Shown here: piece by piece, positions 1-64,000 of the stretch | Layout of the letters: each line of letters opens with the position of its first letter | Position numbering within the stretch: the first letter of the stretch is position 1 | NCBI RefSeq assembly: GCF_013283195.1 | Contig: NZ_JABEKT010000003.1 | Span: 504,994-568,993, forward strand | DNA length: 64,000 nt | Reading direction: 5' to 3' | Source of the DNA: Ensifer adhaerens | GTDB taxonomy: Bacteria; Pseudomonadota; Alphaproteobacteria; Rhizobiales; Rhizobiaceae | The notes under the pieces: model-generated | Told to the model about the DNA's origin: nothing | Databases searched by the model: none | Seen by the model: only the letters and a program-made list of their open reading frames with translations | Made by a program: the position numbers and the translations under genes

Positions 1-109
1 GAAGGAATGCGCTCTGCTTGACAATGTTCCCTCGGTCGCAGATTCGAGTGGAGTTTGGTGGGGGCCCTTTCGATCCTTTCAACGATGGGAGACTTCGGCC
101 AACTTCGCG

Positions 110-889
110 TCAGCGAAGAAGCCCCTGGCCTCCATCGACCCAAAGGGGACTGCCGGTGACATGTCGTGACTGGCTTGAACACAGAAACCAGACGGCATCG
201 GCGATGTCGGAAGGCAACCCCGGCTTCCCCCCGGTGATCGGAACGTCCCCCTCTGGCCATTCGACCGGGATGGCCGTTTCTTCCTCGCCGCGCAAGGTCG
301 TGTTATCGCCTATCTTTGTGGTGATCGCTCCTGGACAAACGGCATTGATCCGAATGTGATGCCTGCCCAATTCAAGGGCGAGTTGCTGCACCATTGCAAC
401 TTGGGCGGCTTTGCTTGCAACATAGGCGGTGGCGCCAGGAGTGGTGAACGTACGAGTGCCATTGATCGAGGAAATGACAACTATGGATCCGCTTCCGTTC
501 GCCTTTAGATACGGTATGGTCAGATGGAGCGTAAGATACGTTCCGCGCAAATTGACCGCGATCGTTTCATCCCATTCATCAGGTTTAATGTCATCAATGG
601 GCGCCCAGACCCCATTAATGCCGGCATTGGCGACAACGAAATCGAGGTGCCCTTCCTGATCGACTAATAGCTCGATAGCCGATCTCATCTGTTTTTCATC
701 AGCTATATCTGCTTCAAGCACCATAGCCCGACCACCTTCCGCATTGATGGTGTCGACCGTTCGGCGCAAATCGGTAAGGCCACGTCCTAGCGCGCCGACA
801 GCCACTTTCTCGCGAGCCAAACGGCGCGCTACGGCTTTGCCGATGCCGGAGCCGGCGCCGGTCACGAGCGCCACGGGTGAACGAGCCAT
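110..889 (-). CDS. SDR family NAD(P)-dependent oxidoreductase
   Basis: A 259-residue classical short-chain dehydrogenase/reductase. The N-terminus carries the dinucleotide-binding glycine motif TGAGSGIG, the centre has NAGINGVW, and the catalytic pair appears as YVASK with the conserved Ser in the preceding VVISSINGT strand. Family members reduce or oxidise alcohols and ketones in the cytoplasm; the substrate cannot be read from sequence. I chose the ATG at 889 because AAGGA lies just upstream and the protein then starts directly before the first beta strand; an upstream in-frame start would add 31 poorly conserved residues. A GGAAC-N17-GTT promoter lies 30 bp upstream, back to back with the promoter of the 24-residue peptide gene on the other strand. 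This suggests stress induction. Confidence 0.9.
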   Translation of the reverse strand: MARSPVALVTGAGSGIGKAVARRLAREKVAVGALGRGLTDLRRTVDTINAEGGRAMVLEADIADEKQMRSAIELLVDQEGHLDFVVANAGINGVWAPIDDIKPDEWDETIAVNLRGTYLTLHLTIPYLKANGSGSIVVISSINGTRTFTTPGATAYVASKAAQVAMVQQLALELGRHHIRINAVCPGAITTKIGDNTTLRGEEETAIPVEWPEGDVPITGGKPGLPSDIADAVWFLCSSQSRHVTGSPLWVDGGQGLLR

Positions 890-918
890 GGGAATTCCTT
901 GTTGCGTGCGAGGACTAG

Positions 919-943
919 AACAGCCCAACCGATCAAGTGTTCC
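919..943 (-). promoter_or_regulatory. EcfG-type promoter for SDR gene
   Basis: On the minus strand GGAAC (943-939) is followed after 17 bases by GTT (921-919), matching the general-stress sigma factor pattern. The -10 element is 30 bp from the start codon at 889. Confidence 0.65.
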
Positions 944-973
944 ACACTGATGGGCAGAAAGAGCTACCACCGG

Positions 974-998
974 GGAACACACCGTCTCGCTCGTTGTT
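974..998 (+). promoter_or_regulatory. EcfG-type promoter for 24-residue peptide gene
   Basis: GGAAC (974-978), 17 bases, GTT (996-998), 28 bp upstream of the ATG at 1026. It is divergent from the SDR promoter at 919-943. Confidence 0.65.
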
Positions 999-1025
999 AC
1001 GACCTCACAGCAAAGGAGTGTGGAT

Positions 1026-1100
1026 ATGAACCAGATTGTCTATCTCGTCGGACTTGTCGTCATCGTGATCGCCGTTCTCTCGTTCTTCGGGTTGAGTTGA
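1026..1100 (+). CDS. 24-residue hydrophobic membrane peptide
   Basis: A tiny ORF beginning MNQIVYLVGLVVIVIAVLSF and ending GLS. It is almost entirely one predicted transmembrane helix. Support comes from a near-perfect Shine-Dalgarno (AAGGAG at 1013-1018, spacing 7) and an EcfG-type promoter 28 bp upstream. Similar very short single-helix proteins are, from memory, common and unannotated in Rhizobiales; the function is unknown. Too short for ordinary gene callers. Confidence 0.7.
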   Translation: MNQIVYLVGLVVIVIAVLSFFGLS

Positions 1101-1107
1101 GCAGGCC

Positions 1108-1602
1108 TCATCGTAACGACAGTCCCTGACCGCTGCGCACTGTAGGGGTCCCCCGACTGTGATCGCCAAGTGCAACGATAACATCGGTCACGTCGCGCGC
1201 AGCGCGCAGCCGCGCCAACAGTTCTGGGTCCCGAAAGATTCGGGAATGACGGGCAAGTGCAGGCAGAAAGCCATTCTGGCGCGACGTCGGCCAGATCAAC
1301 ATGATGACGACATCGACGGGTACATTTATGTCGTGGTTGAAGATAACGGGGTCCCGAAGAAGGATCAAAAGCTTGAGTGGTTCCGGCAGTTTGCGAAGAA
1401 AAGCATGCGGAATTGCCACGCCAGCACTATTAGCAGTGGAACCTAGCTTCTCACTTTCCCGCACTGCCTTCAAGATTTCCTCCGACGGTAGTCCGGCAGC
1501 TTTGGCAAGGACCAGTGAACCCGCCTTGAGGACCCTATCAACGTCCGTGGCGAGAAGCCCGGTGATTATCTCCTCCGGGGAAAAGAAAGGGCTCTCCAAC
1601 AT
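1108..1602 (-). CDS. PTS IIA (EIIA-Ntr/fructose-like) domain protein
   Basis: A 164-residue protein with a single PTS EIIA type-2 domain. The phosphoacceptor histidine lies in the motif GVAIPHAF. Family members (PtsN-like) receive phosphate from the Npr/HPr chain and act as regulators in the cytoplasm; no permease domain is fused or adjacent. The ATG at 1602 has a strong AAGGAGGT at spacing 5, whereas the longer reading frame to 1779 would overlap the divergent otsB start. Upstream on the same strand GGAAC (1656-1652) is followed 17 bases later by ATT rather than GTT, a possible weak EcfG promoter. The C-terminal 15 residues look unlike the family. Confidence 0.8.
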   Translation of the reverse strand: MLESPFFSPEEIITGLLATDVDRVLKAGSLVLAKAAGLPSEEILKAVRESEKLGSTANSAGVAIPHAFLRKLPEPLKLLILLRDPVIFNHDINVPVDVVIMLIWPTSRQNGFLPALARHSRIFRDPELLARLRAARDVTDVIVALGDHSRGTPTVRSGQGLSLR

Positions 1603-1740
1603 ATCGACCTCCTTGCAATTGCTATCATCCAAATTCGCCAGATGCTTCATTGTTCCTGAGGTGCGATCGCCAAGAGACGAACGCCAAGTTTTCCGTTCAC
1701 CCCACTTGCCGGTAAGCGACACAATCCTATCTGGTAGACG

Positions 1741-2547
1741 ATGACTTCCCCTCGCAACGAAGTGCCGGTGGACCTTCAAACATCCGATCTGGATCCCGTC
1801 CTACTGCATCTACTAGGTCGCCCGGGCCACTGGGCTCTTTTTCTGGATATTGACGGCACCTTGCTCGACATCGCTGAAACGCCGGACGCTATTCGTGTTC
1901 CAGCGGAGTTAGGGGAGCACCTCCACCGACTTTCGCGGCGAATGGACGGCGCGTTGGCAATTGTAACGGGTCGCGCGCTTCTTTACGCGGAAGGTCTGTT
2001 TCACCCTTTTGAGTTTCCCATGGCCGGCCTGCACGGGGGAGAATTGCGGGGGACGACCGGGGAACTCACGCTGCGTCAGGTCCCTGAAGCCTTCGCTGTC
2101 TTGAAAGGCAACCTTCTTGCTGAAACGAGAAAATTGTCGGGCGTGATGGTGGAGGATAAAGGACCTGCAATTGCCGTGCACTTCCGACTGGCTCCATCGA
2201 TGGCTGCTACAGTGGAAGGCATGATGAGGCGGTACGCCGAAATGGCTGGACCTGATTGGGCCCTGCAGCTGGGCAAGATGGTTTGCGAACTTCGACCGTC
2301 TCGCGCCTCGAAGGCCGACGCGCTGGAGCGCTTCATGGCCGAGCCAACGTTCCGGGGCCGACTTCCCCTGGCGATTGGAGACGACCTGACGGACGAAACG
2401 ATGTTTGCAGCAGCCAACGCGTTGGGCGGACATTCCATCCGCGTGGGCGAAGCGTCATCGGCAACGTGCGCGCGGGGTAGGCTGCGCTCGCCAAGTCTTC
2501 TGCGTGCGTACATCGCGCTGGCGGCAACTGCGAACTCGCTGGTTTGA
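1741..2547 (+). CDS. otsB: Trehalose-6-phosphate phosphatase
   Basis: A 268-residue HAD-superfamily phosphatase that dephosphorylates trehalose-6-phosphate to trehalose, an osmo- and desiccation protectant. HAD motif I is FLDIDGTLLD near residue 36 with both catalytic aspartates; the C-terminal acidic motif is GDDLTDE; the cap region carries the PxxKADALERF-like segment SRASKADALERF. Length is normal for OtsB. No otsA (synthase) is adjacent, so substrate must come from elsewhere. The start lacks a clear ribosome-binding site, but no better ATG precedes the HAD motif. It is divergent from the PTS IIA gene. Confidence 0.88.
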   Translation: MTSPRNEVPVDLQTSDLDPVLLHLLGRPGHWALFLDIDGTLLDIAETPDAIRVPAELGEHLHRLSRRMDGALAIVTGRALLYAEGLFHPFEFPMAGLHGGELRGTTGELTLRQVPEAFAVLKGNLLAETRKLSGVMVEDKGPAIAVHFRLAPSMAATVEGMMRRYAEMAGPDWALQLGKMVCELRPSRASKADALERFMAEPTFRGRLPLAIGDDLTDETMFAAANALGGHSIRVGEASSATCARGRLRSPSLLRAYIALAATANSLV

Positions 2548-2639
2548 ACTCTTGGACGTCTGGGGCGTTATAGAGCAGCAGTCCGTTTAGCCCGATGCTT
2601 TGCACTCCCATTGATCGTCGACCAGCCAAGGATCCATTC

Positions 2640-3005
2640 ATGCAACTCGCCGGACAAACAATCCTTGTGTTGGAGGATGACTTTCTTCAGGCGGACGAAA
2701 TCGTTCGAGTGATCAGTCTGTCCGGCGCACAAGTGGTCGGTCCGTGTCCATCGATCGACGGCTGCATGATGCATCTTTCTTCCATGTATATTTCGGCAGC
2801 GGTCGTGGACATCAATATCGGTGCAGGTCCGTCCTTTGAAATACCGCGTGAACTCGCGCGTCGTTCAATTCCCTTTATCTTCCTCACTGGATATGACCGA
2901 ACGGTGGTTCCGCAAGAGTTTTTTGCGGTAAAAAGCCTGGAGAAGCCCGCCGACGAGGACCAACTCGTTTCGGCTCTCGTTTCGATCCTTTCCATTGCTG
3001 TCTAA
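2640..3005 (+). CDS. Single-domain response regulator
   Basis: A 121-residue CheY-like receiver with no output domain. The acidic pair is in LVLEDDFL, the phosphoacceptor Asp is in AAVVDINIG, and the conserved Lys is in KSLEKPAD. Rhizobiales carry many such stand-alone receivers, several feeding histidine-kinase stress relays; here no kinase is adjacent. I chose the ATG at 2640 because AAGG lies about 8 bases upstream and the receiver starts right after it; an upstream in-frame ATG at 2595 would add 15 residues. Confidence 0.85.
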   Translation: MQLAGQTILVLEDDFLQADEIVRVISLSGAQVVGPCPSIDGCMMHLSSMYISAAVVDINIGAGPSFEIPRELARRSIPFIFLTGYDRTVVPQEFFAVKSLEKPADEDQLVSALVSILSIAV

Positions 3006-3044
3006 AGCACGCTCGATGTCGGTTCTACATGGCATCGCACCGGT

Positions 3045-3323
3045 TCAACCACGGACCTTTTGCCTTTCGCGCTTGTTCACATCGTCCCGCATTCGTTTTA
3101 GCCAAAAACGTTGGCCTGCCTGGTTGATATAGGAAGACAGAAGCGACATCATCGATCGAACCAACTTCGAACGGACGTACTGGCGTGCGACCATCGACCG
3201 CGAGGCTGTTCTGTTTTCGAAAGCCTGCTGGGGCGCTGACATCTCGGCTGCTCTCATCGGCTCGATCTTTTCTTTTGTGACTTTCCTTGAATTTTTCTTC
3301 TTTGCTCGTTTCTCTTTTGCCAT
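3045..3323 (-). CDS. Small basic protein, divergent DUF3175-like
   Basis: A 92-residue very basic protein starting MAKEKRAKKKNSRKVTKEK. The C-terminal half, with SMMSLLSSYINQAGQRF, resembles the core of DUF3175 proteins (remembered pattern: S-MLTFYINRAGKNL), but the middle segment does not match, so it may be divergent or have internal frame changes. The start at 3323 has GAGGTG four bases upstream, and an EcfG-type promoter lies 82 bp upstream. Function unknown; nucleic-acid binding is possible from charge only. Confidence 0.5.
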   Translation of the reverse strand: MAKEKRAKKKNSRKVTKEKIEPMRAAEMSAPQQAFENRTASRSMVARQYVRSKLVRSMMSLLSSYINQAGQRFWLKRMRDDVNKRERQKVRG

Positions 3324-3404
3324 CTGACACCTCACGATCAATCTCCCGGACTGCATATTGGATAGGCATACCGGGGCACTCATAAGAACGCTCTCGGCTA
3401 CTCC

Positions 3405-3429
3405 AACCTCCGCCCGTAGCGATCGTTCC
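3405..3429 (-). promoter_or_regulatory. EcfG-type promoter for DUF3175-like gene
   Basis: On the minus strand GGAAC (3429-3425), 17 bases, GTT (3407-3405), 82 bp upstream of the start at 3323. Confidence 0.55.
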
Positions 3430-3530
3430 CCGAACGCGTTCGGAAGCATCGAAACGATCCCTGAGCCCAGGCGTTTCCATCTGAAGGGATGACTGCGCGG
3501 CAGCCAAACGCCTTACCCTGGAGGACGCCA

Positions 3531-4594
3531 ATGGCCCTACATCGGATCTGCTTTTATCTGCTGCTTACATTGGTCACGCTTGCGTTCGTAGGGATTATGG
3601 TGCCCTTTTTTTCCGCCATCCTGTGGGCGCTTGTCTTGGCCATCGTGTTTCATCCGCTCCATCGCCTTGTCGAAGACAGATGGGGTCGCAGATCCAACAG
3701 GCTGCCGCCATCAGTGTCGGCGGCTGCATTTTTCTGGTCATCGTGCCGGGACTGGCAGTACTCGGCGCATTGCTTAAGGAAGGCGGCAAGCTCTACACAA
3801 AGATCAAAAGCGGCTCACTTGACTTGCAGCCTTTGGCGGAAAAATTAGAATCCATCTTGCCGGAATTCGTCACCACCTGGCTGCAACAGTTGGACATCCA
3901 AAGCTTCAAGGACCTGAATGCCTCTCTATCGGCCGGACTTGTCGAGGGAGGGGGCTTTTTTGCCAGTCGCGCGCTCAGCCTGGGCCAAAATACGTTTGGT
4001 TTTGTTATTTCGGCCGGCGTGATGCTCTATCTCCTGTTCTTCTTCCTCAGGGACGGCCGTGAGCTCGTACGAGCTGTCCGCAACGCGGTTCCTCTCAGTG
4101 ATGATCATACACGCAAATTCGCAGATAAATTCACTGCTGTTGTTAAAGCCACCGTTCGTGGCAGCCTCATCATTGCCTTGGTCCAAGCCACGATCGGAGG
4201 GCTTGCCTTCTGGTTTCTCGACTTGGAGCCGGCAATGCTGTGGGCCGTTGTGATGTTCTTTTTCTCACTTCTTCCGGTCCTCGGCACCGCTATCGTCTGG
4301 GCTCCCGCATCAATTTACCTTGCTGTTGGCGGGTTGTGGCTGAAGGCCGTGCTCCTCGTGTTTGTGGGGGTTCTGGCAATAGGACTCGTCGACAATCTTC
4401 TTCGCCCGCGGCTGGTTAGTAGCGAAACCAGCATGCCCGACTTTGTCGTGCTGCTTTCGACGCTCGGTGGTCTATCGGTCCTCGGGGCAAATGGCTTGCT
4501 GGTTGGACCATTGATCGCAGCACTCTTTATCTCCGCCTGGACAATTTTCGCCGAGGAGGCGGCATTCAACCCAGCCGGGCACGACAAAGAATAG
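3531..4594 (+). pseudogene. AI-2E family transporter, single frameshift
   Basis: Two overlapping frames together make one AI-2E/PerM-type membrane protein of about 354 residues. The first frame, starting at the ATG at 3531 with GGAGG six bases upstream, encodes the first two helices and ends usefully at HPLHRLVEDRWGRRSN. The second frame resumes with QAAAISVGGCIFLV and runs to 4594 through the usual remaining helices and the conserved segment DNLLRPRLVS. The switch needs one missing base near 3695-3705 (around CCAACAGGCTGCCGCC). The family exports or passively transports small molecules; some members extrude indole or AI-2. Either a real inactivating mutation or a sequencing error; the downstream frame is fully intact over about 290 codons, so decay, if real, is recent. 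Confidence 0.8.
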
Positions 4595-4728
4595 GAAAAG
4601 GCAGTTTCCATTGCGAGCGTGCAGGAAGCGGGGATTTTAGGAGTCCGGCTGTTCACACGATGCCGCGGGCGGAACGAAAGCCGGTCCCGCCTGTTCCTGT
4701 CAAAGTGAAATCTCACAGGGCTTGTCCA

Positions 4729-5439
4729 ATGGAATTCTCTATATTGACCTACAATGTCCACAGCTGTGTGGGCACCGACCGCTGCATTGATCCCAAGCGA
4801 GTGGCAGACGTGATCGCATCATGCGACGCGGACGTGATCGCTTTGCAGGAACTGGATGTTGGACGGCAACGCACACAGTCGATTGATCAAGCCGAAGCCA
4901 TCGCCGAACACCTGCAGATGCGGTCTCATTTTCACCCCGCTTTCAACCTTGAAGAGGAATTGTATGGAGATGCCGTATTGACAGCGCACCGATCCGAACT
5001 TGTGCGGGCAGGCCCATTGCCGTCTATCGGCGAACCGCGGGGCGCCTTGTGGGTGGAAATCCATATCGCCGACAGGAGTGTGAACGTGGTCAATACGCAT
5101 TTGGGTTTGAGACGGCGGGAGCGTATCGCTCAAGCGAACGCGTTGCTCGGCGATGATTGGCTTGGGAACGAGCGCTGCGTTGACAAGCCGACCGCATTCG
5201 TTGGGGATCTCAATGCGGTCCCAGGGTCCGGGGCCTTCGAGAGATTTTCCGATGTATTGTTTTCGGCAAGGGTGCAGCGTTGCCCTACCTTTCCATCCCG
5301 GTTTCCAATTCTGCAACTCGATCACGTTATGCACAATGGTTGGCTGCAACTCTTATCGATCGAAACTGTCAAATCCGGATTGGCCAGGCTTGCGTCTGAC
5401 CACCTGCCGCTCCTTGCCCGTTTCTCCGTCAAAGCCTGA
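4729..5439 (+). CDS. Endonuclease/exonuclease/phosphatase family protein
   Basis: A 236-residue EEP-fold metal-dependent phosphodiesterase. Visible family motifs are the N-terminal LTYNVHSC, the metal-binding Glu in VIALQELDV, the Asn in VNTHLGL, GDLNAVPG, and the terminal SDHLPLLARF. Bacterial members of this subtype cleave nucleic acids or phospholipids; no signal peptide is visible, so it is probably cytoplasmic. The ORF is also open from an ATG at 4660 that would add 23 unconserved residues; neither start has a strong ribosome site. It follows the frameshifted permease by about 135 bp. It precedes other DNA-processing genes. Confidence 0.8.
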   Translation: MEFSILTYNVHSCVGTDRCIDPKRVADVIASCDADVIALQELDVGRQRTQSIDQAEAIAEHLQMRSHFHPAFNLEEELYGDAVLTAHRSELVRAGPLPSIGEPRGALWVEIHIADRSVNVVNTHLGLRRRERIAQANALLGDDWLGNERCVDKPTAFVGDLNAVPGSGAFERFSDVLFSARVQRCPTFPSRFPILQLDHVMHNGWLQLLSIETVKSGLARLASDHLPLLARFSVKA

Positions 5440-5522
5440 GAGAGGGGCAACTGCTGTTCGTACATTGTCAACGATCAATCCACCTTCGACTAACCAAAGG
5501 TGATTGTTCTGTCGGTCGACGC

Positions 5523-5547
5523 GGAACAGAATGGATCAAACATTGTT
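5523..5547 (+). promoter_or_regulatory. EcfG-type promoter upstream of 5573 ORF / DUF982 gene
   Basis: GGAAC (5523-5527), 17 bases, GTT (5545-5547). The next good start codon is the short ORF at 5573 (26 bp away), followed by the DUF982 gene at 5863. Confidence 0.55.
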
Positions 5548-5572
5548 GTGTGTCCTTCAAGGAGACACTCCG

Positions 5573-5635
5573 ATGGCACAACACGGATTTGAAGGCGAGG
5601 AACGCTACGGCCGCGCCCTTGAGACGTCGATCTGA
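5573..5635 (+). CDS. Very short ORF or broken gene start
   Basis: AAGGAG at spacing about 8 precedes an ATG that opens a 20-codon frame (MAQHGFEGEERYGRALETSI). The combination of promoter plus ribosome site argues that translation starts here, but the product is so short that this may be the 5' end of a longer gene broken by a frameshift; the +1 frame stays open past 6100 with a basic product I do not recognise. Between 5636 and 5862 I see nothing else. Confidence 0.3.
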   Translation: MAQHGFEGEERYGRALETSI

Positions 5636-5862
5636 GAAAAGGCGCGAGATGGGGTTGCATCCGGGTCGCCACGAAGCTGCGAAACAGCGCCGGCGCAAGG
5701 ATCGGTTCCGTGGCAAGGGCCCGCGCGGGTCTCCTCAGGACAAACGCCGAGCAGAAGTTTGCGTCGACGCGATCTGCGGAGTGTCACATGTTCACCCCCC
5801 CTTGCGGGTGGATGACACAGGTGATGGCACGCACCCTCATGAGATGAAAAGGACTATCGTCG

Positions 5863-6114
5863 ATGTCACCAAATCCCGGACCGTGGAACGAACCTGTTCT
5901 CATACAATTGCCCGATGCACAGAATGCCGAGATCGTCGCCAATGCGCGGGAAGCCCACGAGATCCTCTCGCGCCGATGGCCGGCGCATTCTACTGGCGCC
6001 TCCTACACCTCCGCTTTGGCAGCATGTTCACAGGTTCTTTCCGGAAACGCCCCAGCTTACCTGTCGCGCATCGCTTTCGTCAACGCAGTGGAGGAGGCCG
6101 GCTTCAAGCAATAA
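5863..6114 (+). CDS. DUF982 family protein
   Basis: An 83-residue protein matching the small DUF982 family that is multiplied in Rhizobiales: central WP in LSRRWPAHS, then an alanine-rich helix with a conserved Cys (ALAACSQVLSG) and a final AFVNAVEEAGF helix. Function is not known. The start has AAAAGGA about 9 bases upstream. A paralogue is at 20521-20787, which also sits in a stress-promoter operon. The likely promoter is the EcfG-type site at 5523. Confidence 0.8.
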   Translation: MSPNPGPWNEPVLIQLPDAQNAEIVANAREAHEILSRRWPAHSTGASYTSALAACSQVLSGNAPAYLSRIAFVNAVEEAGFKQ

Positions 6115-6240
6115 CCTGTTTGCCTTAGTGTTCGAAGCCAAGATAACCCACCCGCCGGAAATGGCACATCGAGGTTGCAATGCCGATGGACAGTTCCCAA
6201 GCTCGTTGACCTCGCGCCTACAAAGGAGCGTTCGCGGCGA

Positions 6241-6795
6241 ATGCTGGATTCTGGTTTTTTCTCGAGGGACGCCGTTCAGGTCGCTCGTGAGCTCATTGGC
6301 TGCCCGCTTCTTGTGGCCGGCGTAGGTGGCTTGATTGTCGAAACAGAGGCTTACACGGAAAACGACCGCGCGTCTCATAGCTTTCGTGGCCCGACAGGGT
6401 CAAATGCAACGATGTTTGGAAATCCAGCCCACGCCTATGTCTACAGGACCTATGGGATTCACTGGTGTCTAAACTTCGTCTGTCTGCCGGGAAGCGCGGT
6501 CTTGATCAGGGCGTTGGCACCAACCACGGGATTGGCCGACATGGAAAGCCGGAGGGGAGGTGGGAGGGCGCGCGCCCTTTGTTCCGGACCAGGTCGCCTG
6601 GCACAGGCATTGGGTGTTACCGGGGATCTGGATGGAGCACCGCTGACAATGGCGCCGTTTCAGCTTCAGCCCGCAAGTGTGCCAGTAGAGGTGGTGACAG
6701 GGGTGCGTATTGGCATTACGAAGGACGCTGATCGACCATGGCGGTTCGGTGAGAGAGGCTCTCAATTCCTTAGTCGACCATTCTCAATTAACTGA
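6241..6795 (+). CDS. DNA-3-methyladenine glycosylase (AAG/MPG type)
   Basis: A 184-residue monofunctional base-excision repair glycosylase that removes alkylated purines. The family marks are present: GCPLLV followed by IVETEAYTEND (catalytic Glu), ASHSFRGPTGSN, the intercalation-loop region AHAYVYRTYGIHWCLNF, and VLIRALAP. Size fits bacterial members. I chose the ATG at 6241; AAGGAG is about 12 bases upstream, a long spacing, and the alternative TTG at 6175 adds unconserved residues. It lies directly upstream of a DUF763 gene in the same direction, 71 bp apart, giving a small DNA-repair pair. Confidence 0.88.
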   Translation: MLDSGFFSRDAVQVARELIGCPLLVAGVGGLIVETEAYTENDRASHSFRGPTGSNATMFGNPAHAYVYRTYGIHWCLNFVCLPGSAVLIRALAPTTGLADMESRRGGGRARALCSGPGRLAQALGVTGDLDGAPLTMAPFQLQPASVPVEVVTGVRIGITKDADRPWRFGERGSQFLSRPFSIN

Positions 6796-6866
6796 CGGCG
6801 TCAAGCACGAGGCACCCGCTCCGCTTGATTGCCATTAGCAGCCGGCCAAGAAATGAGACAACAGGA

Positions 6867-8120
6867 ATGGCAAATCGAACGGGCAGCGCCGACTTGCCTC
6901 TGCATGGGGGCCGCGTGCCGCGCTGGCTATCTGATCGGATGGCGAAATTGGCAGCGGTCCTCAGCGAGGCTATCATCGTCCACTACGGCCGCGATGAGCT
7001 TTTGCGTCGATTGGCCAATCCTTTCTGGTTCCAGTCGTTTGGTTCCGTCATGGGCATGGACTGGCATTCGTCCGGGATCACTACAAGTGTGGTCGGCGCG
7101 CTGAAACGTGGGCTACAGCCTAGGGCCAGCGAACTCGGTGTCCACGTCTGCGGCGGTCGTGGCGCTCAGTCGCGCAGGACCCCCGGCGAACTCCTCGCAA
7201 TAGCAGCGAAGGTCGGCATCGACGGCGATGAACTGGCCAAGACAAGTCGCCTGGTCGCCAAGATCGACAGCGCCGCGGTCCAGGACGGTTTTGATCTTTA
7301 TCTGCATGGCTTTGTCGTGACCGACGACGGGAAGTGGATGGTGGTTCAACAAGGCATGAACGGGGCCCAAAAGACTGCAAGGCGATACCACTGGCTCGCC
7401 GAAGGGATGAAAAACTTTCTTGATTCACCCCATGCGGCAATCGATGGCCAGAACCAGGGGCGGATACTAAACCTGTCAGACAGCCGTGCAAATGCCTCGC
7501 GGGAACGCCAATTGGATCTTCTATCCCAAGCCGGGCCGGATCGTATCGTTTCAGATCTGGTAGGTCTGAAAGGAACGAGCGGCCAATCATCACCCCCATC
7601 GGACCAGTTGTTGCTGCCGCACGTGGTAATGCCCTCTCATCACGACGTTCGTCAAAGTGATGTCAATATGAAACGATTGCACGCCGCTCTGGCTGCGGCA
7701 GCAGATCGCGGCCCGAAGGATTTTCAGGAATTGCTTCTGACGCCGGGGATCGGCGCGCGAACCGTTGAAGCACTTTCGCTCGTGGCTGAAATGATCCATG
7801 GCGCTCCCTGCCGCTTTGCCGACCCGGCTCGCTTCTCGCTCGCACATGGAGGCAAGGATCGCCATCCCTTTCCCGTTCCGCTTAAGGTCTACGATGAAAC
7901 AATACGTGTGATGAAGTCGGCGGTCCGTCGCGCCCGTCTGGGGAGAAGCGAGGAACTCAATGCCTTGAAACGCCTGGACGACCAAGCGCGGCGCCTGGAG
8001 CATTATGCGACCGGACCGGACCTAAATGACATTGTCGCAGGCGAGTTCGACCGCTCTTTTACACTGGGCGGGCGCAGCGTGTTCGGTTGGGAAAGCGGCC
8101 CGGAGGGCAACGACGGCTGA
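6867..8120 (+). CDS. DUF763 domain protein with helix-hairpin-helix motif
   Basis: A 417-residue protein of the DUF763 family, recognised by the N-terminal ADLPLHGGRVPRWL, the HYGRDELLRRLANPFWFQSFG block, DWHSSGIT and the long GRILNLSD-like centre. A helix-hairpin-helix-like segment (LLTPGIGARTVEALSLVAEM) lies at about residues 290-310, consistent with DNA binding. The family is best known in archaea and thermophiles and is suspected to act on nucleic acids, but no biochemistry is known to me. The ATG at 6867 gives the usual family N-terminus; a TTG at 6825 is the only longer option. Its pairing with an alkyl-base glycosylase supports a repair role by context only. Confidence 0.85.
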   Translation: MANRTGSADLPLHGGRVPRWLSDRMAKLAAVLSEAIIVHYGRDELLRRLANPFWFQSFGSVMGMDWHSSGITTSVVGALKRGLQPRASELGVHVCGGRGAQSRRTPGELLAIAAKVGIDGDELAKTSRLVAKIDSAAVQDGFDLYLHGFVVTDDGKWMVVQQGMNGAQKTARRYHWLAEGMKNFLDSPHAAIDGQNQGRILNLSDSRANASRERQLDLLSQAGPDRIVSDLVGLKGTSGQSSPPSDQLLLPHVVMPSHHDVRQSDVNMKRLHAALAAAADRGPKDFQELLLTPGIGARTVEALSLVAEMIHGAPCRFADPARFSLAHGGKDRHPFPVPLKVYDETIRVMKSAVRRARLGRSEELNALKRLDDQARRLEHYATGPDLNDIVAGEFDRSFTLGGRSVFGWESGPEGNDG

Positions 8121-8122
8121 CC

Positions 8123-8389
8123 TCAATACAAAGCATAGATTGAGATATCGATACGATAACTTTTGTCCGAAGCCGTGTGCGTTCGTGGACGAACGAGCCA
8201 GAGAGCGCATTCCGAGAGCGAGGTTTCGTCGCGGTTTCCCATGGCAAATTCATCGGCAATGAACCTTGCAACATACTCACCGCGCGCTCCCCTGCGCTGG
8301 ATGTTGGCGCTCAGGCACGCCCGGTCGTGAACCCTTCGCAGCATGGCGACATCCTCTGGCGTCGGCCCTTGGGTCGTTACTTCTTTCAT
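8123..8389 (-). CDS. Conserved small protein, Rhizobiales type
   Basis: An 88-residue soluble protein with no named domain that I can assign. The pattern PEDVAMLRRVHDRAC, then GEYVARFIADEF and a Glu/Ser-rich turn, resembles a family of small rhizobial proteins that pair a helical N-terminus with an A-x-x-L/F-I helix; I cannot name a function. The start at 8389 is strongly supported by GGAGGAGGTG two bases upstream and by an EcfG-type promoter 68 bp upstream. It converges on DUF763 with a 2-bp gap. Confidence 0.7.
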   Translation of the reverse strand: MKEVTTQGPTPEDVAMLRRVHDRACLSANIQRRGARGEYVARFIADEFAMGNRDETSLSECALWLVRPRTHTASDKSYRIDISIYALY

Positions 8390-8456
8390 GGCACCTCCTC
8401 CCGTGCGTTCTCATCGAGACATCGTCGACCGCCAACATAGCATCAACCATCTGCTC

Positions 8457-8481
8457 AACCACGAAGGGGCGTCTTTGTTCC
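8457..8481 (-). promoter_or_regulatory. EcfG-type promoter for the 88-residue protein
   Basis: On the minus strand GGAAC (8481-8477), 17 bases, GTT (8459-8457), 68 bp upstream of the start at 8389. Confidence 0.6.
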
Positions 8482-8549
8482 CTGTCGAGGCAGCTGAGCT
8501 TGCCGGCGACCAAACACATCTCGAGAAATAAAAGCGGGGCTCAAACGCG

Positions 8550-9005
8550 CTAGATTTGAACGGGCTTGATGGTCGCGACGGAGACGGTGCCCTCAAGCTT
8601 TCCCCGAAGGAGGTCGCGCCGTCCTCGCTCGATTTCGACAACCGAATACAGTTTTTCGTCACGAAACGCGCTCGCATCTGCCGTGCTAACGCCCTCGGCC
8701 GGTGCTGCATCCACCTCCATGAAATCAAGCTCGCATCCCGACGCGACTACTCGTGCGTCGCCGGCCGTGCGCGCAGCGACAACCACCTCCCCTTGAAATG
8801 GAGAATTGCGCCATCTCGGATCGCTTTGCGGCGCGGTCGGGACGAGCCTGTACACGTTCAGCGGGTCACCGATGCCGACGGTGGCTGAAGCCAGGCTCCT
8901 TGCATCATTAAATTGCGCCTGACTTTCGGTAGAGCGGCCAAACGTCGTGTCGCTTTCACCGCTCAACTTTGCCTCGGAGTCCGGGTTTTGAATGTTGTTC
9001 GACAT
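8550..9005 (-). CDS. Hypothetical protein
   Basis: A 151-residue acidic, probably cytoplasmic protein with no signal peptide or membrane helix. The first 40 residues are Ser/Asn-rich and look disordered; residues 45-150 alternate predicted strands (for example GEVVVAARTAGDARVVASG) and end in basic VSVATIKPVQI. I do not recognise the family. The start has GAGG about 8 bases upstream. It is the last gene of a probable three-gene unit with the 74-residue gene and the PQQ-type dehydrogenase. Confidence 0.6.
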   Translation of the reverse strand: MSNNIQNPDSEAKLSGESDTTFGRSTESQAQFNDARSLASATVGIGDPLNVYRLVPTAPQSDPRWRNSPFQGEVVVAARTAGDARVVASGCELDFMEVDAAPAEGVSTADASAFRDEKLYSVVEIERGRRDLLRGKLEGTVSVATIKPVQI

Positions 9006-9015
9006 GATGAACGCC

Positions 9016-9240
9016 TCATAGATGGTTGATTGTCGGGAGAAATGTCTCCAGCTCCTCGCGCTTTTGCCGAGGCAGGGAGGCGATGTTTTCCTGCCAGAAC
9101 CTCTCCGCTTCCGGAGGTTCAGTCTCCCAGAGCCGGAGAGAGATTTCATTGTCGTCGAGTGCGGTTTTGCGCTGTCCGCCAAGCGTGATGTAATGCGCGG
9201 CCAGATCCTTGAGCCGGCTTGTGATTTCACTCTGTTTCAT
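9016..9240 (-). CDS. Small hypothetical protein
   Basis: A 74-residue, helical, charged protein (KQSEITSRLKDLAAHYITLG ... REELETFLPTINHL). No known domain. The ATG at 9240 has AAAGGA at spacing 7; a GTG at 9246 is too close to that site. The gene is 10 bp upstream of the 151-residue gene and 51 bp downstream of the dehydrogenase, so the three are probably co-transcribed. Confidence 0.6.
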   Translation of the reverse strand: MKQSEITSRLKDLAAHYITLGGQRKTALDDNEISLRLWETEPPEAERFWQENIASLPRQKREELETFLPTINHL

Positions 9241-9291
9241 TTGCACATCCTTTCAGTCATCGACGCAGATCCGCGTGAAGCGGCACGCAAA

Positions 9292-10626
9292 CTAAATGGC
9301 GGGCGTTACCCTCCAGATCGTATTGCCGACATCATCGGCAACCAACAGGGCACCCTCACGGTCGATCGCAACGCCGACGGGCCGACCGCGTGCCTTATCG
9401 TCGCTGCCGATGAAACCCGTCAGGATATCGACGGGTGCACCGGAGGGTTTGCCTTGCGCGAAGGGGATGAAAACGACCTTGTAACCGCTGCGTGGACGCC
9501 TGTTCCACGAGCCGTGCTGGCCGACGAAGGCGCCATGCTTAAATTCCGGTCCAAAGAGATCTCCGCCGTTGAAGACCAGTCCAAGCGAGGCCGTGTGGGG
9601 GCCGAGCGCGTAGTCCGGGACGAGCGCCTTCTCAACCAGGTCCGGCCGGGCCGGGGTCACGCGGATATCGACGTGCTGGCCGAAGTAACTGTATGGCCAA
9701 CCATAAAATCCGCCATCCTTCACTGAGGTCATATAGTCCGGCACGAGATCGCTGCCGATCTCGTCACGCTCGTTGACGGCCACCCATAGTTCGCCGGATT
9801 GCGGCTGCCATGCCAAGCCATTGGGATTGCGTAACCCCGACGCGAACAGGCGCACTTTTCGGTCGTGAAGATTGATTTCCAGAACGGCGGCACGGTTTGC
9901 TTCCGCCTCCATGCCATTCTCGCCGACATTGCTGTTTGAGCCGACGGTTGCAAATAGCTTGCTGCCATCGCTGCTGGCGATGATATCCTTCGTCCAGTGA
10001 TGGTTGATGGGGCCAGCCGGCAAATCAGCAATTTTCTCGCCGGGCGAGCGGATAGTGGTGACGCCATCTTGGTAGGGGAACGCCAGGATCGCGTCCGTGT
10101 TGGCGACGTAGAGGACGCCGCCAGAAAGAGCCATACCAAACGGGGAGTTCAGGTTTTCAAGGAAGGGGTATCGTTCGTTCGCGACGCCATCCTTGTCGGT
10201 ATCGCGCAGCAGCGTGATGCGGTTTGCACTTGCAACCTCAGCGCCCGCGCGGCTCATGAATACCTTCATGAAGAAGCCGCGAAGACTGAAACTTTCGTCC
10301 TCCTTGGGTGGCTTGTTGGTTTCGGCAACCAGAATGTCTCCATTGGGAAGAACATGGAGCCAGCGAGGGTGGTCCATGTCCGTGGCAAAGGAACCGACGG
10401 CCATTCCCGACACAGGCACCGGTGTTTCCCCTTCACCCCACATGGCCGCATCGGCGACGTTTATTGTGGGCAATAGCGTGGGGTTCGGCGCGGGAAGGGC
10501 AGGCGAGGTTCCGTAGCCCTGTTCGACGGAGACGGTCGCCTCTTCCCGGTTGAGAAGGACAAGCACCCCGCCCAGCGCGAGAAGGAGAATGAAGATTGCG
10601 GCGATGGCGACAAGAACACGACGCAT
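9292..10626 (-). CDS. PQQ-dependent sorbosone/aldose dehydrogenase-like protein
   Basis: A 444-residue exported or membrane-anchored protein. An N-terminal hydrophobic helix (VLVAIAAIFILLLALGGVLV) is an uncleaved anchor or signal. The rest is a beta-propeller of the soluble-glucose/sorbosone dehydrogenase type: NGDILVAETN, LRDTDKDGV, GPINHHWTKDI, ASGLRNPNGLAW, GFYGWPYSYFG and GQHGSWNR. Members oxidise sugars or aldehydes in the periplasm with PQQ and pass electrons to cytochrome c. It is divergent from the caa3 oxidase operon, which would be a natural acceptor; that link is inference. The ATG at 10626 has AAGGGA about 6 bases upstream. Confidence 0.82.
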   Translation of the reverse strand: MRRVLVAIAAIFILLLALGGVLVLLNREEATVSVEQGYGTSPALPAPNPTLLPTINVADAAMWGEGETPVPVSGMAVGSFATDMDHPRWLHVLPNGDILVAETNKPPKEDESFSLRGFFMKVFMSRAGAEVASANRITLLRDTDKDGVANERYPFLENLNSPFGMALSGGVLYVANTDAILAFPYQDGVTTIRSPGEKIADLPAGPINHHWTKDIIASSDGSKLFATVGSNSNVGENGMEAEANRAAVLEINLHDRKVRLFASGLRNPNGLAWQPQSGELWVAVNERDEIGSDLVPDYMTSVKDGGFYGWPYSYFGQHVDIRVTPARPDLVEKALVPDYALGPHTASLGLVFNGGDLFGPEFKHGAFVGQHGSWNRRPRSGYKVVFIPFAQGKPSGAPVDILTGFIGSDDKARGRPVGVAIDREGALLVADDVGNTIWRVTPAI

Positions 10627-10707
10627 GAAGGTTCCCTTTGCTGCAGGCGTTTTCCTTCCAACTCGCAACTCGCCCAAACGTTTCAACCAAAACCGGATCA
10701 TCACAGG

Positions 10708-10732
10708 GGAACTTCGACCGTCGGCAGCGGTT
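10708..10732 (+). promoter_or_regulatory. EcfG-type promoter for caa3 oxidase operon
   Basis: GGAAC (10708-10712), 17 bases, GTT (10730-10732), 105 bp upstream of the subunit II start and in the divergent gap shared with the dehydrogenase. Confidence 0.5.
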
Positions 10733-10836
10733 CTTGATAAAATGCCCGGCGGGGAGGCGGTGGGTGATTGGCAAGAATCCATGACGAAACCCGTGGCAGC
10801 GCACCGAAACGAACGGTTTGCCCTCGAGCGAGCGTT

Positions 10837-11805
10837 ATGATCTTGACGCTGCCGTTGATAATCTCGTGTCAAGGCGAGCAATCGACGCTAAACACGGCCG
10901 GCAGCGAAGCAGAGGATATTGCCCATCTGATCGTCGTGACTGCCGCCGCCGGGGCAATCGTCTGGGTTTGCGTCGTCGGCCTGATGCTTTTCGCGGCTGC
11001 CCGACGCGGCGAGCCGATGGCAGAGCAAAGTGCAGGCCTTGTTATCGCCTGGGGCGGCGTGGTGTTGCCAGCCAGTCTCCTCTTCATACTCCTTGCTTAT
11101 GTGCTGTTTTCCATGCCGGCTACCCGTCCGTGGTTCGAGAAGAGCCGCGCCGACGTCGAGATCGAAATTACCGGCGAGCAGTATTGGTGGCGCGTTCGTT
11201 ATCTCGACGAACGGGGCAACGTTCTGTTTGAAAACGCCAACGAGATACGCCTTCCGGCGGGCCGGAAAGTAAGACTGTTGCTGAGGGCGCATGACGTCAT
11301 CCACTCGTTCTGGCTACCTTCACTTGCCGGGAAGATGGACATGATCCCTGGCCGAACCAATATTCTTTGGCTCGAACCTGAACGCGTGGGGATCTATCGC
11401 GGACCTTGCACGGAGTTTTGCGGCACCTCGCATACGCGAATGTCGATGCAGGCCCTGGTGCTTGAACCTCAAGCCTTCGCTTCCTGGGTGGAGGAAGTAT
11501 CCTCTGCGCGCAAGTCTCCGGCAGATGCAAGGGCTCACGGGCAGGAAGCCTTTCTGCAACACGGCTGCGGCGCCTGCCATGCAATCGATGGTACGGCTGC
11601 CCGCGGCCGGCTCGGCCCCAACCTGACCCGGCTTTTTGAACGCGATCGGATCGGGGCAGGCGCAAGTGCCAACGACCCAAGCGGCCGCATGGCCTTTGTT
11701 AGAAACGCAGGCGCCATCAAGCCCGGTGCGTTGATGCCGGCCTTCCCGGAAATAAACGAAAGCGACCTGCGTGCGATAAGCGACTATCTGGGAGCCGCGA
11801 GATGA
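10837..11805 (+). CDS. ctaC: Cytochrome c oxidase subunit II with fused cytochrome c (caa3 type)
   Basis: A 322-residue subunit II. The N-terminal LPLIISCQ could be a lipoprotein signal. Two transmembrane helices follow (about residues 30-55 and 70-95), then the periplasmic CuA domain with the ligand set HDVIHSFW ... CTEFCGTSH ... M. A C-terminal cytochrome c domain carries the haem site CGACH and a probable Met ligand in LMPAFPE. Such fusions accept electrons directly from soluble cytochrome c or a periplasmic donor. The start has only a weak ribosome site. First gene of a five-gene operon whose members overlap by 4 bp stop/start junctions. Confidence 0.92.
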   Translation: MILTLPLIISCQGEQSTLNTAGSEAEDIAHLIVVTAAAGAIVWVCVVGLMLFAAARRGEPMAEQSAGLVIAWGGVVLPASLLFILLAYVLFSMPATRPWFEKSRADVEIEITGEQYWWRVRYLDERGNVLFENANEIRLPAGRKVRLLLRAHDVIHSFWLPSLAGKMDMIPGRTNILWLEPERVGIYRGPCTEFCGTSHTRMSMQALVLEPQAFASWVEEVSSARKSPADARAHGQEAFLQHGCGACHAIDGTAARGRLGPNLTRLFERDRIGAGASANDPSGRMAFVRNAGAIKPGALMPAFPEINESDLRAISDYLGAAR

Positions 11806-14324
11806 CGTGGACAATATCGGCCCCTGACGAAACGAGCCGCGATAGGGCAGGCGAGGAGGCACGCCTGCGCGCAGTGTGGAGCAATCCACCCGGCTGGCGT
11901 TATTGGACGACTGTCAACAACACGCAGATCGGGCTTTGGTACTGTGCGACGGCCTTCGCCTTCATGCTGTTTGCAGGCGTGTTGGCACTGCTGATCCGCG
12001 TTCAGCTGGCGACCCCGCGAAACGATTTTCTCACCGCGGAGGTCTTCAACCAGGTTTTCACCCTGCATGGCACCGTCATGATGTTCCTTTTCGCCGTTCC
12101 GATCTTCGAGGCGATCGCGATCTTCCTTCTGCCACCAATGCTCGGTGCGCGCGAACTGCCGTTTCCGCGCCTCTCGGCTTTCGGCTTCTGGAGCTTTCTT
12201 CTGGGCGGTGTTTTCGTGTGCGGTTCCATATTCTTCGATGCCGCGCCAAACGCCGGCTGGTTCATGTATCCCCCGCTTGCCACCGACAAGGCCTATTCCG
12301 GCATCGGGGCCGACATATGGCTACTGGGACTTTCCTTCATCGAGGTGGCCTCGATTGCCGCAGCGGTGGAATTGATCGTCGGCATCATGAAATGCCGCGC
12401 TCCGGGGATGCGCATCAACATGATGCCGCTGTTTGCCTGGTATCTCCTGATCGTTGCAGGAATGATCCTGTTTGCCTTCCCGCCGCTGATTGCCGGCGAC
12501 ATCCTTTTCGAGATGGAACGAATGTTCGACTGGCCGTTTTTCGACGCGGCGCGCGGAGGCGACCCGCTGTTATGGCAGCACCTCTTCTGGATATTTGGCC
12601 ATCCGGAAGTCTATATCATCTTCCTGCCGGCGATCGCCTTGATGGCCATGATTGTTCCCACCTTCGCCCGACGTCCGATTGTCGGCTATTCGTGGATCGT
12701 GCTGGCAGCAGTCGGCACAGGCTTCCTCAGCTTCGGGCTGTGGGTGCATCACATGTTCACAACAGGGCTTCCGCAGATTTCGCTCGCCTTTTTCTCGGCG
12801 GCATCCGAGGCGGTCGCAATTCCGACCGGTGTCCAGATATTCGTTTTTATCGCCACCATGCTCGCCGGCCGTGTCCTGTTCACCGTACCCATGCTGTTTG
12901 GCACGGGAGGGCTGGCGATCTTCATAATCGGCGGGCTGACCGGGGTGATGGTCGCCCTGGTGCCGATCGACTGGCAGGCTCACGACACCTATTTCGTGGT
13001 GGCTCACCTTCATTACGTTCTGATCGGTGGGATGCTTTTCCCGATCGTCGCCGGGCTCTACTATTATTATCCCCTGGTGAACGCCAGGAAGCTATCCGAC
13101 CGCCTCGGCAAGTTCGCCTTCTGGCACATGTTCGTCGGATTCAACGTGGCGTTTTTCCCGATGCACCTGTCGGGATTGTGGGGAATGCCGCGAAGGGTAT
13201 TCACCTACGAGGAGGGAACGGGTCTCGATGTCTTGAACCTGACATCGACCATCGGTGCCTTTGTCTTCGCGGCTGGTGTCTTGATCGTGGTTGCCGACGT
13301 GGTCAGGCCCAAACACCGCCAACCCAAGGAAGAGTTCAATCCGTGGAATGCCGGCACGCTCGAGTGGATCAGCGAACCGGAGGAAAACTGGGGCGTTCGC
13401 TCGATCCCGATCATTGCCAGCCGCTATCCGCTTTGGGATCAGCCAGAGCTAAGAGCAAAAATCAACGCGGGTGACTTCTACCTTCCCGATGCCAGGGAAG
13501 GTTATCGTGAGACACTGGTCACCTCGGTGCTTGATGCCGAGCCAATCCAGTGCCTGAGGGTCGGCGGAACGTCGATGCTGACTATTCTGAGCGCGGTTGC
13601 ACTCGGTGGTGTTTTTGTCGCCACCACATTCCATTGGTGGGTAGTGGCCGGCGTTTGCGGGATGGTGTTCATCGTGGCGGTCTGGTGGTGGCTTTGGACG
13701 GGGACGGGAGCCATTCCAGAGCATGTCGACAAGAACGTTGGCCTCGGTTTGCGCCTGCCACTTTATGTGTCCGGGCCGGCTTCTGTCGGTTGGTGGGCCA
13801 TGTTTATCACCATGGTGGGGGATGGTACGGCATTCGGAAGCCTGATCTTCGGTTACTTCTTCTATTGGACGATACACGACGACTTCACCGCAGGCCTGCC
13901 CGGTCCCGGATGGGTGTGGCCGTCAATATCCCTTCTCTTGTTCCTGGCGGCGTGGGTCGCATTGATCGCGGCGCGCAGGGCGAACCGGGCCGGGTCAACA
14001 GGTGTCACGAGACTGCTCTTAGGGCTCGTTTTGATCCTGGACCTTTCGGCTGCAGCGAGCGCGCTTGTCGGCCCCACGACAACCGGCATGGACCGGGTCG
14101 TCCATGTTTATCCCGCAATCGTATGGATCCTGCTTGGCTGGCTAGTCCTCCATGCGCTGGTCGGTGCACTCATGATCTTCTATTGCGCGGCTCGCAGCTT
14201 CCGGGGGCTGATGAACCGTGAGCATGACGGAGACCTCGTCAACGTAGTGCTCTATTGGCACTTTCTCACCATTACCGCGTTAACAACGTTAACGGTCGTC
14301 GGTTTTTTCCCGGCGCTGCGATGA
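11802..14324 (+). CDS. Cytochrome c oxidase subunit I-III fusion
   Basis: An 840-residue integral membrane protein joining subunit I (about residues 1-560) and subunit III (about 590-840). Subunit I motifs: LHGTVMMFLFAVP (haem a ligand), HLFWIFGHPEVYI (CuB His and the cross-linked Tyr), WVHHMFTTG (CuB His pair), and VVAHLHYVLIGGM (haem ligands). The C-terminal part has helices of the CtaE type, although it is shorter than full subunit III. It catalyses oxygen reduction coupled to proton pumping in the inner membrane. The ATG overlaps the stop of subunit II by 4 bp, implying translational coupling. Confidence 0.92.
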   Translation: MTWTISAPDETSRDRAGEEARLRAVWSNPPGWRYWTTVNNTQIGLWYCATAFAFMLFAGVLALLIRVQLATPRNDFLTAEVFNQVFTLHGTVMMFLFAVPIFEAIAIFLLPPMLGARELPFPRLSAFGFWSFLLGGVFVCGSIFFDAAPNAGWFMYPPLATDKAYSGIGADIWLLGLSFIEVASIAAAVELIVGIMKCRAPGMRINMMPLFAWYLLIVAGMILFAFPPLIAGDILFEMERMFDWPFFDAARGGDPLLWQHLFWIFGHPEVYIIFLPAIALMAMIVPTFARRPIVGYSWIVLAAVGTGFLSFGLWVHHMFTTGLPQISLAFFSAASEAVAIPTGVQIFVFIATMLAGRVLFTVPMLFGTGGLAIFIIGGLTGVMVALVPIDWQAHDTYFVVAHLHYVLIGGMLFPIVAGLYYYYPLVNARKLSDRLGKFAFWHMFVGFNVAFFPMHLSGLWGMPRRVFTYEEGTGLDVLNLTSTIGAFVFAAGVLIVVADVVRPKHRQPKEEFNPWNAGTLEWISEPEENWGVRSIPIIASRYPLWDQPELRAKINAGDFYLPDAREGYRETLVTSVLDAEPIQCLRVGGTSMLTILSAVALGGVFVATTFHWWVVAGVCGMVFIVAVWWWLWTGTGAIPEHVDKNVGLGLRLPLYVSGPASVGWWAMFITMVGDGTAFGSLIFGYFFYWTIHDDFTAGLPGPGWVWPSISLLLFLAAWVALIAARRANRAGSTGVTRLLLGLVLILDLSAAASALVGPTTTGMDRVVHVYPAIVWILLGWLVLHALVGALMIFYCAARSFRGLMNREHDGDLVNVVLYWHFLTITALTTLTVVGFFPALR

Positions 14325-14710
14325 GAGGTTTCATGCGGTTACTTCCACGCGAGCTCGAGACCCTTTGGACGCTGTTTACGGCGCCGGTTGTCTGGGCGCT
14401 GCATTTCCTCGTCTGCTATCTGACCGTGGCGATCCACTGCGCTAAGGTCGATCCCGGCGCATCGCTTGCGGCGATCCGCTTTATGCTTGCAGTCGCGACG
14501 GTCCTGGCGCTTGCCACCATCGTTTTGTCGGCAACACTCGCCTGGCGGCAATGGGGCTTTGGAACGCAGGAGCCGCCGCATGAAGAGCCGACGCGCGAGG
14601 ATCGCAGACTGTTTCAAGGGTTCGCAACGCTGTTGTTGTCTGCGCTCAGCTTCGTATCTGTGCTGTTTGTCGCATTGCCGCTTGCGGCCATCGAGAGGTG
14701 CGCGTCATGA
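14321..14710 (+). CDS. Small membrane protein of the caa3 operon
   Basis: A 129-residue protein with three to four predicted helices (for example LFTAPVVWALHFLVCYLTVAI, IRFMLAVATVLALATIVLSA and TLLLSALSFVSVLFVALPLA). No named domain; similar small proteins sit between oxidase genes and ctaG in alphaproteobacterial caa3 operons as I remember them. The ATG at 14321 overlaps the preceding stop; a second ATG at 14333 has the better ribosome site (GAGAGG). A role in oxidase assembly or stability is inferred from position only. Confidence 0.72.
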   Translation: MRGFMRLLPRELETLWTLFTAPVVWALHFLVCYLTVAIHCAKVDPGASLAAIRFMLAVATVLALATIVLSATLAWRQWGFGTQEPPHEEPTREDRRLFQGFATLLLSALSFVSVLFVALPLAAIERCAS

Positions 14711-15339
14711 GAAAGCACTGGTTCTGTCTGGCGGCTTTGGTCACAGCACTCGCGTTCGGGGCCTCCCTTCAGACCCTGGTCGCCAGAGCTTTCGTCGGCC
14801 ACATGGGCGTCCACATGATCCTTGTCGCGATCTGCGCACCCTTGTTTGCTATTTCATTTCATGGCACCGCAGTCGACGTCAGTCGCCATTGGCAGGCGAC
14901 GAGCACGCTCCTGCTCTCCCTGATCGAGCTGGTTGTTATTTGGGCCTGGCATTTTCCGGCTATTCGCCAGGCCGCGGAAACGTCGAGCGCCGTGCGCACG
15001 CTTGAACTGGTGAGCTTCCTTACCGTCGCCACCCTTTTCTGGCTCGCCTGTATGAATAGCGCTCCGCGGCAGGGAGGAACACTTGCAGGCATCGGCGCGT
15101 TGCTCCTGACTTCGATGCACATGACCCTGCTCGGCGTCCTTTTGACCATGGCACCCCGGGCTCTTTACGGCGGGACAGAAGTAACGTGCCTCGGCCTGAC
15201 CTTGACCCCATTGGAGGATCAACAGCTCGGAGGGATCCTCATGCTTCTAGTAGGGGCAGCGAGCTACCTGGTCGGCGCACTGATCCTTTTGGGGAGGCAG
15301 TTAGCCAATGCAGATCGATGGCAGGAAAGGCGATCATGA
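14707..15339 (+). CDS. ctaG: Cytochrome c oxidase assembly factor CtaG (caa3 type)
   Basis: A 210-residue polytopic protein matching the caa3_CtaG family: HMGVHMILVAICAPL near the N-terminus, WAWHFPAIRQ in the centre, and DQQLGGILMLLVG near the C-terminus. This family helps assemble caa3-type oxidases, probably through copper delivery to the CuB site, and is unrelated to the Cox11-type CtaG. The ATG overlaps the previous stop and has GAGAGG eight bases upstream. It supports reading the whole operon as one oxidase plus its assembly factor. Confidence 0.88.
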   Translation: MRKHWFCLAALVTALAFGASLQTLVARAFVGHMGVHMILVAICAPLFAISFHGTAVDVSRHWQATSTLLLSLIELVVIWAWHFPAIRQAAETSSAVRTLELVSFLTVATLFWLACMNSAPRQGGTLAGIGALLLTSMHMTLLGVLLTMAPRALYGGTEVTCLGLTLTPLEDQQLGGILMLLVGAASYLVGALILLGRQLANADRWQERRS

Positions 15340-16358
15340 AGCGCTGCCTGACTTGTATCGCCGGCGCTGTGGTGATTGCCGGAGTGGGTGGACTAAGTAT
15401 CGCGGGGCTCGGTCTCGTCGATGTCGGGGCGGCGAGCGGCCACTATGCCATGACGGAGTGGGTCCTGCACAGCGTCATGCGCGCATCGGTTCGCACAGCG
15501 GCAATAGGCATCGAGGCTCCCAAGACGCGAGCTCCCGAAAGCGGTATGACTATTGCCGCTGTGCATTTTGAGAGGGCCTGCTCCACTTGCCACGGTTCGC
15601 CACGGCGCAAACAGTCCCCCGATGTACTCGCCATGCTTCCGCCTCCTCCCGACCTTTCGCAAAGCATTGGTTCATGGAGCGCCGAGGAGTTGTTCGTGAT
15701 CGTCAGGGACGGGATCCGCTATACGGGGATGCCGGCCTGGCCCGCGACCCATCGCGACGACGAGGTCTGGACGATGGTCGCATTTCTTCGAAAACTTCCT
15801 GGGCTTGATCCTGCGGGTTACTCAAATCTTTTGAATGCGCGGCACATTCAAAAAGGTCGAAGTTGCGCGCAGTGCCATGATGGGAAAAATGCGCTCGCCC
15901 CTAACTTCCAGAACCAAAGTGAGATTTACCTGCGCAACAGCTTGACTGGTTACCTGGAAGGAAAGCGATCAAGCGGCATCATGCAGGTGGTGGTCGCGGG
16001 AATGGATCTGCAGGAGATTGCGAACATAACAGGTGAATATTCCAAGACTGCAAGGAACTGTCGCCATATTGGGACCGCTTCAGCCCCCACGCTAGTCGTT
16101 GAGGGAGATGAAGTGCGAAAAATACCCGCTTGCAATGGGTGCCACGATGGGAAACGACCCGACTATCCAGTGCTCGACGGCCTTCCGGCTGCCTATATCG
16201 CCACTCAGCTGGCGCTGTTTCGTGGAGGAAATCGGGTTGAGAGTGTTAATCAGGAAAGGATGGCTTTCGCGGCACGTAACCTGACGGATGAGGACATGTG
16301 GCTGGTATCGAAACACTTCTCCTCACAGGCGCCATTGAATAGCGCCTGCGAGGAATGA
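15336..16358 (+). CDS. Tri-haem c-type cytochrome
   Basis: A 340-residue exported cytochrome c. The N-terminus is a signal or anchor (CIAGAVVIAGVGGLSIAGLG). Three haem attachment sites are visible: CSTCH (about residue 88), CAQCH (about 176) and CNGCH (about 268), each followed by a small cytochrome c domain; MPAW after the first supplies a candidate Met ligand. The start overlaps the ctaG stop and has AGGAAAGG just upstream. It is probably the periplasmic electron carrier or a subunit feeding the caa3 oxidase, possibly from the PQQ-type dehydrogenase next door (inference). Confidence 0.87.
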   Translation: MKRCLTCIAGAVVIAGVGGLSIAGLGLVDVGAASGHYAMTEWVLHSVMRASVRTAAIGIEAPKTRAPESGMTIAAVHFERACSTCHGSPRRKQSPDVLAMLPPPPDLSQSIGSWSAEELFVIVRDGIRYTGMPAWPATHRDDEVWTMVAFLRKLPGLDPAGYSNLLNARHIQKGRSCAQCHDGKNALAPNFQNQSEIYLRNSLTGYLEGKRSSGIMQVVVAGMDLQEIANITGEYSKTARNCRHIGTASAPTLVVEGDEVRKIPACNGCHDGKRPDYPVLDGLPAAYIATQLALFRGGNRVESVNQERMAFAARNLTDEDMWLVSKHFSSQAPLNSACEE

Positions 16359-16370
16359 CTTTGGTCCCCG

Positions 16371-16982
16371 TTAGAGGGTTGTACCATACCGCCGACGTTC
16401 GTCTTCGATTTCGGTCGACGTATAAGGCGCCGAACGGTCGTCGAACCGGCGCCAGCCGGCAGCTGCGTATGCTTGACGGCGCCCGGCAGGATCGACCGAA
16501 TTGTTGCGCAGGATTGTCTCGGCTTCATCGACAAGTCCTTCATCGACGCGAGCGGTCACTACGCTCCCTCCGCGACGGATACTTTCAGCATAGAGATGGG
16601 CATCGTCCTCGCTGACACCCGAATCCGTCATGGCGCCAATGATCCCACCAACCGCGCCACCGGCAACAGCGCCGGCGGCTGCCCCGGCTGCAGTCGCCGC
16701 CAGCCATCCGGCCGCCACAACTGGTCCAACGCCGGGGATTGCCATCAGCCCAAGCCCGGTCAACAGTCCCACAGCACCGCCCCCGGCCGCACCGAGGCCC
16801 GCTCCGGCTCCGGCACCTTCCCCGGCATTCGAATCTCTGTCGGAGTAACGATCCGAATAGCGATCGTCGGCATTGTTGGCGATAATGCTGATGTCTGCGG
16901 AGGGCACACCCGCGGCCTCGAGTTGAACCACGGCGTTCGTTGCATCGTCGTAATTGTCGAAAAGACCAGATACGGTTCTCAT
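16371..16982 (-). CDS. YflT/GS17M-like stress protein with glycine-zipper
   Basis: A 203-residue protein. The N-terminus (TVSGLFDNYDDATNAVVQLE ... ISIIANN) and the later GGSVVTARVDE segment match the heat-induced YflT / general stress 17M-like domain. Between them, residues 55-120 form an Ala/Gly-rich membrane-like stretch (GLMAIPGVGPVVAAGWLAAT and AGGAVGGIIGAM) that resembles a glycine zipper. Function is unknown; probably membrane-associated. The start at 16982 has AGGAG at spacing about 8. It follows the PepSY gene by 14 bp and is probably co-transcribed from that gene's EcfG-type promoter. Confidence 0.82.
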   Translation of the reverse strand: MRTVSGLFDNYDDATNAVVQLEAAGVPSADISIIANNADDRYSDRYSDRDSNAGEGAGAGAGLGAAGGGAVGLLTGLGLMAIPGVGPVVAAGWLAATAAGAAAGAVAGGAVGGIIGAMTDSGVSEDDAHLYAESIRRGGSVVTARVDEGLVDEAETILRNNSVDPAGRRQAYAAAGWRRFDDRSAPYTSTEIEDERRRYGTTL

Positions 16983-16996
16983 ATGATGTCTCCTGA

Positions 16997-17308
16997 TTAT
17001 TTCGTGGTGACGTTACCCTGGTAGTCGAGGGCTACGGCGGCTGACTTACCATCCTTCATCGCAGTCGCCTGCCAAACGCCCTGATCGTCCAGCTTCAAAG
17101 CGCTCACGTCGGAGAAGCCGGCCGCTTCGATCCGTTCCTTTGCCTGCGCTTCGGTAAAGCTGTTTGCACCAGCAACGGGTGCGGTCGGATTGGTCGTTTC
17201 TGGCGTTGCGACGGCCGGGGCTTCACCATCGGTCGACGGAGTAGTCTGTGCCAAGGCTGGCGAACCAGCCAAAAGGAGCGCCGGGATAATCATTAATGCT
17301 CGTTTCAT
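16997..17308 (-). CDS. Exported PepSY-type small protein
   Basis: A 103-residue protein with a clear signal peptide (MKRALMIIPALLLAGSPALA, cleavage after AQ-like site), a Thr/Pro-rich linker to about residue 50, and a PepSY-like fold at 52-103 (AKERIEAAGFSDVSALKLDD ... AAVALDYQGNVTT). Periplasmic PepSY proteins are common in stress regulons of rhizobia. The ATG at 17308 has AGAGGT about 7 bases upstream and an EcfG-type promoter 47 bp upstream; the frame is open further upstream but that part belongs to a different, Pro-rich coding signal. Confidence 0.8.
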   Translation of the reverse strand: MKRALMIIPALLLAGSPALAQTTPSTDGEAPAVATPETTNPTAPVAGANSFTEAQAKERIEAAGFSDVSALKLDDQGVWQATAMKDGKSAAVALDYQGNVTTK

Positions 17309-17354
17309 CGATCTACCTCTTTTGCGATGGGGCCATCCTTGGCCTCGGCTTCCC

Positions 17355-17379
17355 AACCCGCCAATTCGCGATTGGTTCC
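17355..17379 (-). promoter_or_regulatory. EcfG-type promoter for PepSY-YflT operon
   Basis: On the minus strand GGAAC (17379-17375), 17 bases, GTT (17357-17355), 47 bp upstream of the start at 17308. Confidence 0.65.
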
Positions 17380-17400
17380 CTAAATCGACACCGCTGCGAA

Positions 17401-17447
17401 GTGCGTGAGTGACAGGTTCCGTGCAGGCACCTGGGTCACTCACGCAC
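17401..17447. repeat. Long imperfect inverted repeat
   Basis: GTGCGTGAGTGACAGGT (17401-17417) is followed, after an 11-base spacer, by ACCTGGGTCACTCACGCAC (17429-17447), its reverse complement apart from two inserted G residues. It lies at the 3' end of the Pro-rich ORF and could be a terminator-like hairpin without a T tract, an RNA structure or a protein-binding site. Confidence 0.6.
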
Positions 17448-17448
17448 T

Positions 17449-17604
17449 GGAGATAACGGGGCGTTTGCGGACTTTCATCAGGGTTAGGATTTCTCTTTTC
17501 GTCGGGCAGTTTGTCGGGTTCTGGTTCTTCGATCGGTCTTGGGATCCAGGTTGGAGCTGGCATGGGGGTTGTTCATCGGGGTTAGGGCGCTTGGGCGTCG
17601 ACAT
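17449..17604 (-). pseudogene. Pro-rich small protein, probable frameshift
   Basis: An ATG at 17604 opens MSTPKRPNPDEQPP in one frame, then Pro/Glu-rich coding continues in another frame as MPAPTWIPRPIEEPEPDKLP and on to NPNPDESPQTPR. Small rhizobial proteins rich in PxPxPIEEPEPDxLPDE are remembered as one uninterrupted frame, so a one-base change near 17561-17564 is likely. The unshifted frame ends at about 17440. Function unknown; no clear ribosome site. Confidence 0.4.
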
Positions 17605-17684
17605 GTCTATTTGCTTTGGCGCTCGTGGGGCTGATGGCGAAACGCTAAAAGGCGCCCGGCAAAAAAATAGGACCTGCCCGTAAC

Positions 17685-17900
17685 TCAGGGCCGCTGAAGC
17701 AGCGCGAGAGCTGTGGCAAGGCTTCCGAGAGAAAACGTGGCAGCAAAGGCATACAATTGGAGCATCAGAGCGATATACTCGACGCCGCCGCCATGGCCGA
17801 ATGCCTCTGGTCGGATCATCATCATTGCGGTCGCAGTGAGGATTCCTACCAGGCCGCCATACGACATGTGGACAATTGTGAACCTGACGAGTCGCGGCAT
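17685..17900 (-). CDS. Small membrane protein
   Basis: A 71-residue protein with two predicted helices (MSYGGLVGILTATAMMMI and EYIALMLQLYAFAATFSLGS). No named family. The ATG at 17900 has GAGGTGG at good spacing; upstream, GGAAC (17951-17947) is followed 17 bases later by ATT instead of GTT, a possible weaker EcfG promoter of the same variant form as that upstream of the PTS IIA gene. Confidence 0.65.
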   Translation of the reverse strand: MPRLVRFTIVHMSYGGLVGILTATAMMMIRPEAFGHGGGVEYIALMLQLYAFAATFSLGSLATALALLQRP

Positions 17901-18132
17901 AACTTCCACCTCGCATGAGATCACCCAATCATCGGCTCGTGGATATGTTCCGGAGATCAGCCTTTGTTGGTTCGCGTTGGCCAACAAGCGGCGCGTAGTT
18001 TTCGTCCAACAGGCCGACACGAAGAGTAGCCGTCCCTCTCTTCGGGGTACCGCCCCTGGCGGGCGCTCTCCAGATTTATCCTCAAATGTGCGTGATCAAC
18101 GATCGGTGCCAAATTTCTCCACTGGCAAGGAT

Positions 18133-18157
18133 GGAACAATAGTCGGGTCGCGTGGTT
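18133..18157 (+). promoter_or_regulatory. EcfG-type promoter for DUF2934-CBS-HD operon
   Basis: GGAAC (18133-18137), 17 bases, GTT (18155-18157), 34 bp upstream of the start at 18191. Confidence 0.65.
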
Positions 18158-18190
18158 TGCGAAGCGGGTACGTTCAACGGAGATATCGAG

Positions 18191-18412
18191 ATGAGCGACA
18201 GGGACGAAATGATACGTCGGCGAGCCTATGCGCTGTGGGAGATTGCCGGCCGACCCGATGGCCAGGAAAAGGAACACTGGGAGCAAGCCGTGCGCGAGAT
18301 GGCGCCGGGCGAAGCAGGCGATGCTGACGGGCTCGACACCTCCTCCGACCAGACGCAATTCGATCAGTCGAGCCCGCCTGTTGGGGGTGGGCAACCATAC
18401 TTGCGTAATTGA
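18191..18412 (+). CDS. DUF2934 domain protein
   Basis: A 73-residue protein with the DUF2934 signature: IRRRAYALWEIAGRPDGQEK followed by HWEQAVREM. The family is small, soluble, widespread in Rhizobiales and of unknown function. The start has GGAG and GAG within 15 bases upstream. First gene of a likely operon with a CBS protein (19 bp downstream) and an HD-domain protein. Confidence 0.82.
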   Translation: MSDRDEMIRRRAYALWEIAGRPDGQEKEHWEQAVREMAPGEAGDADGLDTSSDQTQFDQSSPPVGGGQPYLRN

Positions 18413-18431
18413 TCAGACGAGGAAAAACATC

Positions 18432-18872
18432 ATGCGTATTGCCGACATCATGACGCATAACGTCCACGTCGCAAGTCCCGACGACACGGTGGGGATGATT
18501 GCCCGTCACATGGCCGAACACGACATCGGTTTCCTTCCGGTTGGACAGAATGACAGGTTGATCGGAATGATTACCGATCGAGACATCGTTGTGCGTTGCG
18601 TGGCACAGGGGAGGGACGGCGACATGCCAGTTTCGGAAATCATGACCAATGATGTCCGATACTGCTTCGACGACGAGGAAGTTTCCGATGTGGCAAGAAA
18701 TATGGCTGACGTCCAGGTTCGCAGACTTCCTGTCGTGAACAGGGAAAAAAGATTGGTGGGCGTCGTATCACTGGCTGACGCCGCACGTACGGATAGCTGG
18801 ATTGCCGGGACTGGCCTTAAGGGAGTTACAGAACCGGGAGGGCTTCACAGCCAGCGGGAAGATTATGGTTGA
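18432..18872 (+). CDS. CBS-domain pair protein
   Basis: A 146-residue protein made of two CBS domains (about residues 5-60 and 70-125), seen as IADIMTHNVHVASPDDTV, LIGMITDRDIVVRCVAQG, VSEIMTNDVRY and LVGVVSLADAAR. Such stand-alone pairs bind adenosine nucleotides and act as energy or stress sensors; partner unknown. The start has GAGGA at spacing about 9. Its stop overlaps the HD-domain gene start. A second CBS protein is encoded at 20054-20524 in another stress operon. Confidence 0.9.
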   Translation: MRIADIMTHNVHVASPDDTVGMIARHMAEHDIGFLPVGQNDRLIGMITDRDIVVRCVAQGRDGDMPVSEIMTNDVRYCFDDEEVSDVARNMADVQVRRLPVVNREKRLVGVVSLADAARTDSWIAGTGLKGVTEPGGLHSQREDYG

Positions 18873-19416
18873 GGTTCCTCGCGTCGAAGCCCAGGCGCAA
18901 TGCGTGAGAGCGGCCGAAATCGCCACAAATGCGCATGAGGGTCAGTTGGACAAGACCGGCGGACCGTATCTCGGGCATTGTCAGAGGGTCGCGGAAAACG
19001 TGGCCGGTGCTCCGGCCAAGACTGTGGCCTACCTTCACGATATCTTGGAAAAATCGGCAGCGTGGGATATCGAACGTCTCCGTCAGGAAGGATTTTCGTC
19101 GAGCATACTCGACGCGGTCCTCGCGCTGACCCGGCGCGAGCACGAGGACGAGGAAACATTTATCGCCCGTGCATGTTCGAGCGAACTTAGCACTACCGTC
19201 AAGCGGGCCGATCTGGAGGACAATCTTTCGCAGGCGCGATCGGCTGGCCTCGACACACGCAAGTATCGACACGGTCTTAAACTGCTTGAGGGTCACTTGC
19301 TCGACAAAAACGCAAAGCGCTTCAAAGCAAGGAGTTCCATAGATCGTCTCGTCGCGGGTCAAGGCGACTCTCGATCGGTCCGAGGGCGCAAGCAAGGTGG
19401 GCGGCCGCGCCCATAG
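18865..19416 (+). CDS. HD-domain phosphohydrolase-like protein
   Basis: A 183-residue protein resembling the HD (metal-dependent phosphohydrolase) half of SpoT/Rel proteins: AHEGQLDKTGGPYLGHCQRVAENV at the N-terminus has the expected His, YLHDILE carries the HD pair, and VKRADLEDNL supplies the later Asp. It lacks the synthetase and regulatory domains of Rel, so it may be a small alarmone hydrolase or another nucleotide hydrolase. The C-terminal 30 residues are basic and variable. It overlaps the CBS stop by 8 bp, suggesting coupled synthesis. Confidence 0.8.
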   Translation: MVEVPRVEAQAQCVRAAEIATNAHEGQLDKTGGPYLGHCQRVAENVAGAPAKTVAYLHDILEKSAAWDIERLRQEGFSSSILDAVLALTRREHEDEETFIARACSSELSTTVKRADLEDNLSQARSAGLDTRKYRHGLKLLEGHLLDKNAKRFKARSSIDRLVAGQGDSRSVRGRKQGGRPRP

Positions 19417-19798
19417 CTGAAGCCGTAGCCTGCTACCAAAACGAGTACCTCACGAATTTCCGGAGTCAGTTCCAAGCGCGAGCGGCAGATCAGTTTCCAT
19501 CGCGCACCAGCCCGGGTGTCCTACCGGTAGTAGCGGCAACTCAACGCGACCGGTCGGGCCGGGCGGCTTGCACCCACGAACCTTAGATAGGTGCGGAATG
19601 TATGGTGCATCCAACCAGGATTGGAGATTGGTCCCCCTCGCCTGAAGGGACCGATGCTCCACTGCCCGAAGCCTCGTCTCCTGAACCAGATCGTCGGCGT
19701 CAAATGGGGCCGAAGTAGAGTTGTCGGCCGCGAAGAGCAGGAACTCTCTTCCGGCTTACCGAAGGGCACCCTCGATTGCTCGGCGATTTAGTCCAGCC
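19417..19798. other. Intergenic region without a recognised gene
   Basis: About 380 bp between the HD-domain gene and the next EcfG-type promoter. Open frames on both strands lack ribosome sites and recognisable products. I see no hairpin with a T tract, RNA gene or repeat. Confidence 0.5.
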
Positions 19799-19823
19799 GG
19801 AACCAAAATGGCGGCGTGGAGTT
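19799..19823 (+). promoter_or_regulatory. EcfG-type promoter for 19858-CBS-DUF982 operon
   Basis: GGAAC (19799-19803), 17 bases, GTT (19821-19823), 35 bp upstream of the start at 19858. Confidence 0.65.
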
Positions 19824-19857
19824 AGGTTTTAGACAATAATTCAAAAGGAGCTGATCA

Positions 19858-20067
19858 ATGCGCCTTCGTTTCAAACTGAAGCGCCCACCCCCGCGACTTC
19901 CCAAGCCGGAGTTTTTTGGGCCAGTTACTCACCGTCGGAATGCAGTATCGGTAGTCCAGATCGTACCGCCCCACAGAGTAGATTTAAATCTACCTAAATC
20001 TCCGGCGGAGGAGATCGCGGTACCAGCCTCAATCAATGGCAGGAGCCTGATCAATGGCAAGCTTTGA
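19858..20067 (+). CDS. Small basic protein upstream of CBS gene
   Basis: A 69-residue protein with a basic Pro-rich N-terminus (MRLRFKLKRPPPRLPKPEFF) and no known domain. It has an excellent ribosome site (AAAAGGAG, spacing about 7) and an EcfG-type promoter 35 bp upstream. It overlaps the CBS gene by 14 bp. The translation starts of this gene and the next share the near-identical string AGGAG(C)CTGATCAATG, suggesting a duplicated initiation region. Confidence 0.55.
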   Translation: MRLRFKLKRPPPRLPKPEFFGPVTHRRNAVSVVQIVPPHRVDLNLPKSPAEEIAVPASINGRSLINGKL

Positions 20068-20524
20068 TGAAGCAGAGACAGTTGCTTCGCTCATGACACC
20101 TACACTTTATACGATTTCACCAAATGATAGCGCTCAGTCAGCAGCTCGGCTGATGGCTGCGACAGGTGCCGGGATGCTTCCAGTCGAAGCTCCTGGCGTA
20201 GGAACGATCCTGGGCATTGTAACCGACCGCGATATTGTTGTCTCGGTGCTCGCGAAGGGAATGGCGACCACACGCGCAGTGCGTGAGTTCATGACCATTT
20301 CCCCAGAGACGTGCAGGCGCGAAGACAGCCTCCTGAACGCCGCACAAAAGATGGCAGACCGGAAGCTAAGGCGTCTCGTCGTGATCGATGACAAGCACCA
20401 CGCCGTCGGCGTGATCGCGGTTGCGGATATTGCACGCACTCACGAGCAGCTAGCGGGCATGATCCTGACCAAGACAACGGAGTCGGACCGCGAACCGGCC
20501 GATTTTGTGAAGGCCGGGACATGA
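20054..20524 (+). CDS. CBS-domain pair protein (second copy)
   Basis: A 156-residue protein with two CBS domains: VASLMTPTLYTISPNDSAQ, ILGIVTDRDIVVSVLAKGM, VREFMTISPETCRREDS and HAVGVIAVADIARTHEQL. It is clearly paralogous to the protein at 18432-18872, sharing the TDRDIVV core. It probably senses adenosine nucleotides. AGGAG lies about 7 bases upstream of the ATG, and the stop overlaps the DUF982 start by 4 bp. Confidence 0.9.
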   Translation: MASFDEAETVASLMTPTLYTISPNDSAQSAARLMAATGAGMLPVEAPGVGTILGIVTDRDIVVSVLAKGMATTRAVREFMTISPETCRREDSLLNAAQKMADRKLRRLVVIDDKHHAVGVIAVADIARTHEQLAGMILTKTTESDREPADFVKAGT

Positions 20525-20787
20525 CAGAGGAACTCAAATACGATCGGTTATGGGATGAGGAGATCTTCCTGGAAGATGGTCCGCGGACGCTGCGTGTTCA
20601 AAGCACCCGGGACGCCTATCTGTTGCTAAGGAATTATTGGAACGTCGGTGAAGGCGCCTCTCGCGACAAGGCACTCGCAATTTGCAAGACGGTTCTGAGT
20701 GAAAATGCCTCACCGGATAAAGCGCGCGAGGCTTTCATAACCGCCGCGCGCGATGCAGGTATCAAGGTAAACAGTTGGACCAGTTGA
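20521..20787 (+). CDS. DUF982 family protein (second copy)
   Basis: An 88-residue member of the same small family as 5863-6114: aligned features are AYLLLRNYWNVGEGASRDKA, a Cys in AICKTVLSENA, and the final AREAFITAARDAGI helix. Function unknown. It is translationally coupled to the CBS gene by an ATGA overlap. Downstream, 20788-21012 holds no recognised gene. Confidence 0.82.
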   Translation: MTEELKYDRLWDEEIFLEDGPRTLRVQSTRDAYLLLRNYWNVGEGASRDKALAICKTVLSENASPDKAREAFITAARDAGIKVNSWTS

Positions 20788-21012
20788 AGGTCAGGAGATG
20801 GGCTCAGCCACGATCACGGTCGCCCGCTCTACATTCTGGCCGAGACATGTACTTCGTATTGAAGTCCGGCTGTGTCGTCGCACGAGCAAGCTCCAATTGT
20901 TCTGCGCGGTTTAGATGCTCTGCCAGCTCTACAGCAATGATGCCAAGTGGGCCGCCTTGGCCGGGAAACTACGTCCGCAGTAAAGGTGGCTGCAACCTAT
21001 ATGGAGGTTGAA

Positions 21013-21216
21013 ATGAAGGAACCACGGGACGGCAAACCTGGAACGACCGACCAATCACCCCGTTGGGAAGGGCCCAAAGAGACCCGCCCACGAGGATACT
21101 TGCCTGCCAAGGATTGTCCCGACACCGATCGAGATGCCGTGGGAGAAGTCCTGACCGACACGGAACGGAACAAGCCATCGGATGCCGGAAAGACACGAAA
21201 AAGGAAAGAAGCATAA
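21013..21216 (+). CDS. Small hydrophilic protein
   Basis: A 67-residue, highly charged, Pro/Asp/Lys-rich protein (KEPRDGKPGTTDQSPRWEG ... KTRKRKEA), probably disordered. No family recognised. The ATG at 21013 has GGAGGTT at spacing about 4; an ATG at 21001 is just upstream of that site. No clear stress promoter was found. Confidence 0.5.
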   Translation: MKEPRDGKPGTTDQSPRWEGPKETRPRGYLPAKDCPDTDRDAVGEVLTDTERNKPSDAGKTRKRKEA

Positions 21217-21240
21217 GGGAGCGAGCGTCGTCAGCTGGGA

Positions 21241-21522
21241 TCAGCCATCCAAGTGACGGCCGCGTTGACCGCAATCGAAGTGTGCAGCACCCATCTTGCC
21301 GTGTGACGCACGCACTTCTCTAATGTCGAGCATAAGGCGGAAGAGCCATCTTCGAAGGTCGGTTCCGATCCGGTAAGATGGGAGTTCCCGAACTGCGCGA
21401 TGCAGTGTCCTTTGGACCAGGAGCCGGGATTGCTCTGGGTCAGGTTCAAGGGAACTTGCAAACCCCTTGAGCGAAGGCAACAGGCCAACTACGTCAAACT
21501 CCTTTCCCGATCCGGTTACCAT
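21241..21522 (-). CDS. Sigma-region-2-only mini-protein
   Basis: A 93-residue protein that resembles region 2 of alphaproteobacterial ECF sigma factors: LLPSLKGFASSLEPDPEQS, LLVQRTLHRAV, and GTDLRRWLFRLMLDI follow the pattern LP.L..FA.SL..D...A.DLVQ.TL.RA...GTN.RAWLF.I. Region 4 is absent and the acidic DDLVQ core is changed to RLLVQ. It cannot be a normal sigma factor. A paralogue of the same length is at 59554-59832. The start at 21522 has GAGGA at spacing 5 and an EcfG-type promoter 30 bp upstream. Possible decoy or anti-sigma ligand (inference). Confidence 0.6.
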   Translation of the reverse strand: MVTGSGKEFDVVGLLPSLKGFASSLEPDPEQSRLLVQRTLHRAVRELPSYRIGTDLRRWLFRLMLDIREVRASHGKMGAAHFDCGQRGRHLDG

Positions 21523-21551
21523 CGTTTTCCTCAACCTCCGTTACCACAATC

Positions 21552-21577
21552 AACGCGCATCCGGGCTCCTTCGTTCC
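21552..21577 (-). promoter_or_regulatory. EcfG-type promoter for first mini-sigma gene
   Basis: On the minus strand GGAAC (21577-21573), 18 bases, GTT (21554-21552), that is GGAAC-N17-CGTT, 30 bp upstream of the start at 21522. The spacer is one base longer than at the other sites. Confidence 0.5.
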
Positions 21578-21657
21578 GTGGTTCCCCGTCGCCCGAGTGA
21601 CCGTGGCCGTGGAAACGCACGAACGCCTGTGAAAGTCGACGCCCCCTATTGCTCTCC

Positions 21658-22779
21658 ATGAAAAGCGGGAAGAGGGATCAAATTGCCGAGCTGGTCGTTT
21701 TGCCCGTATCCAACGGCCCCATGGAATCGAGCCCTATGAGATTAAGGGATTTTGCAGATAAGCTTGGTCTATCACCTACGACCGTCAGCCGCGCACTTGC
21801 TGGCTATCCCGAGGTCAGGGCAAAAACCCGACTCCGCATCCTGCGGGAAGCCGCCAGATACGGGTATCGTCCCAACAGTGCGGCAGTAGGTCTTGCGACC
21901 GGCAGAGCGGGGGCGATAGGCGTGATTTTCGACCGCGCGATGCAATCCCATTCAGTCGAGTTCATCGCAGGCGTGGGTGAGGCTTTGGTGGAATGCGGAT
22001 CCGAACTCTCGGTCGCACCACTGGCGTCAGGATCCGAAGAACGCGATGTCGAAGCATGCGACAGATTGGTCAAGAGCGGCCGCATCGATGCTGCCATCCT
22101 GTGTGCGCCTGTCACTGGCGACCATCGCCTGATGTCGATGCAAGAGCAGGGCCTGCCATGTCTTCTTTTCGGGAGGGCATCCGGATACCCCCTTCACGCC
22201 TGGTTGGACATTGACACCACCGCCTTGACAAGACGCGCCGTGGATTACCTCATCAGCCTCGCGCATCGTCGTATCGCGATGATAAACGCCCCTTCCGACC
22301 AGTATTTGTCGGGCCGCCGTGAAGCAGGTTACCGTCAGGCTCTTCATGCCGCAGCGATCAGCTATGATCCGGAGATCATTGCAAATGGCGATCTGACTGA
22401 AACCAACGGGTTTCTCTTCACTCGCGCGTTCCTCAATCTCCCAACGCGCCCAACAGCAATTGTCACGGGCACGACGGAAAGCGCCCTTGGCATCTATCGT
22501 GCTGCTCGCAGTTGCAGCCTGATCGTGGGACGAGATCTATCTGTTGTTGCACACGACGACAGGCTCGCAGCTATGCGCGCCGAACACATGGATCCAGTTT
22601 TGACATCCACGCGTGCTTCCTTGCGTTGCGCCGGGAGACGTGCCGGTGAACTGGTTCTTAAGCTAATAGCTGGTCAGCCGGCCGACACCGTGCACGAGGA
22701 ATGGCGCGCCGAGTTTTTCGTAGGGAAATCGTCGTGCCAATACCACGACCAAGCCGACAAGAAAGAAGGCAACTGTTGA
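21658..22779 (+). CDS. LacI family transcriptional regulator
   Basis: A 373-residue repressor-type regulator. The helix-turn-helix is seen in MRLRDFADKLGLSPTTVSRAL, followed by the hinge RYGYRPNSAAVGLATGRAG and a periplasmic-binding-protein-like effector domain (GVIFDRAMQSHSVEFIAGV ... DIDTTALTRRAVDYLISL ... HRRIAMINAP). It binds DNA as a dimer under control of a sugar ligand. ATGs at 21721 and 21736 would give a more typical N-terminus; none of the candidates has a clear ribosome site. It precedes the ROK-like gene by 35 bp, which it may co-regulate. Confidence 0.88.
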   Translation: MKSGKRDQIAELVVLPVSNGPMESSPMRLRDFADKLGLSPTTVSRALAGYPEVRAKTRLRILREAARYGYRPNSAAVGLATGRAGAIGVIFDRAMQSHSVEFIAGVGEALVECGSELSVAPLASGSEERDVEACDRLVKSGRIDAAILCAPVTGDHRLMSMQEQGLPCLLFGRASGYPLHAWLDIDTTALTRRAVDYLISLAHRRIAMINAPSDQYLSGRREAGYRQALHAAAISYDPEIIANGDLTETNGFLFTRAFLNLPTRPTAIVTGTTESALGIYRAARSCSLIVGRDLSVVAHDDRLAAMRAEHMDPVLTSTRASLRCAGRRAGELVLKLIAGQPADTVHEEWRAEFFVGKSSCQYHDQADKKEGNC

Positions 22780-22814
22780 ATACCAGCGCTTGCGCGCGTT
22801 TGAGAGGGATTACA

Positions 22815-23906
22815 ATGGCTGCGAAGACCAGGGCAAGGAGTGAGATGGAAAAGGGTAAGGGCAAGCCTCTTACTCATGGGGCAGGTGACCTGCCGGCGGT
22901 TCACGTTAACGAGTACAATTTTGAACTGCGAAACAGAGACGGCTTCATCGGCGACAAAGCCAACAAGCGTGCGTTCCAGGAAATCCTCGAGCGCTGGCGA
23001 AAGGGCGCACGGGGGAACGGCCTCGACCCCTTGGGGCGAAAACCGACAGCCGACCTGTCGAAACGCGAGATCGATCATTTCCTGACAAAAGACAAGTCCA
23101 TGACCGCCGCGGTCGTGTGGAGCGCGGTCGAGGAGTTCGCCCACGAACTATCGGAGGTATTGAGCCGTTTTCTGGCGCAGGAGAGCTGGAAGGGGACAGA
23201 GAAAATCATAGTTGGAGGCGGCTTTGTCTCAAGCGCTGCTGGCGCGCTCAGCATAGCGCGGGCGCAATTGATTTTGGGCGAGCAAGGTAACGCCGTCGAG
23301 TTGATCAAAATTCGACATCATCCTGATGACGCGGGGCTCGTGGGGAGTGCCCACTTGTTGCCTCGGTGGATGCTCAAGGGGCACAAGGCAATTCTGGCAA
23401 TTGATATCGGCGGCACCAACATCCGCGTGGGCATCGTACTGCTGAACCGCAACAAGGCGAAGAACTTGGCCCACGCGAAAGTCTACAAATCCCGAATCTG
23501 GCGTCATCGTGATGAAAAGCCAAGCCGTACGGCGAGCGTAGATAGGCTGGCGGCAATGTTGACTGATATGATTGCAGTCGCCAGCAAAAAGAAACTGGAC
23601 CTGGCGCCGGCGGTCGGTATCGCCTGTCCGGGAATAGTCGAAGAAGAAGGGTCGATAGCCCGCGGCGCCCAGAACCTGCCCGGCGGCAACTGGGAGGGTG
23701 ATCATTTCAATCTTCCCGAAGCGCTGCGCAAGGTCGTGCCGAAGATCGGTGACCATGACAGTTTTTTCATTATGCACAATGATGCCGTAGTACAGGGACT
23801 GTCGCAGCTACCCTTTCTCACGGGCGTGAGCAATTGGGGTGTGGTAACCATTGGCACGGGCCTTGGAAACGCGCACTACACCAATAAGCCCCCAGGCAAC
23901 GGTTAG
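22815..23906 (+). CDS. ROK-like kinase/regulator with swapped lobes
   Basis: A 363-residue protein carrying all core ROK-family elements in an unusual order. The first half (about residues 20-185) reads like a ROK C-terminal lobe: SAVEEFAHELSEVLSRFLAQ, KIIVGGGFVSSAAGAL and DAGLVGSAHLLP. The nucleotide-binding N-lobe follows: AILAIDIGGTNIRVGIVLL (about 195), VGIACPGIVEEEGSI, NDAVVQGLS and VVTIGTGLGNA at the very end. This is the order expected from circular permutation. ROK members are sugar kinases or repressors; no HTH is seen here. The start has GAGAGGGA upstream; partner LacI gene lies 35 bp upstream. Confidence 0.75.
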   Translation: MAAKTRARSEMEKGKGKPLTHGAGDLPAVHVNEYNFELRNRDGFIGDKANKRAFQEILERWRKGARGNGLDPLGRKPTADLSKREIDHFLTKDKSMTAAVVWSAVEEFAHELSEVLSRFLAQESWKGTEKIIVGGGFVSSAAGALSIARAQLILGEQGNAVELIKIRHHPDDAGLVGSAHLLPRWMLKGHKAILAIDIGGTNIRVGIVLLNRNKAKNLAHAKVYKSRIWRHRDEKPSRTASVDRLAAMLTDMIAVASKKKLDLAPAVGIACPGIVEEEGSIARGAQNLPGGNWEGDHFNLPEALRKVVPKIGDHDSFFIMHNDAVVQGLSQLPFLTGVSNWGVVTIGTGLGNAHYTNKPPGNG

Positions 23907-23914
23907 AACTCGAG

Positions 23915-24200
23915 ATGATGGTAAGGCTGAAAGTCTTGCCCCTTGACGGATGCTGCGGCTTAGGACCATTGCCCCCGTGCAGGCTCGGGGGTGCGACCAC
24001 ACAGGAGACCGTCGAGGGTTATCCGTCGCTCACCGTGAGTGTGGTCGAGCTTGCGGAGATCTGGACTGCCTGTCACCAGGCGCTAGGCTGACCGCGCAAA
24101 CTGTCTGACTTTGGTGTTACCGTGAAATCGGCAAAGCGTCTCTCGCTGCCGTGGGCCCCCAACAAACGGTCCTGCGGCTATGCGGCTCAAACCGTAACGC
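23915..24200 (+). pseudogene. DUF433-type antitoxin, decayed
   Basis: A reading frame from 23915 encodes QETVEGYPSLTVSVVELAEI followed by an in-frame TGA at 24089-24091 and then PRKLSDFGVTVKSAKRLSLP in the same frame. The first string matches the C-terminal helical part of DUF433 antitoxins (E-x-V-E-x-Y-P-x-L-T-x-x-x-V-E), and the second the tail usually found after it. The N-terminal half is not recognisable. With the toxin remnant directly downstream, it is read as an inactivated type II pair. Confidence 0.5.
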
Positions 24201-24555
24201 TCCTGATCGATGAATGCCTGCACACGTCGCTCGCGGCCGTTGCTCACGATAACGGCCAGGATGGCTTTCACATCATTGGCTTGGCTAGAGCAACAAAGAG
24301 GATCGAGATCCTGCTGGACACGCATCGTCGTGACGAACAACGCGCGGGATTTCCGAAAGATCTTCGGCAGGCAATAGCTCCATGACGGATTGGTCATCAT
24401 CGTACCTGAAGTCGTCAAAAGCGTTGCAGCGAGAGCTTTTCGAACTCAATCTGCAAGAGATTGCCGGCGGCGGCGAGTATCTCAACGAGGTAAGCGAGAC
24501 CAGCATCCAAGACGATGAAGCGGCCCTCACCCGCTACTCTTTTCCGGTAATTTGA
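24201..24555 (+). pseudogene. DUF5615-type PIN toxin, multiple frameshifts
   Basis: The start VTLLIDECLHTSLAAVAHDN is a strong match to the N-terminus of DUF5615 PIN-like toxins (M-x-L-L-I-D-E-x-L). The next family motif, VVTNNARDFRKIFGR, is found in a second frame near 24316-24372, LHDGLVIIVPEVVK in a further position near 24378-24420, and the C-terminal KALQRELFELNLQEIAGGG in another frame to the stop at 24555. At least three frame changes destroy the gene. Normal family order is kept, so this was once an intact toxin beside its DUF433 antitoxin. Confidence 0.6.
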
Positions 24556-24604
24556 GAGCACTGCGGTCACGTCCCTTTCCACCGCCGGAACAGCGATCCG
24601 CTCT

Positions 24605-25216
24605 CTATTTATCTCTGCCCACCATTCCCGAGAGATCGACACGGATACCAGCCTTGTGGGGTTGAGTTGGATCCTCTTCCGGCATCAAACCGGGGCGGTC
24701 TTCGCCATGTTCTTCAGCATCGTCGACCTCCGCCGGGGATCGCTGCACGACCGCACCACCGGGATCCTGTGCCTGGAACACGCTCTCGCCCTCGAACTTT
24801 CCGGTTTGCCAAGCGTGTACCGCATCGTCGAACAGCTGCGGGAACGCGTCTTCGGCTGTCGGATTTCCATACCACTTGGCAACGATACGCATGACCTTGG
24901 AGAACATTGCTGTCCCCGTTCGAAGGTTGGCGCAGGGATCAACGAGATCTGCTTTCAACTCCGACTTGTCTCTCAAGCCAATGCCTGCCGGAATCTGGGT
25001 GAGACCGACCCGCACGACGGAGCTGCCGATGTTCTGGCGAACAATTGCGATTGCCTCCTCAGGCGTTTTCGGTTTGGGAACGAGGATCAGACGACCGCCT
25101 GACTTGACCGTAACGGCGAGGGGATCGTCCGAGCCGACCGCTTCTACGAACTGTTCGACAATGGCCGGCTTCAATGAGGGGTCGGCACATTCCTTGATCA
25201 GTGCAGCATCCAGCAT
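24605..25216 (-). CDS. traH: Conjugal transfer protein TraH
   Basis: A 203-residue protein placed directly after traB, as in Ti/rhizobial plasmids, and starting MLDAALIKECADPSLKPAIV, which fits remembered TraH sequences. The middle contains LILVPKPKTPEEAIAIVRQN and TQIPAGIGL; the C-terminus is acidic and probably disordered. Its role in DNA transfer is not well defined. The ATG at 25216 has AGGAG about 6 bases upstream; an open frame further upstream is not conserved. It is the last gene of the traAFBH unit; no traR or traM follows. Confidence 0.85.
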   Translation of the reverse strand: MLDAALIKECADPSLKPAIVEQFVEAVGSDDPLAVTVKSGGRLILVPKPKTPEEAIAIVRQNIGSSVVRVGLTQIPAGIGLRDKSELKADLVDPCANLRTGTAMFSKVMRIVAKWYGNPTAEDAFPQLFDDAVHAWQTGKFEGESVFQAQDPGGAVVQRSPAEVDDAEEHGEDRPGLMPEEDPTQPHKAGIRVDLSGMVGRDK

Positions 25217-25230
25217 GCGAACTCCTAATC

Positions 25231-26391
25231 TTAAGTGTTGAATGAGATGACGAGAGACAGATCGAACAAACGGGCCCAGGCCTCGCTGCTCGCCCGCTGG
25301 ATGTCGATGATCGACGTACCTGATGTCCACCAACCGTTTCCAATCGCAACGATAGCGTCGGGCTCGTGTAGAGCTGATTGGAGGATAGGCCAAACGAGAA
25401 GCTGCTCGTAGCAGATCAGCGGTGCGAGCCTGATACCTTCGATCTCGACAACAGGGTTCGCAAAGAAGTGCGCCTTGGCTCCTCCACCGCCATCATGCAA
25501 AGCGCGCCACGGTTGCCACATCGATCCGGGAACCGGCATGCGTTCACGGTAGAGAACCTCGCTGCCCCCTGACGATATTTTCACAAGCACATTGTCGTAG
25601 CCGCTGTCATTGATTTCAGCTGCTCCCGCGATCACGGTAATGTCCGTGCCTTCCAGTGCTGATTGCCAGAGCCCTGCAACAATCACGGTCCAAAAGCCGA
25701 GGGCGCTTTCTGGAAGCACGATCGTGGACCCCGGCGGATGGGCTCGAACAGCATCAATGAGAGCCCGTTGCCTTTCGAGACCGGCGTCGCGCCCCAAGGA
25801 TGCACCGAATTCAAGGTCGACACCCACCCACGACGCAGATAAGTTCGGAGCCGTCCACTGAGCGGCGGACCAGAGCCAGAAGCCTGTCATGGCAATCACT
25901 GCAGCCGGCCAGCAGCGCGTCGTCATCACGCCCAGGGCGGCTGCCATCGCCGCCAAACCCCACCAGCCCCAAGTCGGAAACAAGATCCCGGCGGCCGTCA
26001 TCGGATGCGCCCAGCCTGTTATTCCAAAGGGCGGGACAGCCATGACGACACAGGCCATCAGGAAGCGAAGTGGTTTTCGCCTGCCGCCGCAGGGCGTCCA
26101 GAGTGCCGCGTGCACGATGACAAATCCTGCAGAAGCGATCAGCCAAAGCAGGAGACCTCGCCAGATATCGGACGAGTAGAAGTTCGCCACGCCCTGCGGC
26201 AAGCCTCGCGATGCGGCCAGGAAATATGCAGCGGAAACGGCGGCCGCCTGCCAGCGTGTTCTTGCAATCGCCCAGATGGCGGGGAACAGAGTCGCGACCG
26301 GAAAGAGCAGAGTGTTGCCGCTCCAGCCGATCAACCCGATTGCAATTGATATTACGATAAGACCTGTCGTGCGAAGATGATCAAGGCGCAT
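25231..26391 (-). CDS. traB: Conjugal transfer protein TraB (nitrilase-fold membrane protein)
   Basis: A 386-residue protein with about six N-terminal membrane helices followed by a carbon-nitrogen hydrolase domain, the layout of apolipoprotein N-acyltransferase Lnt. In the hydrolase part the Glu (VLPESALGF) and the Cys ([11 protein letters not shown]) are present, while the expected Lys position reads LYRERMPVP, so activity is uncertain. TraB is required for, or stimulates, Ti-type transfer. The ATG at 26391 overlaps the end of traF by 11 bp; upstream extension into traF is not used. Third gene of traAFBH. Confidence 0.88.
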
Positions 26392-26947
26392 AGGTCCATA
26401 CCTCCCGTGCCAGTCCGAGGAGGTTCTTGACGGGAAGAGGTCCGAAATACCGAGAGTCGAACGAACCGGCGAAATCGGAATGGAGATAGACTTCTCCTGA
26501 CGGAATGACGCCTCCGCCATAGGGCAACATCTCTCGTCCCCGACCGTCCCGTGTCATGAACCGCGAGTGCGCAAGTGATCGCCCGTCGATACGCACCATA
26601 TCGTCGACCTCCAGGTGTTGACCGGGGGTCGCGGCCACGGTTTTGATCAGCGGCGCGAAGCCGCCGGCGCAAAGCCCATGGCGAAGATACCCGCGCGCGC
26701 GCGCCTCGTGCATGACGTCCGAGACTGGTGGGCAGACGAAGACAAGATCGCCAACCTTTACCGGCCGATCCAGCCGCAGGATTCGCCAGAGCCCCAAGGG
26801 CTCGCTCGGCGTGAGGTTGACCCGGAAGCCGGCGGCGCCGAGGCCAATGATCCCGACGAACGTCATGATTACCATGGCGCCCAGAGACACAGCCGCAGCC
26901 CGACGACGGAGCCGCAGCGGCGGGGCCTTTTCAACCGCAACCGTCAT
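26381..26947 (-). CDS. traF: Conjugative transfer signal peptidase TraF
   Basis: A 188-residue S26-type signal peptidase. A membrane helix (about residues 18-40) leads into the catalytic Ser motif [11 protein letters not shown], then the catalytic Lys lies in [13 protein letters not shown], and the conserved [17 protein letters not shown] is near the C-terminus. In IncP and Ti plasmids TraF matures the pilin and is essential for transfer. Its ATG overlaps the traA stop by 4 bp, giving translational coupling. Confidence 0.93.
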
Positions 26948-29900
26948 TTCAGCCCCAACCCCTGGCTCTTCGTCTGACGGATGGACTCCGAAACTTTCAG
27001 GGCCGTCACTGCACGCTCATGGGCCGATAGCTGCTGTACCGTCCGCATCATGTTCCAAGCCCGCTGGACTTCACTTTTCTGCGCGGCGTTCATGTTCGAG
27101 GTGACCCGCTGGAATGCCTCGCCGCCTGTATCCTTGGCCGCGAGCGGCAAGAACGTCCTTTCTCCAAAACGCTCGGTGACCGCCTTGGTGAAACCTTCGA
27201 GCTCGGCCTTTACCTGTCTGTCCGCAAGTGCATGTTCCAGACCCGACGGCAGATCGTTTCGGTCGATGGCATCGCGAACGCGTTCCAGAATACCTTTCGC
27301 ATTGGACGAGAGAGCGGGGATCTCGAGTGCGACCTGCTTGCGTACTGCCAACTCCTCGGCGTGATTTCGGCGTTCGGCATCACCGCGTAGGCGTAGATAA
27401 TCGCTTATGCTATCCGCAAGCGGCGTGACGTGTCTGAGCGCCCGATCCCGGTCCGATTTGTCGGCGCGGCTCGCGAAGATCCCGATTCTACCCTTGAGCG
27501 CGCCGAACGTTTCTGGCTCTGCTGCCATCCTCGCTATCGTCTTCTCCGCGGCCTCCCGATCTTTCAACAACGCATCGACATTTGCCGACTTGAATGCGGC
27601 TTCGGGCTGCGCGTAGACATGATGGAAGCGCATCGAAACTTCTTCCCATTGCGTCTTGAGCGCAGGGTCGGCCGCGAGCTTGTCCTCGACGGCCTGGTCG
27701 ATCGATTTCGGGAAGGTGGTGATACCCGCCACCATGGGCTTTGCCTCCTTTGCTGCTATGGAAATTGTTCTGGCCTTCGAAATTGAGAAGCCAAGCTTGG
27801 CACCGATGGCCGTGAGCCGGCCGGCGAGATCCACCAGCTTCTGTTTCTGCCGCACCGTCCATTCGAGACGGTCGCGCGCGACGGTCCTGGCAACGTTGAC
27901 GATGTGAAGCCCGCGTGCTTCGGCAAAGCGGAGGGCTTGGCCGTAAATACTGCCGCCGGCATAATCGAGCGTCGTTTCCTTGCAATTCTTGCGCGACAGG
28001 ATCTCGACCAGGCCGCCTGCCTTCGCGAAGGATCGGCTGCCGTAATAGACGCCGAGATCTTCGCGGTGACGGGTCATCGCGACATAAGTCAGGTGACGAT
28101 CGAGCGAAAGCGATGCCAATACCTTTACCCGATCAACAGAGGCGCCCTGGCTTTTGTGCACGGTGGTGGCGTAACCGTGATCGACATTGTTATAGAAACG
28201 CTGCTCGACCGAGACTTGCGCGCGACGTTCGCCCTCGCCAATCTCGACCACGATGCGTCCGGGCGCAGCCCCCACCACCTTGCCCAGCATGCCGTTCTTG
28301 ACGCCGATTGAGCCCTCGTTCTTCAGAAAGACGATCTGGTCACCGGCTGCAAAGCTGCGGTTTCCATCGGCGGTCTTGAACAGCGAACCCTGCTCGATGA
28401 TGCCGCGCTCGATGAGCTTGGCGCGGGCCAGATCATTCAGCATCCGGACATCGCGACGCAGGTGAGCGAGGATCAATGTCGACGTGGCGGGATCGTAGTC
28501 ACGGTTCCAGTCGGCGATGAGTTGCGTCACGGCATCAGCCTTCAGCTCGGCACCCATAATCTTGCCATTTGCCCGGTAGGCTGCGACCGCTTTGCCAATC
28601 TCGCCAAGCGCCAAATCGAGCGATGCGTCACGCATCCATTGCTCACGCTGGCGATAGATCGTTTCCAATTCCGCATAGCCGATGCGATCGGCGATTGCCC
28701 GGAACGCGGCACCGGCTTCGATCGGCTGAAGCTGCTCCGGATCACCGACGAGTACGAGTTTGGCACCGGCACTGGTGACGGCTTCAACGAGCAGCGCCAT
28801 CTGCCGCGACGACACCATCCCCGCCTCGTCGAGAACAAAGACCGTCTTGTCGTCGAGCTGTCCACGCCCCTGGCTCCATCGGAGTTCCCAGGAAGACAGC
28901 GTACGCGAGACGATGCCGGCTTCTTTCTCCAGACCTTCCGCCGCCTTGCCCGCAAGCGCGCCACCGACGACACGATATCCGGCGGCTCCCCAGGCCTCAC
29001 GTGCCACCTTCATCATTGTGGTCTTGCCGGTCCCCGCCCGGCCGATCACGGCTGCGATGCGCTCGTTGCCAGCAACGTGTTCGATTGCCATGCGCTGCTC
29101 GTCGGACAGCCGATCGTGACGCGCGAATGTCGCCTCGAGCACCGGCTGCCGAACACCGTGTGATGACCGCTGCGAGAGCCAGATCGCACGGTTGGCCATC
29201 TCGGCTTCAAGTCGGATCACTTCGCGTGTCGTGTATTTTGCCGGCGCCCGGATCCCGGTCAAGAAGTCCAGCCGCTCGCGATCGAGCCGGAAGGTTTCGG
29301 GGCTCTGCAGAATGCGCACCATCAAGCTCTGGAAGAGGTCCGCATCATCGATGTAGCGATAGAGGAGCTTCGCGACATCTTGGCTGTCGAAGACAGCCTT
29401 CTCCCGCGTGATCAAGTCGAGCACGATCTCCGGGCGACGCTGTATCCTGCGGGCATTCTCCGCCCGCCGCTCCTGCTGCAGCTCCAGACGTTCGAGCGCA
29501 GCTTTCTCGGCCGCGCCCTCTGCCTTCCCCTCGATCGCCTTCGTGCCGGCACCGAGATGGATGGTCGGGGTCAACTCAATGCCCTGCTTCTCGAAGGACC
29601 GACCGTCGATACGAATATCGAGACCGGCGAGGGCCAGATGCCGGTTCTGGCAGGAGAACCAACTGTCGCGAAACGAATTGAAGTCATCGAGCCCGCCAGC
29701 CCAAAGCTCATAGACGATCTTGCCGCCATCGTTGCGCAGCACCTTGCCGTCAGGTCCAGTGACCGCCACCTTCTTAGAGCCGAAACCTTCGTCGGTCAGC
29801 GGCCGCAACGTGGTCATCAGATGAATATGCGGATTGCCAGGTGCGTCGTGGAAGACCCAGTCGGCCACCATGCCCTGTGCCGTGACGTGCCGTGCCACGA

Positions 29901-30252
29901 ACTCCCTGACGAGCTCGATGTTCCGCTCGGCCGACAGTTCGATCGGTAGGGCTATGGTAATGTCCTTGGCGAGCTGCGCATCCGATCGCTTCTCGAAATC
30001 CTCGACCGTGTTCCAAAAAGCCTCCGACGCGCTCGACACAGACCGGTCCGCGATCATCGGCCGGATCCAGTCGGGCGCATTGGCGGGGATGACGAACTCC
30101 TCGTGAAGTAATCCCTTTTTGTGGGTGTAGTCGATCATGCGGGCTTCCCGCTCATAGTCCATCTTGGCGCAGTGCCGGTAGGCCGCAGACAGCACCGCGC
30201 TGCGGCCGGATCCGCGGGAAACGATGCTGACTGAAAAGTGCGGGACGGCCAT
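26944..30252 (-). CDS. traA: Ti-type conjugative relaxase-helicase TraA
   Basis: An 1102-residue fusion of a MobA/MobL-family relaxase and a superfamily 1 helicase. The N-terminal domain has the active-site Tyr (LSAAYRH, about residue 25) and the metal-binding histidines in [12 protein letters not shown] (142 and 144). The helicase part has Walker [16 protein letters not shown] (about 400), [14 protein letters not shown] (about 474), [11 protein letters not shown], and [12 protein letters not shown]. It nicks oriT and unwinds the strand to be transferred. AGGAG precedes the ATG at a long spacing. It is divergent from traC across oriT. Confidence 0.95.
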
Positions 30253-30330
30253 TGATAGTAAAAGCTCCTTGCTCCAACGAATTCAACGGGTTCGCTAGGA
30301 GCGGAAGGCACCGCAAACTGGCACAAGCAG

Positions 30331-30365
30331 AGCGTCGCATCAGCGACGTATAATTGCGCCCTTCG
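30331..30365 (+). other. oriT: oriT: hairpin and nic region, Ti/RSF1010 type
   Basis: In the 253-bp gap between traA and traC a short inverted repeat (CGTCGC-ATCA-GCGACG, 30333-30348) is directly followed by TATAATTGCGCCCTT (30349-30363). The latter matches the RSF1010/Ti nic consensus, remembered as TAAGTGCGCCCT, with nicking expected between G and C at 30357/30358. The relaxase encoded next door belongs to the MobA type that cuts such sites. Confidence 0.75.
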
Positions 30366-30505
30366 GATCCGCTCCTTCGGAACGGTCGGGATCATGGTCA
30401 AAAGCGTAGGCGGCGCCTACTCGCATTTCTGTTAGTAGATCGGCACGCCGATCTGGAGAACTCTGCTTTCGTCACAAGATAAACACGGCAGAGGACAGAC
30501 CGTAG

Positions 30506-30793
30506 ATGAAGAAGCCATCGTCCAAGATCCGGGAAGAAATCGCCAAGCTCCAGGAGCAGTTGAAGCACGCGGAGACGAGAGAAGCAGAGCGCATCGGGCG
30601 TATCGCACTCCGGGCAGGCCTCGGAGAGATCGAGATCGACGAGTCGGACCTGCAAGTGGCCTTCGAAGATCTGGCGAAACGGTTTCGCGGAGGCAAGACC
30701 GGATCGAGCGGGAAAGAGAGGGGAGGGGCGAGCGCAGGGCAGACGTCGGCGAACCCAGCTGGCGCGGCTTCGAGCAGCTCTAGTGAGGTTTGA
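30506..30793 (+). CDS. traC: Conjugal transfer protein TraC
   Basis: A 95-residue protein that starts [20 protein letters not shown], a coiled-coil helix, continues with [18 protein letters not shown] and [10 protein letters not shown], and ends in a Ser/Ala/Gly-rich tail. This matches TraC of Ti and rhizobial plasmids, a relaxosome accessory protein that binds near oriT. The start has GAGGA about 9 bases upstream. It is the first gene of traCDG, immediately beside oriT. Confidence 0.88.
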
Positions 30794-30797
30794 GCGG

Positions 30798-31013
30798 ATG
30801 AACAGAACCGCCACGTCTAACGCTCGAAAGAAGGATACGCGCGACAAAATCGAACTCGGCGGCCTCATCGTCAAAGCGGGCCTTCGCTTCGAAAAGCGGG
30901 TGCTTTTGCTCGGCGCGCTGATTGAACTGCAGCAACGGTTGAAGTCCGACGATGGCTTAAGAGCACGGTTGACCGCAATCGGGGCGGAGGCGTTCGGCAA
31001 TGAAGGCGAATAA
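30798..31013 (+). CDS. traD: Conjugal transfer protein TraD
   Basis: A 71-residue small helical protein ([20 protein letters not shown] ... [11 protein letters not shown]), the TraD of Ti-type plasmids (not the F-plasmid coupling protein). Role unclear; needed for efficient transfer. GAGG lies upstream and the gene follows traC by 4 bp and overlaps traG by 14 bp. Confidence 0.85.
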
Positions 31014-32910
31014 GATCCTCCTTGTCGCTGTGCCCATCGTAGTGATGATCACAACGCTACTCGCGATGACGGGAATCGAAACGTGGATTGCTGAATTCGG
31101 GAAGACCGAAGCGGCAAAGCTTTCCTTGGGCCGGGCAGGGATTGCGATACCGTACATTGCAGCCGCCGCAGTTGGCTTGATCTGGCTCTTCGCGTCGGCG
31201 GGATCGGCGAGCATCCGGTTCGTTGGCTGGAGCGTGGTCGCCGGGAGTGCCGGCGCAATTCTGGTAGGGGCGGCGCGCGAGACATCGCGGCTGGCTGCGT
31301 TCGCCGACAAGGTTCGCACGAGTAAGTCGATCTTCACCTATCTCGATCCCGCAACCATGATCGGTGCGGCTGGAGTGCTTATGGCCGGTTGTTTCGCGCT
31401 TCGTGTTGCCGTGATGGGAAACGCAGCTTTCCTCAAACCGGAGCCCAAGCGGATTGTCGGAAAGCGCGCCCTCCATGGCGAGGCGGATTGGATGAAAATG
31501 CGCGAAGCCGAACGCCTGTTCGCTGATACTGGTGGCATCGTCGTCGGGGAGCGCTATCGCGTCGATCACAATGGCGCGGCGGCGCGAGGGTTCCGTGCCG
31601 ATGACAGGGAAAGTTGGGGTGACGGGGGCAAGGCTCCGCTGCTCTGCTTCGATGGATCCTTCGGCTCGTCCCATGGGATCGTCTTTGCCGGCTCCGGCGG
31701 TTTTAAAACGACCTCGGTGACGATCCCGACGGCACTGAAATGGGGCGGATCCCTTGTTGTGCTCGACCCTTCCAACGAGGTCGCACCCATGGTTTCGAAA
31801 CATCGGGAGGGAGCCGGACGCCGTGTCAGGATCCTGGATCCCAGGAAACCGGCAACCGGCTTCAATGCGCTGGACTGGGTCGGCCAGTTTGGCGGCACGA
31901 AGGAGGAGGATATCGCATCGGTCGCGTCATGGATTATGAGCGATAGCGCTCGCGCGAGCGGGGTGCGAGACGACTTCTTCCGAGCCTCCGGCCTGCAGCT
32001 GCTGACGGCAATCATTGCCGACGTCTGCCTATCCGGCCACACGCCGGTAGAGCAGCAAACGCTCCGCCAGGTGCGCGCCAATCTATCTGAGCCGGAACCT
32101 AAGCTTCGGCAGCGACTGCAGGACATCTACGACAATTCGGAGTCGGATTTTGTCAAAGAGAACGTCGCCGCGTTCGTCAACATGACGCCGGAAACCTTTT
32201 CCGGTGTCTACGCCAACGCCATCAAGGAAACGCACTGGCTTTCGTACCAAAACTACGCGGCGCTGGTCTCAGGAACAACATTCCGAACCGAGGATATCGC
32301 GTCCGGCAAAGCGGACGTGTTCATCAACATAGACCTGAAGACGCTAGAGACGCATGCCGGGTTGGCGCGAGTCGTGATCGGCTCGTTCTTGAACGCGATC
32401 TACAATCGCGACGGTGCGATGGAAGGGCGCACCCTGTTCCTGCTCGATGAGGTCGCCCGCCTCGGATACATGCGAATTCTGGAGACCGCGCGAGATGCAG
32501 GTAGAAGGTACGGTATTACGCTGACGATGATCTACCAGTCGATCGGCCAACTGCGCGAGACCTATGGCGGCCGCGACGCGTCGAGCAAGTGGTTCGAGAG
32601 TGCGAGCTGGATCAGTTTCGCCGCGATCAACGATCCGGAGACTGCTGACTACATCTCGCGTCGCTGCGGCATGACGACAGTCGAGATCGATCAGGTTAGC
32701 CGCAGTGTTCAATCACGCGGATCATCGCGGACAAGGTCAAAGCAGTTAGCGGCCCGGCCACTGATCCAGCCGCATGAAGTCCTTCGAATGAGGGCAGACG
32801 AGCAGATCGTGTTCACGGCTGGCAACGCACCGCTGCGATGCGGGCGTGCGATATGGTTTCGCCGGGAGGAGATGAGGGCATGTGTTGAAGACGGTCGCTT
32901 CCATCCATGA
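31000..32910 (+). CDS. traG: Type IV coupling protein TraG (VirD4-like)
   Basis: A 636-residue inner-membrane ATPase that links the relaxosome to the type IV secretion channel. N-terminal helices span about residues 5-30, 45-65, 70-90 and 120-140. Walker A-like [16 protein letters not shown] is at about 229 and Walker [15 protein letters not shown] at about 477; the family motifs [18 protein letters not shown] and [14 protein letters not shown] are present. Length is normal. No trb mating-pair genes follow in the window, so the channel must be encoded elsewhere. Confidence 0.95.
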
Positions 32911-33149
32911 AGAAGTGGAGCAGCAGCAAAGAGGACACGGCGGGAACCGGATTCTCTGCGGAAGGATCGTAACTCGGATGGGCGAAGGCCGCGTGCGGGT
33001 TTCGTTCGCTTCAGCGAAAAGAGCCGTACGCCGCAGGCGGACCGCTCAGCCTTGCCAGGGTCTCTCCATCACCAAAATGAATCGAAGGACACTGAGTGAT
33101 TCATAACTCTCGTTGGACGAGAGTACTCCAGAAACACGATCATATCAGC

Positions 33150-33416
33150 ATGATCACTCAGCCCTACCGCCTCTATGCCGAGAGAACGGACGCGTCGAAA
33201 AACATGGCCCGGTTTTATTCGATGGCCATCGAGCCGAACCTGTTCGGAGAGACTTGCCTGACGCGGTGTTGGGGACGTATCGGAACGAGGGGGCAGACGA
33301 TGTGCCACCATTTTGCATCCGAGCGCGAGGCCGTCGTCCTTTTTCTCGATCTCCTCCGGCAGAAGAGGCGGCGCGGCTATTCCGCAGTTGTGCATGGACC
33401 GCCGCCCCATGATTGA
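33150..33416 (+). CDS. WGR domain protein
   Basis: An 88-residue protein consisting of one WGR domain: PYRLYAERTDASKNMARFYS, TRCWGRIGTRGQ and ASEREAVVLFLDLLRQKRRR. In rhizobial plasmids short WGR proteins often occur near tra genes; the domain may bind nucleic acids. I chose the ATG at 33150, where the domain begins; upstream in-frame sequence from 33096 is poor. Between traG and this gene (32911-33149) I see nothing else. Confidence 0.82.
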   Translation: MITQPYRLYAERTDASKNMARFYSMAIEPNLFGETCLTRCWGRIGTRGQTMCHHFASEREAVVLFLDLLRQKRRRGYSAVVHGPPPHD

Positions 33417-33445
33417 TACCTGTTCATAGAATTTGGGGCATAGGC

Positions 33446-33937
33446 ATGAAAACTAGGTCTGTTGATATCCTACATCGGCGAATGAGGGGCTTCGTCAAAC
33501 TGATCGTACTGGCGACGATCACAATCCTCCCAGCTTTCAGCGGCTCGGCAAACGATTATGCGGACACTCGCGATGCCAGGACAAAGGTAAGTTTGCATTT
33601 TCAAAAATGCGTCGACGGCTCGCGCACGGCATGCGTCGTTGACGGAGATACGATCTGGTTGGGCGGCCAGAAGATCCGTGTCGCGGATATCGACACGCCA
33701 GAGGTGAGCGAACCGAAATGTTCGTCCGAACTGGATCTTGGAAACCACGCCACGGACAGAATGCTCGAGCTCATCAATGATGGCCCTTTCGAACTCCGGG
33801 CCTGGCCGGGCCGTGATACTGACCGTTATGGTCGTAAGCTGCGCGTTCTCATTCGCGACGGCAGGAGCCTCGGTGACATTCTCGTCTCAGAAGGCCTCGC
33901 CAGAACATGGAGTGGCAGACGAGAGCCATGGTGCTGA
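33446..33937 (+). CDS. Exported thermonuclease (SNase-like)
   Basis: A 163-residue nuclease with an N-terminal signal sequence (LIVLATITILPAFSGSA). The staphylococcal nuclease fold is seen in CVVDGDTIWLGGQKIRVADI (catalytic Arg and Asp), DTPE, ERAGRDTDRYGRKL-like LRAWPGRDTDRYGRKLRVL and DILVSEGLART. It degrades DNA or RNA in the periplasm or outside the cell. The start is uncertain: 33446 or an ATG at 33482 immediately before the signal peptide. Common on rhizobial plasmids. Confidence 0.85.
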   Translation: MKTRSVDILHRRMRGFVKLIVLATITILPAFSGSANDYADTRDARTKVSLHFQKCVDGSRTACVVDGDTIWLGGQKIRVADIDTPEVSEPKCSSELDLGNHATDRMLELINDGPFELRAWPGRDTDRYGRKLRVLIRDGRSLGDILVSEGLARTWSGRREPWC

Positions 33938-33947
33938 GCTGAGGGCC

Positions 33948-33971
33948 ATCGGCCCGGCGAACCGGGCCGAT
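33948..33971. terminator. Perfect hairpin between convergent genes
   Basis: ATCGGCCCGG, loop CGAA, CCGGGCCGAT: a 10-bp perfect stem 10 bp after the nuclease stop. It has no T tract, but it sits between the nuclease and the convergent minus-strand ORF, where a terminator is expected. Confidence 0.45.
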
Positions 33972-33978
33972 ACGGCGG

Positions 33979-34151
33979 CTATCGCCGCCGGTCCCAGTCG
34001 GTCTCGAAATTGACTTCGACCTTGACGAAGAACGGAATCTTGATCGCGATCTTCAGTCCGAGCTTGGCCTTGCGAAAGAGGTGACAGACCACCTTTGCAA
34101 GGATCCGAAGACGGCGGCCTGTTGCGCTAGGAATTTGGCGAGTTGTTGCAT
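33979..34151 (-). pseudogene. Small plasmid gene, possible frameshift
   Basis: An ATG at 34151 with AGGAG at good spacing opens MQQLAKFLAQQAAVFGS, which ends after 32 codons in its own frame. A second frame continues with LAKVVCHLFRKAKLGLKIAI and ends VEVNFETDWDRRR at 33979. The second frame has no start codon of its own nearby, so a one-base shift around 34090-34105 is the simplest reading. No family recognised. The upstream region resembles those of the DUF736 and ardC genes. Confidence 0.35.
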
Positions 34152-34446
34152 TTGATTTCTCCTGTCGATTGCGTTTCGTCGCGAGGATGAAATGCGGATC
34201 GGGAAGAAGGGCAGCACCGAGGGACCCCGTTGCGCTTGCGCAATGGGAAGGCGCGTACGGCCGTAGCAGCGGAGGATCTGATGGCGGCTGAATTTTGTTT
34301 CGCAAGGAGCCGCGGCCAAGGAAAATTCTGCCGTCATCAGGTTGCGGCGGGGCGAACGATCCGCATCTTTCCCTGTGTCGATGAAATGAGATCGACAGCA
34401 AACTGCAGCAGATCAATCATGATGATCGTGGATGACGTCGCCCGGC

Positions 34447-34617
34447 TCAAAAAGGCGGCTCGGCTTCTGCGAAGCCAAACATCTCGGCGGCCGCGACGGC
34501 CAGTTCTGCCTGGGCGATTTCGAGTTCTGTCTCAATCTCGCGGCGCTCCGCGCCATCGACAGCGTTGCGCAGCTCGGCCCGCAGCTCTTCGATCTGGATT
34601 TCGAGTTTGTAGGTCAT
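34447..34617 (-). CDS. Small coiled-coil protein
   Basis: A 56-residue helical, acidic protein (YKLEIQIEELRAELRNAVDG ... ETELEIAQAELAVAAAEMF) with a heptad pattern typical of a coiled coil. No named family. AAGGAG is at spacing about 6 before the ATG at 34617. Probably a plasmid accessory gene. Confidence 0.65.
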   Translation of the reverse strand: MTYKLEIQIEELRAELRNAVDGAERREIETELEIAQAELAVAAAEMFGFAEAEPPF

Positions 34618-34846
34618 CTTCGTCTCCTTGACGTTTGCGAAAGATGACCGGCGGCCCCGAGACGGGATGGCGGGGTCAGGGATCGCGCCAGCGACCGGCA
34701 AAGCCGGGGAGTGGGGGAGCCGATTTGCGTAGGCTGCCCTCTGGGCGGGCGGAGAAAATTGGGGGAACCGGTCATCCTTGGGGCCGACATGCCAGCTTGG
34801 TAGGATCACTCACTCTGAGCAGCTTCCCCGCTCACCGTATGCCACC

Positions 34847-34884
34847 AAAAAAGCCGGACCTGGCTCGATGCCGGGTCTGGCTTT
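34847..34884 (-). terminator. Rho-independent terminator of the DUF736 gene
   Basis: On the minus strand GCCAGACCCGGC, loop ATCGA, GCCAGGTCCGGC is followed by TTTTTT. It begins about 50 bp after the DUF736 stop. Confidence 0.75.
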
Positions 34885-34934
34885 GTCTTCTATGTAGAGA
34901 CGAGGCCCCGCCGACGGCGGAGCCCCTGAGAAAC

Positions 34935-35243
34935 TCAGTCCCGGTTCGGGCGGGACCAGATCAGCTGGAGGCCATCCTCGCCTTCGACCTCTGCGAGCGT
35001 TGCGTAGATCGGGGCAGGGAAGCTCGGATCGTCGAGCTTGACCGAGAGGTAGTCGCGGCCCTGCTCGGAGGTCTTTTGCCAGGCTGCTCCGAGTTCGACG
35101 CTGCCCGCGTAGACGCGGAACTGCGGGCCCTTGTCCGAGGGGCTCTCGACCCGGGCGATGCGCGCCTTGACGTTGAGGGCGAGGGTGCGGATGGAGCCGG
35201 TGAAGCCGTTTTCGGTCGAGGTGAAGGTGCCGATGGTTGCCAT
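34935..35243 (-). CDS. DUF736 family protein
   Basis: A 102-residue protein matching DUF736: [60 protein letters not shown] and FPAPIYATL. The family is almost always carried on rhizobial and other alphaproteobacterial plasmids and ICEs; the function is unknown. AAGGA lies about 9 bases upstream of the ATG. It has its own terminator and a CCGCGATAGGCGCGG hairpin upstream shared with ardC. Confidence 0.9.
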
Positions 35244-35727
35244 TGTCGTATTCCTTTTCGAGTTCGGGCCGCGCCTATCGCGGCCTCGATGGCAGTCGCA
35301 AAGACCGGGGACGATCGGACCGCACCCAGCCGGGGTCCCCATCGCGCTCGCGCGTTGGGGTGGCGATTGGGCCGCAATGCAATGGAGGGCGGCAAGTCGC
35401 AGATTTGTTAGCTGGCGAGGAGGAGACCGTAGGGATCCGGGGTAAGAAATCTGCGACTGCCGTTGCGGGAAGACGATCGAGGCGAAGCCGGTCTCCGGTC
35501 AGACATGCCTCATCGAGCCCGCAGATGGGTTGCCGGAAACTCTGAAGTGAAAGGATATGACAAAGGCGTTCAGCACCGCATAGGAAGCGCTGCACGGCTG
35601 CTGCTCCTTCTTCCCACCGATATCCATCACATCAGGTGCAATATCCGGGATTTGACCTTCGAACAGCCCGCTTGCCCGAGACGATCTATGCGGTATCGTG
35701 AGGTCGCGATCGCAGCCTGGAGGATCA
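35244..35727. other. Intergenic region, shared hairpin element
   Basis: About 480 bp without a recognised gene. The part next to DUF736 carries CCGCGCCTATCGCGG (35269-35283) and a G/C-rich block near 35330-35360 (GGTCCCCATCGCGCTCGCG), both with counterparts upstream of neighbouring plasmid genes. Confidence 0.5.
35269..35283. promoter_or_regulatory. Upstream hairpin element, copy 1
   Basis: CCGCGCCTATCGCGG, an imperfect palindrome 26-40 bp upstream of the DUF736 start. The identical 15-mer occurs upstream of ardC at 36865-36879. Possible operator or 5' UTR element. Confidence 0.4.
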
Positions 35728-35901
35728 ATGCGTCAGCAGACAAAGCCGTTCATCATCGAACGCAAACCGTCCCGCAAACCCAAACCTGATGCTCAGAGGC
35801 TGTCGATATGGGGGAGGCTGGGTGCTGATATTGCTCAAGGTCTGAACGACGAGCGGAACGTGGATCAAGCGGCCGCCAAAGGTGATGACGCCCGTTCCTG
35901 A
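35728..35901 (+). CDS. Small basic plasmid protein
   Basis: A 57-residue protein (MRQQTKPFIIERKPSRKPKP ... LSIWGRLGADIAQGLNDE). Excellent ribosome site (GGAGGATCA before the ATG). I recall similar short ORFs next to ardC in rhizobial plasmids but know no function. It converges on ardC with a 10-bp gap. Confidence 0.65.
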   Translation: MRQQTKPFIIERKPSRKPKPDAQRLSIWGRLGADIAQGLNDERNVDQAAAKGDDARS

Positions 35902-35911
35902 TCCATTGATG

Positions 35912-36835
35912 TCAGGCCGCCGCCTTCACATCTGCCTCCAGCTGCAGCGAATGCAAGAATGCAACGGCTCGCTGCGCATGTGCCGCCGCCTGGAATACCG
36001 CCCGCTTGTCGTTTGCCAGAACCGAGAGCCATGACTGCAGATAGGCAGCATGGTCCGGCCGCGGCTCAAGTTCGGGCGCGATCCCGAGATCGGCGCAGAG
36101 AAAGCAGCTGCCGAGCTCGGCAATGAGTTCTTCGCGCGCCCGGTCTGTCCGGTCCTTCGCATAACGCGACAAGTCACGGCCGACGCGGTGTTGCGCCGCT
36201 GTCCAGTGGGTTGCCTCATGACTGAGGACGGCTGCGTACCCGGCTGCATCGCGAAACGCCTCGAAGGGCGGCATCTGGATGTAATCCATGACCGGCGAAT
36301 AATAGGCCTGGTTACCGCCGTGCCGGATCACCGCGCCCGTATTGCGGAAGAAGCGATCAACGGCTTCTATCCGCGCAACGGGATCGCATACCGTGGCCGG
36401 CGGGATATAGTAGCTTTCGGGCAAACCGTCGATTTGCTCGATATTGAAGACGGAATACGCTTTGAGGAACGGAATTTCCCGATCGACATCGTTTCCGTTT
36501 CCGTCGGCCACCGACTTGGTAAATCGGCTGGCAAAGACGACCGTCGAACCTGTCTCGCCTTTTTGGACAACACCTCCGAGTTCCAGGGCCTGTTTGAACG
36601 TCATCCACATCGAGGAGGAAAAGCCCCGCGATATCTGCTCCGACCACAGCAGCAGCACATTCATGCCTGAATAGGGGAGGCCGTTGTGGCGCACGGGCCG
36701 CGTGATACGACTATGCATATTGGCGGCGCTCCATGGCTTCATCCAGGGACGCACACCCTTGTCCAGATCCTCGATGATCCGATCGCTGATTTTCGTGTAG
36801 ATGTCGGCTCGGTCGATTCCCACTTTCTTGCTCAT
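35912..36835 (-). CDS. ardC: ArdC-family antirestriction protein
   Basis: A 307-residue ArdC-like protein. The N-terminal ssDNA-binding part (about residues 8-130) has IYTKISDRIIEDLDKGVRPW, PWSAANMHSRITRPVRHNGL and YSGMNVLLLW; the C-terminal zinc metallopeptidase part has the motif LSHEATHWTA (HExxH) and RAREELIAELGSCFL. ArdC protects incoming plasmid DNA against host restriction. The ATG at 36835 has AAGGAG about 9 bases upstream. It is read toward a region also encoding a DarB-like protein. Confidence 0.9.
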   Translation of the reverse strand: MSKKVGIDRADIYTKISDRIIEDLDKGVRPWMKPWSAANMHSRITRPVRHNGLPYSGMNVLLLWSEQISRGFSSSMWMTFKQALELGGVVQKGETGSTVVFASRFTKSVADGNGNDVDREIPFLKAYSVFNIEQIDGLPESYYIPPATVCDPVARIEAVDRFFRNTGAVIRHGGNQAYYSPVMDYIQMPPFEAFRDAAGYAAVLSHEATHWTAAQHRVGRDLSRYAKDRTDRAREELIAELGSCFLCADLGIAPELEPRPDHAAYLQSWLSVLANDKRAVFQAAAHAQRAVAFLHSLQLEADVKAAA

Positions 36836-36864
36836 GATTTGTTTCTCCTTATTCCATTCTGAAA

Positions 36865-36879
36865 CCGCGCCTATCGCGG
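36865..36879. promoter_or_regulatory. Upstream hairpin element, copy 2
   Basis: CCGCGCCTATCGCGG, 30-44 bp upstream of the ardC start and identical to the element at 35269-35283. Confidence 0.4.
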
Positions 36880-36969
36880 TCCGCGATGGAGGTCCGAAGT
36901 CAGGGGCCTGTTGGGTGTGCATGCACCGGGACGGGCCGCGTTGGGTGCGCTCCATTTGTTTCAGACCCG

Positions 36970-36998
36970 AAAAAAGGCCGGCGCGTTGACGCGCCGGC
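36970..36998 (-). terminator. Rho-independent terminator of the 195-residue gene
   Basis: On the minus strand GCCGGCGCG, loop TCAA, CGCGCCGGC is followed by a run of six T after CC. It lies about 44 bp after the stop at 37042. Confidence 0.8.
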
Positions 36999-37041
36999 GT
37001 TGGGAAAAGTGGAACGGGGGCTCTTCACCCCGCCGACGGAT

Positions 37042-37629
37042 TCATCCAAGCGCTGCCATCTGGGCCTCGGCAGCTTTGCGGTCGAGTGATGCGCCCGGGC
37101 TTTCGACAGGTCGGTCGAAGGGCTTCCAGTTCTCGCCAACGACCTGCTCGTAGGCCGCAACGGCGCCTTCGGCTGCCATGCGCAGCGCATGGGACTGAAC
37201 ACCCATGTCGGCCGCAAACTCGCGCTTGCGCTGAGCGGCGCTGTCATAGCCGACGGGACCGTCGAGGTCCTCATCGCGGGCGTCGTTCGACGCCTTGGCA
37301 GTTGCGTCGCGCGCTTCGGTGACAGCGCGAGAGTAGAACTGCCCGGCCCCATGCGCCGATCCGACAAAAGCCCCGACGATGCGCTGGAGGTGGATCTGCA
37401 TCGCCTTTTCGCCAAGCCCTTCGGAGAGGCTTTCGGCTGTGTCGACGATCAACCGCTCGTGGAGGCTACGGATACCGTCGCTGTCGACGAGCGCTGTGCC
37501 GAAGCTCTCCGCGATCTTGTGCGCCTGGGTCGCGTCGGGGCAGGAGAGGCGGACCATTTCGAGGGTCGCGCCTTTGCGTGATTGCGAGGACCTGGCGTTG
37601 GACCGGTTGGGGGTAGAGGGCTTGGCCAT
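37042..37629 (-). CDS. Conserved plasmid protein of unknown function
   Basis: A 195-residue mostly helical, soluble protein. The basic Ser/Arg-rich N-terminus (KPSTPNRSNARSSQSRKGAT) is followed by long helices such as RIVGAFVGSAHGAGQFYSRA and ALRMAAEGAVAAYEQVVGEN. No domain recognised. The ATG at 37629 has AAGGAAGG at good spacing, and a strong terminator follows. Likely part of the rhizobial plasmid backbone. Confidence 0.7.
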   Translation of the reverse strand: MAKPSTPNRSNARSSQSRKGATLEMVRLSCPDATQAHKIAESFGTALVDSDGIRSLHERLIVDTAESLSEGLGEKAMQIHLQRIVGAFVGSAHGAGQFYSRAVTEARDATAKASNDARDEDLDGPVGYDSAAQRKREFAADMGVQSHALRMAAEGAVAAYEQVVGENWKPFDRPVESPGASLDRKAAEAQMAALG

Positions 37630-38013
37630 GTCTGTTCCTTCCTTGGCTGCCGAAGCGGTTCCGGCTCGTGCCGGTCTGCCCTTCGATGCGGACACTCAAG
37701 AACCGGCAAGGGACGGGCGGCTTCACAGGTCCGACCCGGCAGAACAAGCAGGGCAGGCTTGCGGACCAGCAGGTCCTGACCTGAGCAGACCGCAAGCCTG
37801 CCCTCGCGCAGAGAGGCTGGGTCGGCCGCCCCGCGGCGCGACAGCGGCCTTGAAACGACCGGCCGCCGGTTCAGACCGCAGCGAACAAGAAGGGCAGTCC
37901 GGCACGGGTCCGACATCAGCCCCAAGCCGAGAGAATGGAACATCGCCAAGCCCGCCCTGCCGGCGGATCGACGCCGACGTGCGACATCGACAACTGCTGC
38001 GTCCCGTACCGGC
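37630..38013. other. Intergenic region, no gene seen
   Basis: About 380 bp of G/C-rich DNA without a supported start codon and ribosome site. No RNA gene or terminator is evident. Confidence 0.45.
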
Positions 38014-38247
38014 CTATGCCGCCCGATGAGATACAAGCTTAGGGTCGCGATGCTGGAGTTCACCGATGACCTGCTCGTGTATCGTTAGCCTGCATGCGAT
38101 CGTATCGAGTTCACCCCACCGTTCGAAGACGAGGCGCTCGATAAACTCTCGCTGGTCGAGACGGGGTCTGACAAGGCGTCGCATCCGGCTCCGGACAGTC
38201 TTTGTGATGGCCTGCCTTCTGGCACGCGCCGCAATCTGGCGCGTCAC
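38014..38247 (-). CDS. Small basic protein downstream of DUF7007 gene
   Basis: A 77-residue basic helical protein (RQIAARARRQAITKTVRSRM ... QREFIERLVFERWGELDTIA). The start codon is GTG, overlapping the upstream stop in a GTGA junction, which argues for translational coupling. No family recognised. Confidence 0.6.
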   Translation of the reverse strand: MTRQIAARARRQAITKTVRSRMRRLVRPRLDQREFIERLVFERWGELDTIACRLTIHEQVIGELQHRDPKLVSHRAA

Positions 38248-39188
38248 GCAGTCGAGATAGCGCTGTGTCTCGCACCGGGCGCTGATTGCCTCTGCCAGCG
38301 GGTTTGAAACGCGGCTTGCCAGCCGATGAAGGAGGAGGGGCCTTGATATTCAGGATGGCGACCGGGATCGATCACAAAACCGAACCGCCCTCGAGCGGAA
38401 TACTCGTCCGCTGGAACCAGAAAACGGCGTTCCTCGGAGCCGCGAATACGGCCGCCGCCAACCCTCGCCACAACCTCCGTCATGCCCGGGTTCTGATCTG
38501 ACCGGATCGCGGAGGTCACGATGAAGTCGTTTCCATGACGTTTATCGAACACCTCGCCTTCCCTGGTCCAACTTTCACCAGGGGCAAGGGAGCAACCGCG
38601 GATCGTCTCCCATGCGTCCGGCCAGGTATTGCGGAACGTTTTCTCTGCCGTCAACCGCTCATACGACGTGAACAGATCTGGAAAACTGATCGCAACGATC
38701 GCCCATTCGCAATCTTCCTCGTACCAAGGGCTGTCTTTGCGCAGCAACGGATGGACTGTAGCGTTGCGATCGGCAGAAAGGTGAAAGCCCCCGTGGCCGG
38801 CCGTCATGTGCGCGACGACGCCCTCGGCATAGATGATTGCCATTTGCGATCCGCCCCAGGGAGTGCTGGCCGCGATCCGCCCCTGGACGCGGTGCAGACC
38901 TTCCAGTTCACGTTTATGGTTGGCGGTCTCGGCGACACGCTGCCGGAATTCGGCCTCGTTGGCGATGCGGCCATCATGGCCGATGAAATCGGCACGCGTC
39001 AGCTCCGTCAGTGGACGATGGAATGCGACGGCACTCGCAATGAACGCGAAGCCGCCGGGCGCCGTGACCATGGCAAGAACAAGGTCACCGATGCGGGCAA
39101 CGGGCAAGCCGTCCTTGCTTGTGGCAAACTCCACCCCCGACAGTTCGGGGGTGGGTGCGGCGATGGTTTTCGTAGTGGCGGCGGTCAT
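38244..39188 (-). CDS. DUF7007-type plasmid protein
   Basis: A 314-residue protein I associate with the DUF7007 family of rhizobial plasmid proteins: ELSGVEFATSKDGLPVARIG, STPWGGSQMAIIYAEGVVAH, HGGFHLSADRNATVHPLLRK and DSPWYEEDCEWAIVAISFPD. The segment STPWG...YAEG and HGG suggests a compact alpha/beta domain; function unknown. The ATG overlaps the ParB-like stop by 4 bp, so the two are co-translated. Confidence 0.72.
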   Translation of the reverse strand: MTAATTKTIAAPTPELSGVEFATSKDGLPVARIGDLVLAMVTAPGGFAFIASAVAFHRPLTELTRADFIGHDGRIANEAEFRQRVAETANHKRELEGLHRVQGRIAASTPWGGSQMAIIYAEGVVAHMTAGHGGFHLSADRNATVHPLLRKDSPWYEEDCEWAIVAISFPDLFTSYERLTAEKTFRNTWPDAWETIRGCSLAPGESWTREGEVFDKRHGNDFIVTSAIRSDQNPGMTEVVARVGGGRIRGSEERRFLVPADEYSARGRFGFVIDPGRHPEYQGPSSFIGWQAAFQTRWQRQSAPGARHSAISTA

Positions 39189-40924
39189 GCTGCAGCCCTC
39201 TGGTCAATGGCCTCGTCAGTCGAGAGGTCACTATTCTGCAGATCGTCCTGACCTGTAACGTCGTGCTCCTGCTCCCCCTCTATGGTGTCACCACCTTGAT
39301 TGCCGGCGTCATTTTCAGAGGTTGTGCGAAGGACATCAGTGGCAGCGCCTACCCTTATCCAGTCGAGCAACTCGTCAGCCGGAGGCGCGAAGCGGCCTGC
39401 CGGGTGAACGAAGTGCTCGTTTTCAAAGTGCTCGACGAGCGCTGCGCGGGTTTCGCGAACCTTCGACCTCGGCTGGACAGCCGCCTCGGCGCAAGACGCT
39501 TCCAGGGCCTGACGCGACAGGCACGACAGGAAGTCTTCTGAGCCCATGTTCGGCAGATACGCGTCGGCGCCGATCGCGTCGCCCGCGATGCGCGAGACCA
39601 TCCCGCTGTTGGACATGCCCCGGCGGCACGAAAGGGCGTCGATCAGTACCAAGCGCGCGGCGACCCGCAACGTATCCTGATCGAAGGAGAGCTTGCCATG
39701 CTCATCAAACAGGCCAACGGTGTGACGGGAAAAGCGCTTGCCTCCGTAAAACGTCCCATCCGCACCGGAGTCGACCCGCACATTCTGCCCGGCGAAGGCC
39801 AGAACCATCAACGCCATCAGCATGTCATCCTCGATCGGAGCCCGGCCGAGCGCATCGTGGAGAGCATCGGTCCTGAAATCGCCGATCATGTCATGGCCCT
39901 TCTGCGTGACCTCGGGCCGGACGTTGCAGACAGTGATGGCGCCGCCGCCCGCACCGCCGGCAACCGATCCGTCACTGCCAGTGCCTTTCGGCTTCGCAGT
40001 TTCGGGCATACGGTAATGGATAGTCTGCACTTTGCCATCGCGGTCGAGATAAAGCGCCGCGTGATCGTACTTGGACGGCTTGCCGTAGACTTGAGCACTC
40101 TTCTTCGGCAGTTCCGGCTGACCCCAGCTGTTGACCTCGACGATTGCACTGCGCTTGGGCAGATTGCTGGTCATCCACTCGTGTTGAGCGCCGAGGAAGC
40201 CCTCGACATTGGTGGTGTAACGACCGTCCTGGTCGGCCGGCGCGAACAGGTCTTCGACCCATTCGATCCCGTAGGCCTCGCGCAAATCGTCGCCAAAGCT
40301 CGCATCCTTGGCATACATGCGCTTTTTCGTGAGCGCGTTGGCGATCTGCCACCAGGCCGCGGTGTCGCCTTTCTTCGGCTTGTGCGCCTTCCAGACTTCC
40401 TTCTGGTCCACCTGCCCGGCGGCCGCGATGACCCGCAATTGCTGCTCGGACGGCATGTCGCCTAGTGCCATCTGCTCGAGCATCGCCGGCAATACGTTGG
40501 CGAGCAGGCGCAGCTTGCGGATCTGTCGAACGGGCAGGGCGAGTGCGACCGCGATCGCTTCTTCGGTCCACCCCAGAGCGACGAGGCGTTCGATGCCGCG
40601 CCATTGATCGACGGGGTTCAGCGCTTCACGAACGCTGTTCTCGACCATTGAGCGCATTGCGCCATTGTCGTTGGCGGCATCGACCACGAGGATCTCGATC
40701 TCGTCGAGACCGGCGGCGATGGCAAGGCGGACACGGCGATGACCAGCGTCGATGATGTAGCCATTACCACCATCGGCTTCCGGTGCGACCACAGGCGGCT
40801 GGACGATGCCGACGGCCTTGATCGTCGCAAGCATCAGCGCATCGGCCTGCGGCGACGACTTCGACTGGCGCATCCGGTCGGGGTTTTCTTTCAAAGCGCG
40901 CGGGTCAACCTTCACGATCTGCAT
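39185..40924 (-). CDS. ParB/Spo0J-like nuclease-domain protein
   Basis: A 579-residue protein with an N-terminal ParB/sulfiredoxin domain (VKVDPRALKENPDRMRQS, GIVQPPVV, YIIDAGHRRVRLAIAAGLDE, about residues 5-90) and a following helical domain with NSVREALNPVDQWRGIERLV and LALPVRQIRKL, typical of ParB DNA-binding regions. The long C-terminal part (about 200-579) is specific to rhizobial plasmid homologues. It is not paired with parA or repABC, so it is more likely an accessory DNA-binding or nuclease protein than the partitioning ParB. AAGGA is about 9 bases upstream. Confidence 0.82.
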   Translation of the reverse strand: MQIVKVDPRALKENPDRMRQSKSSPQADALMLATIKAVGIVQPPVVAPEADGGNGYIIDAGHRRVRLAIAAGLDEIEILVVDAANDNGAMRSMVENSVREALNPVDQWRGIERLVALGWTEEAIAVALALPVRQIRKLRLLANVLPAMLEQMALGDMPSEQQLRVIAAAGQVDQKEVWKAHKPKKGDTAAWWQIANALTKKRMYAKDASFGDDLREAYGIEWVEDLFAPADQDGRYTTNVEGFLGAQHEWMTSNLPKRSAIVEVNSWGQPELPKKSAQVYGKPSKYDHAALYLDRDGKVQTIHYRMPETAKPKGTGSDGSVAGGAGGGAITVCNVRPEVTQKGHDMIGDFRTDALHDALGRAPIEDDMLMALMVLAFAGQNVRVDSGADGTFYGGKRFSRHTVGLFDEHGKLSFDQDTLRVAARLVLIDALSCRRGMSNSGMVSRIAGDAIGADAYLPNMGSEDFLSCLSRQALEASCAEAAVQPRSKVRETRAALVEHFENEHFVHPAGRFAPPADELLDWIRVGAATDVLRTTSENDAGNQGGDTIEGEQEHDVTGQDDLQNSDLSTDEAIDQRAAA

Positions 40925-41257
40925 AGTATCTGTCCTTTCGAGGTCTGAGGGACGGCACCTTGCCGACCCTTCCCGTCTTCTTTTTTTCCGAAGACACCTC
41001 CAGGACCGCCGAACGGCCGGACGGGCGCAACTGCGGTCGAGCATCCCTGCTGCGAAGGACAAGCGGGGCTCACAGGCCTGCCAAGGACCAAGTGGCCGGG
41101 ATTGCGCAGACGGCGGTTGAGCGCATGCGTCGCCAGGAGGACCGGTCGGCGATGGGTTTTCTCCCTCCGTTTATTTCTCCGTTTCTCTCCTTAAAAACCG
41201 CTCCGTGCACGCTGCGGCGCGTATGGCATGCAGGACCCTGCCAAGGAACTGAAACGC

Positions 41258-41296
41258 AAAAAGGGCGCTCGACCCGCGAGGGGAGCGCCCTTTTTT
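41258..41296. terminator. Bidirectional terminator
   Basis: AAAAAGGGCGCTC, a 12-base loop, then GAGCGCCCTTTTTT: a stem flanked by A and T tracts, able to stop transcription from both sides. Confidence 0.85.
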
Positions 41297-41516
41297 GATC
41301 CCGGACAACATCGAAAGCCACGGACCAAACGCCGCGAGCAGGACATCATCAAAACGGGAAGTGATCGTCAGGTAATATCGGGGGTGGGAGATTTCAAGGG
41401 ATCAGCGTGTCATCCGTGGTGACGCTCACACAGAGCGATCTGCAAACGGGAATGCGAGGACGGTACCCCACCAAGTCTGAGCGACACGTTTTGACGCCTC
41501 TCTGCCCAAGACTGGA

Positions 41517-41553
41517 CAGAAAAAAGGGCCGACGGAGTAAACCGCGGCCCATC
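41517..41553 (-). terminator. Candidate terminator after the DarB-like gene
   Basis: On the minus strand GGGCC, a 15-base loop, GGCCC followed by TTTTTT, about 135 bp after the stop at 41687. Short stem, so weaker than the hairpin at 41258. Confidence 0.5.
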
Positions 41554-41686
41554 AAGTGTGGAGATCCTTGACCTCCAGAGGGGAACAGCTGCTGCGGCGG
41601 AACTGGGAGGAAGCCGCCATCTGCATCAGCTGCAAGCGTTATGCCTAATTTTTGACCATCTGGAAAACATTTATTGTGCAATGCAG

Positions 41687-44600
41687 CTATGAAGCGGCTG
41701 CGTTGGTCGGGTCTGCCAAGTCTGATGCGAGCTCATGTTCAATGTCGCGGAGGTTCGCTTTCTTGTCTTTGAGGTCATCTGCAAAGGCGAAGGCTTCATT
41801 CTGGCGCGAACGATACGAGGCCAGACGACGCTCGGCATCTTCGAGACGCCGGCGATATTGCCGGCGCTCCTCTTCGAACCCATAGAGCGCATGTTCGAGG
41901 CGGGAGATTGCCCCAAGTGGAGTGACGGTGATGGCGAGCTCGATTTCATAGTCGGCTCCCGTGCGCTGCAGAAGAGTTTCGTAGCGATAGCCGTCACCCT
42001 TGCCGATCCGCTCGCCCTCGTAGACGAGATCGAACCCGCCGATCGCGGCCAGATGAACCTGGCCCTCCTGCTGAAGCTGCAGAAGCATGAGGATCTCCTT
42101 CATCAGCGCGCGGCCGGCCTCCTTTCGTTCGGCATAGGTGTCACCGAGGACGGTCATGGTGAAGGCCTCGCCCGTGGTCGGCTGCAGCCGTTCGATGTCC
42201 TGGCCGATCTCACCGATGCGCCGGGTCGAGACCTCGATCTCCCGCTCGGCATCACGCATCTGCCGGCGGACGGCATACTGGTCATCCTCGTGGGCGGCAC
42301 GAAGACGTTCGAGCCGCGCGATGTCGGCCTCAAGCCCGGCCTTCTGCATCAGCCGTTCGTCGCCGGACGCAATGGCTTTTGCCATGGCGAACTGGTTGGC
42401 GGCACCTTCGCCCATATCGTCCAACCTACGGATCGATGTATCGCCGGAGAATGCAGCAGCGATAAATCGCGCCTTGCGCTCGTTATTCTGCCACATAGAT
42501 GCGTCGAGCGAGCCTTCGGTTGCGTAGGCGAAGATATCGACCTCCTCATGCTGGTTGCCTTGCCGCACGATCCGGCCCTCGCGCTGCTCGATCTGCGACG
42601 GTAGCCAGGGGACATCGAGATGATGGAGCGCCTTCAGCCTGAGCTGGGCATTGACGCCGGTCCCCATCGTCTCGGAGGAGCCGATCAGAAAGCGTATCTT
42701 GCCGGCGCGCACATCACCGAACAATCGCTGCTTGGCCTCGGTCTTCTTGTAATCCTGCATGAAGGCGATCTCGGAGGCAGGCACGCCGAGACGGATGAGT
42801 TCTTCGCGGATGAAGCGATAGGCTGAAAAGCCGCGTGACTTCTCGACATTGATCGTGCCGAGGTCGGAGAAGATCATCTGCGCGGCCCCCGGTAGATCGA
42901 AGTCCTTGCCATCGGGGCGGCGATAGATGGTTTCACCAGTTTTCTTCCAGATCCGATGGGCATTGCGGACCAGCAGATTGAGCTTATTGTCGACCTCGTT
43001 ACCGGCCGCCGGCATGACGAAGCGCAGGTCGATCGCGGCGTGGCGCCCGTCAGTGATAACGGACAAGAGGATGTCATCACCGGGCTTGGCTGGTCCCTCT
43101 CGCTGTTCGATCGCCTTGATCCTGGCATCAAGCGTCTGCTGGTAGCTCTTGAACAGCGCCGTCGGCTTGGCCGTCAGGATCTGCCGGCGGCCGGTCGAGA
43201 TGTTGGGGACTCTGACATACTGCCGCAGATCGTCCGGCATCACCACATCGGCAAACGAGCGGAACATGGCGATCAGTTCGGGCACATTGACGAAGGAGGC
43301 AAAGCGGCTGACCGGCTTGTATTTGCCCGACGGCTGGATTTCGAGCTCGGTCGTCGTATCGCCGAAGCACGACGCCCAGGCATCGAACTCATGCAGGCCC
43401 CGTTCATGGAGCGCTTCGTGGCCGAGCAGGCGCTGGATCGAGAACATCTCGCCGAGCGTGTTGGTGATCGGCGTGCCCGATGCCAGCACCAGTGCCCGGC
43501 CGGGGTTCTTCATCTCGATATAGCGGGATTTGACATAGAGATCCCATGCGCGCTGCGAGCCATTCGGGTCGATACCCTTCAGCGTCGACATGTTGGTGGC
43601 AAAGGAGAGTTTTCGGAATTCCTGCGCCTCATCGACGACGATCTGGTCGACACCGATCTCGGAGATGGTCAAGAGATCGTCCTTGCGGGTGGCGAGCCCT
43701 TCGAGCCGCTCCTGCAATCCCTCCTTCAATCGCTCGAGGCGCTTTCGCGAGACGCGGTCTTCGCTGTCGACCTTGGTCAGAAGATCCTCATAGAGTTGCA
43801 GCTCGTCCTGGATCATCTGCTGTTCGAAGGCCGACGGCACGGAGATGAAACGAAACGCCGAATGCGTGATGATGATCGCATCCCAGGTGGCGGTCGCTGC
43901 CCGCGACAGGAAGCGAGCGCGCTTGTCCTTGGTGAAATTGGTCTCGTCGGCAACGAGAATGCGCGCGCTTGGATAGAGCGCCAGGAACTCGCGAGCGGCC
44001 TGCGCCAGGCAATGGCCGGGCACGACCAACACCGCCTTGGCAATCAGCCCGAGCCGACGCTGCTCCATGATCGCGGCCGCCATGGTTATCGTCTTGCCCG
44101 CGCCGACGGCATGGGCGAGGTACGTCGAGCCATCAGCGATGATCCGCCAGATGCCGCGTTTCTGATGCCCATAAAGAACAAAGGCGCCTGAGGCGCCGGG
44201 AAGTTTAAGATGGGAGCCGTCGAATCTGCGCGGCGCGATGTTGTTGAAGCGATCGTTGTAATCGCGCGCCAGCCGGTCGGTGCGATCGGAATCGGTCCAG
44301 ACCCAGTCCTGAAAGGACTGCTTGATCTTCTGCAGCTTGTCGCGAGCGGCCTCGGTATCGACGACATTCAGCACGCGCCGTTCGCCGTCGGCATCCTTGA
44401 ACACGTCGAAGATCTGAGGCACCCGGCTGTTCAAGGCATCGGCGAGCAGTTCTCCGGCATGCCGGCGGCTGGTGCCCCATTCCGATGTGCCCGCTGCGGA
44501 ATAGCCGAGCTGGCGCGCCTCCACCGTCCAGGACCCGAGCTCCGGCATATGATGAATGCGGATATCCGCCTCCATACTCTCTTTCACGAAAGCGACGATA

Positions 44601-46777
44601 TCGGCGGCCGGGATCCACGGCGCACCGAGCCGGGCTGTGATATCCGATGGACGGAGATCGGTAGGCTGAACCTCACGGAGCGAGCGCACGTTGCGCTGAT
44701 AAGCCGGATCGAGCTCGGCCGCGGCCTGAGCAACGGCGAGCTTCGTGCGGACCGAGCCTGAGAGATAGGCGTCCGCGGTTTGCCAGGATCCATCAGCGGG
44801 ATTCCGGAACACCTCATCTCCGAGCGCATCGATGACGGCAGCAACGTCGAGATGCAGCAGCTCGGCGATATGATCGAGGTCGACATATCCACGCTCGTTG
44901 AGTGTGACCGCCAGCGCATCAGCCGCATTGATGATGACAGGCGACATCGGCGGAGCGATTACACGGGTGCTGAATATGGGACCCGGCTTCGCGGTGTCAG
45001 TCTCCAGATCATAGTCCTCGATCGAGGCGACCAGCCAGCAATCGGGATCGTCGCGGAAGGGCGCCAGGTTTGCCTGGCGGTGGGTTTCCTTCACGTCACC
45101 CGTCTCGGCGTCTTCATGGATCGAGACGGTCGTGTGGTTGATCGGGCCGAAGTCGCGGACGAAGGCCGACCAGGCGAGGCGCAAGCGCACCTGAAGGTCG
45201 CGCCATGGGCGATCAGTCTCCTGCGCCTTCAGCACTTCGCGGACGGCATCCCGGATGAGGATCAGTTTCGAGACGATCCGGATATGCTTTTCCGGAATGC
45301 CGTCAGCAGATCGGCCCTTGCGCACCGCCACCGGCACGGCCGAGCCGTCGAGCATCTGCATCAGGCCCTTAGCCCGGTCGACGAAGAAACTACCCTCCCG
45401 GACCGGACTGTCCTTTGGCCTGAGATCAACGATCTCATGAAGCTCCTCTTCCAAATCAATATCGATGGGGGAGGGCTCGCCGTCATACAGGCCGGCCGGA
45501 AGCAGATCGATGGCAGCCGTGAGAGCGGTTTCGAGACTTGATCCGTCGCGGACACGGCAGGTATATGTTTCGCCGAACGGACCCGAAGTGAGGGTGTGGG
45601 TGCCGAGCACGAAGTCGGGGTGCCGGGCGAACCAGCGGTTCACGCGGATCGCGCCTTCGTCGTCAGTGGCCGACCTGATCTCATCGACATCGAGCCACAT
45701 CCGATCTCCTTCCGGCTCGCCGGCTTTGCGCTTGCGGAAGAAGAGGATGTCAACAACCACATCCGTGCCGGCGTCCCGGCGAAAACTGCCGTCGGGCAAT
45801 CGGATGGCGGCGATCAGGTCGGCGGACTTGGCAATATGCGCGCGTGCCGTCGGATCCGCCTTGTCCATCGTTCCGTGCGAGGTCACGAAAGCAGCCAAGG
45901 CGCCCGGTTTCAACAGATCGATCGAGCGGGCAATGAAATAGTCATGCAGCCGCAGGCCGAGCGAGCGGTAGGTTCGATCCGAGCGGACGGTGCGATCGGA
46001 GAAGGGCGGATTGCCGATGGCGAGATCGTAGATCGGCGCCAGATCGGTCCGAGCGAAATCACCTTCGATGATACGGGACCGCGGCTGCAGCTGGCGCACG
46101 ATCCGTGCCGTGACCGGGTCGAGCTCGATTCCGGTGACGTAAGTGCTCGATCGGTAATCGGCAGGCATGAGGGCAGGGAAGAGACCCGTGCCAATACCGG
46201 GTTCAAGCACCCGGCCGCCACGCCATCCGAGGCGCTGGATCCCGGACCAGATCGCCCGGATGATGAATTCCGGGGTGAAGTGCGCATACTGGGTGCAGCG
46301 CGCCAGCGATGCATAGTCGGATTCCGAGACCGCGGTTTCCAGCGACAACCCGAGCGCGTCCCAGCCATCACGGAAATCGACCTCGCCCGGCCTGCGGAAC
46401 ATTCCATTGGCGAGTTCCGAGGCGCCAAAGCCGGTGAAGCGGATCAACTGGGCCTGCTCCTCGGCGGTTGCCGGCCGCGCCTGCTTCGATACTACGTCGG
46501 CAACCAGGATCGCCGCTACGTTGGCGCGGGCGCGATCCTTCCAGGAAAAACCGAGGCCGCGGTCAGCATCGAGATAAAAATTTCGGCGCCGGCCACCCCG
46601 GTTGTTGGGCGAGGATGCAACCGGCAAAGCCGGGGCGAGGGGTGGCGGCGTCGGATCGGGGTCGTCGTCATTGGCAGCCACCGGGTCAAAGCCGCCGAAT
46701 GCGGTGACAACAAGCCCAAGGCCGGATGACAATGCAGAGCTGCCAAACATGTCGAGCGTGAATGGATCATTGCTCAT
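41687..46777 (-). CDS. Giant DarB-like methylase-helicase
   Basis: A 1696-residue protein with a class I methyltransferase domain in the N-terminal third (SAM motif RVLEPGIGTGLFPALM at about 190-203, catalytic IGNPPFS at about 255) and a superfamily 2 helicase in the C-terminal half (Walker A HAVGAGKTITMA at about 885, DEAQEFRK at about 1047, SGTPITNTLGE, and QREGRIVRQGNQ in the C-lobe). A coiled coil lies near 1560-1690. The layout matches phage P1 DarB and related plasmid proteins, which protect DNA from restriction; the family may modify or remodel incoming DNA. AAGGAAAC is 8 bases upstream of the ATG. Confidence 0.88.
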   Translation of the reverse strand: MSNDPFTLDMFGSSALSSGLGLVVTAFGGFDPVAANDDDPDPTPPPLAPALPVASSPNNRGGRRRNFYLDADRGLGFSWKDRARANVAAILVADVVSKQARPATAEEQAQLIRFTGFGASELANGMFRRPGEVDFRDGWDALGLSLETAVSESDYASLARCTQYAHFTPEFIIRAIWSGIQRLGWRGGRVLEPGIGTGLFPALMPADYRSSTYVTGIELDPVTARIVRQLQPRSRIIEGDFARTDLAPIYDLAIGNPPFSDRTVRSDRTYRSLGLRLHDYFIARSIDLLKPGALAAFVTSHGTMDKADPTARAHIAKSADLIAAIRLPDGSFRRDAGTDVVVDILFFRKRKAGEPEGDRMWLDVDEIRSATDDEGAIRVNRWFARHPDFVLGTHTLTSGPFGETYTCRVRDGSSLETALTAAIDLLPAGLYDGEPSPIDIDLEEELHEIVDLRPKDSPVREGSFFVDRAKGLMQMLDGSAVPVAVRKGRSADGIPEKHIRIVSKLILIRDAVREVLKAQETDRPWRDLQVRLRLAWSAFVRDFGPINHTTVSIHEDAETGDVKETHRQANLAPFRDDPDCWLVASIEDYDLETDTAKPGPIFSTRVIAPPMSPVIINAADALAVTLNERGYVDLDHIAELLHLDVAAVIDALGDEVFRNPADGSWQTADAYLSGSVRTKLAVAQAAAELDPAYQRNVRSLREVQPTDLRPSDITARLGAPWIPAADIVAFVKESMEADIRIHHMPELGSWTVEARQLGYSAAGTSEWGTSRRHAGELLADALNSRVPQIFDVFKDADGERRVLNVVDTEAARDKLQKIKQSFQDWVWTDSDRTDRLARDYNDRFNNIAPRRFDGSHLKLPGASGAFVLYGHQKRGIWRIIADGSTYLAHAVGAGKTITMAAAIMEQRRLGLIAKAVLVVPGHCLAQAAREFLALYPSARILVADETNFTKDKRARFLSRAATATWDAIIITHSAFRFISVPSAFEQQMIQDELQLYEDLLTKVDSEDRVSRKRLERLKEGLQERLEGLATRKDDLLTISEIGVDQIVVDEAQEFRKLSFATNMSTLKGIDPNGSQRAWDLYVKSRYIEMKNPGRALVLASGTPITNTLGEMFSIQRLLGHEALHERGLHEFDAWASCFGDTTTELEIQPSGKYKPVSRFASFVNVPELIAMFRSFADVVMPDDLRQYVRVPNISTGRRQILTAKPTALFKSYQQTLDARIKAIEQREGPAKPGDDILLSVITDGRHAAIDLRFVMPAAGNEVDNKLNLLVRNAHRIWKKTGETIYRRPDGKDFDLPGAAQMIFSDLGTINVEKSRGFSAYRFIREELIRLGVPASEIAFMQDYKKTEAKQRLFGDVRAGKIRFLIGSSETMGTGVNAQLRLKALHHLDVPWLPSQIEQREGRIVRQGNQHEEVDIFAYATEGSLDASMWQNNERKARFIAAAFSGDTSIRRLDDMGEGAANQFAMAKAIASGDERLMQKAGLEADIARLERLRAAHEDDQYAVRRQMRDAEREIEVSTRRIGEIGQDIERLQPTTGEAFTMTVLGDTYAERKEAGRALMKEILMLLQLQQEGQVHLAAIGGFDLVYEGERIGKGDGYRYETLLQRTGADYEIELAITVTPLGAISRLEHALYGFEEERRQYRRRLEDAERRLASYRSRQNEAFAFADDLKDKKANLRDIEHELASDLADPTNAAAS

Positions 46778-46868
46778 GGTGAGGTTTCCTTTGGAATGAG
46801 TGCGCGTGTCATCGACCAGCCGAACCGCCCGGCCGGATGCGCTGTGATTGGGGAGGGGTGTGCTGGCT

Positions 46869-47474
46869 CTACGCGGCCAGCGGCGAGGGGAGGTGGCGAA
46901 GGTGCACCGGCAGCTTGGCGGCGATCTCGTCATCAGTCAGGGCATCGAGCAGTTTCAGGAAGGTTCCCTCCGCCCCACCATAGAGCACCACCGTGCGGTG
47001 GCCCTGCATCACTGTCGGCCAGCGGTCGCCGGCGTAGCCGCGATAGTCATCGGTGGTCGTGCTCCAGATATGTTCGAGCCGTTCTTCGCGGCTCATCGCC
47101 CGCACCGGCTGGCACTCCCGATCGACGATCGCGGCACGCATCGCCTCGACCGAGCTCGGATAGGAGAGGTCGCAGTAAGTGTGGAAATAGCGAACGGCTT
47201 CATCGATCCGGATCGCACAGAATACCGAGGTCACGGAATCGGTCATAAATTCCCGCATTGCAAAAATATCTCCACGCATCGAGAGCGGCGGCAGGATGTC
47301 CAGCATGTAGCTGTAGGAGGTCTTGTCGATCTCGAACCATTCGCCGGCATAGACGGCAGACTGATCACCATCGAAACGGTCGGGGCGCTTGGCGTGCCGG
47401 TCAAACAAGCGGAACATGTCGGCGCGCCTGGCAACGCCCTGAAACACTTTGCGCGGGAGGGATATCGAGGTCAT
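46869..47474 (-). CDS. DUF1419 family protein
   Basis: A 201-residue soluble protein that I associate with DUF1419, a family confined to rhizobial plasmids: KVFQGVARRADMFRLFDRHA, YAGEWFEIDKTSYSYMLDIL, SVTSVFCAIRIDEAVRYFHT and TVVLYGGAEGTFLKLLDALT. Function unknown. AAGGA lies about 8 bases upstream of the ATG. It sits between the toprim gene and the DarB-like gene in the same direction and is probably in their operon. Confidence 0.78.
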   Translation of the reverse strand: MTSISLPRKVFQGVARRADMFRLFDRHAKRPDRFDGDQSAVYAGEWFEIDKTSYSYMLDILPPLSMRGDIFAMREFMTDSVTSVFCAIRIDEAVRYFHTYCDLSYPSSVEAMRAAIVDRECQPVRAMSREERLEHIWSTTTDDYRGYAGDRWPTVMQGHRTVVLYGGAEGTFLKLLDALTDDEIAAKLPVHLRHLPSPLAA

Positions 47475-47546
47475 CAGCTTGGTCCTTCCGGGGTTGTGGA
47501 CCGAAGGCAGCGGTGGCGTTTCGACCTCACTATCCTCTTCAGTCCT

Positions 47547-48575
47547 TCATGACCCCTTCCGCGTTGCTGCGTCCGTGTCCGGCCGGGTCAAGGGCCGGCG
47601 CATGCCCGGCGAAGCTTCCCTTGATGCGGCCGGCGCGCATGCGGCAGGCCATTGCCTACTTCCCCCCTTTCTTTCCCGTTTTTCCTTCTCCCTGTTCTGG
47701 AGGACCCCGTTCCAGTCCTCCGCCGGCGGGCGTAGTCTCTGCCAGTCGCAGCCGGACGCCTCAGCGAGCGTGCGCAACCGTCCTGCATAGACGTCCCCTT
47801 GGGAATTGGTGTCCGTGGCAGCGACCAGGGTTAGTCCCGGCCGAACAGCAAGTTCGGCGAGCGCCACATCGGTCGTTTGAGACCACCCACCGCCGGTGCT
47901 GAGATAGAGAGTTTCCTCGCGCGACCCCTCGAGCGCGGCGAGGCTCATCGCGTCAATTGCTGCTTCAGTCACGCAAAGGCGGCTGGCATCGGTCGGGCCT
48001 AGCCGGAATAGAACCTTGGAGCCACCAGTGGAAAATCCGCGCCAATCGGGACCGCGCTCTTCCCAGCCAACGATCCGGCCATCACTATCGACATGGCCCG
48101 CCCACATGCTGCCAAAAGGTCCTTCCCGCAGGAGGCCTTCCCGGATGGCTTGCTGCACGATGGCGGCCGGAATTGAGCGCTCCCAACACAGATAGCGCCA
48201 GGCGCCTGAGCCGCGCGACGGCGTGAGCCGGCTTCGCCAACGCTCAACAATGTCTTCCACCCGCCTCGACGTCCGCTGGGGTTTCCATTCTGGTCGGGAA
48301 ATTTGAAACCCGACCAGCGACGCGACAGCTTCCACTGCATGCGGAAAGGGGATCCTATCCAGAAACATGGCAAGGCCGAAGACATCGCCCTTCTCGTCGC
48401 TGAGGGGATCGAACCAGCCCCGTCCGTCATGGGTGACAATGACGATGTTGCCGCCACGCCGGTATTTGGCGGCGCGGCGGGTGCTTTCCTTTATATCGAT
48501 TTCGTATCCGGCCTGTTCCAGCACGGCTTCGCAACCGACCTTGGCGCGCAGCGCCTCTAATTCTTCTCGTTTCAT
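47547..48575 (-). CDS. DUF3991/toprim domain protein
   Basis: A 342-residue primase-like protein. The N-terminus resembles the zinc-free primase start (LRAKVGCEAVLEQAGYEID, DVFGLAMFLDRIPFPHAVEA), the middle is DUF3991-like (SGAWRYLCWERSIPAAIV), and the C-terminal toprim fold has the acidic motifs LCVTEAAIDAMSLAALEG and LVAATDTNSQGDVYAGRL. It may handle DNA ends or priming during plasmid replication or transfer. The C-terminal 50 residues are basic and low in complexity. The ribosome site is weak (GAAGAAAAA). Confidence 0.82.
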   Translation of the reverse strand: MKREELEALRAKVGCEAVLEQAGYEIDIKESTRRAAKYRRGGNIVIVTHDGRGWFDPLSDEKGDVFGLAMFLDRIPFPHAVEAVASLVGFQISRPEWKPQRTSRRVEDIVERWRSRLTPSRGSGAWRYLCWERSIPAAIVQQAIREGLLREGPFGSMWAGHVDSDGRIVGWEERGPDWRGFSTGGSKVLFRLGPTDASRLCVTEAAIDAMSLAALEGSREETLYLSTGGGWSQTTDVALAELAVRPGLTLVAATDTNSQGDVYAGRLRTLAEASGCDWQRLRPPAEDWNGVLQNREKEKRERKGGSRQWPAACAPAASREASPGMRRPLTRPDTDAATRKGS

Positions 48576-48760
48576 TTTTTCTTCGGTCGCAGAGCGGCCG
48601 TCCCTTCTTTATTCCCGCATGTTGCGGGTCACCTTCCACCCCGCCGCTAAGAGCGGAGGGGGCAAGGGCGCTGCATGCAACTGACAAAAGTTGCAGCGAG
48701 GTGCAGCGGCGAAGCTTCCCTTGCGGCCGACAGGTCGCCAGCGGCAGGAAAATGCGGGTC

Positions 48761-48937
48761 TCAATGAAACCCGCGCGGGAAATATTCATGCACAATCTCA
48801 AGATCGTCTTTGTCATCGAGTTCGTCGGACGGAAGGACGCCGAATTCGTCACCGGATTTGAAAAGGGTGATCGGAACCCTCAGGTCATTGCAGAGGTGGA
48901 AGGCGTGGGCCTGGGCGAGGGAAAGATCGTGTGCCAT
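48761..48937 (-). CDS. Small acidic plasmid protein
   Basis: A 58-residue acidic protein (MAHDLSLAQAHAFHLCNDLR ... GVLPSDELDDKDDLEIVHEY). No family recognised. GGAG is present about 9 bases before the ATG at 48937; an ATG at 48952 is an alternative but has no ribosome site. Confidence 0.6.
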   Translation of the reverse strand: MAHDLSLAQAHAFHLCNDLRVPITLFKSGDEFGVLPSDELDDKDDLEIVHEYFPRGFH

Positions 48938-50025
48938 GGTCGAGTGCTCCATCGGAGCGGGTCAATTCCCGCTGATGGCTCCTCAAAAGGAACAGGAACG
49001 GTCGCGATCACCGCGCAGACGAAAGCGGAGCGGCGGCAGCTCGCTAGCCGACCCTTCATGGGTTGATCGACGTAGATCCGGACCTGGTCCAGGACGCCAT
49101 CTCAAGAAGCGGGATTGGTTTGCTTTCTTTGCTGCAACGTTCAGGCACATGATCATCCACAGCAGATCAATACCGTATTTGCGCCCACGATGTACAAGAC
49201 GGCAACATTCAATAAGCGCGTATAATCGTTTTATATCAATGGGATATGAAAAATCGCGTAAGGTGAATTATGGAACCAATCGGCGGACAAGGCCGAATAC
49301 AGCGCCCCAGAACCTCATCCAGAACCTCATTCGGATGCAGTTCGGCGAAGAGCGCAACACGATGAAGCCAGAATGGGCCGTGTGGTGCCGATCCGCAGCA
49401 TGATATTGCGATCGATCATGGCGCTTCATCTTTCTGCGTGAAGGTATCGACGGACACCCTTCACGTTCCCGACGGCCGTTCGTTACCGTGGCCGAGTGCA
49501 CCTAATCCGTCAGATGTACATTCGCCTATTCGACGCCTGGCTAAAGCGCGGAGAACAATATCGGTTCCGGTGCGTTTTGCTCTGAGCGTTCGCGTTGATG
49601 TATTGTGGAGGCAATTCCGACGCGACCCAGACGGTCTCGTTCGCCCCGGACCGTCTGGACCTCCCCATCAATTGCCACCTCATACATCGCCCTGGGCCAG
49701 TGCAGGCCCAACTGCCCGCGCCGTGTGGCGTTTAACCTGCCCCTGAACTTTCATCCAGCTGCGACTAGAGCCTCGGCGGTTCAAAATACGCCAAGTGGCG
49801 CGGTGGGAGCAACCGGCGGGAACATCCGCCCCACTTCCACCCTAGTGTGTCTAGAAATGCGCTACCCAGGTAAAGCTTCGCTCACCCTTGGGTATCGCGT
49901 GGCGGGCTCGTTTGGACTCGACTTGGTCCATTTCCCCTTCTCTCGGCGAGGGGAACGGGTGTGCCCCTCCACCACGCGCATGCGATGAAGCGGGCAGCAG
50001 CCCGATAGCGTCCTGCATCTTGAGT
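48938..50025. other. Long gap without a recognised gene
   Basis: Nearly 1.1 kb between the plasmid backbone and the secreted-protein gene. Several open frames occur on both strands but none has a ribosome site plus recognisable product. A short tandem duplication (CAGAACCTCATC CAGAACCTCATT near 49308-49332) is the only repeat I noticed. It may be decayed DNA at the edge of the backbone. Confidence 0.45.
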
Positions 50026-50376
50026 TCAGCCAAGCCGGGGGCAACCAGGTCGATTAGCAAATGCCACGGTAACTAACCGCCCACGTCGCTGACCGTCAAC
50101 AACGATTTGTCGGCGTGTCACCGTCTGAATTTCGGGATCTCGTACCCCAAGTCGCGATGCGCGACGAAGGGCTTGCCGTTCGCTACAACCCGGCCGCACG
50201 TACTCCTCGTCGTAATATCGACCGTCTCGGTCGCGATCGCGGAACTCCATGTCAGGGCGCCCATTCGGACCGATATATAGATCCAATGATTGGGCCCATG
50301 ACGTGGATGAAATGGCAGAAAGTGCTCCGACCGCGAGCAGGCCTGCTGCCAGAATATTGTGAAGGGACTTTCGCAT
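50026..50376 (-). CDS. Small exported protein
   Basis: A 116-residue protein with a clear signal peptide (ILAAGLLAVGALSAISSTSW, cleavage near AQS) and a mature part rich in Arg/Asp/Gly (GRPDMEFRDRDRDGRYYDEE, GCSERQALRRASRLG). No named family; such periplasmic proteins are common in rhizobia. GAGGAGG lies 5-7 bases before the ATG at 50376 and a fully canonical EcfG-type promoter is 42 bp upstream. Confidence 0.75.
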   Translation of the reverse strand: MRKSLHNILAAGLLAVGALSAISSTSWAQSLDLYIGPNGRPDMEFRDRDRDGRYYDEEYVRPGCSERQALRRASRLGVRDPEIQTVTRRQIVVDGQRRGRLVTVAFANRPGCPRLG

Positions 50377-51284
50377 GTCCGCCTCCTCTGTAAAGTTCAA
50401 TTGACCATAGAGGTCCGAACGATGAAGGAACCGTAAGGTTCCCGACACCTTTGCTGCTCGGATGCCAGTCGCAGACGGCGAACGCATATCGGTCACCGCC
50501 GGAGCACACGGTCAACGCCTTCCTTCCGCCTTGTCCCGCGCTAAATCCTAGATGCAACAACCGCGCCGGCAGGAAATGAACAATTCCGCAGACAACTCAA
50601 ATCGGACCGATGAGCGAATGCCGCCTCCGGCGCCGAACCAAAAAATCTTAGGGTATCGGTTGAGGCGGTTGTCAGCGCCAATGACGGCGGAGCAGAAAAT
50701 GGGCCTTGTCAGCAACGAGGTCCGGAAATCACCGCGCCGCATCCATTGGTGTTCACGGAAAGCAAGCTAGCGCTTCGCCATCTTGCATCTGCATTTCGCC
50801 GTGATCTTGGCACGATCGGGCGGCGTCTCCTGACGGCTTCATCCGCGCTGATCAACACGATCAAATCGGCAGCGAGCCAACGATTGCCGCACGACACCAA
50901 GTTGAAGGCGGCTACCAGGCTGTCCTGCGTGACCAGAGGCATAGCCGGCGGATTAGGTGCCATCACCACGCCGGCATGGTTTCGTTCCCTGCGAACTCCG
51001 CTACGGTCATGGAAGGTCGGTATTGCGACGGGGCTTCTGAGCGTCTTGATCTTGGCGATCGGAACGATGACATGGGTATTGAAGGGTGCCCCTGGTGCCC
51101 TTAGAAGCCAAGCAGCGTTGTGCGCACACGGCAGCTTGCGCGTCAACTCGATCGGTCCCGTCAGTCCACTATCAGCGGTCACGCCCGGTACGAGGACACG
51201 CCAGGCTTAGTCGCCGACCAGAACCGGACTTGGCGTTGCGCTGCTGGTCTGGGCTCCGTCATAACAGCCCGGGATCGTGAATAT
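50377..51284. other. Gap with no supported gene
   Basis: About 900 bp upstream of the hicB remnant. Open frames on both strands around 50709-51210 overlap each other and start only with TTG or GTG without ribosome sites. The EcfG-type promoter at 50418-50442 lies here. Confidence 0.4.
50418..50442 (-). promoter_or_regulatory. EcfG-type promoter for the exported protein
   Basis: On the minus strand GGAAC (50442-50438), 16 bases, CGTT (50421-50418), 42 bp upstream of the start at 50376; matches the consensus including the C. Confidence 0.7.
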
Positions 51285-51596
51285 TGCCAGCACCAGTGCC
51301 TCCATGATCTAATCACGAGGCCCGTCGATGACTACTTCCAGGCCTGCAAAAGCATCGGCAATGAGCCTCAAAGGGCGCATTTAGGCAGGATGATGTTTCG
51401 AGTTGCTCCTGAGGTCCACCGCCGGGCTATTCTGGCGGCCGAATATTCGCGAAAAAGTTTCAATCAAAGGGCGGAGGCCTCGCGGAAGGTCCTACAGATG
51501 GTGACGGCATCAGATATCGCTAACGGGCTTCCGAGTTCGACCCAAACGAATTCTGAGGGGCTGTGCTTGCCCCAATCACCGCGACCTGGCCGCTGA
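51285..51596 (+). pseudogene. HicB-type antitoxin remnant
   Basis: In one plus frame VDDYFQACKSIGNEPQRAHL is followed by MFRVAPEVHRRAILAAEYSR and KSFNQ, matching the end of the HicB fold plus its ribbon-helix-helix tail (remembered pattern: VDDYLexC...RLPPELH..A.LAA...GKSLNQW). The N-terminal half of HicB and any hicA are missing, and there is no start codon close by. Read as a truncated antitoxin. Confidence 0.5.
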
Positions 51597-51760
51597 CGCT
51601 CAGCGCATCGATGCGAAGTTTATTACTTGCCCATTCTTTATCACGATCCCCCGCCACATGTTGACATGGTGTCTATGCGCCCCATTTCGGATGAGTAGTG
51701 ACTAGAGCCCGCCTTGGCTTACTGCGGAAAGACCCCAATATCGTCGTGAGAAGAGCCCTC

Positions 51761-54247
51761 ATGAAGAACCACCAGCGAAACGAGTTGAAGCAATCCAGGA
51801 TCTTCAATGATGTTTTCGAGAGTATCCTCGATGCAGTCCCCCAACCGATCTTTGTTAAGGACACACAATTTCGCTTCCGTTACGTCAACGACGCTGCCTG
51901 CACTTATTTGGGTCAAAAGCGCCGCGAGCTGATCGGTTACACGGACTACGACTTTCGATCAGATCTTGAAACGAAGCGTATTCGAGAGGCGGACCAGCGC
52001 GTTCTTTGTACCGGAGAAGAGCTTGCACTAGAGGAAGAGATTGTCCTGCCCGACGGAGCCGTCAGAACTGTCGTAACACATAGATGTCGGGCGGAACTGG
52101 CAACAGCGCCGGCGGAGCAGGTGGTCGTAACGACACTCCTGGATGTTACGGCGCAACGCCGCGCAGAAGCGGATCTCCAGGCGAGCCAGCAACACTATCG
52201 AGCGCTGATCGAGCTGCATCCTCAAGTGCCGTGGACTGCGGACCCTTCGGGAGAAGTTCTCGAGATGGGTCCGCGCTGGAAAATCACCGGATTTGATCCG
52301 ACCGATGCGCTTGGGACACGATGGGCACAGGCAATGCATCCCGATGACTTGCCAAACGTGCAGCGGCAGTGGTCGAATTCATTGAAGACCGGACAGCCCC
52401 TTGACATCGAGTTCCGCTTGAAATCCGTGGAAGGAGGATATTGTTGGTTCCGCAGTCGCGCGGCCGTGCGCCGGGCTAAGGATGGAAAAATTGTTCGATG
52501 GTACGGCACGGTTGAAAATATCGATGATCGACGGATAGCTTTGGAGGCCCTGAAGGAGAGTGAAGCGCGGTTCCGGGCGATTGCCGACGATGCGCCTGCC
52601 ATGATCTGGGTAACCAATGAGACGGGTGATAATGACTATCACAGTCGCCTCTGGCTTGAGACGACCGGGCAGACCGCTGACCAGGCAGCTGGGAAAGGTT
52701 GGCTGCACGCAATCCACCCGGATGATCGCCAAAGGGTTGAGGCGAGCTTCAATCGTGCCTTCAGTCTGCGAACCTCGATCCGGACTGAGTATCGCTTGCT
52801 ACGCGCCGAAGCTGGCTTGGCCTGGGTCATCGACATCGGACAACCGCGGTTTGCTGCGGACGGTAAGTTTCTGGGTTTCGTTGGCATTGCACTGGATATC
52901 ACCGAGCGCCGCAACGCAGAACTGGAGCGCTCGCTGGCGAAGAAGCAGATCCACCACATGGCGAGACACGACGCACTGACCGGGTTGCCGAACCGACAGT
53001 TTCTCTCTGAGGAGTTCGAGCTGTTGTCAGGCGAAATCGCGCCAGGCACGCGAATAGCCTTTCTTTGCCTCGACCTCGACGGTTTCAAGGGTGTTAACGA
53101 CGCTTATGGTCGACCCGCAGGCGACTTGCTGCTGCGCCGAGTAGCCGAGCGCTTGCGAGACTCTGTATTACATTCGGACATTATCTGCCGACTGGGCGGT
53201 GACGAGTTTGGCGTCTTGCGTATCGGCGTCAAGACCAGCGATGAAGCATCAGACTTTGCTCAGCAGCTCATAGACGCGGTGAACGCGACCTATGAGCTTG
53301 CAGGACGCGCTGTAGACCTTGGGGTATTCGTTGGGTTGACGGTCGCTCTCAAAAGTGATCGGTCGCTCGACGCGTTCATCCAAGATGCCGACATTGCTCT
53401 TGATCAGGCAAGGTCTTTCGGGCGTGGATCGTATGTTCAGTATGAACCCGGCATGGACGCACAACTGCGCGCAAAACAAGAGATGAACGTTGCGCTTCGG
53501 CGTGCGCTTGACCAAGGTGAACTAGAGATCCACTATCAGCCTCTGGTCAACCTTCACACAGACCAAATCTCTTCATTCGAAGCCCTGATCCGCTGGTCGC
53601 ATCCCGAGCGTGGTTCTATATCTCCAGCTGAATTCATACCAATTGCGGAAGAGACGGGTCTTATTGGTTCGCTCGGCGAATGGGTCCTTCGTGAAGCCTG
53701 CGCTGAAGCAGCCGCATGGCCACCCGGTATCAGCGTTGCGGTCAACCTTTCGCCACTGCAATTTAGGCATCAAAACCTCGCCCGGACAGTGTCGACCGTC
53801 TTGAACAACTCAGACTTGGATGCCTCACGCCTCCAGCTCGAAATCACGGAGTCCGTACTGCTCGACGAATCTGAGGACAATCTACAGCTCCTCAAGGAAA
53901 TTCGCCAACTTGGCGTCAAGATCGCCATCGATGACTTCGGGACCGGATATTCTTCGCTTGGTTATCTGAGAACTTTTCCTTTTGACAAGATCAAGGTCGA
54001 TCGGAGCTTCGTTGCCGACCTACCGGACGGCAAGGAGAGCCTGGCGATTCTCAGAGCCGTCGCAGCGATTGGCCGCTCTCTTGGCATTATCACAACGGTG
54101 GAAGGCGTAGAGCGCCAAGACCAGCTCGAGGTGATCAAGGCCGAAGGTTTCGATGAGGCTCAGGGATACCTGTATGCTCGCCCGCTATCACCTGAGCAAG
54201 CTCGCGGGTTCATTCAACGAAATGGGCGCGAGGTTGCTCCGACCTGA
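51761..54247 (+). CDS. PAS-GGDEF-EAL cyclic-di-GMP protein
   Basis: An 828-residue signalling protein without membrane helices. Three PAS domains (about residues 20-130, 140-255 and 270-385; the first reads ILDAVPQPIFVKDTQFRFRY) precede a GGDEF domain (RLGGDEFGVL at about 490) and an EAL domain (FEALIRWSHPE, NLSPLQF, EITES, DDFGTGYSSLGYL, TTVEGVE), so both diguanylate cyclase and phosphodiesterase motifs are intact. The inhibitory RxxD site reads LHSD, so feedback inhibition may be lost. A GTG at 51698 is an alternative start. It sets cyclic-di-GMP levels in response to a PAS ligand or redox signal. Confidence 0.92.
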   Translation: MKNHQRNELKQSRIFNDVFESILDAVPQPIFVKDTQFRFRYVNDAACTYLGQKRRELIGYTDYDFRSDLETKRIREADQRVLCTGEELALEEEIVLPDGAVRTVVTHRCRAELATAPAEQVVVTTLLDVTAQRRAEADLQASQQHYRALIELHPQVPWTADPSGEVLEMGPRWKITGFDPTDALGTRWAQAMHPDDLPNVQRQWSNSLKTGQPLDIEFRLKSVEGGYCWFRSRAAVRRAKDGKIVRWYGTVENIDDRRIALEALKESEARFRAIADDAPAMIWVTNETGDNDYHSRLWLETTGQTADQAAGKGWLHAIHPDDRQRVEASFNRAFSLRTSIRTEYRLLRAEAGLAWVIDIGQPRFAADGKFLGFVGIALDITERRNAELERSLAKKQIHHMARHDALTGLPNRQFLSEEFELLSGEIAPGTRIAFLCLDLDGFKGVNDAYGRPAGDLLLRRVAERLRDSVLHSDIICRLGGDEFGVLRIGVKTSDEASDFAQQLIDAVNATYELAGRAVDLGVFVGLTVALKSDRSLDAFIQDADIALDQARSFGRGSYVQYEPGMDAQLRAKQEMNVALRRALDQGELEIHYQPLVNLHTDQISSFEALIRWSHPERGSISPAEFIPIAEETGLIGSLGEWVLREACAEAAAWPPGISVAVNLSPLQFRHQNLARTVSTVLNNSDLDASRLQLEITESVLLDESEDNLQLLKEIRQLGVKIAIDDFGTGYSSLGYLRTFPFDKIKVDRSFVADLPDGKESLAILRAVAAIGRSLGIITTVEGVERQDQLEVIKAEGFDEAQGYLYARPLSPEQARGFIQRNGREVAPT

Positions 54248-54249
54248 GC

Positions 54250-54880
54250 CGTGGGGCGGAGCAACGGACCTGCCCGTCCCAATAACGAAATGATGCGTCG
54301 CGCGTGGATGTAGGTCACACGGTGGTAGCGCTCCAGGAGGCCGAATTTCATCCGGGTTCTGGGAAGATTGCAGAAGGCGAACACCGCGCGCTTGTACGGG
54401 TTGGGGCCCAATGACTGCTCCACCAAGATCGAAGTCTGTTGATCCCCGCACAAAAGTCGATCGGATCCCGGTGAAGTTAGACGCGCAGATCATCAGCCAG
54501 CCGGAACACCGCAACGCCCCAACGCTTCGATCTTCGCCAATGTCAGCATCCGCATCTTCAAGCTCAGGCCGCGCACCGTTTGGGAGCCACGCTTTCAACC
54601 TCACCCTTGGCGATGTCGGTCGAGTCGACGGGACCAGCGGCCGTGCAGTCGCAGATACCGCAACCCCCGGGACGAAGGCCGGCGGCTCGCTGTTAGACAT
54701 AACTGTCAATTCCCTCTCGGTCGTTTGCCGGCGTCGGCACAGCGCCACCCAGTTGCGCAACTGATTGGCGTTGACCCCGTGCGCCAGCGCAAGCCCTGCC
54801 ATCGATACCCGGCTCAAGGGCCGCATCAACCAAGCGCCCCTTCTGCCGTCGACCCCTTGAATTCTCTGACCGGGCTAGTG
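54250..54880 (-). mobile_element. IS66-family remnant (tnpA/tnpB fragments)
   Basis: Minus-strand frames carry degraded IS66 accessory genes: SMAGLALAHGVNANQLRNWV and KAWLPNGARPELEDADADIG (tnpA), followed in two frames by WLMICASNFTGIRSTFVRGS and SLGPNPYKRAVFAFCNLPRT with MKFGLLERY (tnpB). Several frameshifts and the absence of the large tnpC transposase show it is inactive. No terminal inverted repeats were identified, so the ends are approximate. Confidence 0.6.
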
Positions 54881-54938
54881 CTGGCCCATACCGTGCTCGG
54901 CGCGCCCTTCGTCGCGCCCACCTCGATGTGTGCAACAC

Positions 54939-55787
54939 TCAAATCCACTGCAGAAACTTGCGGACCGCCTTCTCGCTCGAGCGCCGTTCCTGGTGCACAA
55001 GGTACCACCCGCCAGGGTGCATGACATCGGATACGAGCAGGGCAACGAGTGTCCCATTGGCCAAGTCCGCCTCGACCAGGAACTGCAGCACCACGACCAA
55101 CCCCTGACCGTTGGCTGCCGCCTGTCGAAAAGCGGCGAGGATTTTTGCAAGAGGTTGCTCGCTCCGACGCTGGCCGCCCACATCGCGGCGTCGTCGGCGG
55201 TCCCGTTAACTGACAGAAACGAGAAATGCCTGAGATCTTCCGGCGTGTTGATGACCTTGGCGATTGCGGGTGCGCAGACGCCAACGAGGCGCTCGCGGCG
55301 AAGCAGCGTATAGCTGAGGTTCGGCCGGTTCCGTGCGCGCGTGTAGATGAAGCCGATATCGGCGCGGTCGGGATTGAACTCCCAATCAAGAAGGCTTGCA
55401 TCGAGATTGACCGCGATTTCGGGCGCCGCCTCCCTTGAAGGTCTGGCGGCGCGGTATCCGCCAACGCACGGCGATAGTGACATAGACCTGCACCGTCGAC
55501 GTCGGGGCGTTCGATTGACGAATGAGGTCGGTGGTGAGCGCGCCTTTGTCGAGCGCCTCCTGCACGACCGGAAAGTAGACCGCCCCTTCCCGGCTGAGTT
55601 CCACACGCCCGGGAAGTCTAAGGAAAAGCGGTGAACCGAGATTGCGCTCGAGCGAAACCCGCTGATGGCTGATTGTTGGTTTCCACTCGGAACTGAGCCG
55701 GTTAGGCGCATAATTTCCATTGAGATTTGAGCCATGTGACCTTCCCCTCAACGCGGTGAGCGGCGGGGGCAACGGAGTGATCCACAT
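54939..55787 (-). pseudogene. LysR family regulator, multiple frameshifts
   Basis: A minus-strand LysR-type regulator broken into at least three frames. The first (start near 55787) has PLPPPLTALR, then TISHQRVSLERNLGSPLFLR (winged HTH) after a gap that deletes part of the HTH. The second has PEIAVNLDASLLDWEFNPDR, ADIGFIYTRARNRP and VNTPEDLRHFSF-like effector-domain sequence. The third supplies LVEADLANGTLVALLVSDVM and AVRKFLQWI to the stop at 54939. Relatives resemble GcvA/AmpR-type regulators. The IS66 remnant is adjacent. Confidence 0.7.
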
Positions 55788-55854
55788 GGGACTTTTAAAC
55801 ATCATCCGTCGGATGGCGCTGGGAGAGAAGCAATCGATCCGCGAGATCAGCCGG

Positions 55855-56625
55855 TCAGGAAAACTCGATCCAGACCGGCGCGTGATCACTGGTGTGGGGC
55901 CAGGCTCTGACCGACTTGTCGACCTTTGCCCGCTTCAGACCGGCCGCCAGCGCCGGAGTTAGCAGGAAATGATCTATGCGCAGCCCGGCGTCGCGAGCAA
56001 AGGCATTTCGGAAATATTTCCAGAATGTGTAGATCCGCTCATTGGGATGGAGATATCTGACCGCATCCGTCCAGCCCTGATCAAGCAGGCGGGCAAAGGC
56101 TGCCTTCACCTCCGGCCTGAAGAGCGCATCGTCGCGCCATCGCTCGGGCTTGTAGACATCGAGATCGGTCGGCATGACGTTGAAATCGCCGACAAGAGCA
56201 ACCGGAACTCCAAGTTCGATCAACTCTGCTGCGTAGTCACCAAGCCGCTTGAACCAGCGCAGCTTGTAGTCGAACCTGGGACCTGGAACCGGATTGCCGT
56301 TCGGCAAATACAGGCATCCGACAATGATGCCATTCACTGCTGCTTCAATGTATCGGCTATGGCTGTCATCTAGATCGCCTGGAAGACCACGGCGCGTCTC
56401 GATCGGCGCTTGCCCACGGGCAAGAATGGCAACGCCATTCCAGGACTTCTGCCCATGCCAGATCGCACTGTAGCCGGCGTTCTCGATTTCGCGTCGAGGA
56501 AACCTGTTATCGGCCGCTTTAAGCTCCTGCAAGCAAACGACATCGGGCGTAGCTTCATCGAGCCAGCGCAAGAGCACCTCAAGACGGCCATTGACCCCAT
56601 TCACATTGTAGGTGGCAAGTTTCAC
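55855..56625 (-). CDS. xthA: Exodeoxyribonuclease III
   Basis: A 256-residue EEP-family AP endonuclease/3'-exonuclease for base-excision repair. Motifs: LATYNVNGVNGRL (Asn), VVCLQELKA (metal Glu), VGCLYLPNGNP, VALVGDFNVMPTDLDV, WTDAVRYL, LRIDHFLL and the terminal TSDHAPVWI catalytic His. The GTG at 56625 is preferred: AAGGA is upstream and the protein then begins directly VKLATYN as in the family; the longer frame from 56757 is not conserved. It lies divergent from the Ku genes. Confidence 0.9.
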   Translation of the reverse strand: MKLATYNVNGVNGRLEVLLRWLDEATPDVVCLQELKAADNRFPRREIENAGYSAIWHGQKSWNGVAILARGQAPIETRRGLPGDLDDSHSRYIEAAVNGIIVGCLYLPNGNPVPGPRFDYKLRWFKRLGDYAAELIELGVPVALVGDFNVMPTDLDVYKPERWRDDALFRPEVKAAFARLLDQGWTDAVRYLHPNERIYTFWKYFRNAFARDAGLRIDHFLLTPALAAGLKRAKVDKSVRAWPHTSDHAPVWIEFS

Positions 56626-56829
56626 GGGTTTTGGTCCTTGCGTTTTGACATCCGGCACATTGTGGCCGGCCACCTGCGTATTTTCATCTTTGGCCCACAG
56701 CAGTGGTTTTGCTCTGTCCAGAACGCGCGCGCTCGAAAAAAGATGCATTGCAATCAAGCCGCTAAGCCGGGTGCAAGAGACGGACGGCTCTTAGCCCGCC
56801 CGTTGCACGAAAAGGTTTCGCAATGGCAG

Positions 56830-56854
56830 GGAACGATTTGCCGCCTCATCGGTT
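56830..56854 (+). promoter_or_regulatory. EcfG-type promoter for the Ku operon
   Basis: GGAAC (56830-56834), 17 bases, GTT (56852-56854), 34 bp upstream of the first Ku start. Confidence 0.7.
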
Positions 56855-56887
56855 GATTTGCGTCGGTTTAGGTGAGGAGAGTTTTTT

Positions 56888-57784
56888 ATGGCTGCCCCCA
56901 GAGCGAATTGGAAAGGCTTCATCAAGTTTGGTGAAGTTGCCTGTGCCGTCGCCCTCTACACTGCAGCATCGTCATCCGAACGTGTGGCCTTCAACACCCT
57001 CAATCGTAAAACTGAAAATCGGGTCCGCCGGGAGTTCATCGATAGCGAGACTGGAGATCCTGTCGAGCGGGAAGATCAGGTCAAAGGTTACGAGACCGAA
57101 AGTGGCCGGTACGTCGTTCTGGAGCCTGAAGAAATCGCGGCCGCTGTCCCAGACAGCGACAAAACATTGAAGATCGAAGCCTTCATTCCCTGCTCGCAGA
57201 TCGACACGACCTATTTCGACAAACCCTATTACATAGCCCCGGACAAACTGGGCGCCGACGCCTTCATGCTCCTTCGTGACGGTATGAAGCTTGAAAATGT
57301 TGCCGCCATCGCGCGCACGGTTCTTTTCCGCCGGATGCGCACCGTCCTGATGCGCTCACATGGCAAAGGGTTGATCGCATCCACCCTCAACTTCGACTAT
57401 GAAGTGCGCTCGGCCGAGAAGGCTTTCGAAGGTGTTCCGGACTTGAAGATCGAAGGCGAAATGCTCGATCTCGCCGAGCACATCATCGAAAAGAAAAAGG
57501 GCAGTTTCGACGCCAGCAAGTTCGACGATCGCTACGAGGCCGCTGTCGTCGAACTGGTCAAGGCCAAGCTGGAAGGGCGGTCGCTTCCCAAAAAGAAAGT
57601 GCCCGCCGCGTCGAAACCGGGCGATCTTCTCAAGGCACTGCGCGAAAGCGCGGGCTTGGGCACGACGACGGCAAAGACCAAGCGCGGGGCCGTCAACGCC
57701 AACAAGGGTGCTACCCGCAAGAAACCCCAAACGACAGCTACCCGGTCGAAATCCGCTTCCGCGCCGAAGCGGCGTGCCAGCTAA
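56888..57784 (+). CDS. ku: Ku protein (first copy)
   Basis: A 298-residue bacterial Ku homologue for non-homologous end joining. The Ku core reads WKGFIKFGEVACAVALYTAA, FNTLNRKTENRVRREFIDSE, REDQVKGYE, YFDKPYYIAPD and EHIIEKKKGSFDASKFDDRY (about residues 7-215). The C-terminus (about 235-298) is a Lys/Arg/Ala/Thr-rich tail, which in other Ku proteins contributes DNA binding. GAGGAG is close before the ATG. The second Ku gene starts 16 bp downstream. No ligD is in the window. Confidence 0.93.
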   Translation: MAAPRANWKGFIKFGEVACAVALYTAASSSERVAFNTLNRKTENRVRREFIDSETGDPVEREDQVKGYETESGRYVVLEPEEIAAAVPDSDKTLKIEAFIPCSQIDTTYFDKPYYIAPDKLGADAFMLLRDGMKLENVAAIARTVLFRRMRTVLMRSHGKGLIASTLNFDYEVRSAEKAFEGVPDLKIEGEMLDLAEHIIEKKKGSFDASKFDDRYEAAVVELVKAKLEGRSLPKKKVPAASKPGDLLKALRESAGLGTTTAKTKRGAVNANKGATRKKPQTTATRSKSASAPKRRAS

Positions 57785-57799
57785 ACGGAGAATGCGTCC

Positions 57800-58606
57800 A
57801 TGCCGGTTCGTCCCTATTGGAAGGGCTATCTCAAGCTCTCGCTGGTCACCTGCCCAGTTCAGATGATGCCAGCCATCTCCGACAACGAAAAGGTTCGCTT
57901 CCACACGCTGAACCGCGAAACCCAGAACCGCGTCATCAGTCACTACGTGGATTCGGTCAGCGGCGAGGAAGTCGAGGAGGAGGATCAGGTCAAAGGCTAT
58001 CAGCGTGGGGAGGACGAATACCTGGTGCTGGAAGACGAAGAACTCGAGAATATCGCACTGGACAGCACCAACACGATTGAAATTGAGACCTTCACACAGC
58101 GCGACAGCGTCGAATGGATCTGGTTCGATACACCCTACTATCTTTCTCCCAACGACCCTGTCGGCCAGGAAGCGTTTTCCGTCATCCGTGATGCGATGGA
58201 AGCCAAGGATATGGTCGGGATCTCCCGCCTGGTCATCAGGCGGCGAGAGCGCGCGGTTTTGCTGGAGCCGCGCGGCAAAGGGATTGTCTTGTGGACTTTG
58301 CGCTACGGTGACGAAGTGAGAGACGAAGAGGGCTACTTTGCCGGTATTGGCGACGCGAACGCCGATTCCGATCTGATGCCGCTCGTTCGACAATTGATCA
58401 AGAAGAAGACCACCGAATGGAATCCGAAGCTGGTCGTCGATCCGGTGCAAGACCGGCTGCTTGACATTATCAACGCCAGGAAAAAGCATCTGAAGAAGCC
58501 GGGCAAGGCCACGCCAAAATCAGCCGATCCGGAATCAAGCAATGTCATCAACATCATGGATGCACTGAAAAAGTCCGTTGCGGCCGAAACAAGGTCAAAG
58601 AAGTGA
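57800..58606 (+). CDS. ku: Ku protein (second copy)
   Basis: A 268-residue Ku homologue: PYWKGYLKLSLVTCPVQMMP, HTLNRETQNRVISHYVDSVS, EEEDQVKGYQ, IWFDTPYYLSPND and LIKKKTTEWNPKLVVDPVQD. It differs clearly from the first copy and has a shorter Lys-rich tail. In Sinorhizobium-type bacteria several Ku paralogues exist and some are thought to act as pairs; a heterodimer is plausible here but unproven. GGAG lies about 9 bases upstream. Confidence 0.93.
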   Translation: MPVRPYWKGYLKLSLVTCPVQMMPAISDNEKVRFHTLNRETQNRVISHYVDSVSGEEVEEEDQVKGYQRGEDEYLVLEDEELENIALDSTNTIEIETFTQRDSVEWIWFDTPYYLSPNDPVGQEAFSVIRDAMEAKDMVGISRLVIRRRERAVLLEPRGKGIVLWTLRYGDEVRDEEGYFAGIGDANADSDLMPLVRQLIKKKTTEWNPKLVVDPVQDRLLDIINARKKHLKKPGKATPKSADPESSNVINIMDALKKSVAAETRSKK

Positions 58607-58941
58607 GAAGCAAGGTGCAAGGACGCTTGGCTACTGTGGTCAGCCGGCGCCCTTCGTGCGTTGCTGTGATAGACATCAACGAGGTGGGCGCCGGGCGGCA
58701 GCTGTTTGCCGCTACGCCCACCTATACGGCTGACAGCTTTGGGTCCAGTGTTTGCCGGCCCGGCCGATGTCCGGCGCTCGTGTGCATGAGATAGCGGTAA
58801 GGAGATGTCAGGGGCGGGTCGCCATGCCACTCTCGCGCATTTCGAAACAAAGGGTTCCGGGCAACCGCTCTTAATCGCGATGCCCAACCTGCGAGGGCCA
58901 ATTGTACATAAAAAAGACGCTATATGCCTACACGAGTCCCG
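58607..58941. other. Intergenic region, no gene seen
   Basis: About 335 bp after the second Ku gene. No ribosome-supported ORF, hairpin with T tract or RNA gene was recognised. Confidence 0.5.
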
Positions 58942-59169
58942 CTAGCCCTGGGGCGCCAAGCTCGTCCTTATGCCAGCCTGCGCGAAGCGCGTCAGCTGTG
59001 TCTGAGTGGCTTCCGGCGTGTAGAGGACATGGACCGGATGGCCGGAGCGGTCGAGGCGTTCGGCCTTGCTGAACGCTTCGTCGAAACCCTCTGGGTTTGC
59101 ATCAACGGATCCTGCAGCAGCATCTTGTTCGATCACATAAAATTGCGCATCTCCAATATCGGTTGTCAT
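58942..59169 (-). CDS. Small hypothetical protein
   Basis: A 75-residue acidic protein (MTTDIGDAQFYVIEQDAAAG ... VHVLYTPEATQTQLTRFAQA) without a named domain; it looks like a small alpha/beta fold. GGGAG at spacing about 7 supports the ATG at 59169. No stress promoter was found for it. Confidence 0.65.
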   Translation of the reverse strand: MTTDIGDAQFYVIEQDAAAGSVDANPEGFDEAFSKAERLDRSGHPVHVLYTPEATQTQLTRFAQAGIRTSLAPQG

Positions 59170-59494
59170 GTGAATTCTCCCATTTCACCAACAATCGATT
59201 GCGGCTGCGATGGTTGCACCACAAACAACAAACCTGGAAAAAGCGTCGTACATGCGGATCTCGCATCAATGCCGCCCGGCGGCTGATCGGAAATACGCGT
59301 CTTCCGGGACCTATCGCAATCGATAGCGAAGAAGTGGATGTTTCCGCCGGCGCACCTGACAAGTCTTTTCCAGAACGGAAATCGCCGAACACCAGGTGCA
59401 CAAGAAATTGGCGACGCCTTGACCTATCAACAAAATTCCCGACCTGCCGTTCCCGTTGTGGCGACCCTATGTGATGCTGCTGCCTGTCCGTCGC
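59170..59494. other. Intergenic region, no gene seen
   Basis: About 325 bp between the 75-residue gene and the EcfG-type promoter of the second mini-sigma gene. The long plus-strand frame through it lacks a supported start. Confidence 0.5.
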
Positions 59495-59519
59495 GGAACA
59501 AAGCCATATCCGCCATGTT
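59495..59519 (+). promoter_or_regulatory. EcfG-type promoter for second mini-sigma gene
   Basis: GGAAC (59495-59499), 17 bases, GTT (59517-59519), 35 bp upstream of the start at 59554. Confidence 0.65.
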
Positions 59520-59553
59520 GGGTGCGATCACTCGGACGTTAGAAAGGCTTCCC

Positions 59554-59832
59554 ATGACGATCATGGTGAGGGAGATGAAGGTCCTAGACATCATGCCGGA
59601 TCTGAGGAAATGGGCGCAATCGATGCGCTCGAATCCCGTCCAGTCAGCGGCGCTGGTTGAAGAGACGCTCGAACTGGCCCTTGAGGAGTTCGAGGCCTTC
59701 ATCCGCTCACCCGATCAAAGACTGTGGCTCTTCAAACTGATGAAGGACATCCAGCGCGGTCACGTAGCGCCAAGATCGACGATTGCGACCGCTCGAAGTA
59801 CCCTGACGGGCGCGGCCATTTCATGTCGTTAA
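59554..59832 (+). CDS. Sigma-region-2-only mini-protein (second copy)
   Basis: A 92-residue protein aligned with 21241-21522 over its whole core: VLDIMPDLRKWAQSMRSNPV, QSAALVEETLELALEEFEAF and RLWLFKLMKDIQRGH correspond to VVGLLPSLKGFASSLEPDPE, QSRLLVQRTLHRAV and RRWLFRLMLDIREVR. Both resemble region 2 of ECF/EcfG sigma factors with the DNA-melting residues eroded, and neither has region 4. The ATG at 59554 has AAAGG at spacing 6; ATGs at 59563 and 59578 are possible. An EcfG-type promoter lies 35 bp upstream. See finding on decoy role. Confidence 0.6.
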   Translation: MTIMVREMKVLDIMPDLRKWAQSMRSNPVQSAALVEETLELALEEFEAFIRSPDQRLWLFKLMKDIQRGHVAPRSTIATARSTLTGAAISCR

Positions 59833-60005
59833 AGTCGGCGACCTCGGCCCAGCCCTCCCTGAGATTGGAGCCAAACAAGGCTGGATTTCGGTGTCCCGCA
59901 AATGCGGAGGTAGCGTCGTTGTAGATCATCCCCCGCCCCGAGAGTGAAGCAAGTGAGCCGGTGTGATCGAAGGGCGCACCAATCGAACGGGCGTTCGCGT
60001 CTCGC

Positions 60006-60030
60006 GGAACATCCAAGCAAGAGGAAAGTT
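60006..60030 (+). promoter_or_regulatory. EcfG-type promoter for DUF892-katE
   Basis: GGAAC (60006-60010), 17 bases, GTT (60028-60030), 35 bp upstream of the DUF892 start. katE, 75 bp after DUF892, has no such site of its own. Confidence 0.65.
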
Positions 60031-60064
60031 CTATACGTCGCGAACCATCCAATAGGAGAACAAA

Positions 60065-60565
60065 ATGGCGACCCAAAAGACACTCAATGATCTCTTTCTT
60101 GATACGCTGAAGGACATCTACTTTGCTGAGAAGCAAATCCTGAAGGCGCTGCCGAAGATGGCCCGTGCTGCTCAGGCCGAGGAAGGCAAGGCAGGATTTC
60201 TGAAGCACCGTGACGAAACCCAGGCACAGGTCGAACGGCTGGAGGAGATCTTCGAGCTTCTTGGTAAACCGGCGCGCGGCAAGACGTGCGAGGCGATTCA
60301 GGGCCTCATTGCCGAGGGTGAAGAAATCATCGAAGAGTACAAAGGGACTGCCGCGCTCGATGCCGGCCTCATTTCTTCGGCACAATCGGTTGAGCACTAC
60401 GAAATCGCCCGCTACGGCACGCTTATCGCTTGGGCGAAACAGCTGGGGCTCAAGGCAGCTGTTCCGTTGCTGGAGGCAAACCTGGCGGAGGAAGTCGCCA
60501 CCGACAAGAAGTTGACAGAGCTCGCCACTGCTTCGGCAAACGCCAAGGGGGCTAGGGCCGCGTGA
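60065..60565 (+). CDS. DUF892 (YciE-type) ferritin-like protein
   Basis: A 166-residue four-helix ferritin-like protein: LNDLFLDTLKDIYFAEKQIL, GFLKHRDETQAQVERLEEIF, CEAIQGLIAEGEEIIEEYKG and QSVEHYEIARYGTLIAWAKQ carry the conserved Glu/His metal ligands of the YciF/YciE family. It is linked to oxidative and general stress responses; the activity (iron binding or mineral storage) is unproven. AGGAG lies about 7 bases upstream. It is followed by katE in the same direction. Confidence 0.9.
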   Translation: MATQKTLNDLFLDTLKDIYFAEKQILKALPKMARAAQAEEGKAGFLKHRDETQAQVERLEEIFELLGKPARGKTCEAIQGLIAEGEEIIEEYKGTAALDAGLISSAQSVEHYEIARYGTLIAWAKQLGLKAAVPLLEANLAEEVATDKKLTELATASANAKGARAA

Positions 60566-60640
60566 ACCCGCAAATGGGAAGAAGACCGCGCCAGCACGGC
60601 CTTCTTCCCACCCGAGGCTTCAGGTGCTGGGAGAAACTCA

Positions 60641-62767
60641 ATGGCAAAAACAACGTCGAAGACCAACTCTAACACTGCAAAGATTCATGATCAGAGCCTC
60701 CATATTGGGAAAGGCGGCGAGCTCCATCAGTTTGCTGAGGACGGATTTTCGACCCTGACGACTGCGCAGGGTGCGCCGGTTGCCGATGACCAGAATACCT
60801 TGCGCGTTGGGCCCCGGGGTCCTGCACTTATCGAGGACTTTCATTTTCGCGAGAAGATCTTCCATTTCGATCATGAACGGATTCCGGAACGCGTGGTTCA
60901 CGCACGCGGCTACGGCGCGCATGGATTCTTCGAAACGTATGAGTCTCTGGCCGCCTATACACGCGCCGATATTTTTCAGCGCCCGGGCGAGAAGACGCCT
61001 GCGTTCGTCCGATTTTCGACAGTAGCCGGTAGTAAGGGTTCTTTTGACCTCGCGCGCGACGTACGCGGTTTCGCGGTAAAAATGTATACGAAGGAAGGAA
61101 ATTGGGATCTGGTCGGAAACAACATTCCCGTCTTCTTCATCCAGGATGCCATCAAGTTTCCTGACATCGTCCATTCCGTCAAGCCTGAACCCGACCGGGG
61201 GTTCCCCCAGGCACAGTCAGCTCACGACAATTTCTGGGACTTCATTTCGCTGACGCCCGAGAGCATGCACATGATAATGTGGGTGATGTCGGACCGAGCG
61301 ATTCCTCGTTCTTTCCGCTTCATGGAAGGATTTGGCGTTCACACCTTCCGCTTCGTCAACGCAAAAGACCAATCTACCTTTGTCAAGTTTCACTGGAAGC
61401 CGAAACTCGGCCTGCAGTCGGTCGCTTGGAACGAGGCTGTTAAGATCAATGGCGCGGATCCTGACTTCCATCGTCGCGATTTGTGGCAATCAATCCAATC
61501 CGGCAGTTATCCGGAATGGGAACTGTGCGTCCAGCTTTTCGATCAGGACTTCGCCGACAATTTCGACTTCGACATTCTCGACCCGACGAAGATCATTCCC
61601 GAGGAGGTGCTGCCGGTCCAGGCAATCGGTCGCCTGGTGCTCGACCGCATGCCTGACAACTTCTTCGCCGAGACCGAGCAGGTCGCCTTTATGACCCAGA
61701 ACGTTCCCCCCGGCATCGACTTCAGCAATGACCCACTTCTGCAGGGTCGCAACTTCTCCTATCTCGACACGCAACTGAAACGCCTTGGAGGTCCGAATTT
61801 TACGCACCTGCCGATCAATGCTCCCAAGTGTCCCTTCGCGCATTTCCAGCAGGATGGACACATGGCCATGCACAACCCGGTCGGACGGGTCAATTACCAA
61901 CCCAATTCTCACAACGATGGCCCGCGCGAAACACCCGTGGAAGGTTATCGCCATTTTCCTGCGGAAGAACAGGGATCGAAAGTTCGGATGCGTGCGGAGA
62001 GCTTCGCCGACCACTACAGTCAGGCAAGGCAATTCTACATCAGCCAAACGCCTCCCGAGCAGCGCCACATCGCCATGGCGCTCACGTTCGAGCTCAGCAA
62101 GGTCGAGATACCTGTAATCCGAGAGCGGATGGTTTCTCATCTTCTGAACATCGACGAGACTTTGGCCACGACGGTTGCTCAGAAGCTCGGGCTAAAGGGC
62201 ATGCCGGGCCCGGCGGCAGCGGCGATACCCACCCGACAGGACCTCCAGCCGTCTCCAGCCCTCAGCATCGTTGAGCGGGGGCCGCAGCGATTCGAGGGGC
62301 GCAAGCTGGGCATTCTGGTCACCGATGGAGTCGATACCAAACTGCTGAAGGGATTGACTCAAGCGGTGCAAAACGAGAAGGCCGTTGTTGAAATCGTTGC
62401 TCCGAAGGTCGGCGGCGTCACTGCCTCTGACGGCAGCTGGGTTGAGGCGCATCACATGATCGACGGCGGGCCGTCGGTTCTGTTCGACGCTGTCGCTATC
62501 CTCTCATCCCAACAGGCGATTGACGACCTCATGAAAGAGGCAACGGCACGCGACTTTGTCACCGATGCTTTCCAGCACTGCAAGTTCATAGGCTACGATC
62601 AGTCCGCCCTTCCGCTTCTGGAAAAGGCAGGAGTTGCGGACGCATTCGACGAGGGCGTCGTGGCGCTGCCGGGTGAGGACGGACTTTCCGCGTTCGTTTC
62701 TCAGTTGGGCAAGCTGCGCGTGTGGGGCAGAGAACCTTCCATAAAGCTCGGAAAGGCCTCGTCGTAG
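60641..62767 (+). CDS. katE: Large-subunit catalase HPII
   Basis: A 708-residue clade 2 haem catalase that breaks down hydrogen peroxide. The catalytic His is in [13 protein letters not shown] (H87), the active-site Asn in [10 protein letters not shown] (about 160), and the proximal haem Tyr in [12 protein letters not shown] (about 374). The C-terminal 150 residues form a DJ-1/glutamine amidotransferase-like domain ([11 protein letters not shown] ... [11 protein letters not shown]), the hallmark of HPII enzymes. No clear ribosome site was seen. Likely transcribed with the DUF892 gene from the EcfG-type promoter at 60006. Confidence 0.95.
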
Positions 62768-62785
62768 ATCGGCTCACGTGTAGAA

Positions 62786-62807
62786 GGCGCGGCGCTTGTG
62801 CCGCGCC
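62786..62807 (+). terminator. Hairpin after katE
   Basis: GGCGCGGC (62786-62793), loop of six, GCCGCGCC (62800-62807), about 20 bp after the katE stop. The following T run is poor (GTTCGTCTT), so it may act as a weak terminator. Confidence 0.55.
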
Positions 62808-63139
62808 GTTCGTCTTGAAACGGCCTTCGTCGACAGGCCGTCAAGTCTGTTAAAATCTTACCAGGATCATTTTCGCCCGCGCTGGCATTCCGGGCGCCTA
62901 CCAACTTGATCCGTCTCGTCCATGAGGCACGAGGGTGACGCGGCCAATTTTCAAAAGGGCGACAGATCCTCTCGTTTATGGCCTTGAGGCTAAGTCCAAC
63001 AGGCATCCTGGTTTCTGTAGGCAAGCGATGTTCCATTGACGCCAAGGCCGGGGCACATCGACATCCCCATGGAACATTCCCCTGTGTACCCGGTTCACCT
63101 TGCTCGAACGATAAAACGATAAGAACACCACAGGGACAA
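62808..63139. other. Intergenic region with one promoter
   Basis: About 330 bp between the katE hairpin and the next start codon. Apart from the EcfG-type site at 63071-63095 I see no gene or RNA. Confidence 0.5.
63071..63095 (+). promoter_or_regulatory. EcfG-type promoter upstream of SemiSWEET unit
   Basis: GGAAC (63071-63075), 17 bases, GTT (63093-63095). Genes downstream are the 67-codon ORF at 63140, SemiSWEET at 63343 and the sialidase-like gene. Confidence 0.6.
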
Positions 63140-63343
63140 ATGACCTTTCCTTGTTTTCGCACAGAACTCTCGTATGAGATCGTGAACTTGTCCAAGGTAC
63201 TTTTGCCTGTTCGGGCAGCCCCGGCAACGCAATCTTCGCAGGCGGCGTGCCCAAGCTATCGCAGCGACGGCGCTGAAAGCGCCATGTTTCCGGCCGGATC
63301 AACGGCTTCCGAAGACGGCGGCACTTCTGACAGGAGACCCTGA
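63140..63343 (+). CDS. Small ORF before SemiSWEET
   Basis: A 67-residue ORF (MTFPCFRTELSYEIVNLSKV ... GSTASEDGGTSDRRP) with AGGGA about 5 bases upstream. It overlaps the SemiSWEET start in a TGATG junction and lies downstream of an EcfG-type promoter. The product resembles nothing I know, so it may be a leader or chance ORF. Confidence 0.35.
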   Translation: MTFPCFRTELSYEIVNLSKVLLPVRAAPATQSSQAACPSYRSDGAESAMFPAGSTASEDGGTSDRRP

Positions 63344-63600
63344 TGGAGACTGCGCTTGTCGTTGGGTACCTTGCCTCAGTCTGCTCTGTCACGAGCTTCT
63401 TGCCGCAGGTCTGGAAGATACTTAAGACGGAGGATATGGCCGCGATCTCAACGCGCATGTACGCACTTACCGTCACGGGTTTTGCACTTTGGTCCGTGTT
63501 CGGCATCATGCGTGGGGAGTGGCCGATCATTCTGACCAACTCGTTGTGCTTTTGTCTTTCCGGTGTGATCCTGACCAAGAAGTTGCGATCGCGACGATGA
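63343..63600 (+). CDS. SemiSWEET sugar transporter
   Basis: An 85-residue protein with three transmembrane helices forming one PQ-loop triple-helix bundle: VVGYLASVCSVTSFLPQVWK (the PQ motif), DMAAISTRMYALTVTGFALW and IILTNSLCFCLSGVILTKKL. SemiSWEETs dimerise and move sugars down their gradient across the inner membrane. AGGAG precedes the ATG closely. Its stop overlaps the start of the next gene by 4 bp. Confidence 0.88.
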   Translation: METALVVGYLASVCSVTSFLPQVWKILKTEDMAAISTRMYALTVTGFALWSVFGIMRGEWPIILTNSLCFCLSGVILTKKLRSRR

Positions 63601-64000
63601 GCAGGATTGAGCATGGTCGACTTACCGTCGTCCAGCACTGCGAAGTCTATCGCCACGCAGATCAATTCGCCGGATGGCCCGCCAACTATGGCCTGTGGAT
63701 TTGGGATGAAGAAGTTGTCGTTGTCTTTGCTCAGGGCCGGTTGGGAGCACAGGGCGATATTCACGCGCGCGACCGCGCTCATGCATTCGTACCCCGACAG
63801 GCTCGTAGCTTCGACGGAGGGCTGACATGGGCGTGTGAAACCTTCAATGGACGAACGCCTGGAGGGCGGACGCTGTCGGCGGATGAGCATGTGGAAGAGG
63901 CCCTGCGCGCGCAAGGGAGCATTGATCCGGGTCAAGATTTGTCGATGTTAAGATACCCGGTGGATTTTCTCGACCCGGAAACTATCGTCTTGGCGGCGCG
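63597..64000 (+). CDS. Sialidase-like (BNR repeat) protein, N-terminal part
   Basis: An open frame from the ATG at 63597, which overlaps the SemiSWEET stop, to the end of the window without interruption (134 codons). An Asp-box motif of bacterial sialidases is visible (ARSFDGGLTW, S-x-D-x-G-x-x-W) after WDEEVVVVFAQGRLG, a typical first propeller blade. The rest of the protein lies outside the window. Coupling to SemiSWEET suggests handling of sugars or glycans; no signal peptide is obvious. Confidence 0.65.
   Translation, partial: MSRIEHGRLTVVQHCEVYRHADQFAGWPANYGLWIWDEEVVVVFAQGRLGAQGDIHARDRAHAFVPRQARSFDGGLTWACETFNGRTPGGRTLSADEHVEEALRAQGSIDPGQDLSMLRYPVDFLDPETIVLAA

Follow-up and report, generated by a model that had tools for sequence, protein, structure and literature searches.

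General-stress regulons of Alphaproteobacteria are usually regarded as scattered. PhyR, the sigma-factor mimic of the general stress response (GSR), has an N-terminal sigma2-sigma4 region followed by a C-terminal receiver; its sigma2-like domain carries degenerate sigma motifs, and sigma2 and sigma4 together form its NepR-binding part. SdrG and Sma0114-type proteins are single GSR receivers. In S. meliloti, which has an RpoE2 (EcfG) regulon, the promoter of the pSymB gene rpoE5 has been mapped (promoter data of PMC6180224) and depends on RpoE2, according to the data on this gene in PMC3616915; the section of PMC6180224 on RpoE5 overexpression describes a change in one gene only. The R. etli plasmid p42f encodes EcfG2 (PF00052), assigned to an ECF15 subgroup in the classification given in PMC3892343. 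Finally, SigO-RsoA of Bacillus, as outlined in PMC8103513, is a sigma factor split over two proteins, of which RsoA is sigma2 only. Our search of the open-access literature found no description of an EcfG island or of a receiver-sigma2 protein of the kind presented here; either may be in print elsewhere.

The DNA analyzed here, a window of 64,000 nucleotides from Ensifer adhaerens, belongs to a larger island, carried by a repC-bearing replicon (contig C14), in which about 50 EcfG-type sites are spread across some 90 kb with a conjugation block in between. The island lies next to conjugation genes and has a patchy distribution in relatives, its receiver-sigma2 gene being present in six of eight sampled genomes of the genus. 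Judged by its predicted sites, the region is a plasmid-borne GSR island. Many of the sites lie directly upstream of stress genes, including those for trehalose and glycogen enzymes, catalase, DUF892, Ku, an extra oxidase, and small unknown proteins. By a rough estimate, 65 kb of one replicon account for a third of the sites that the genome has in excess, and the arrangement is found again in relatives.

The window contains 22 matches to GGAAC-N17/18-GTT (20 N17 and two N18), compared with 3.49 ± 2.00 in 100 shuffled sequences, of which the maximum was 10. At 1-24.5 kb and 49-64 kb of the window, a spacer of 17 yields 19 matches, while every other spacer from 10 to 26 yields 0-3 and the 29 other permutations of GGAAC with N17-GTT yield at most three each. 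The same spacer scan gives one N17 match and no clear peak in the conjugation block, and the N17 matches in the remainder of C14 (20 in 543 kb) and in a chromosome sample (13 in 340 kb) do not clearly rise above neighboring spacers. Between 480 and 570 kb of C14, excluding the conjugation block, 39 N17 and 10 N18 sites are found in 65.5 kb, a few of which are expected to be due to chance. GGAAC and CGTT or GTT at a fixed spacing are the mark of EcfG (ECF15) promoters, and the pattern found here is identical to the R. etli EcfG1 consensus GGAAC-N16-CGTT, as printed in PMC3892343, except for the unconserved C.

Two other readings of the sites have to be weighed. That they are chance matches or copies of a repeat would agree with a few intragenic matches that resemble chance, and with the whole-genome counts, where the N17 pattern (263) is not commoner than the reversed control (264); it does exceed N14 (166) and N21 (133). 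For the set as a whole, however, shuffles, spacer scan, and permutations led us to reject chance, and repeat copies were rejected because the 39 N17 spacer sequences share no consensus. This reading has practically nothing left to recommend it, even if some of the predicted island sites will be chance matches. The sites could also serve an ECF sigma factor other than EcfG: three further ECF proteins in the genome match PF22029 (one on contig C12 and two on C1), and the promoters of R. etli EcfG2 are called still undefined in the relevant passage of PMC8103513. We consider this improbable, since published work gives this motif and spacer for EcfG1, and since rpoE5 of S. meliloti has an RpoE2-dependent promoter. 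A GSR regulon with EcfG as the main sigma factor is, on the sequence evidence, a very probable interpretation of the island.

A preliminary description of the window had listed fifteen sites, all of which we recovered at the positions given, 14 with N17 and one (21552) with N18. They had been placed 26-105 bp upstream of start codons, which holds for 14, where an ORF of at least 40 aa starts within 105 bp, but not for 974-998 (+), where no start was found within that distance and the first is 160 bp away. Because self-trained gene calls missed many island genes, genes were identified from ORFs downstream of the sites, Pfam (51 window ORFs), and orthologues. On the minus strand, N17 sites are found at 919-943, 29 bp upstream of an SDR gene (110-889; pattern search, ORFs, and Pfam); at 3405-3429 and 50418-50442, upstream of hypothetical ORFs (3045-3383 and 50026-50400); at 8457-8481, 67 bp upstream of another hypothetical ORF (8123-8389); and at 17355-17379, 46 bp upstream of a PepSY_2 gene (16997-17308), which is followed by a YflT gene (16371-16982). 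The plus strand carries N17 sites at 5523-5547; at 18133-18157, upstream of a small ORF (18191-18412) and then CBS and HD genes; at 19799-19823, 34 bp upstream of an ORF (19858-20067) followed by CBS (20054-20524) and DUF982 (20521-20787) genes; at 56830-56854, 33 bp upstream of a Ku gene (56888-57784) with a second Ku gene behind it (57800-58606); at 60006-60030, 34 bp upstream of a DUF892 gene (60065-60565) and then catalase (60641-62767), a site conserved in E. canadensis, Shinella, and RAC02; and at 63071-63095, upstream of a hypothetical ORF (63140-63343). A further plus-strand site at 10708-10732, conserved in E. canadensis, precedes a caa3-type oxidase operon, of which coxB (10837-11805), CtaG (14698-15339), and cytochrome c (15336-16358) were identified by Pfam and ctaD (11802-14324) by plasmid annotation. 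The genes originally assigned to the sites were borne out, Pfam confirming Ku, DUF892 with catalase, PepSY_2 with YflT, both CBS operons, and both sigma2 proteins. A GGAAC-N17-ATT site reported near 17900 is present (17927-17951, minus strand), but no PTS IIA gene was found, ORFs 17440-17928 and 17685-18020 having no Pfam match.

Beyond the fifteen, seven exact matches occur, at 10077, 15076, 29900, 4671(+)/4673(-), 21040, and 59429. Those at 10077, 15076, and 29900 lie inside identified genes and look like chance; the last of these is in the relaxase gene of the conjugation block, which had been thought free of matches. The 4671/4673 pair is a single palindrome that was read once from each strand. 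It lies about 33 bp upstream of the probable start (4729) of an Exo_endo_phos gene, is not conserved in E. canadensis, and may or may not be a real promoter. The predicted promoters suggest co-regulation of the unknown small genes rather than giving them a function, as had been claimed, and the promoter map provides a testable regulation for many of them.

Related islands are present on Ensifer and Shinella plasmids, and the N17 peak is also seen in E. canadensis pT173c, E. adhaerens, Shinella, and R. etli p42f, the latter having 14 N17 sites in 46-95 kb. When the window was compared with plasmids by megablast, single genes or small groups were all that was recovered. For the comparison with E. 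canadensis we used 70 genes, that is, 69 of the 101 annotated features in the stretch and the unannotated mini2 orthologue; after matches below 45% identity were dropped, 45 pairs remained, in which two places on C14 appear twice, one of these within the 13 pairs where both members have a site. A site occurs only in E. canadensis in 6 pairs, only here in 3, and in neither in 23 (Fisher p = 1.2e-4), so that 13 of the 16 pairs with a site here keep it before the orthologue, as is expected of EcfG promoters. Across relatives, 29 of 61 gene-locus pairs have a site, in a redundant list of true as well as false ORFs. The dense EcfG-type regulon first proposed is strongly supported by the specific spacer, the conservation between orthologues, the recurrence among relatives, and the match with the published EcfG motif; the region had also been called probably mobile, of which we would say only that it may be.

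Just left of the window lies a gene for a sigma factor (C14:504443-505075) which, by its sigma2 and sigma4 domains and its ECF15 relatives, is an ECF15 sigma of the rpoE5 type. It is 71.7% identical (residues 44-209) to the S. meliloti pSymB rpoE5 gene, and the ATT form of its GGAAC-N17-ATT promoter (6-30, minus strand) is also that of the mapped rpoE5 promoter (PMC6180224, promoter data). We examined 16 loci, 12 of which have the sigma; two of these being the same record, 11 are distinct, and the ATT site is conserved in nine. Since RpoE5 overexpression is described as changing a single gene, the island sigma may do little. The likeness to pSymB has limits, as its 1385-1430 kb stretch has only 7 N17 sites and no receiver-sigma2 match. 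R. etli EcfG2 is likewise plasmid-borne, but it shares only 50% identity with the island sigma, and on p42f the receiver-sigma2 protein is matched in its receiver half only, by single-domain receivers.

The two genes previously called mini-sigma genes do not seem to encode functional sigma factors. Mini1 (59554-59832, plus strand, 92 aa) has an N17 site 34 bp upstream (59495-59519, plus strand), and mini2 (21241-21534, minus strand; 97 aa, or 93 aa with the ATG at 21522 as start) has the N18 site (21552-21577, minus strand), its E. canadensis orthologue likewise having N18. Both consist of sigma2 alone, with neither sigma4 nor the promoter-binding end. A search of the plasmid collection at E 0.01 gave no match for mini1, though relatives were found in genus genomes; a structure model of mini2 (pLDDT 55) was not used. 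A third protein, encoded just left of the window, has the domain order of PhyR inverted, with the receiver first and no sigma4. It shares with PhyR a receiver with phosphorylation residues (read by eye) and a degenerate sigma2, Pfam PhyR_sigma2 matching at E = 1.2e-7 and, in a second scan, at 0.0014, under the cut-off. Its nearest solved receivers are PDB 2lpm, which we take to be Sma0114, and 5ieb; single GSR receivers of this type, including SdrG, lack the sigma2 domain. A search of genome contigs gave at least 79 loci, mostly single receivers, of which six were translated and three used for a model. No exact site lies upstream of the receiver-sigma2 gene here or in E. canadensis. Around 28 relatives in other genomes (35 matches minus six of the receiver part only and our own locus), 163 N17 and 41 N18 sites were counted, versus 5 and 2 at 11 control loci; eight of the 28 hold at most two N17 sites, and two of these none. 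The gene is a simple marker for finding further such islands.

The sigma2-only proteins are probably PhyR-like mimics, which may bind NepR. They might instead be halves of a split sigma factor needing a sigma4-only partner, as a sigma2-only protein does work in the two-protein sigma factor treated in PMC8103513, and in the PDB ECF sigma chains are better matches for the minis than PhyR is. This is hardly probable: with 150 of 219 candidates scored, the full ECF sigma gave the only sigma4 match at 480-570 kb of C14, and the minis end after region 2.3 with a degenerate DDLVQET motif. Decay is an unlikely alternative, in which the minis and the receiver-sigma2 C-terminus would be what is left of ECF sigma or PhyR genes; the same region does contain a degenerate ecfG-like copy interrupted by a stop (window 19328-19800), and certain family members in the genus (L251 and L252) appear truncated. 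Against it, the receiver-sigma2 gene has a dN of 0.19 and a dS of 1.75 relative to E. canadensis and is full-length in 27 of 394 family genomes, and the mini2 orthologue is open with the same N18 promoter. It is very unlikely that the receiver protein ends in an ANTAR RNA-binding domain formed by its three C-terminal helices, which would make it an antiterminator, since Pfam finds PhyR_sigma2 and no ANTAR, and this part aligns with ECF sigma2; Foldseek matches do include receiver-ANTAR proteins such as Rv1626 and EutV, both presumably ANTAR proteins.

In the proposed pathway, stress would reach PhyR, NepR would release EcfG, and EcfG would fire the island promoters together, with the island ECF15 sigma possibly adding to this. 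The likeliest role of the sigma2-only proteins is that of PhyR-like decoys: by binding NepR or some other partner of sigma2, they would tune the switch, the minis through feedback and the receiver protein through phosphorylation. We hold this decoy mechanism tentatively; against it, the NepR-binding part of PhyR has both sigma2 and sigma4. Somewhat more doubtful is the wider proposal that rhizobial plasmids carry self-tuning GSR islands, in which dense EcfG promoters, an own sigma, and an unrecognized class of sigma2-only decoys, receiver-gated and free, would bend the PhyR-NepR-EcfG switch of the host. Counted against our overall interpretation of the island is that, in the mutant data of PMC3892343, only one of 19 units lowered in an R. 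etli ecfG2 mutant had the motif. Were the decoys real, accessory replicons might adjust their host's core stress switch, and sigma mimicry would exist in a second form, that of the inverted protein, in addition to PhyR. In favor of our interpretation, the genome encodes PhyR, NepR, and EcfG at a locus on contig C17, and another PhyR-NepR pair is located on C1; on the other side, neither PF18557 nor a two-sequence profile detected NepR in the island. The two-sequence profile gave a weak match beside rpoE5 on pSymB (E = 0.005).

All fifteen sites that the preliminary description had read as EcfG-type promoters of a dense stress regulon were found at their positions in the window, which holds 22 exact matches to the pattern versus 3.49 expected from shuffled sequence. 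A control free of circularity is provided by varying the spacer from 10 to 26: in the 39.5 kb of the stress parts (window 1-24.5 kb and 49-64 kb), GGAAC-N17-GTT occurs 19 times and every other spacer 0-3 times, whereas the 24.5-kb conjugation block contains a single N17 site. The remaining 543 kb of the contig (C14) and a 340-kb sample of the chromosome gave 20 and 13 N17 matches, respectively, with no clear excess over other spacers. Whole-genome counts are 263 for N17, 166 for N14 and 133 for N21. By plain count there is no genome-wide enrichment, the reversed pattern at N17 occurring 264 times versus 263; comparison between spacers suggests an N17 excess of about 110, roughly one third of which, by our own estimate, lies within the general-stress island.

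The genome comprises 7.07 Mb in 20 contigs, with the window at C14:504994-568993. C14 (743 kb) carries repC and is thus a replicon of plasmid type; the closest DNA and protein matches are plasmids of Ensifer/Sinorhizobium and other Rhizobiaceae. Counted in 20-kb bins, sites on C14 reach a maximum of 22 at 480-500 kb and 15 at 500-520 kb, followed by 7, 1 and 8. The window covers part of a possibly mobile island that extends beyond it: C14 480-570 kb minus the conjugation block (65.5 kb) contains 39 N17 and 10 N18 sites, and the proposed regulon holds for a larger island with more sites than the window alone. A second, weaker cluster (17 N17, 4 N18) lies on the same replicon at C14:180000-270000 (loci L037-L042).

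Left of the window, the island encodes a DUF6766 protein, a phospholipase-D-like protein, an FMN reductase, two alpha-amylase-type proteins (one being TreY in E. canadensis), starch/glycogen-synthase-type and glycogen-debranching-type proteins, single receivers, a receiver-sigma2 protein (C14:496125-496733) and a full ECF sigma. A PAS-HWE histidine kinase (C14:490594-491640; L005:5601-6647), preceded at 35 bp by an N18 site here and likewise by a site in E. canadensis, is a candidate input kinase within the island. Two tandem Ku genes (window 56888-58606, plus strand) lie behind a single site; in Shinella zoogloeoides, ligD comes after a pair of Ku genes. A degenerate ecfG-like sigma gene copy with a stop (19328-19800, minus) ends at site 19799. 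The conjugation block includes a relaxase (26944-30252, minus) with MobA/MobL, helicase and BID-type C-terminal domains, and the plasmid backbone a 1748-aa protein (41687-46933, minus) with helicase and Eco57I-methylase-like matches.

Many island genes, partly in the same order, are shared with E. canadensis pT173c, where a 68-kb stretch contains 39 N17 and 11 N18 sites. Of 70 E. canadensis genes tried, 45 formed pairs at ≥45% identity (two C14 places counted twice); a site precedes both members in 13, the E. canadensis gene only in 6, the C14 gene only in 3 and neither in 23 (Fisher p=1.2e-4). N17 peaks were also found in S. zoogloeoides (18), E. adhaerens W2-B9 (33) and Casida A (13) and R. 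etli p42f (14), weaker ones in S. meliloti pSymB (7) and Sinorhizobium sp. RAC02 (6), and no clear peak in S. chiapasense (5 sites).

By base counts, the island pattern matches the R. etli EcfG1 consensus, GGAAC-N16-CGTT in the accessible part of PMC3892343, except that the C is not required. PhyR, NepR and EcfG are encoded on contig C17, C1 carries a further PhyR-NepR pair, and the C14 island yielded no NepR-like ORF. Identity between the island sigma and the product of the pSymB gene at 1405336 is 71.7%; we take that gene as rpoE5 (SMb21484) because the site found upstream is the rpoE5 site printed in PMC6180224. GGAAC-N17-ATT precedes the sigma gene in 9 of 11 distinct loci, being absent in S. 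zoogloeoides and one other genome, which supports the view that ATT variants may be real promoters for this gene at least; across the island, ATT at N17 is slightly raised (5 versus 0-3 at other spacers). In S. meliloti, rpoE5 is RpoE2-dependent (PMC3616915, PMC6180224), and RpoE5 overexpression altered one gene only according to the latter text, which counts against a large role for that sigma there. A weak NepR-like ORF (E=0.005) lies on pSymB (L074:20882-21088, minus) opposite the gene after rpoE5, fitting a remark in the same text.

The two sigma2-only proteins, mini1 (92 aa; window 59554-59832, plus) and mini2 (97 aa, perhaps 93; 21241-21534, minus), match PhyR_sigma2 with E=5.8e-7 and E=5.8e-5 (under the cut-off), respectively, and end shortly past the equivalent of region 2.3. 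In the receiver-sigma2 protein the receiver is N-terminal and sigma2 C-terminal, the reverse of the order in PhyR, and no sigma4 was found. The ECF motif DDLVQET, whose positions contact core RNA polymerase, reads DALVERT in the receiver-sigma2 protein; the minis have AALVEET and RLLVQRT instead, and PhyR has DAYVAAV. In a model of an E. adhaerens receiver-sigma2 orthologue (mean pLDDT 76), a disordered linker joins a receiver (nearest solved structures 2lpm and SdrG, 5ieb) to three helices; PhyR sigma2 likewise has three helices (PMC12148442). Against E. canadensis, the receiver-sigma2 protein gives a dN/dS of about 0.11; selection on the minis finds no support from mini2 (dN 0.33, dS saturated) or from comparing mini1 with the other mini of E. 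canadensis, the second one (dN 0.55, dS 1.20).

Most likely, stress signals would act through PhyR to release EcfG, which would fire the island promoters jointly, and the products would safeguard DNA and respiration as well as the osmotic and redox balance. Given their degeneracy, their genomic setting and their resemblance to PhyR, the sigma2 proteins, together with the island sigma, may feed back on this switch. The sigma2 proteins might instead be halves of a split sigma needing a sigma4-only partner; this is less likely, since the 150 of 219 candidates scored from C14 480-570 kb included no gene with sigma4 alone.

New here are the family of putative sigma2 mimics and its association with general-stress islands. 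Among the 394 family genomes sampled, we counted 27, from 8 genera, with a full-length receiver-sigma2 protein, and one is present in Mesorhizobium metallidurans too. Around 28 such loci outside the source genome (547 kb), which include close relatives and are thus not independent, we counted 163 N17 and 41 N18 sites (other spacers 7-21), versus 5 and 2 (other spacers 2-8) in 11 control stretches totalling 220 kb of these same genomes. At least four N17 sites were present at 20/28 loci versus 0/11 controls, and two of the 28 had none. The genus has further sigma2-like domains, several per genome, C-terminal in frames of 147-186 aa behind an unnamed N-terminal region (L242, L244-L250); several of these frames have no exact site upstream. 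In E. canadensis, the sigma2 domain of the second free mini is preceded at 50 bp by an N17 site, and 14 N17 sites cluster around the gene of this mini (L243; pT173c, 157.7-177.7 kb).
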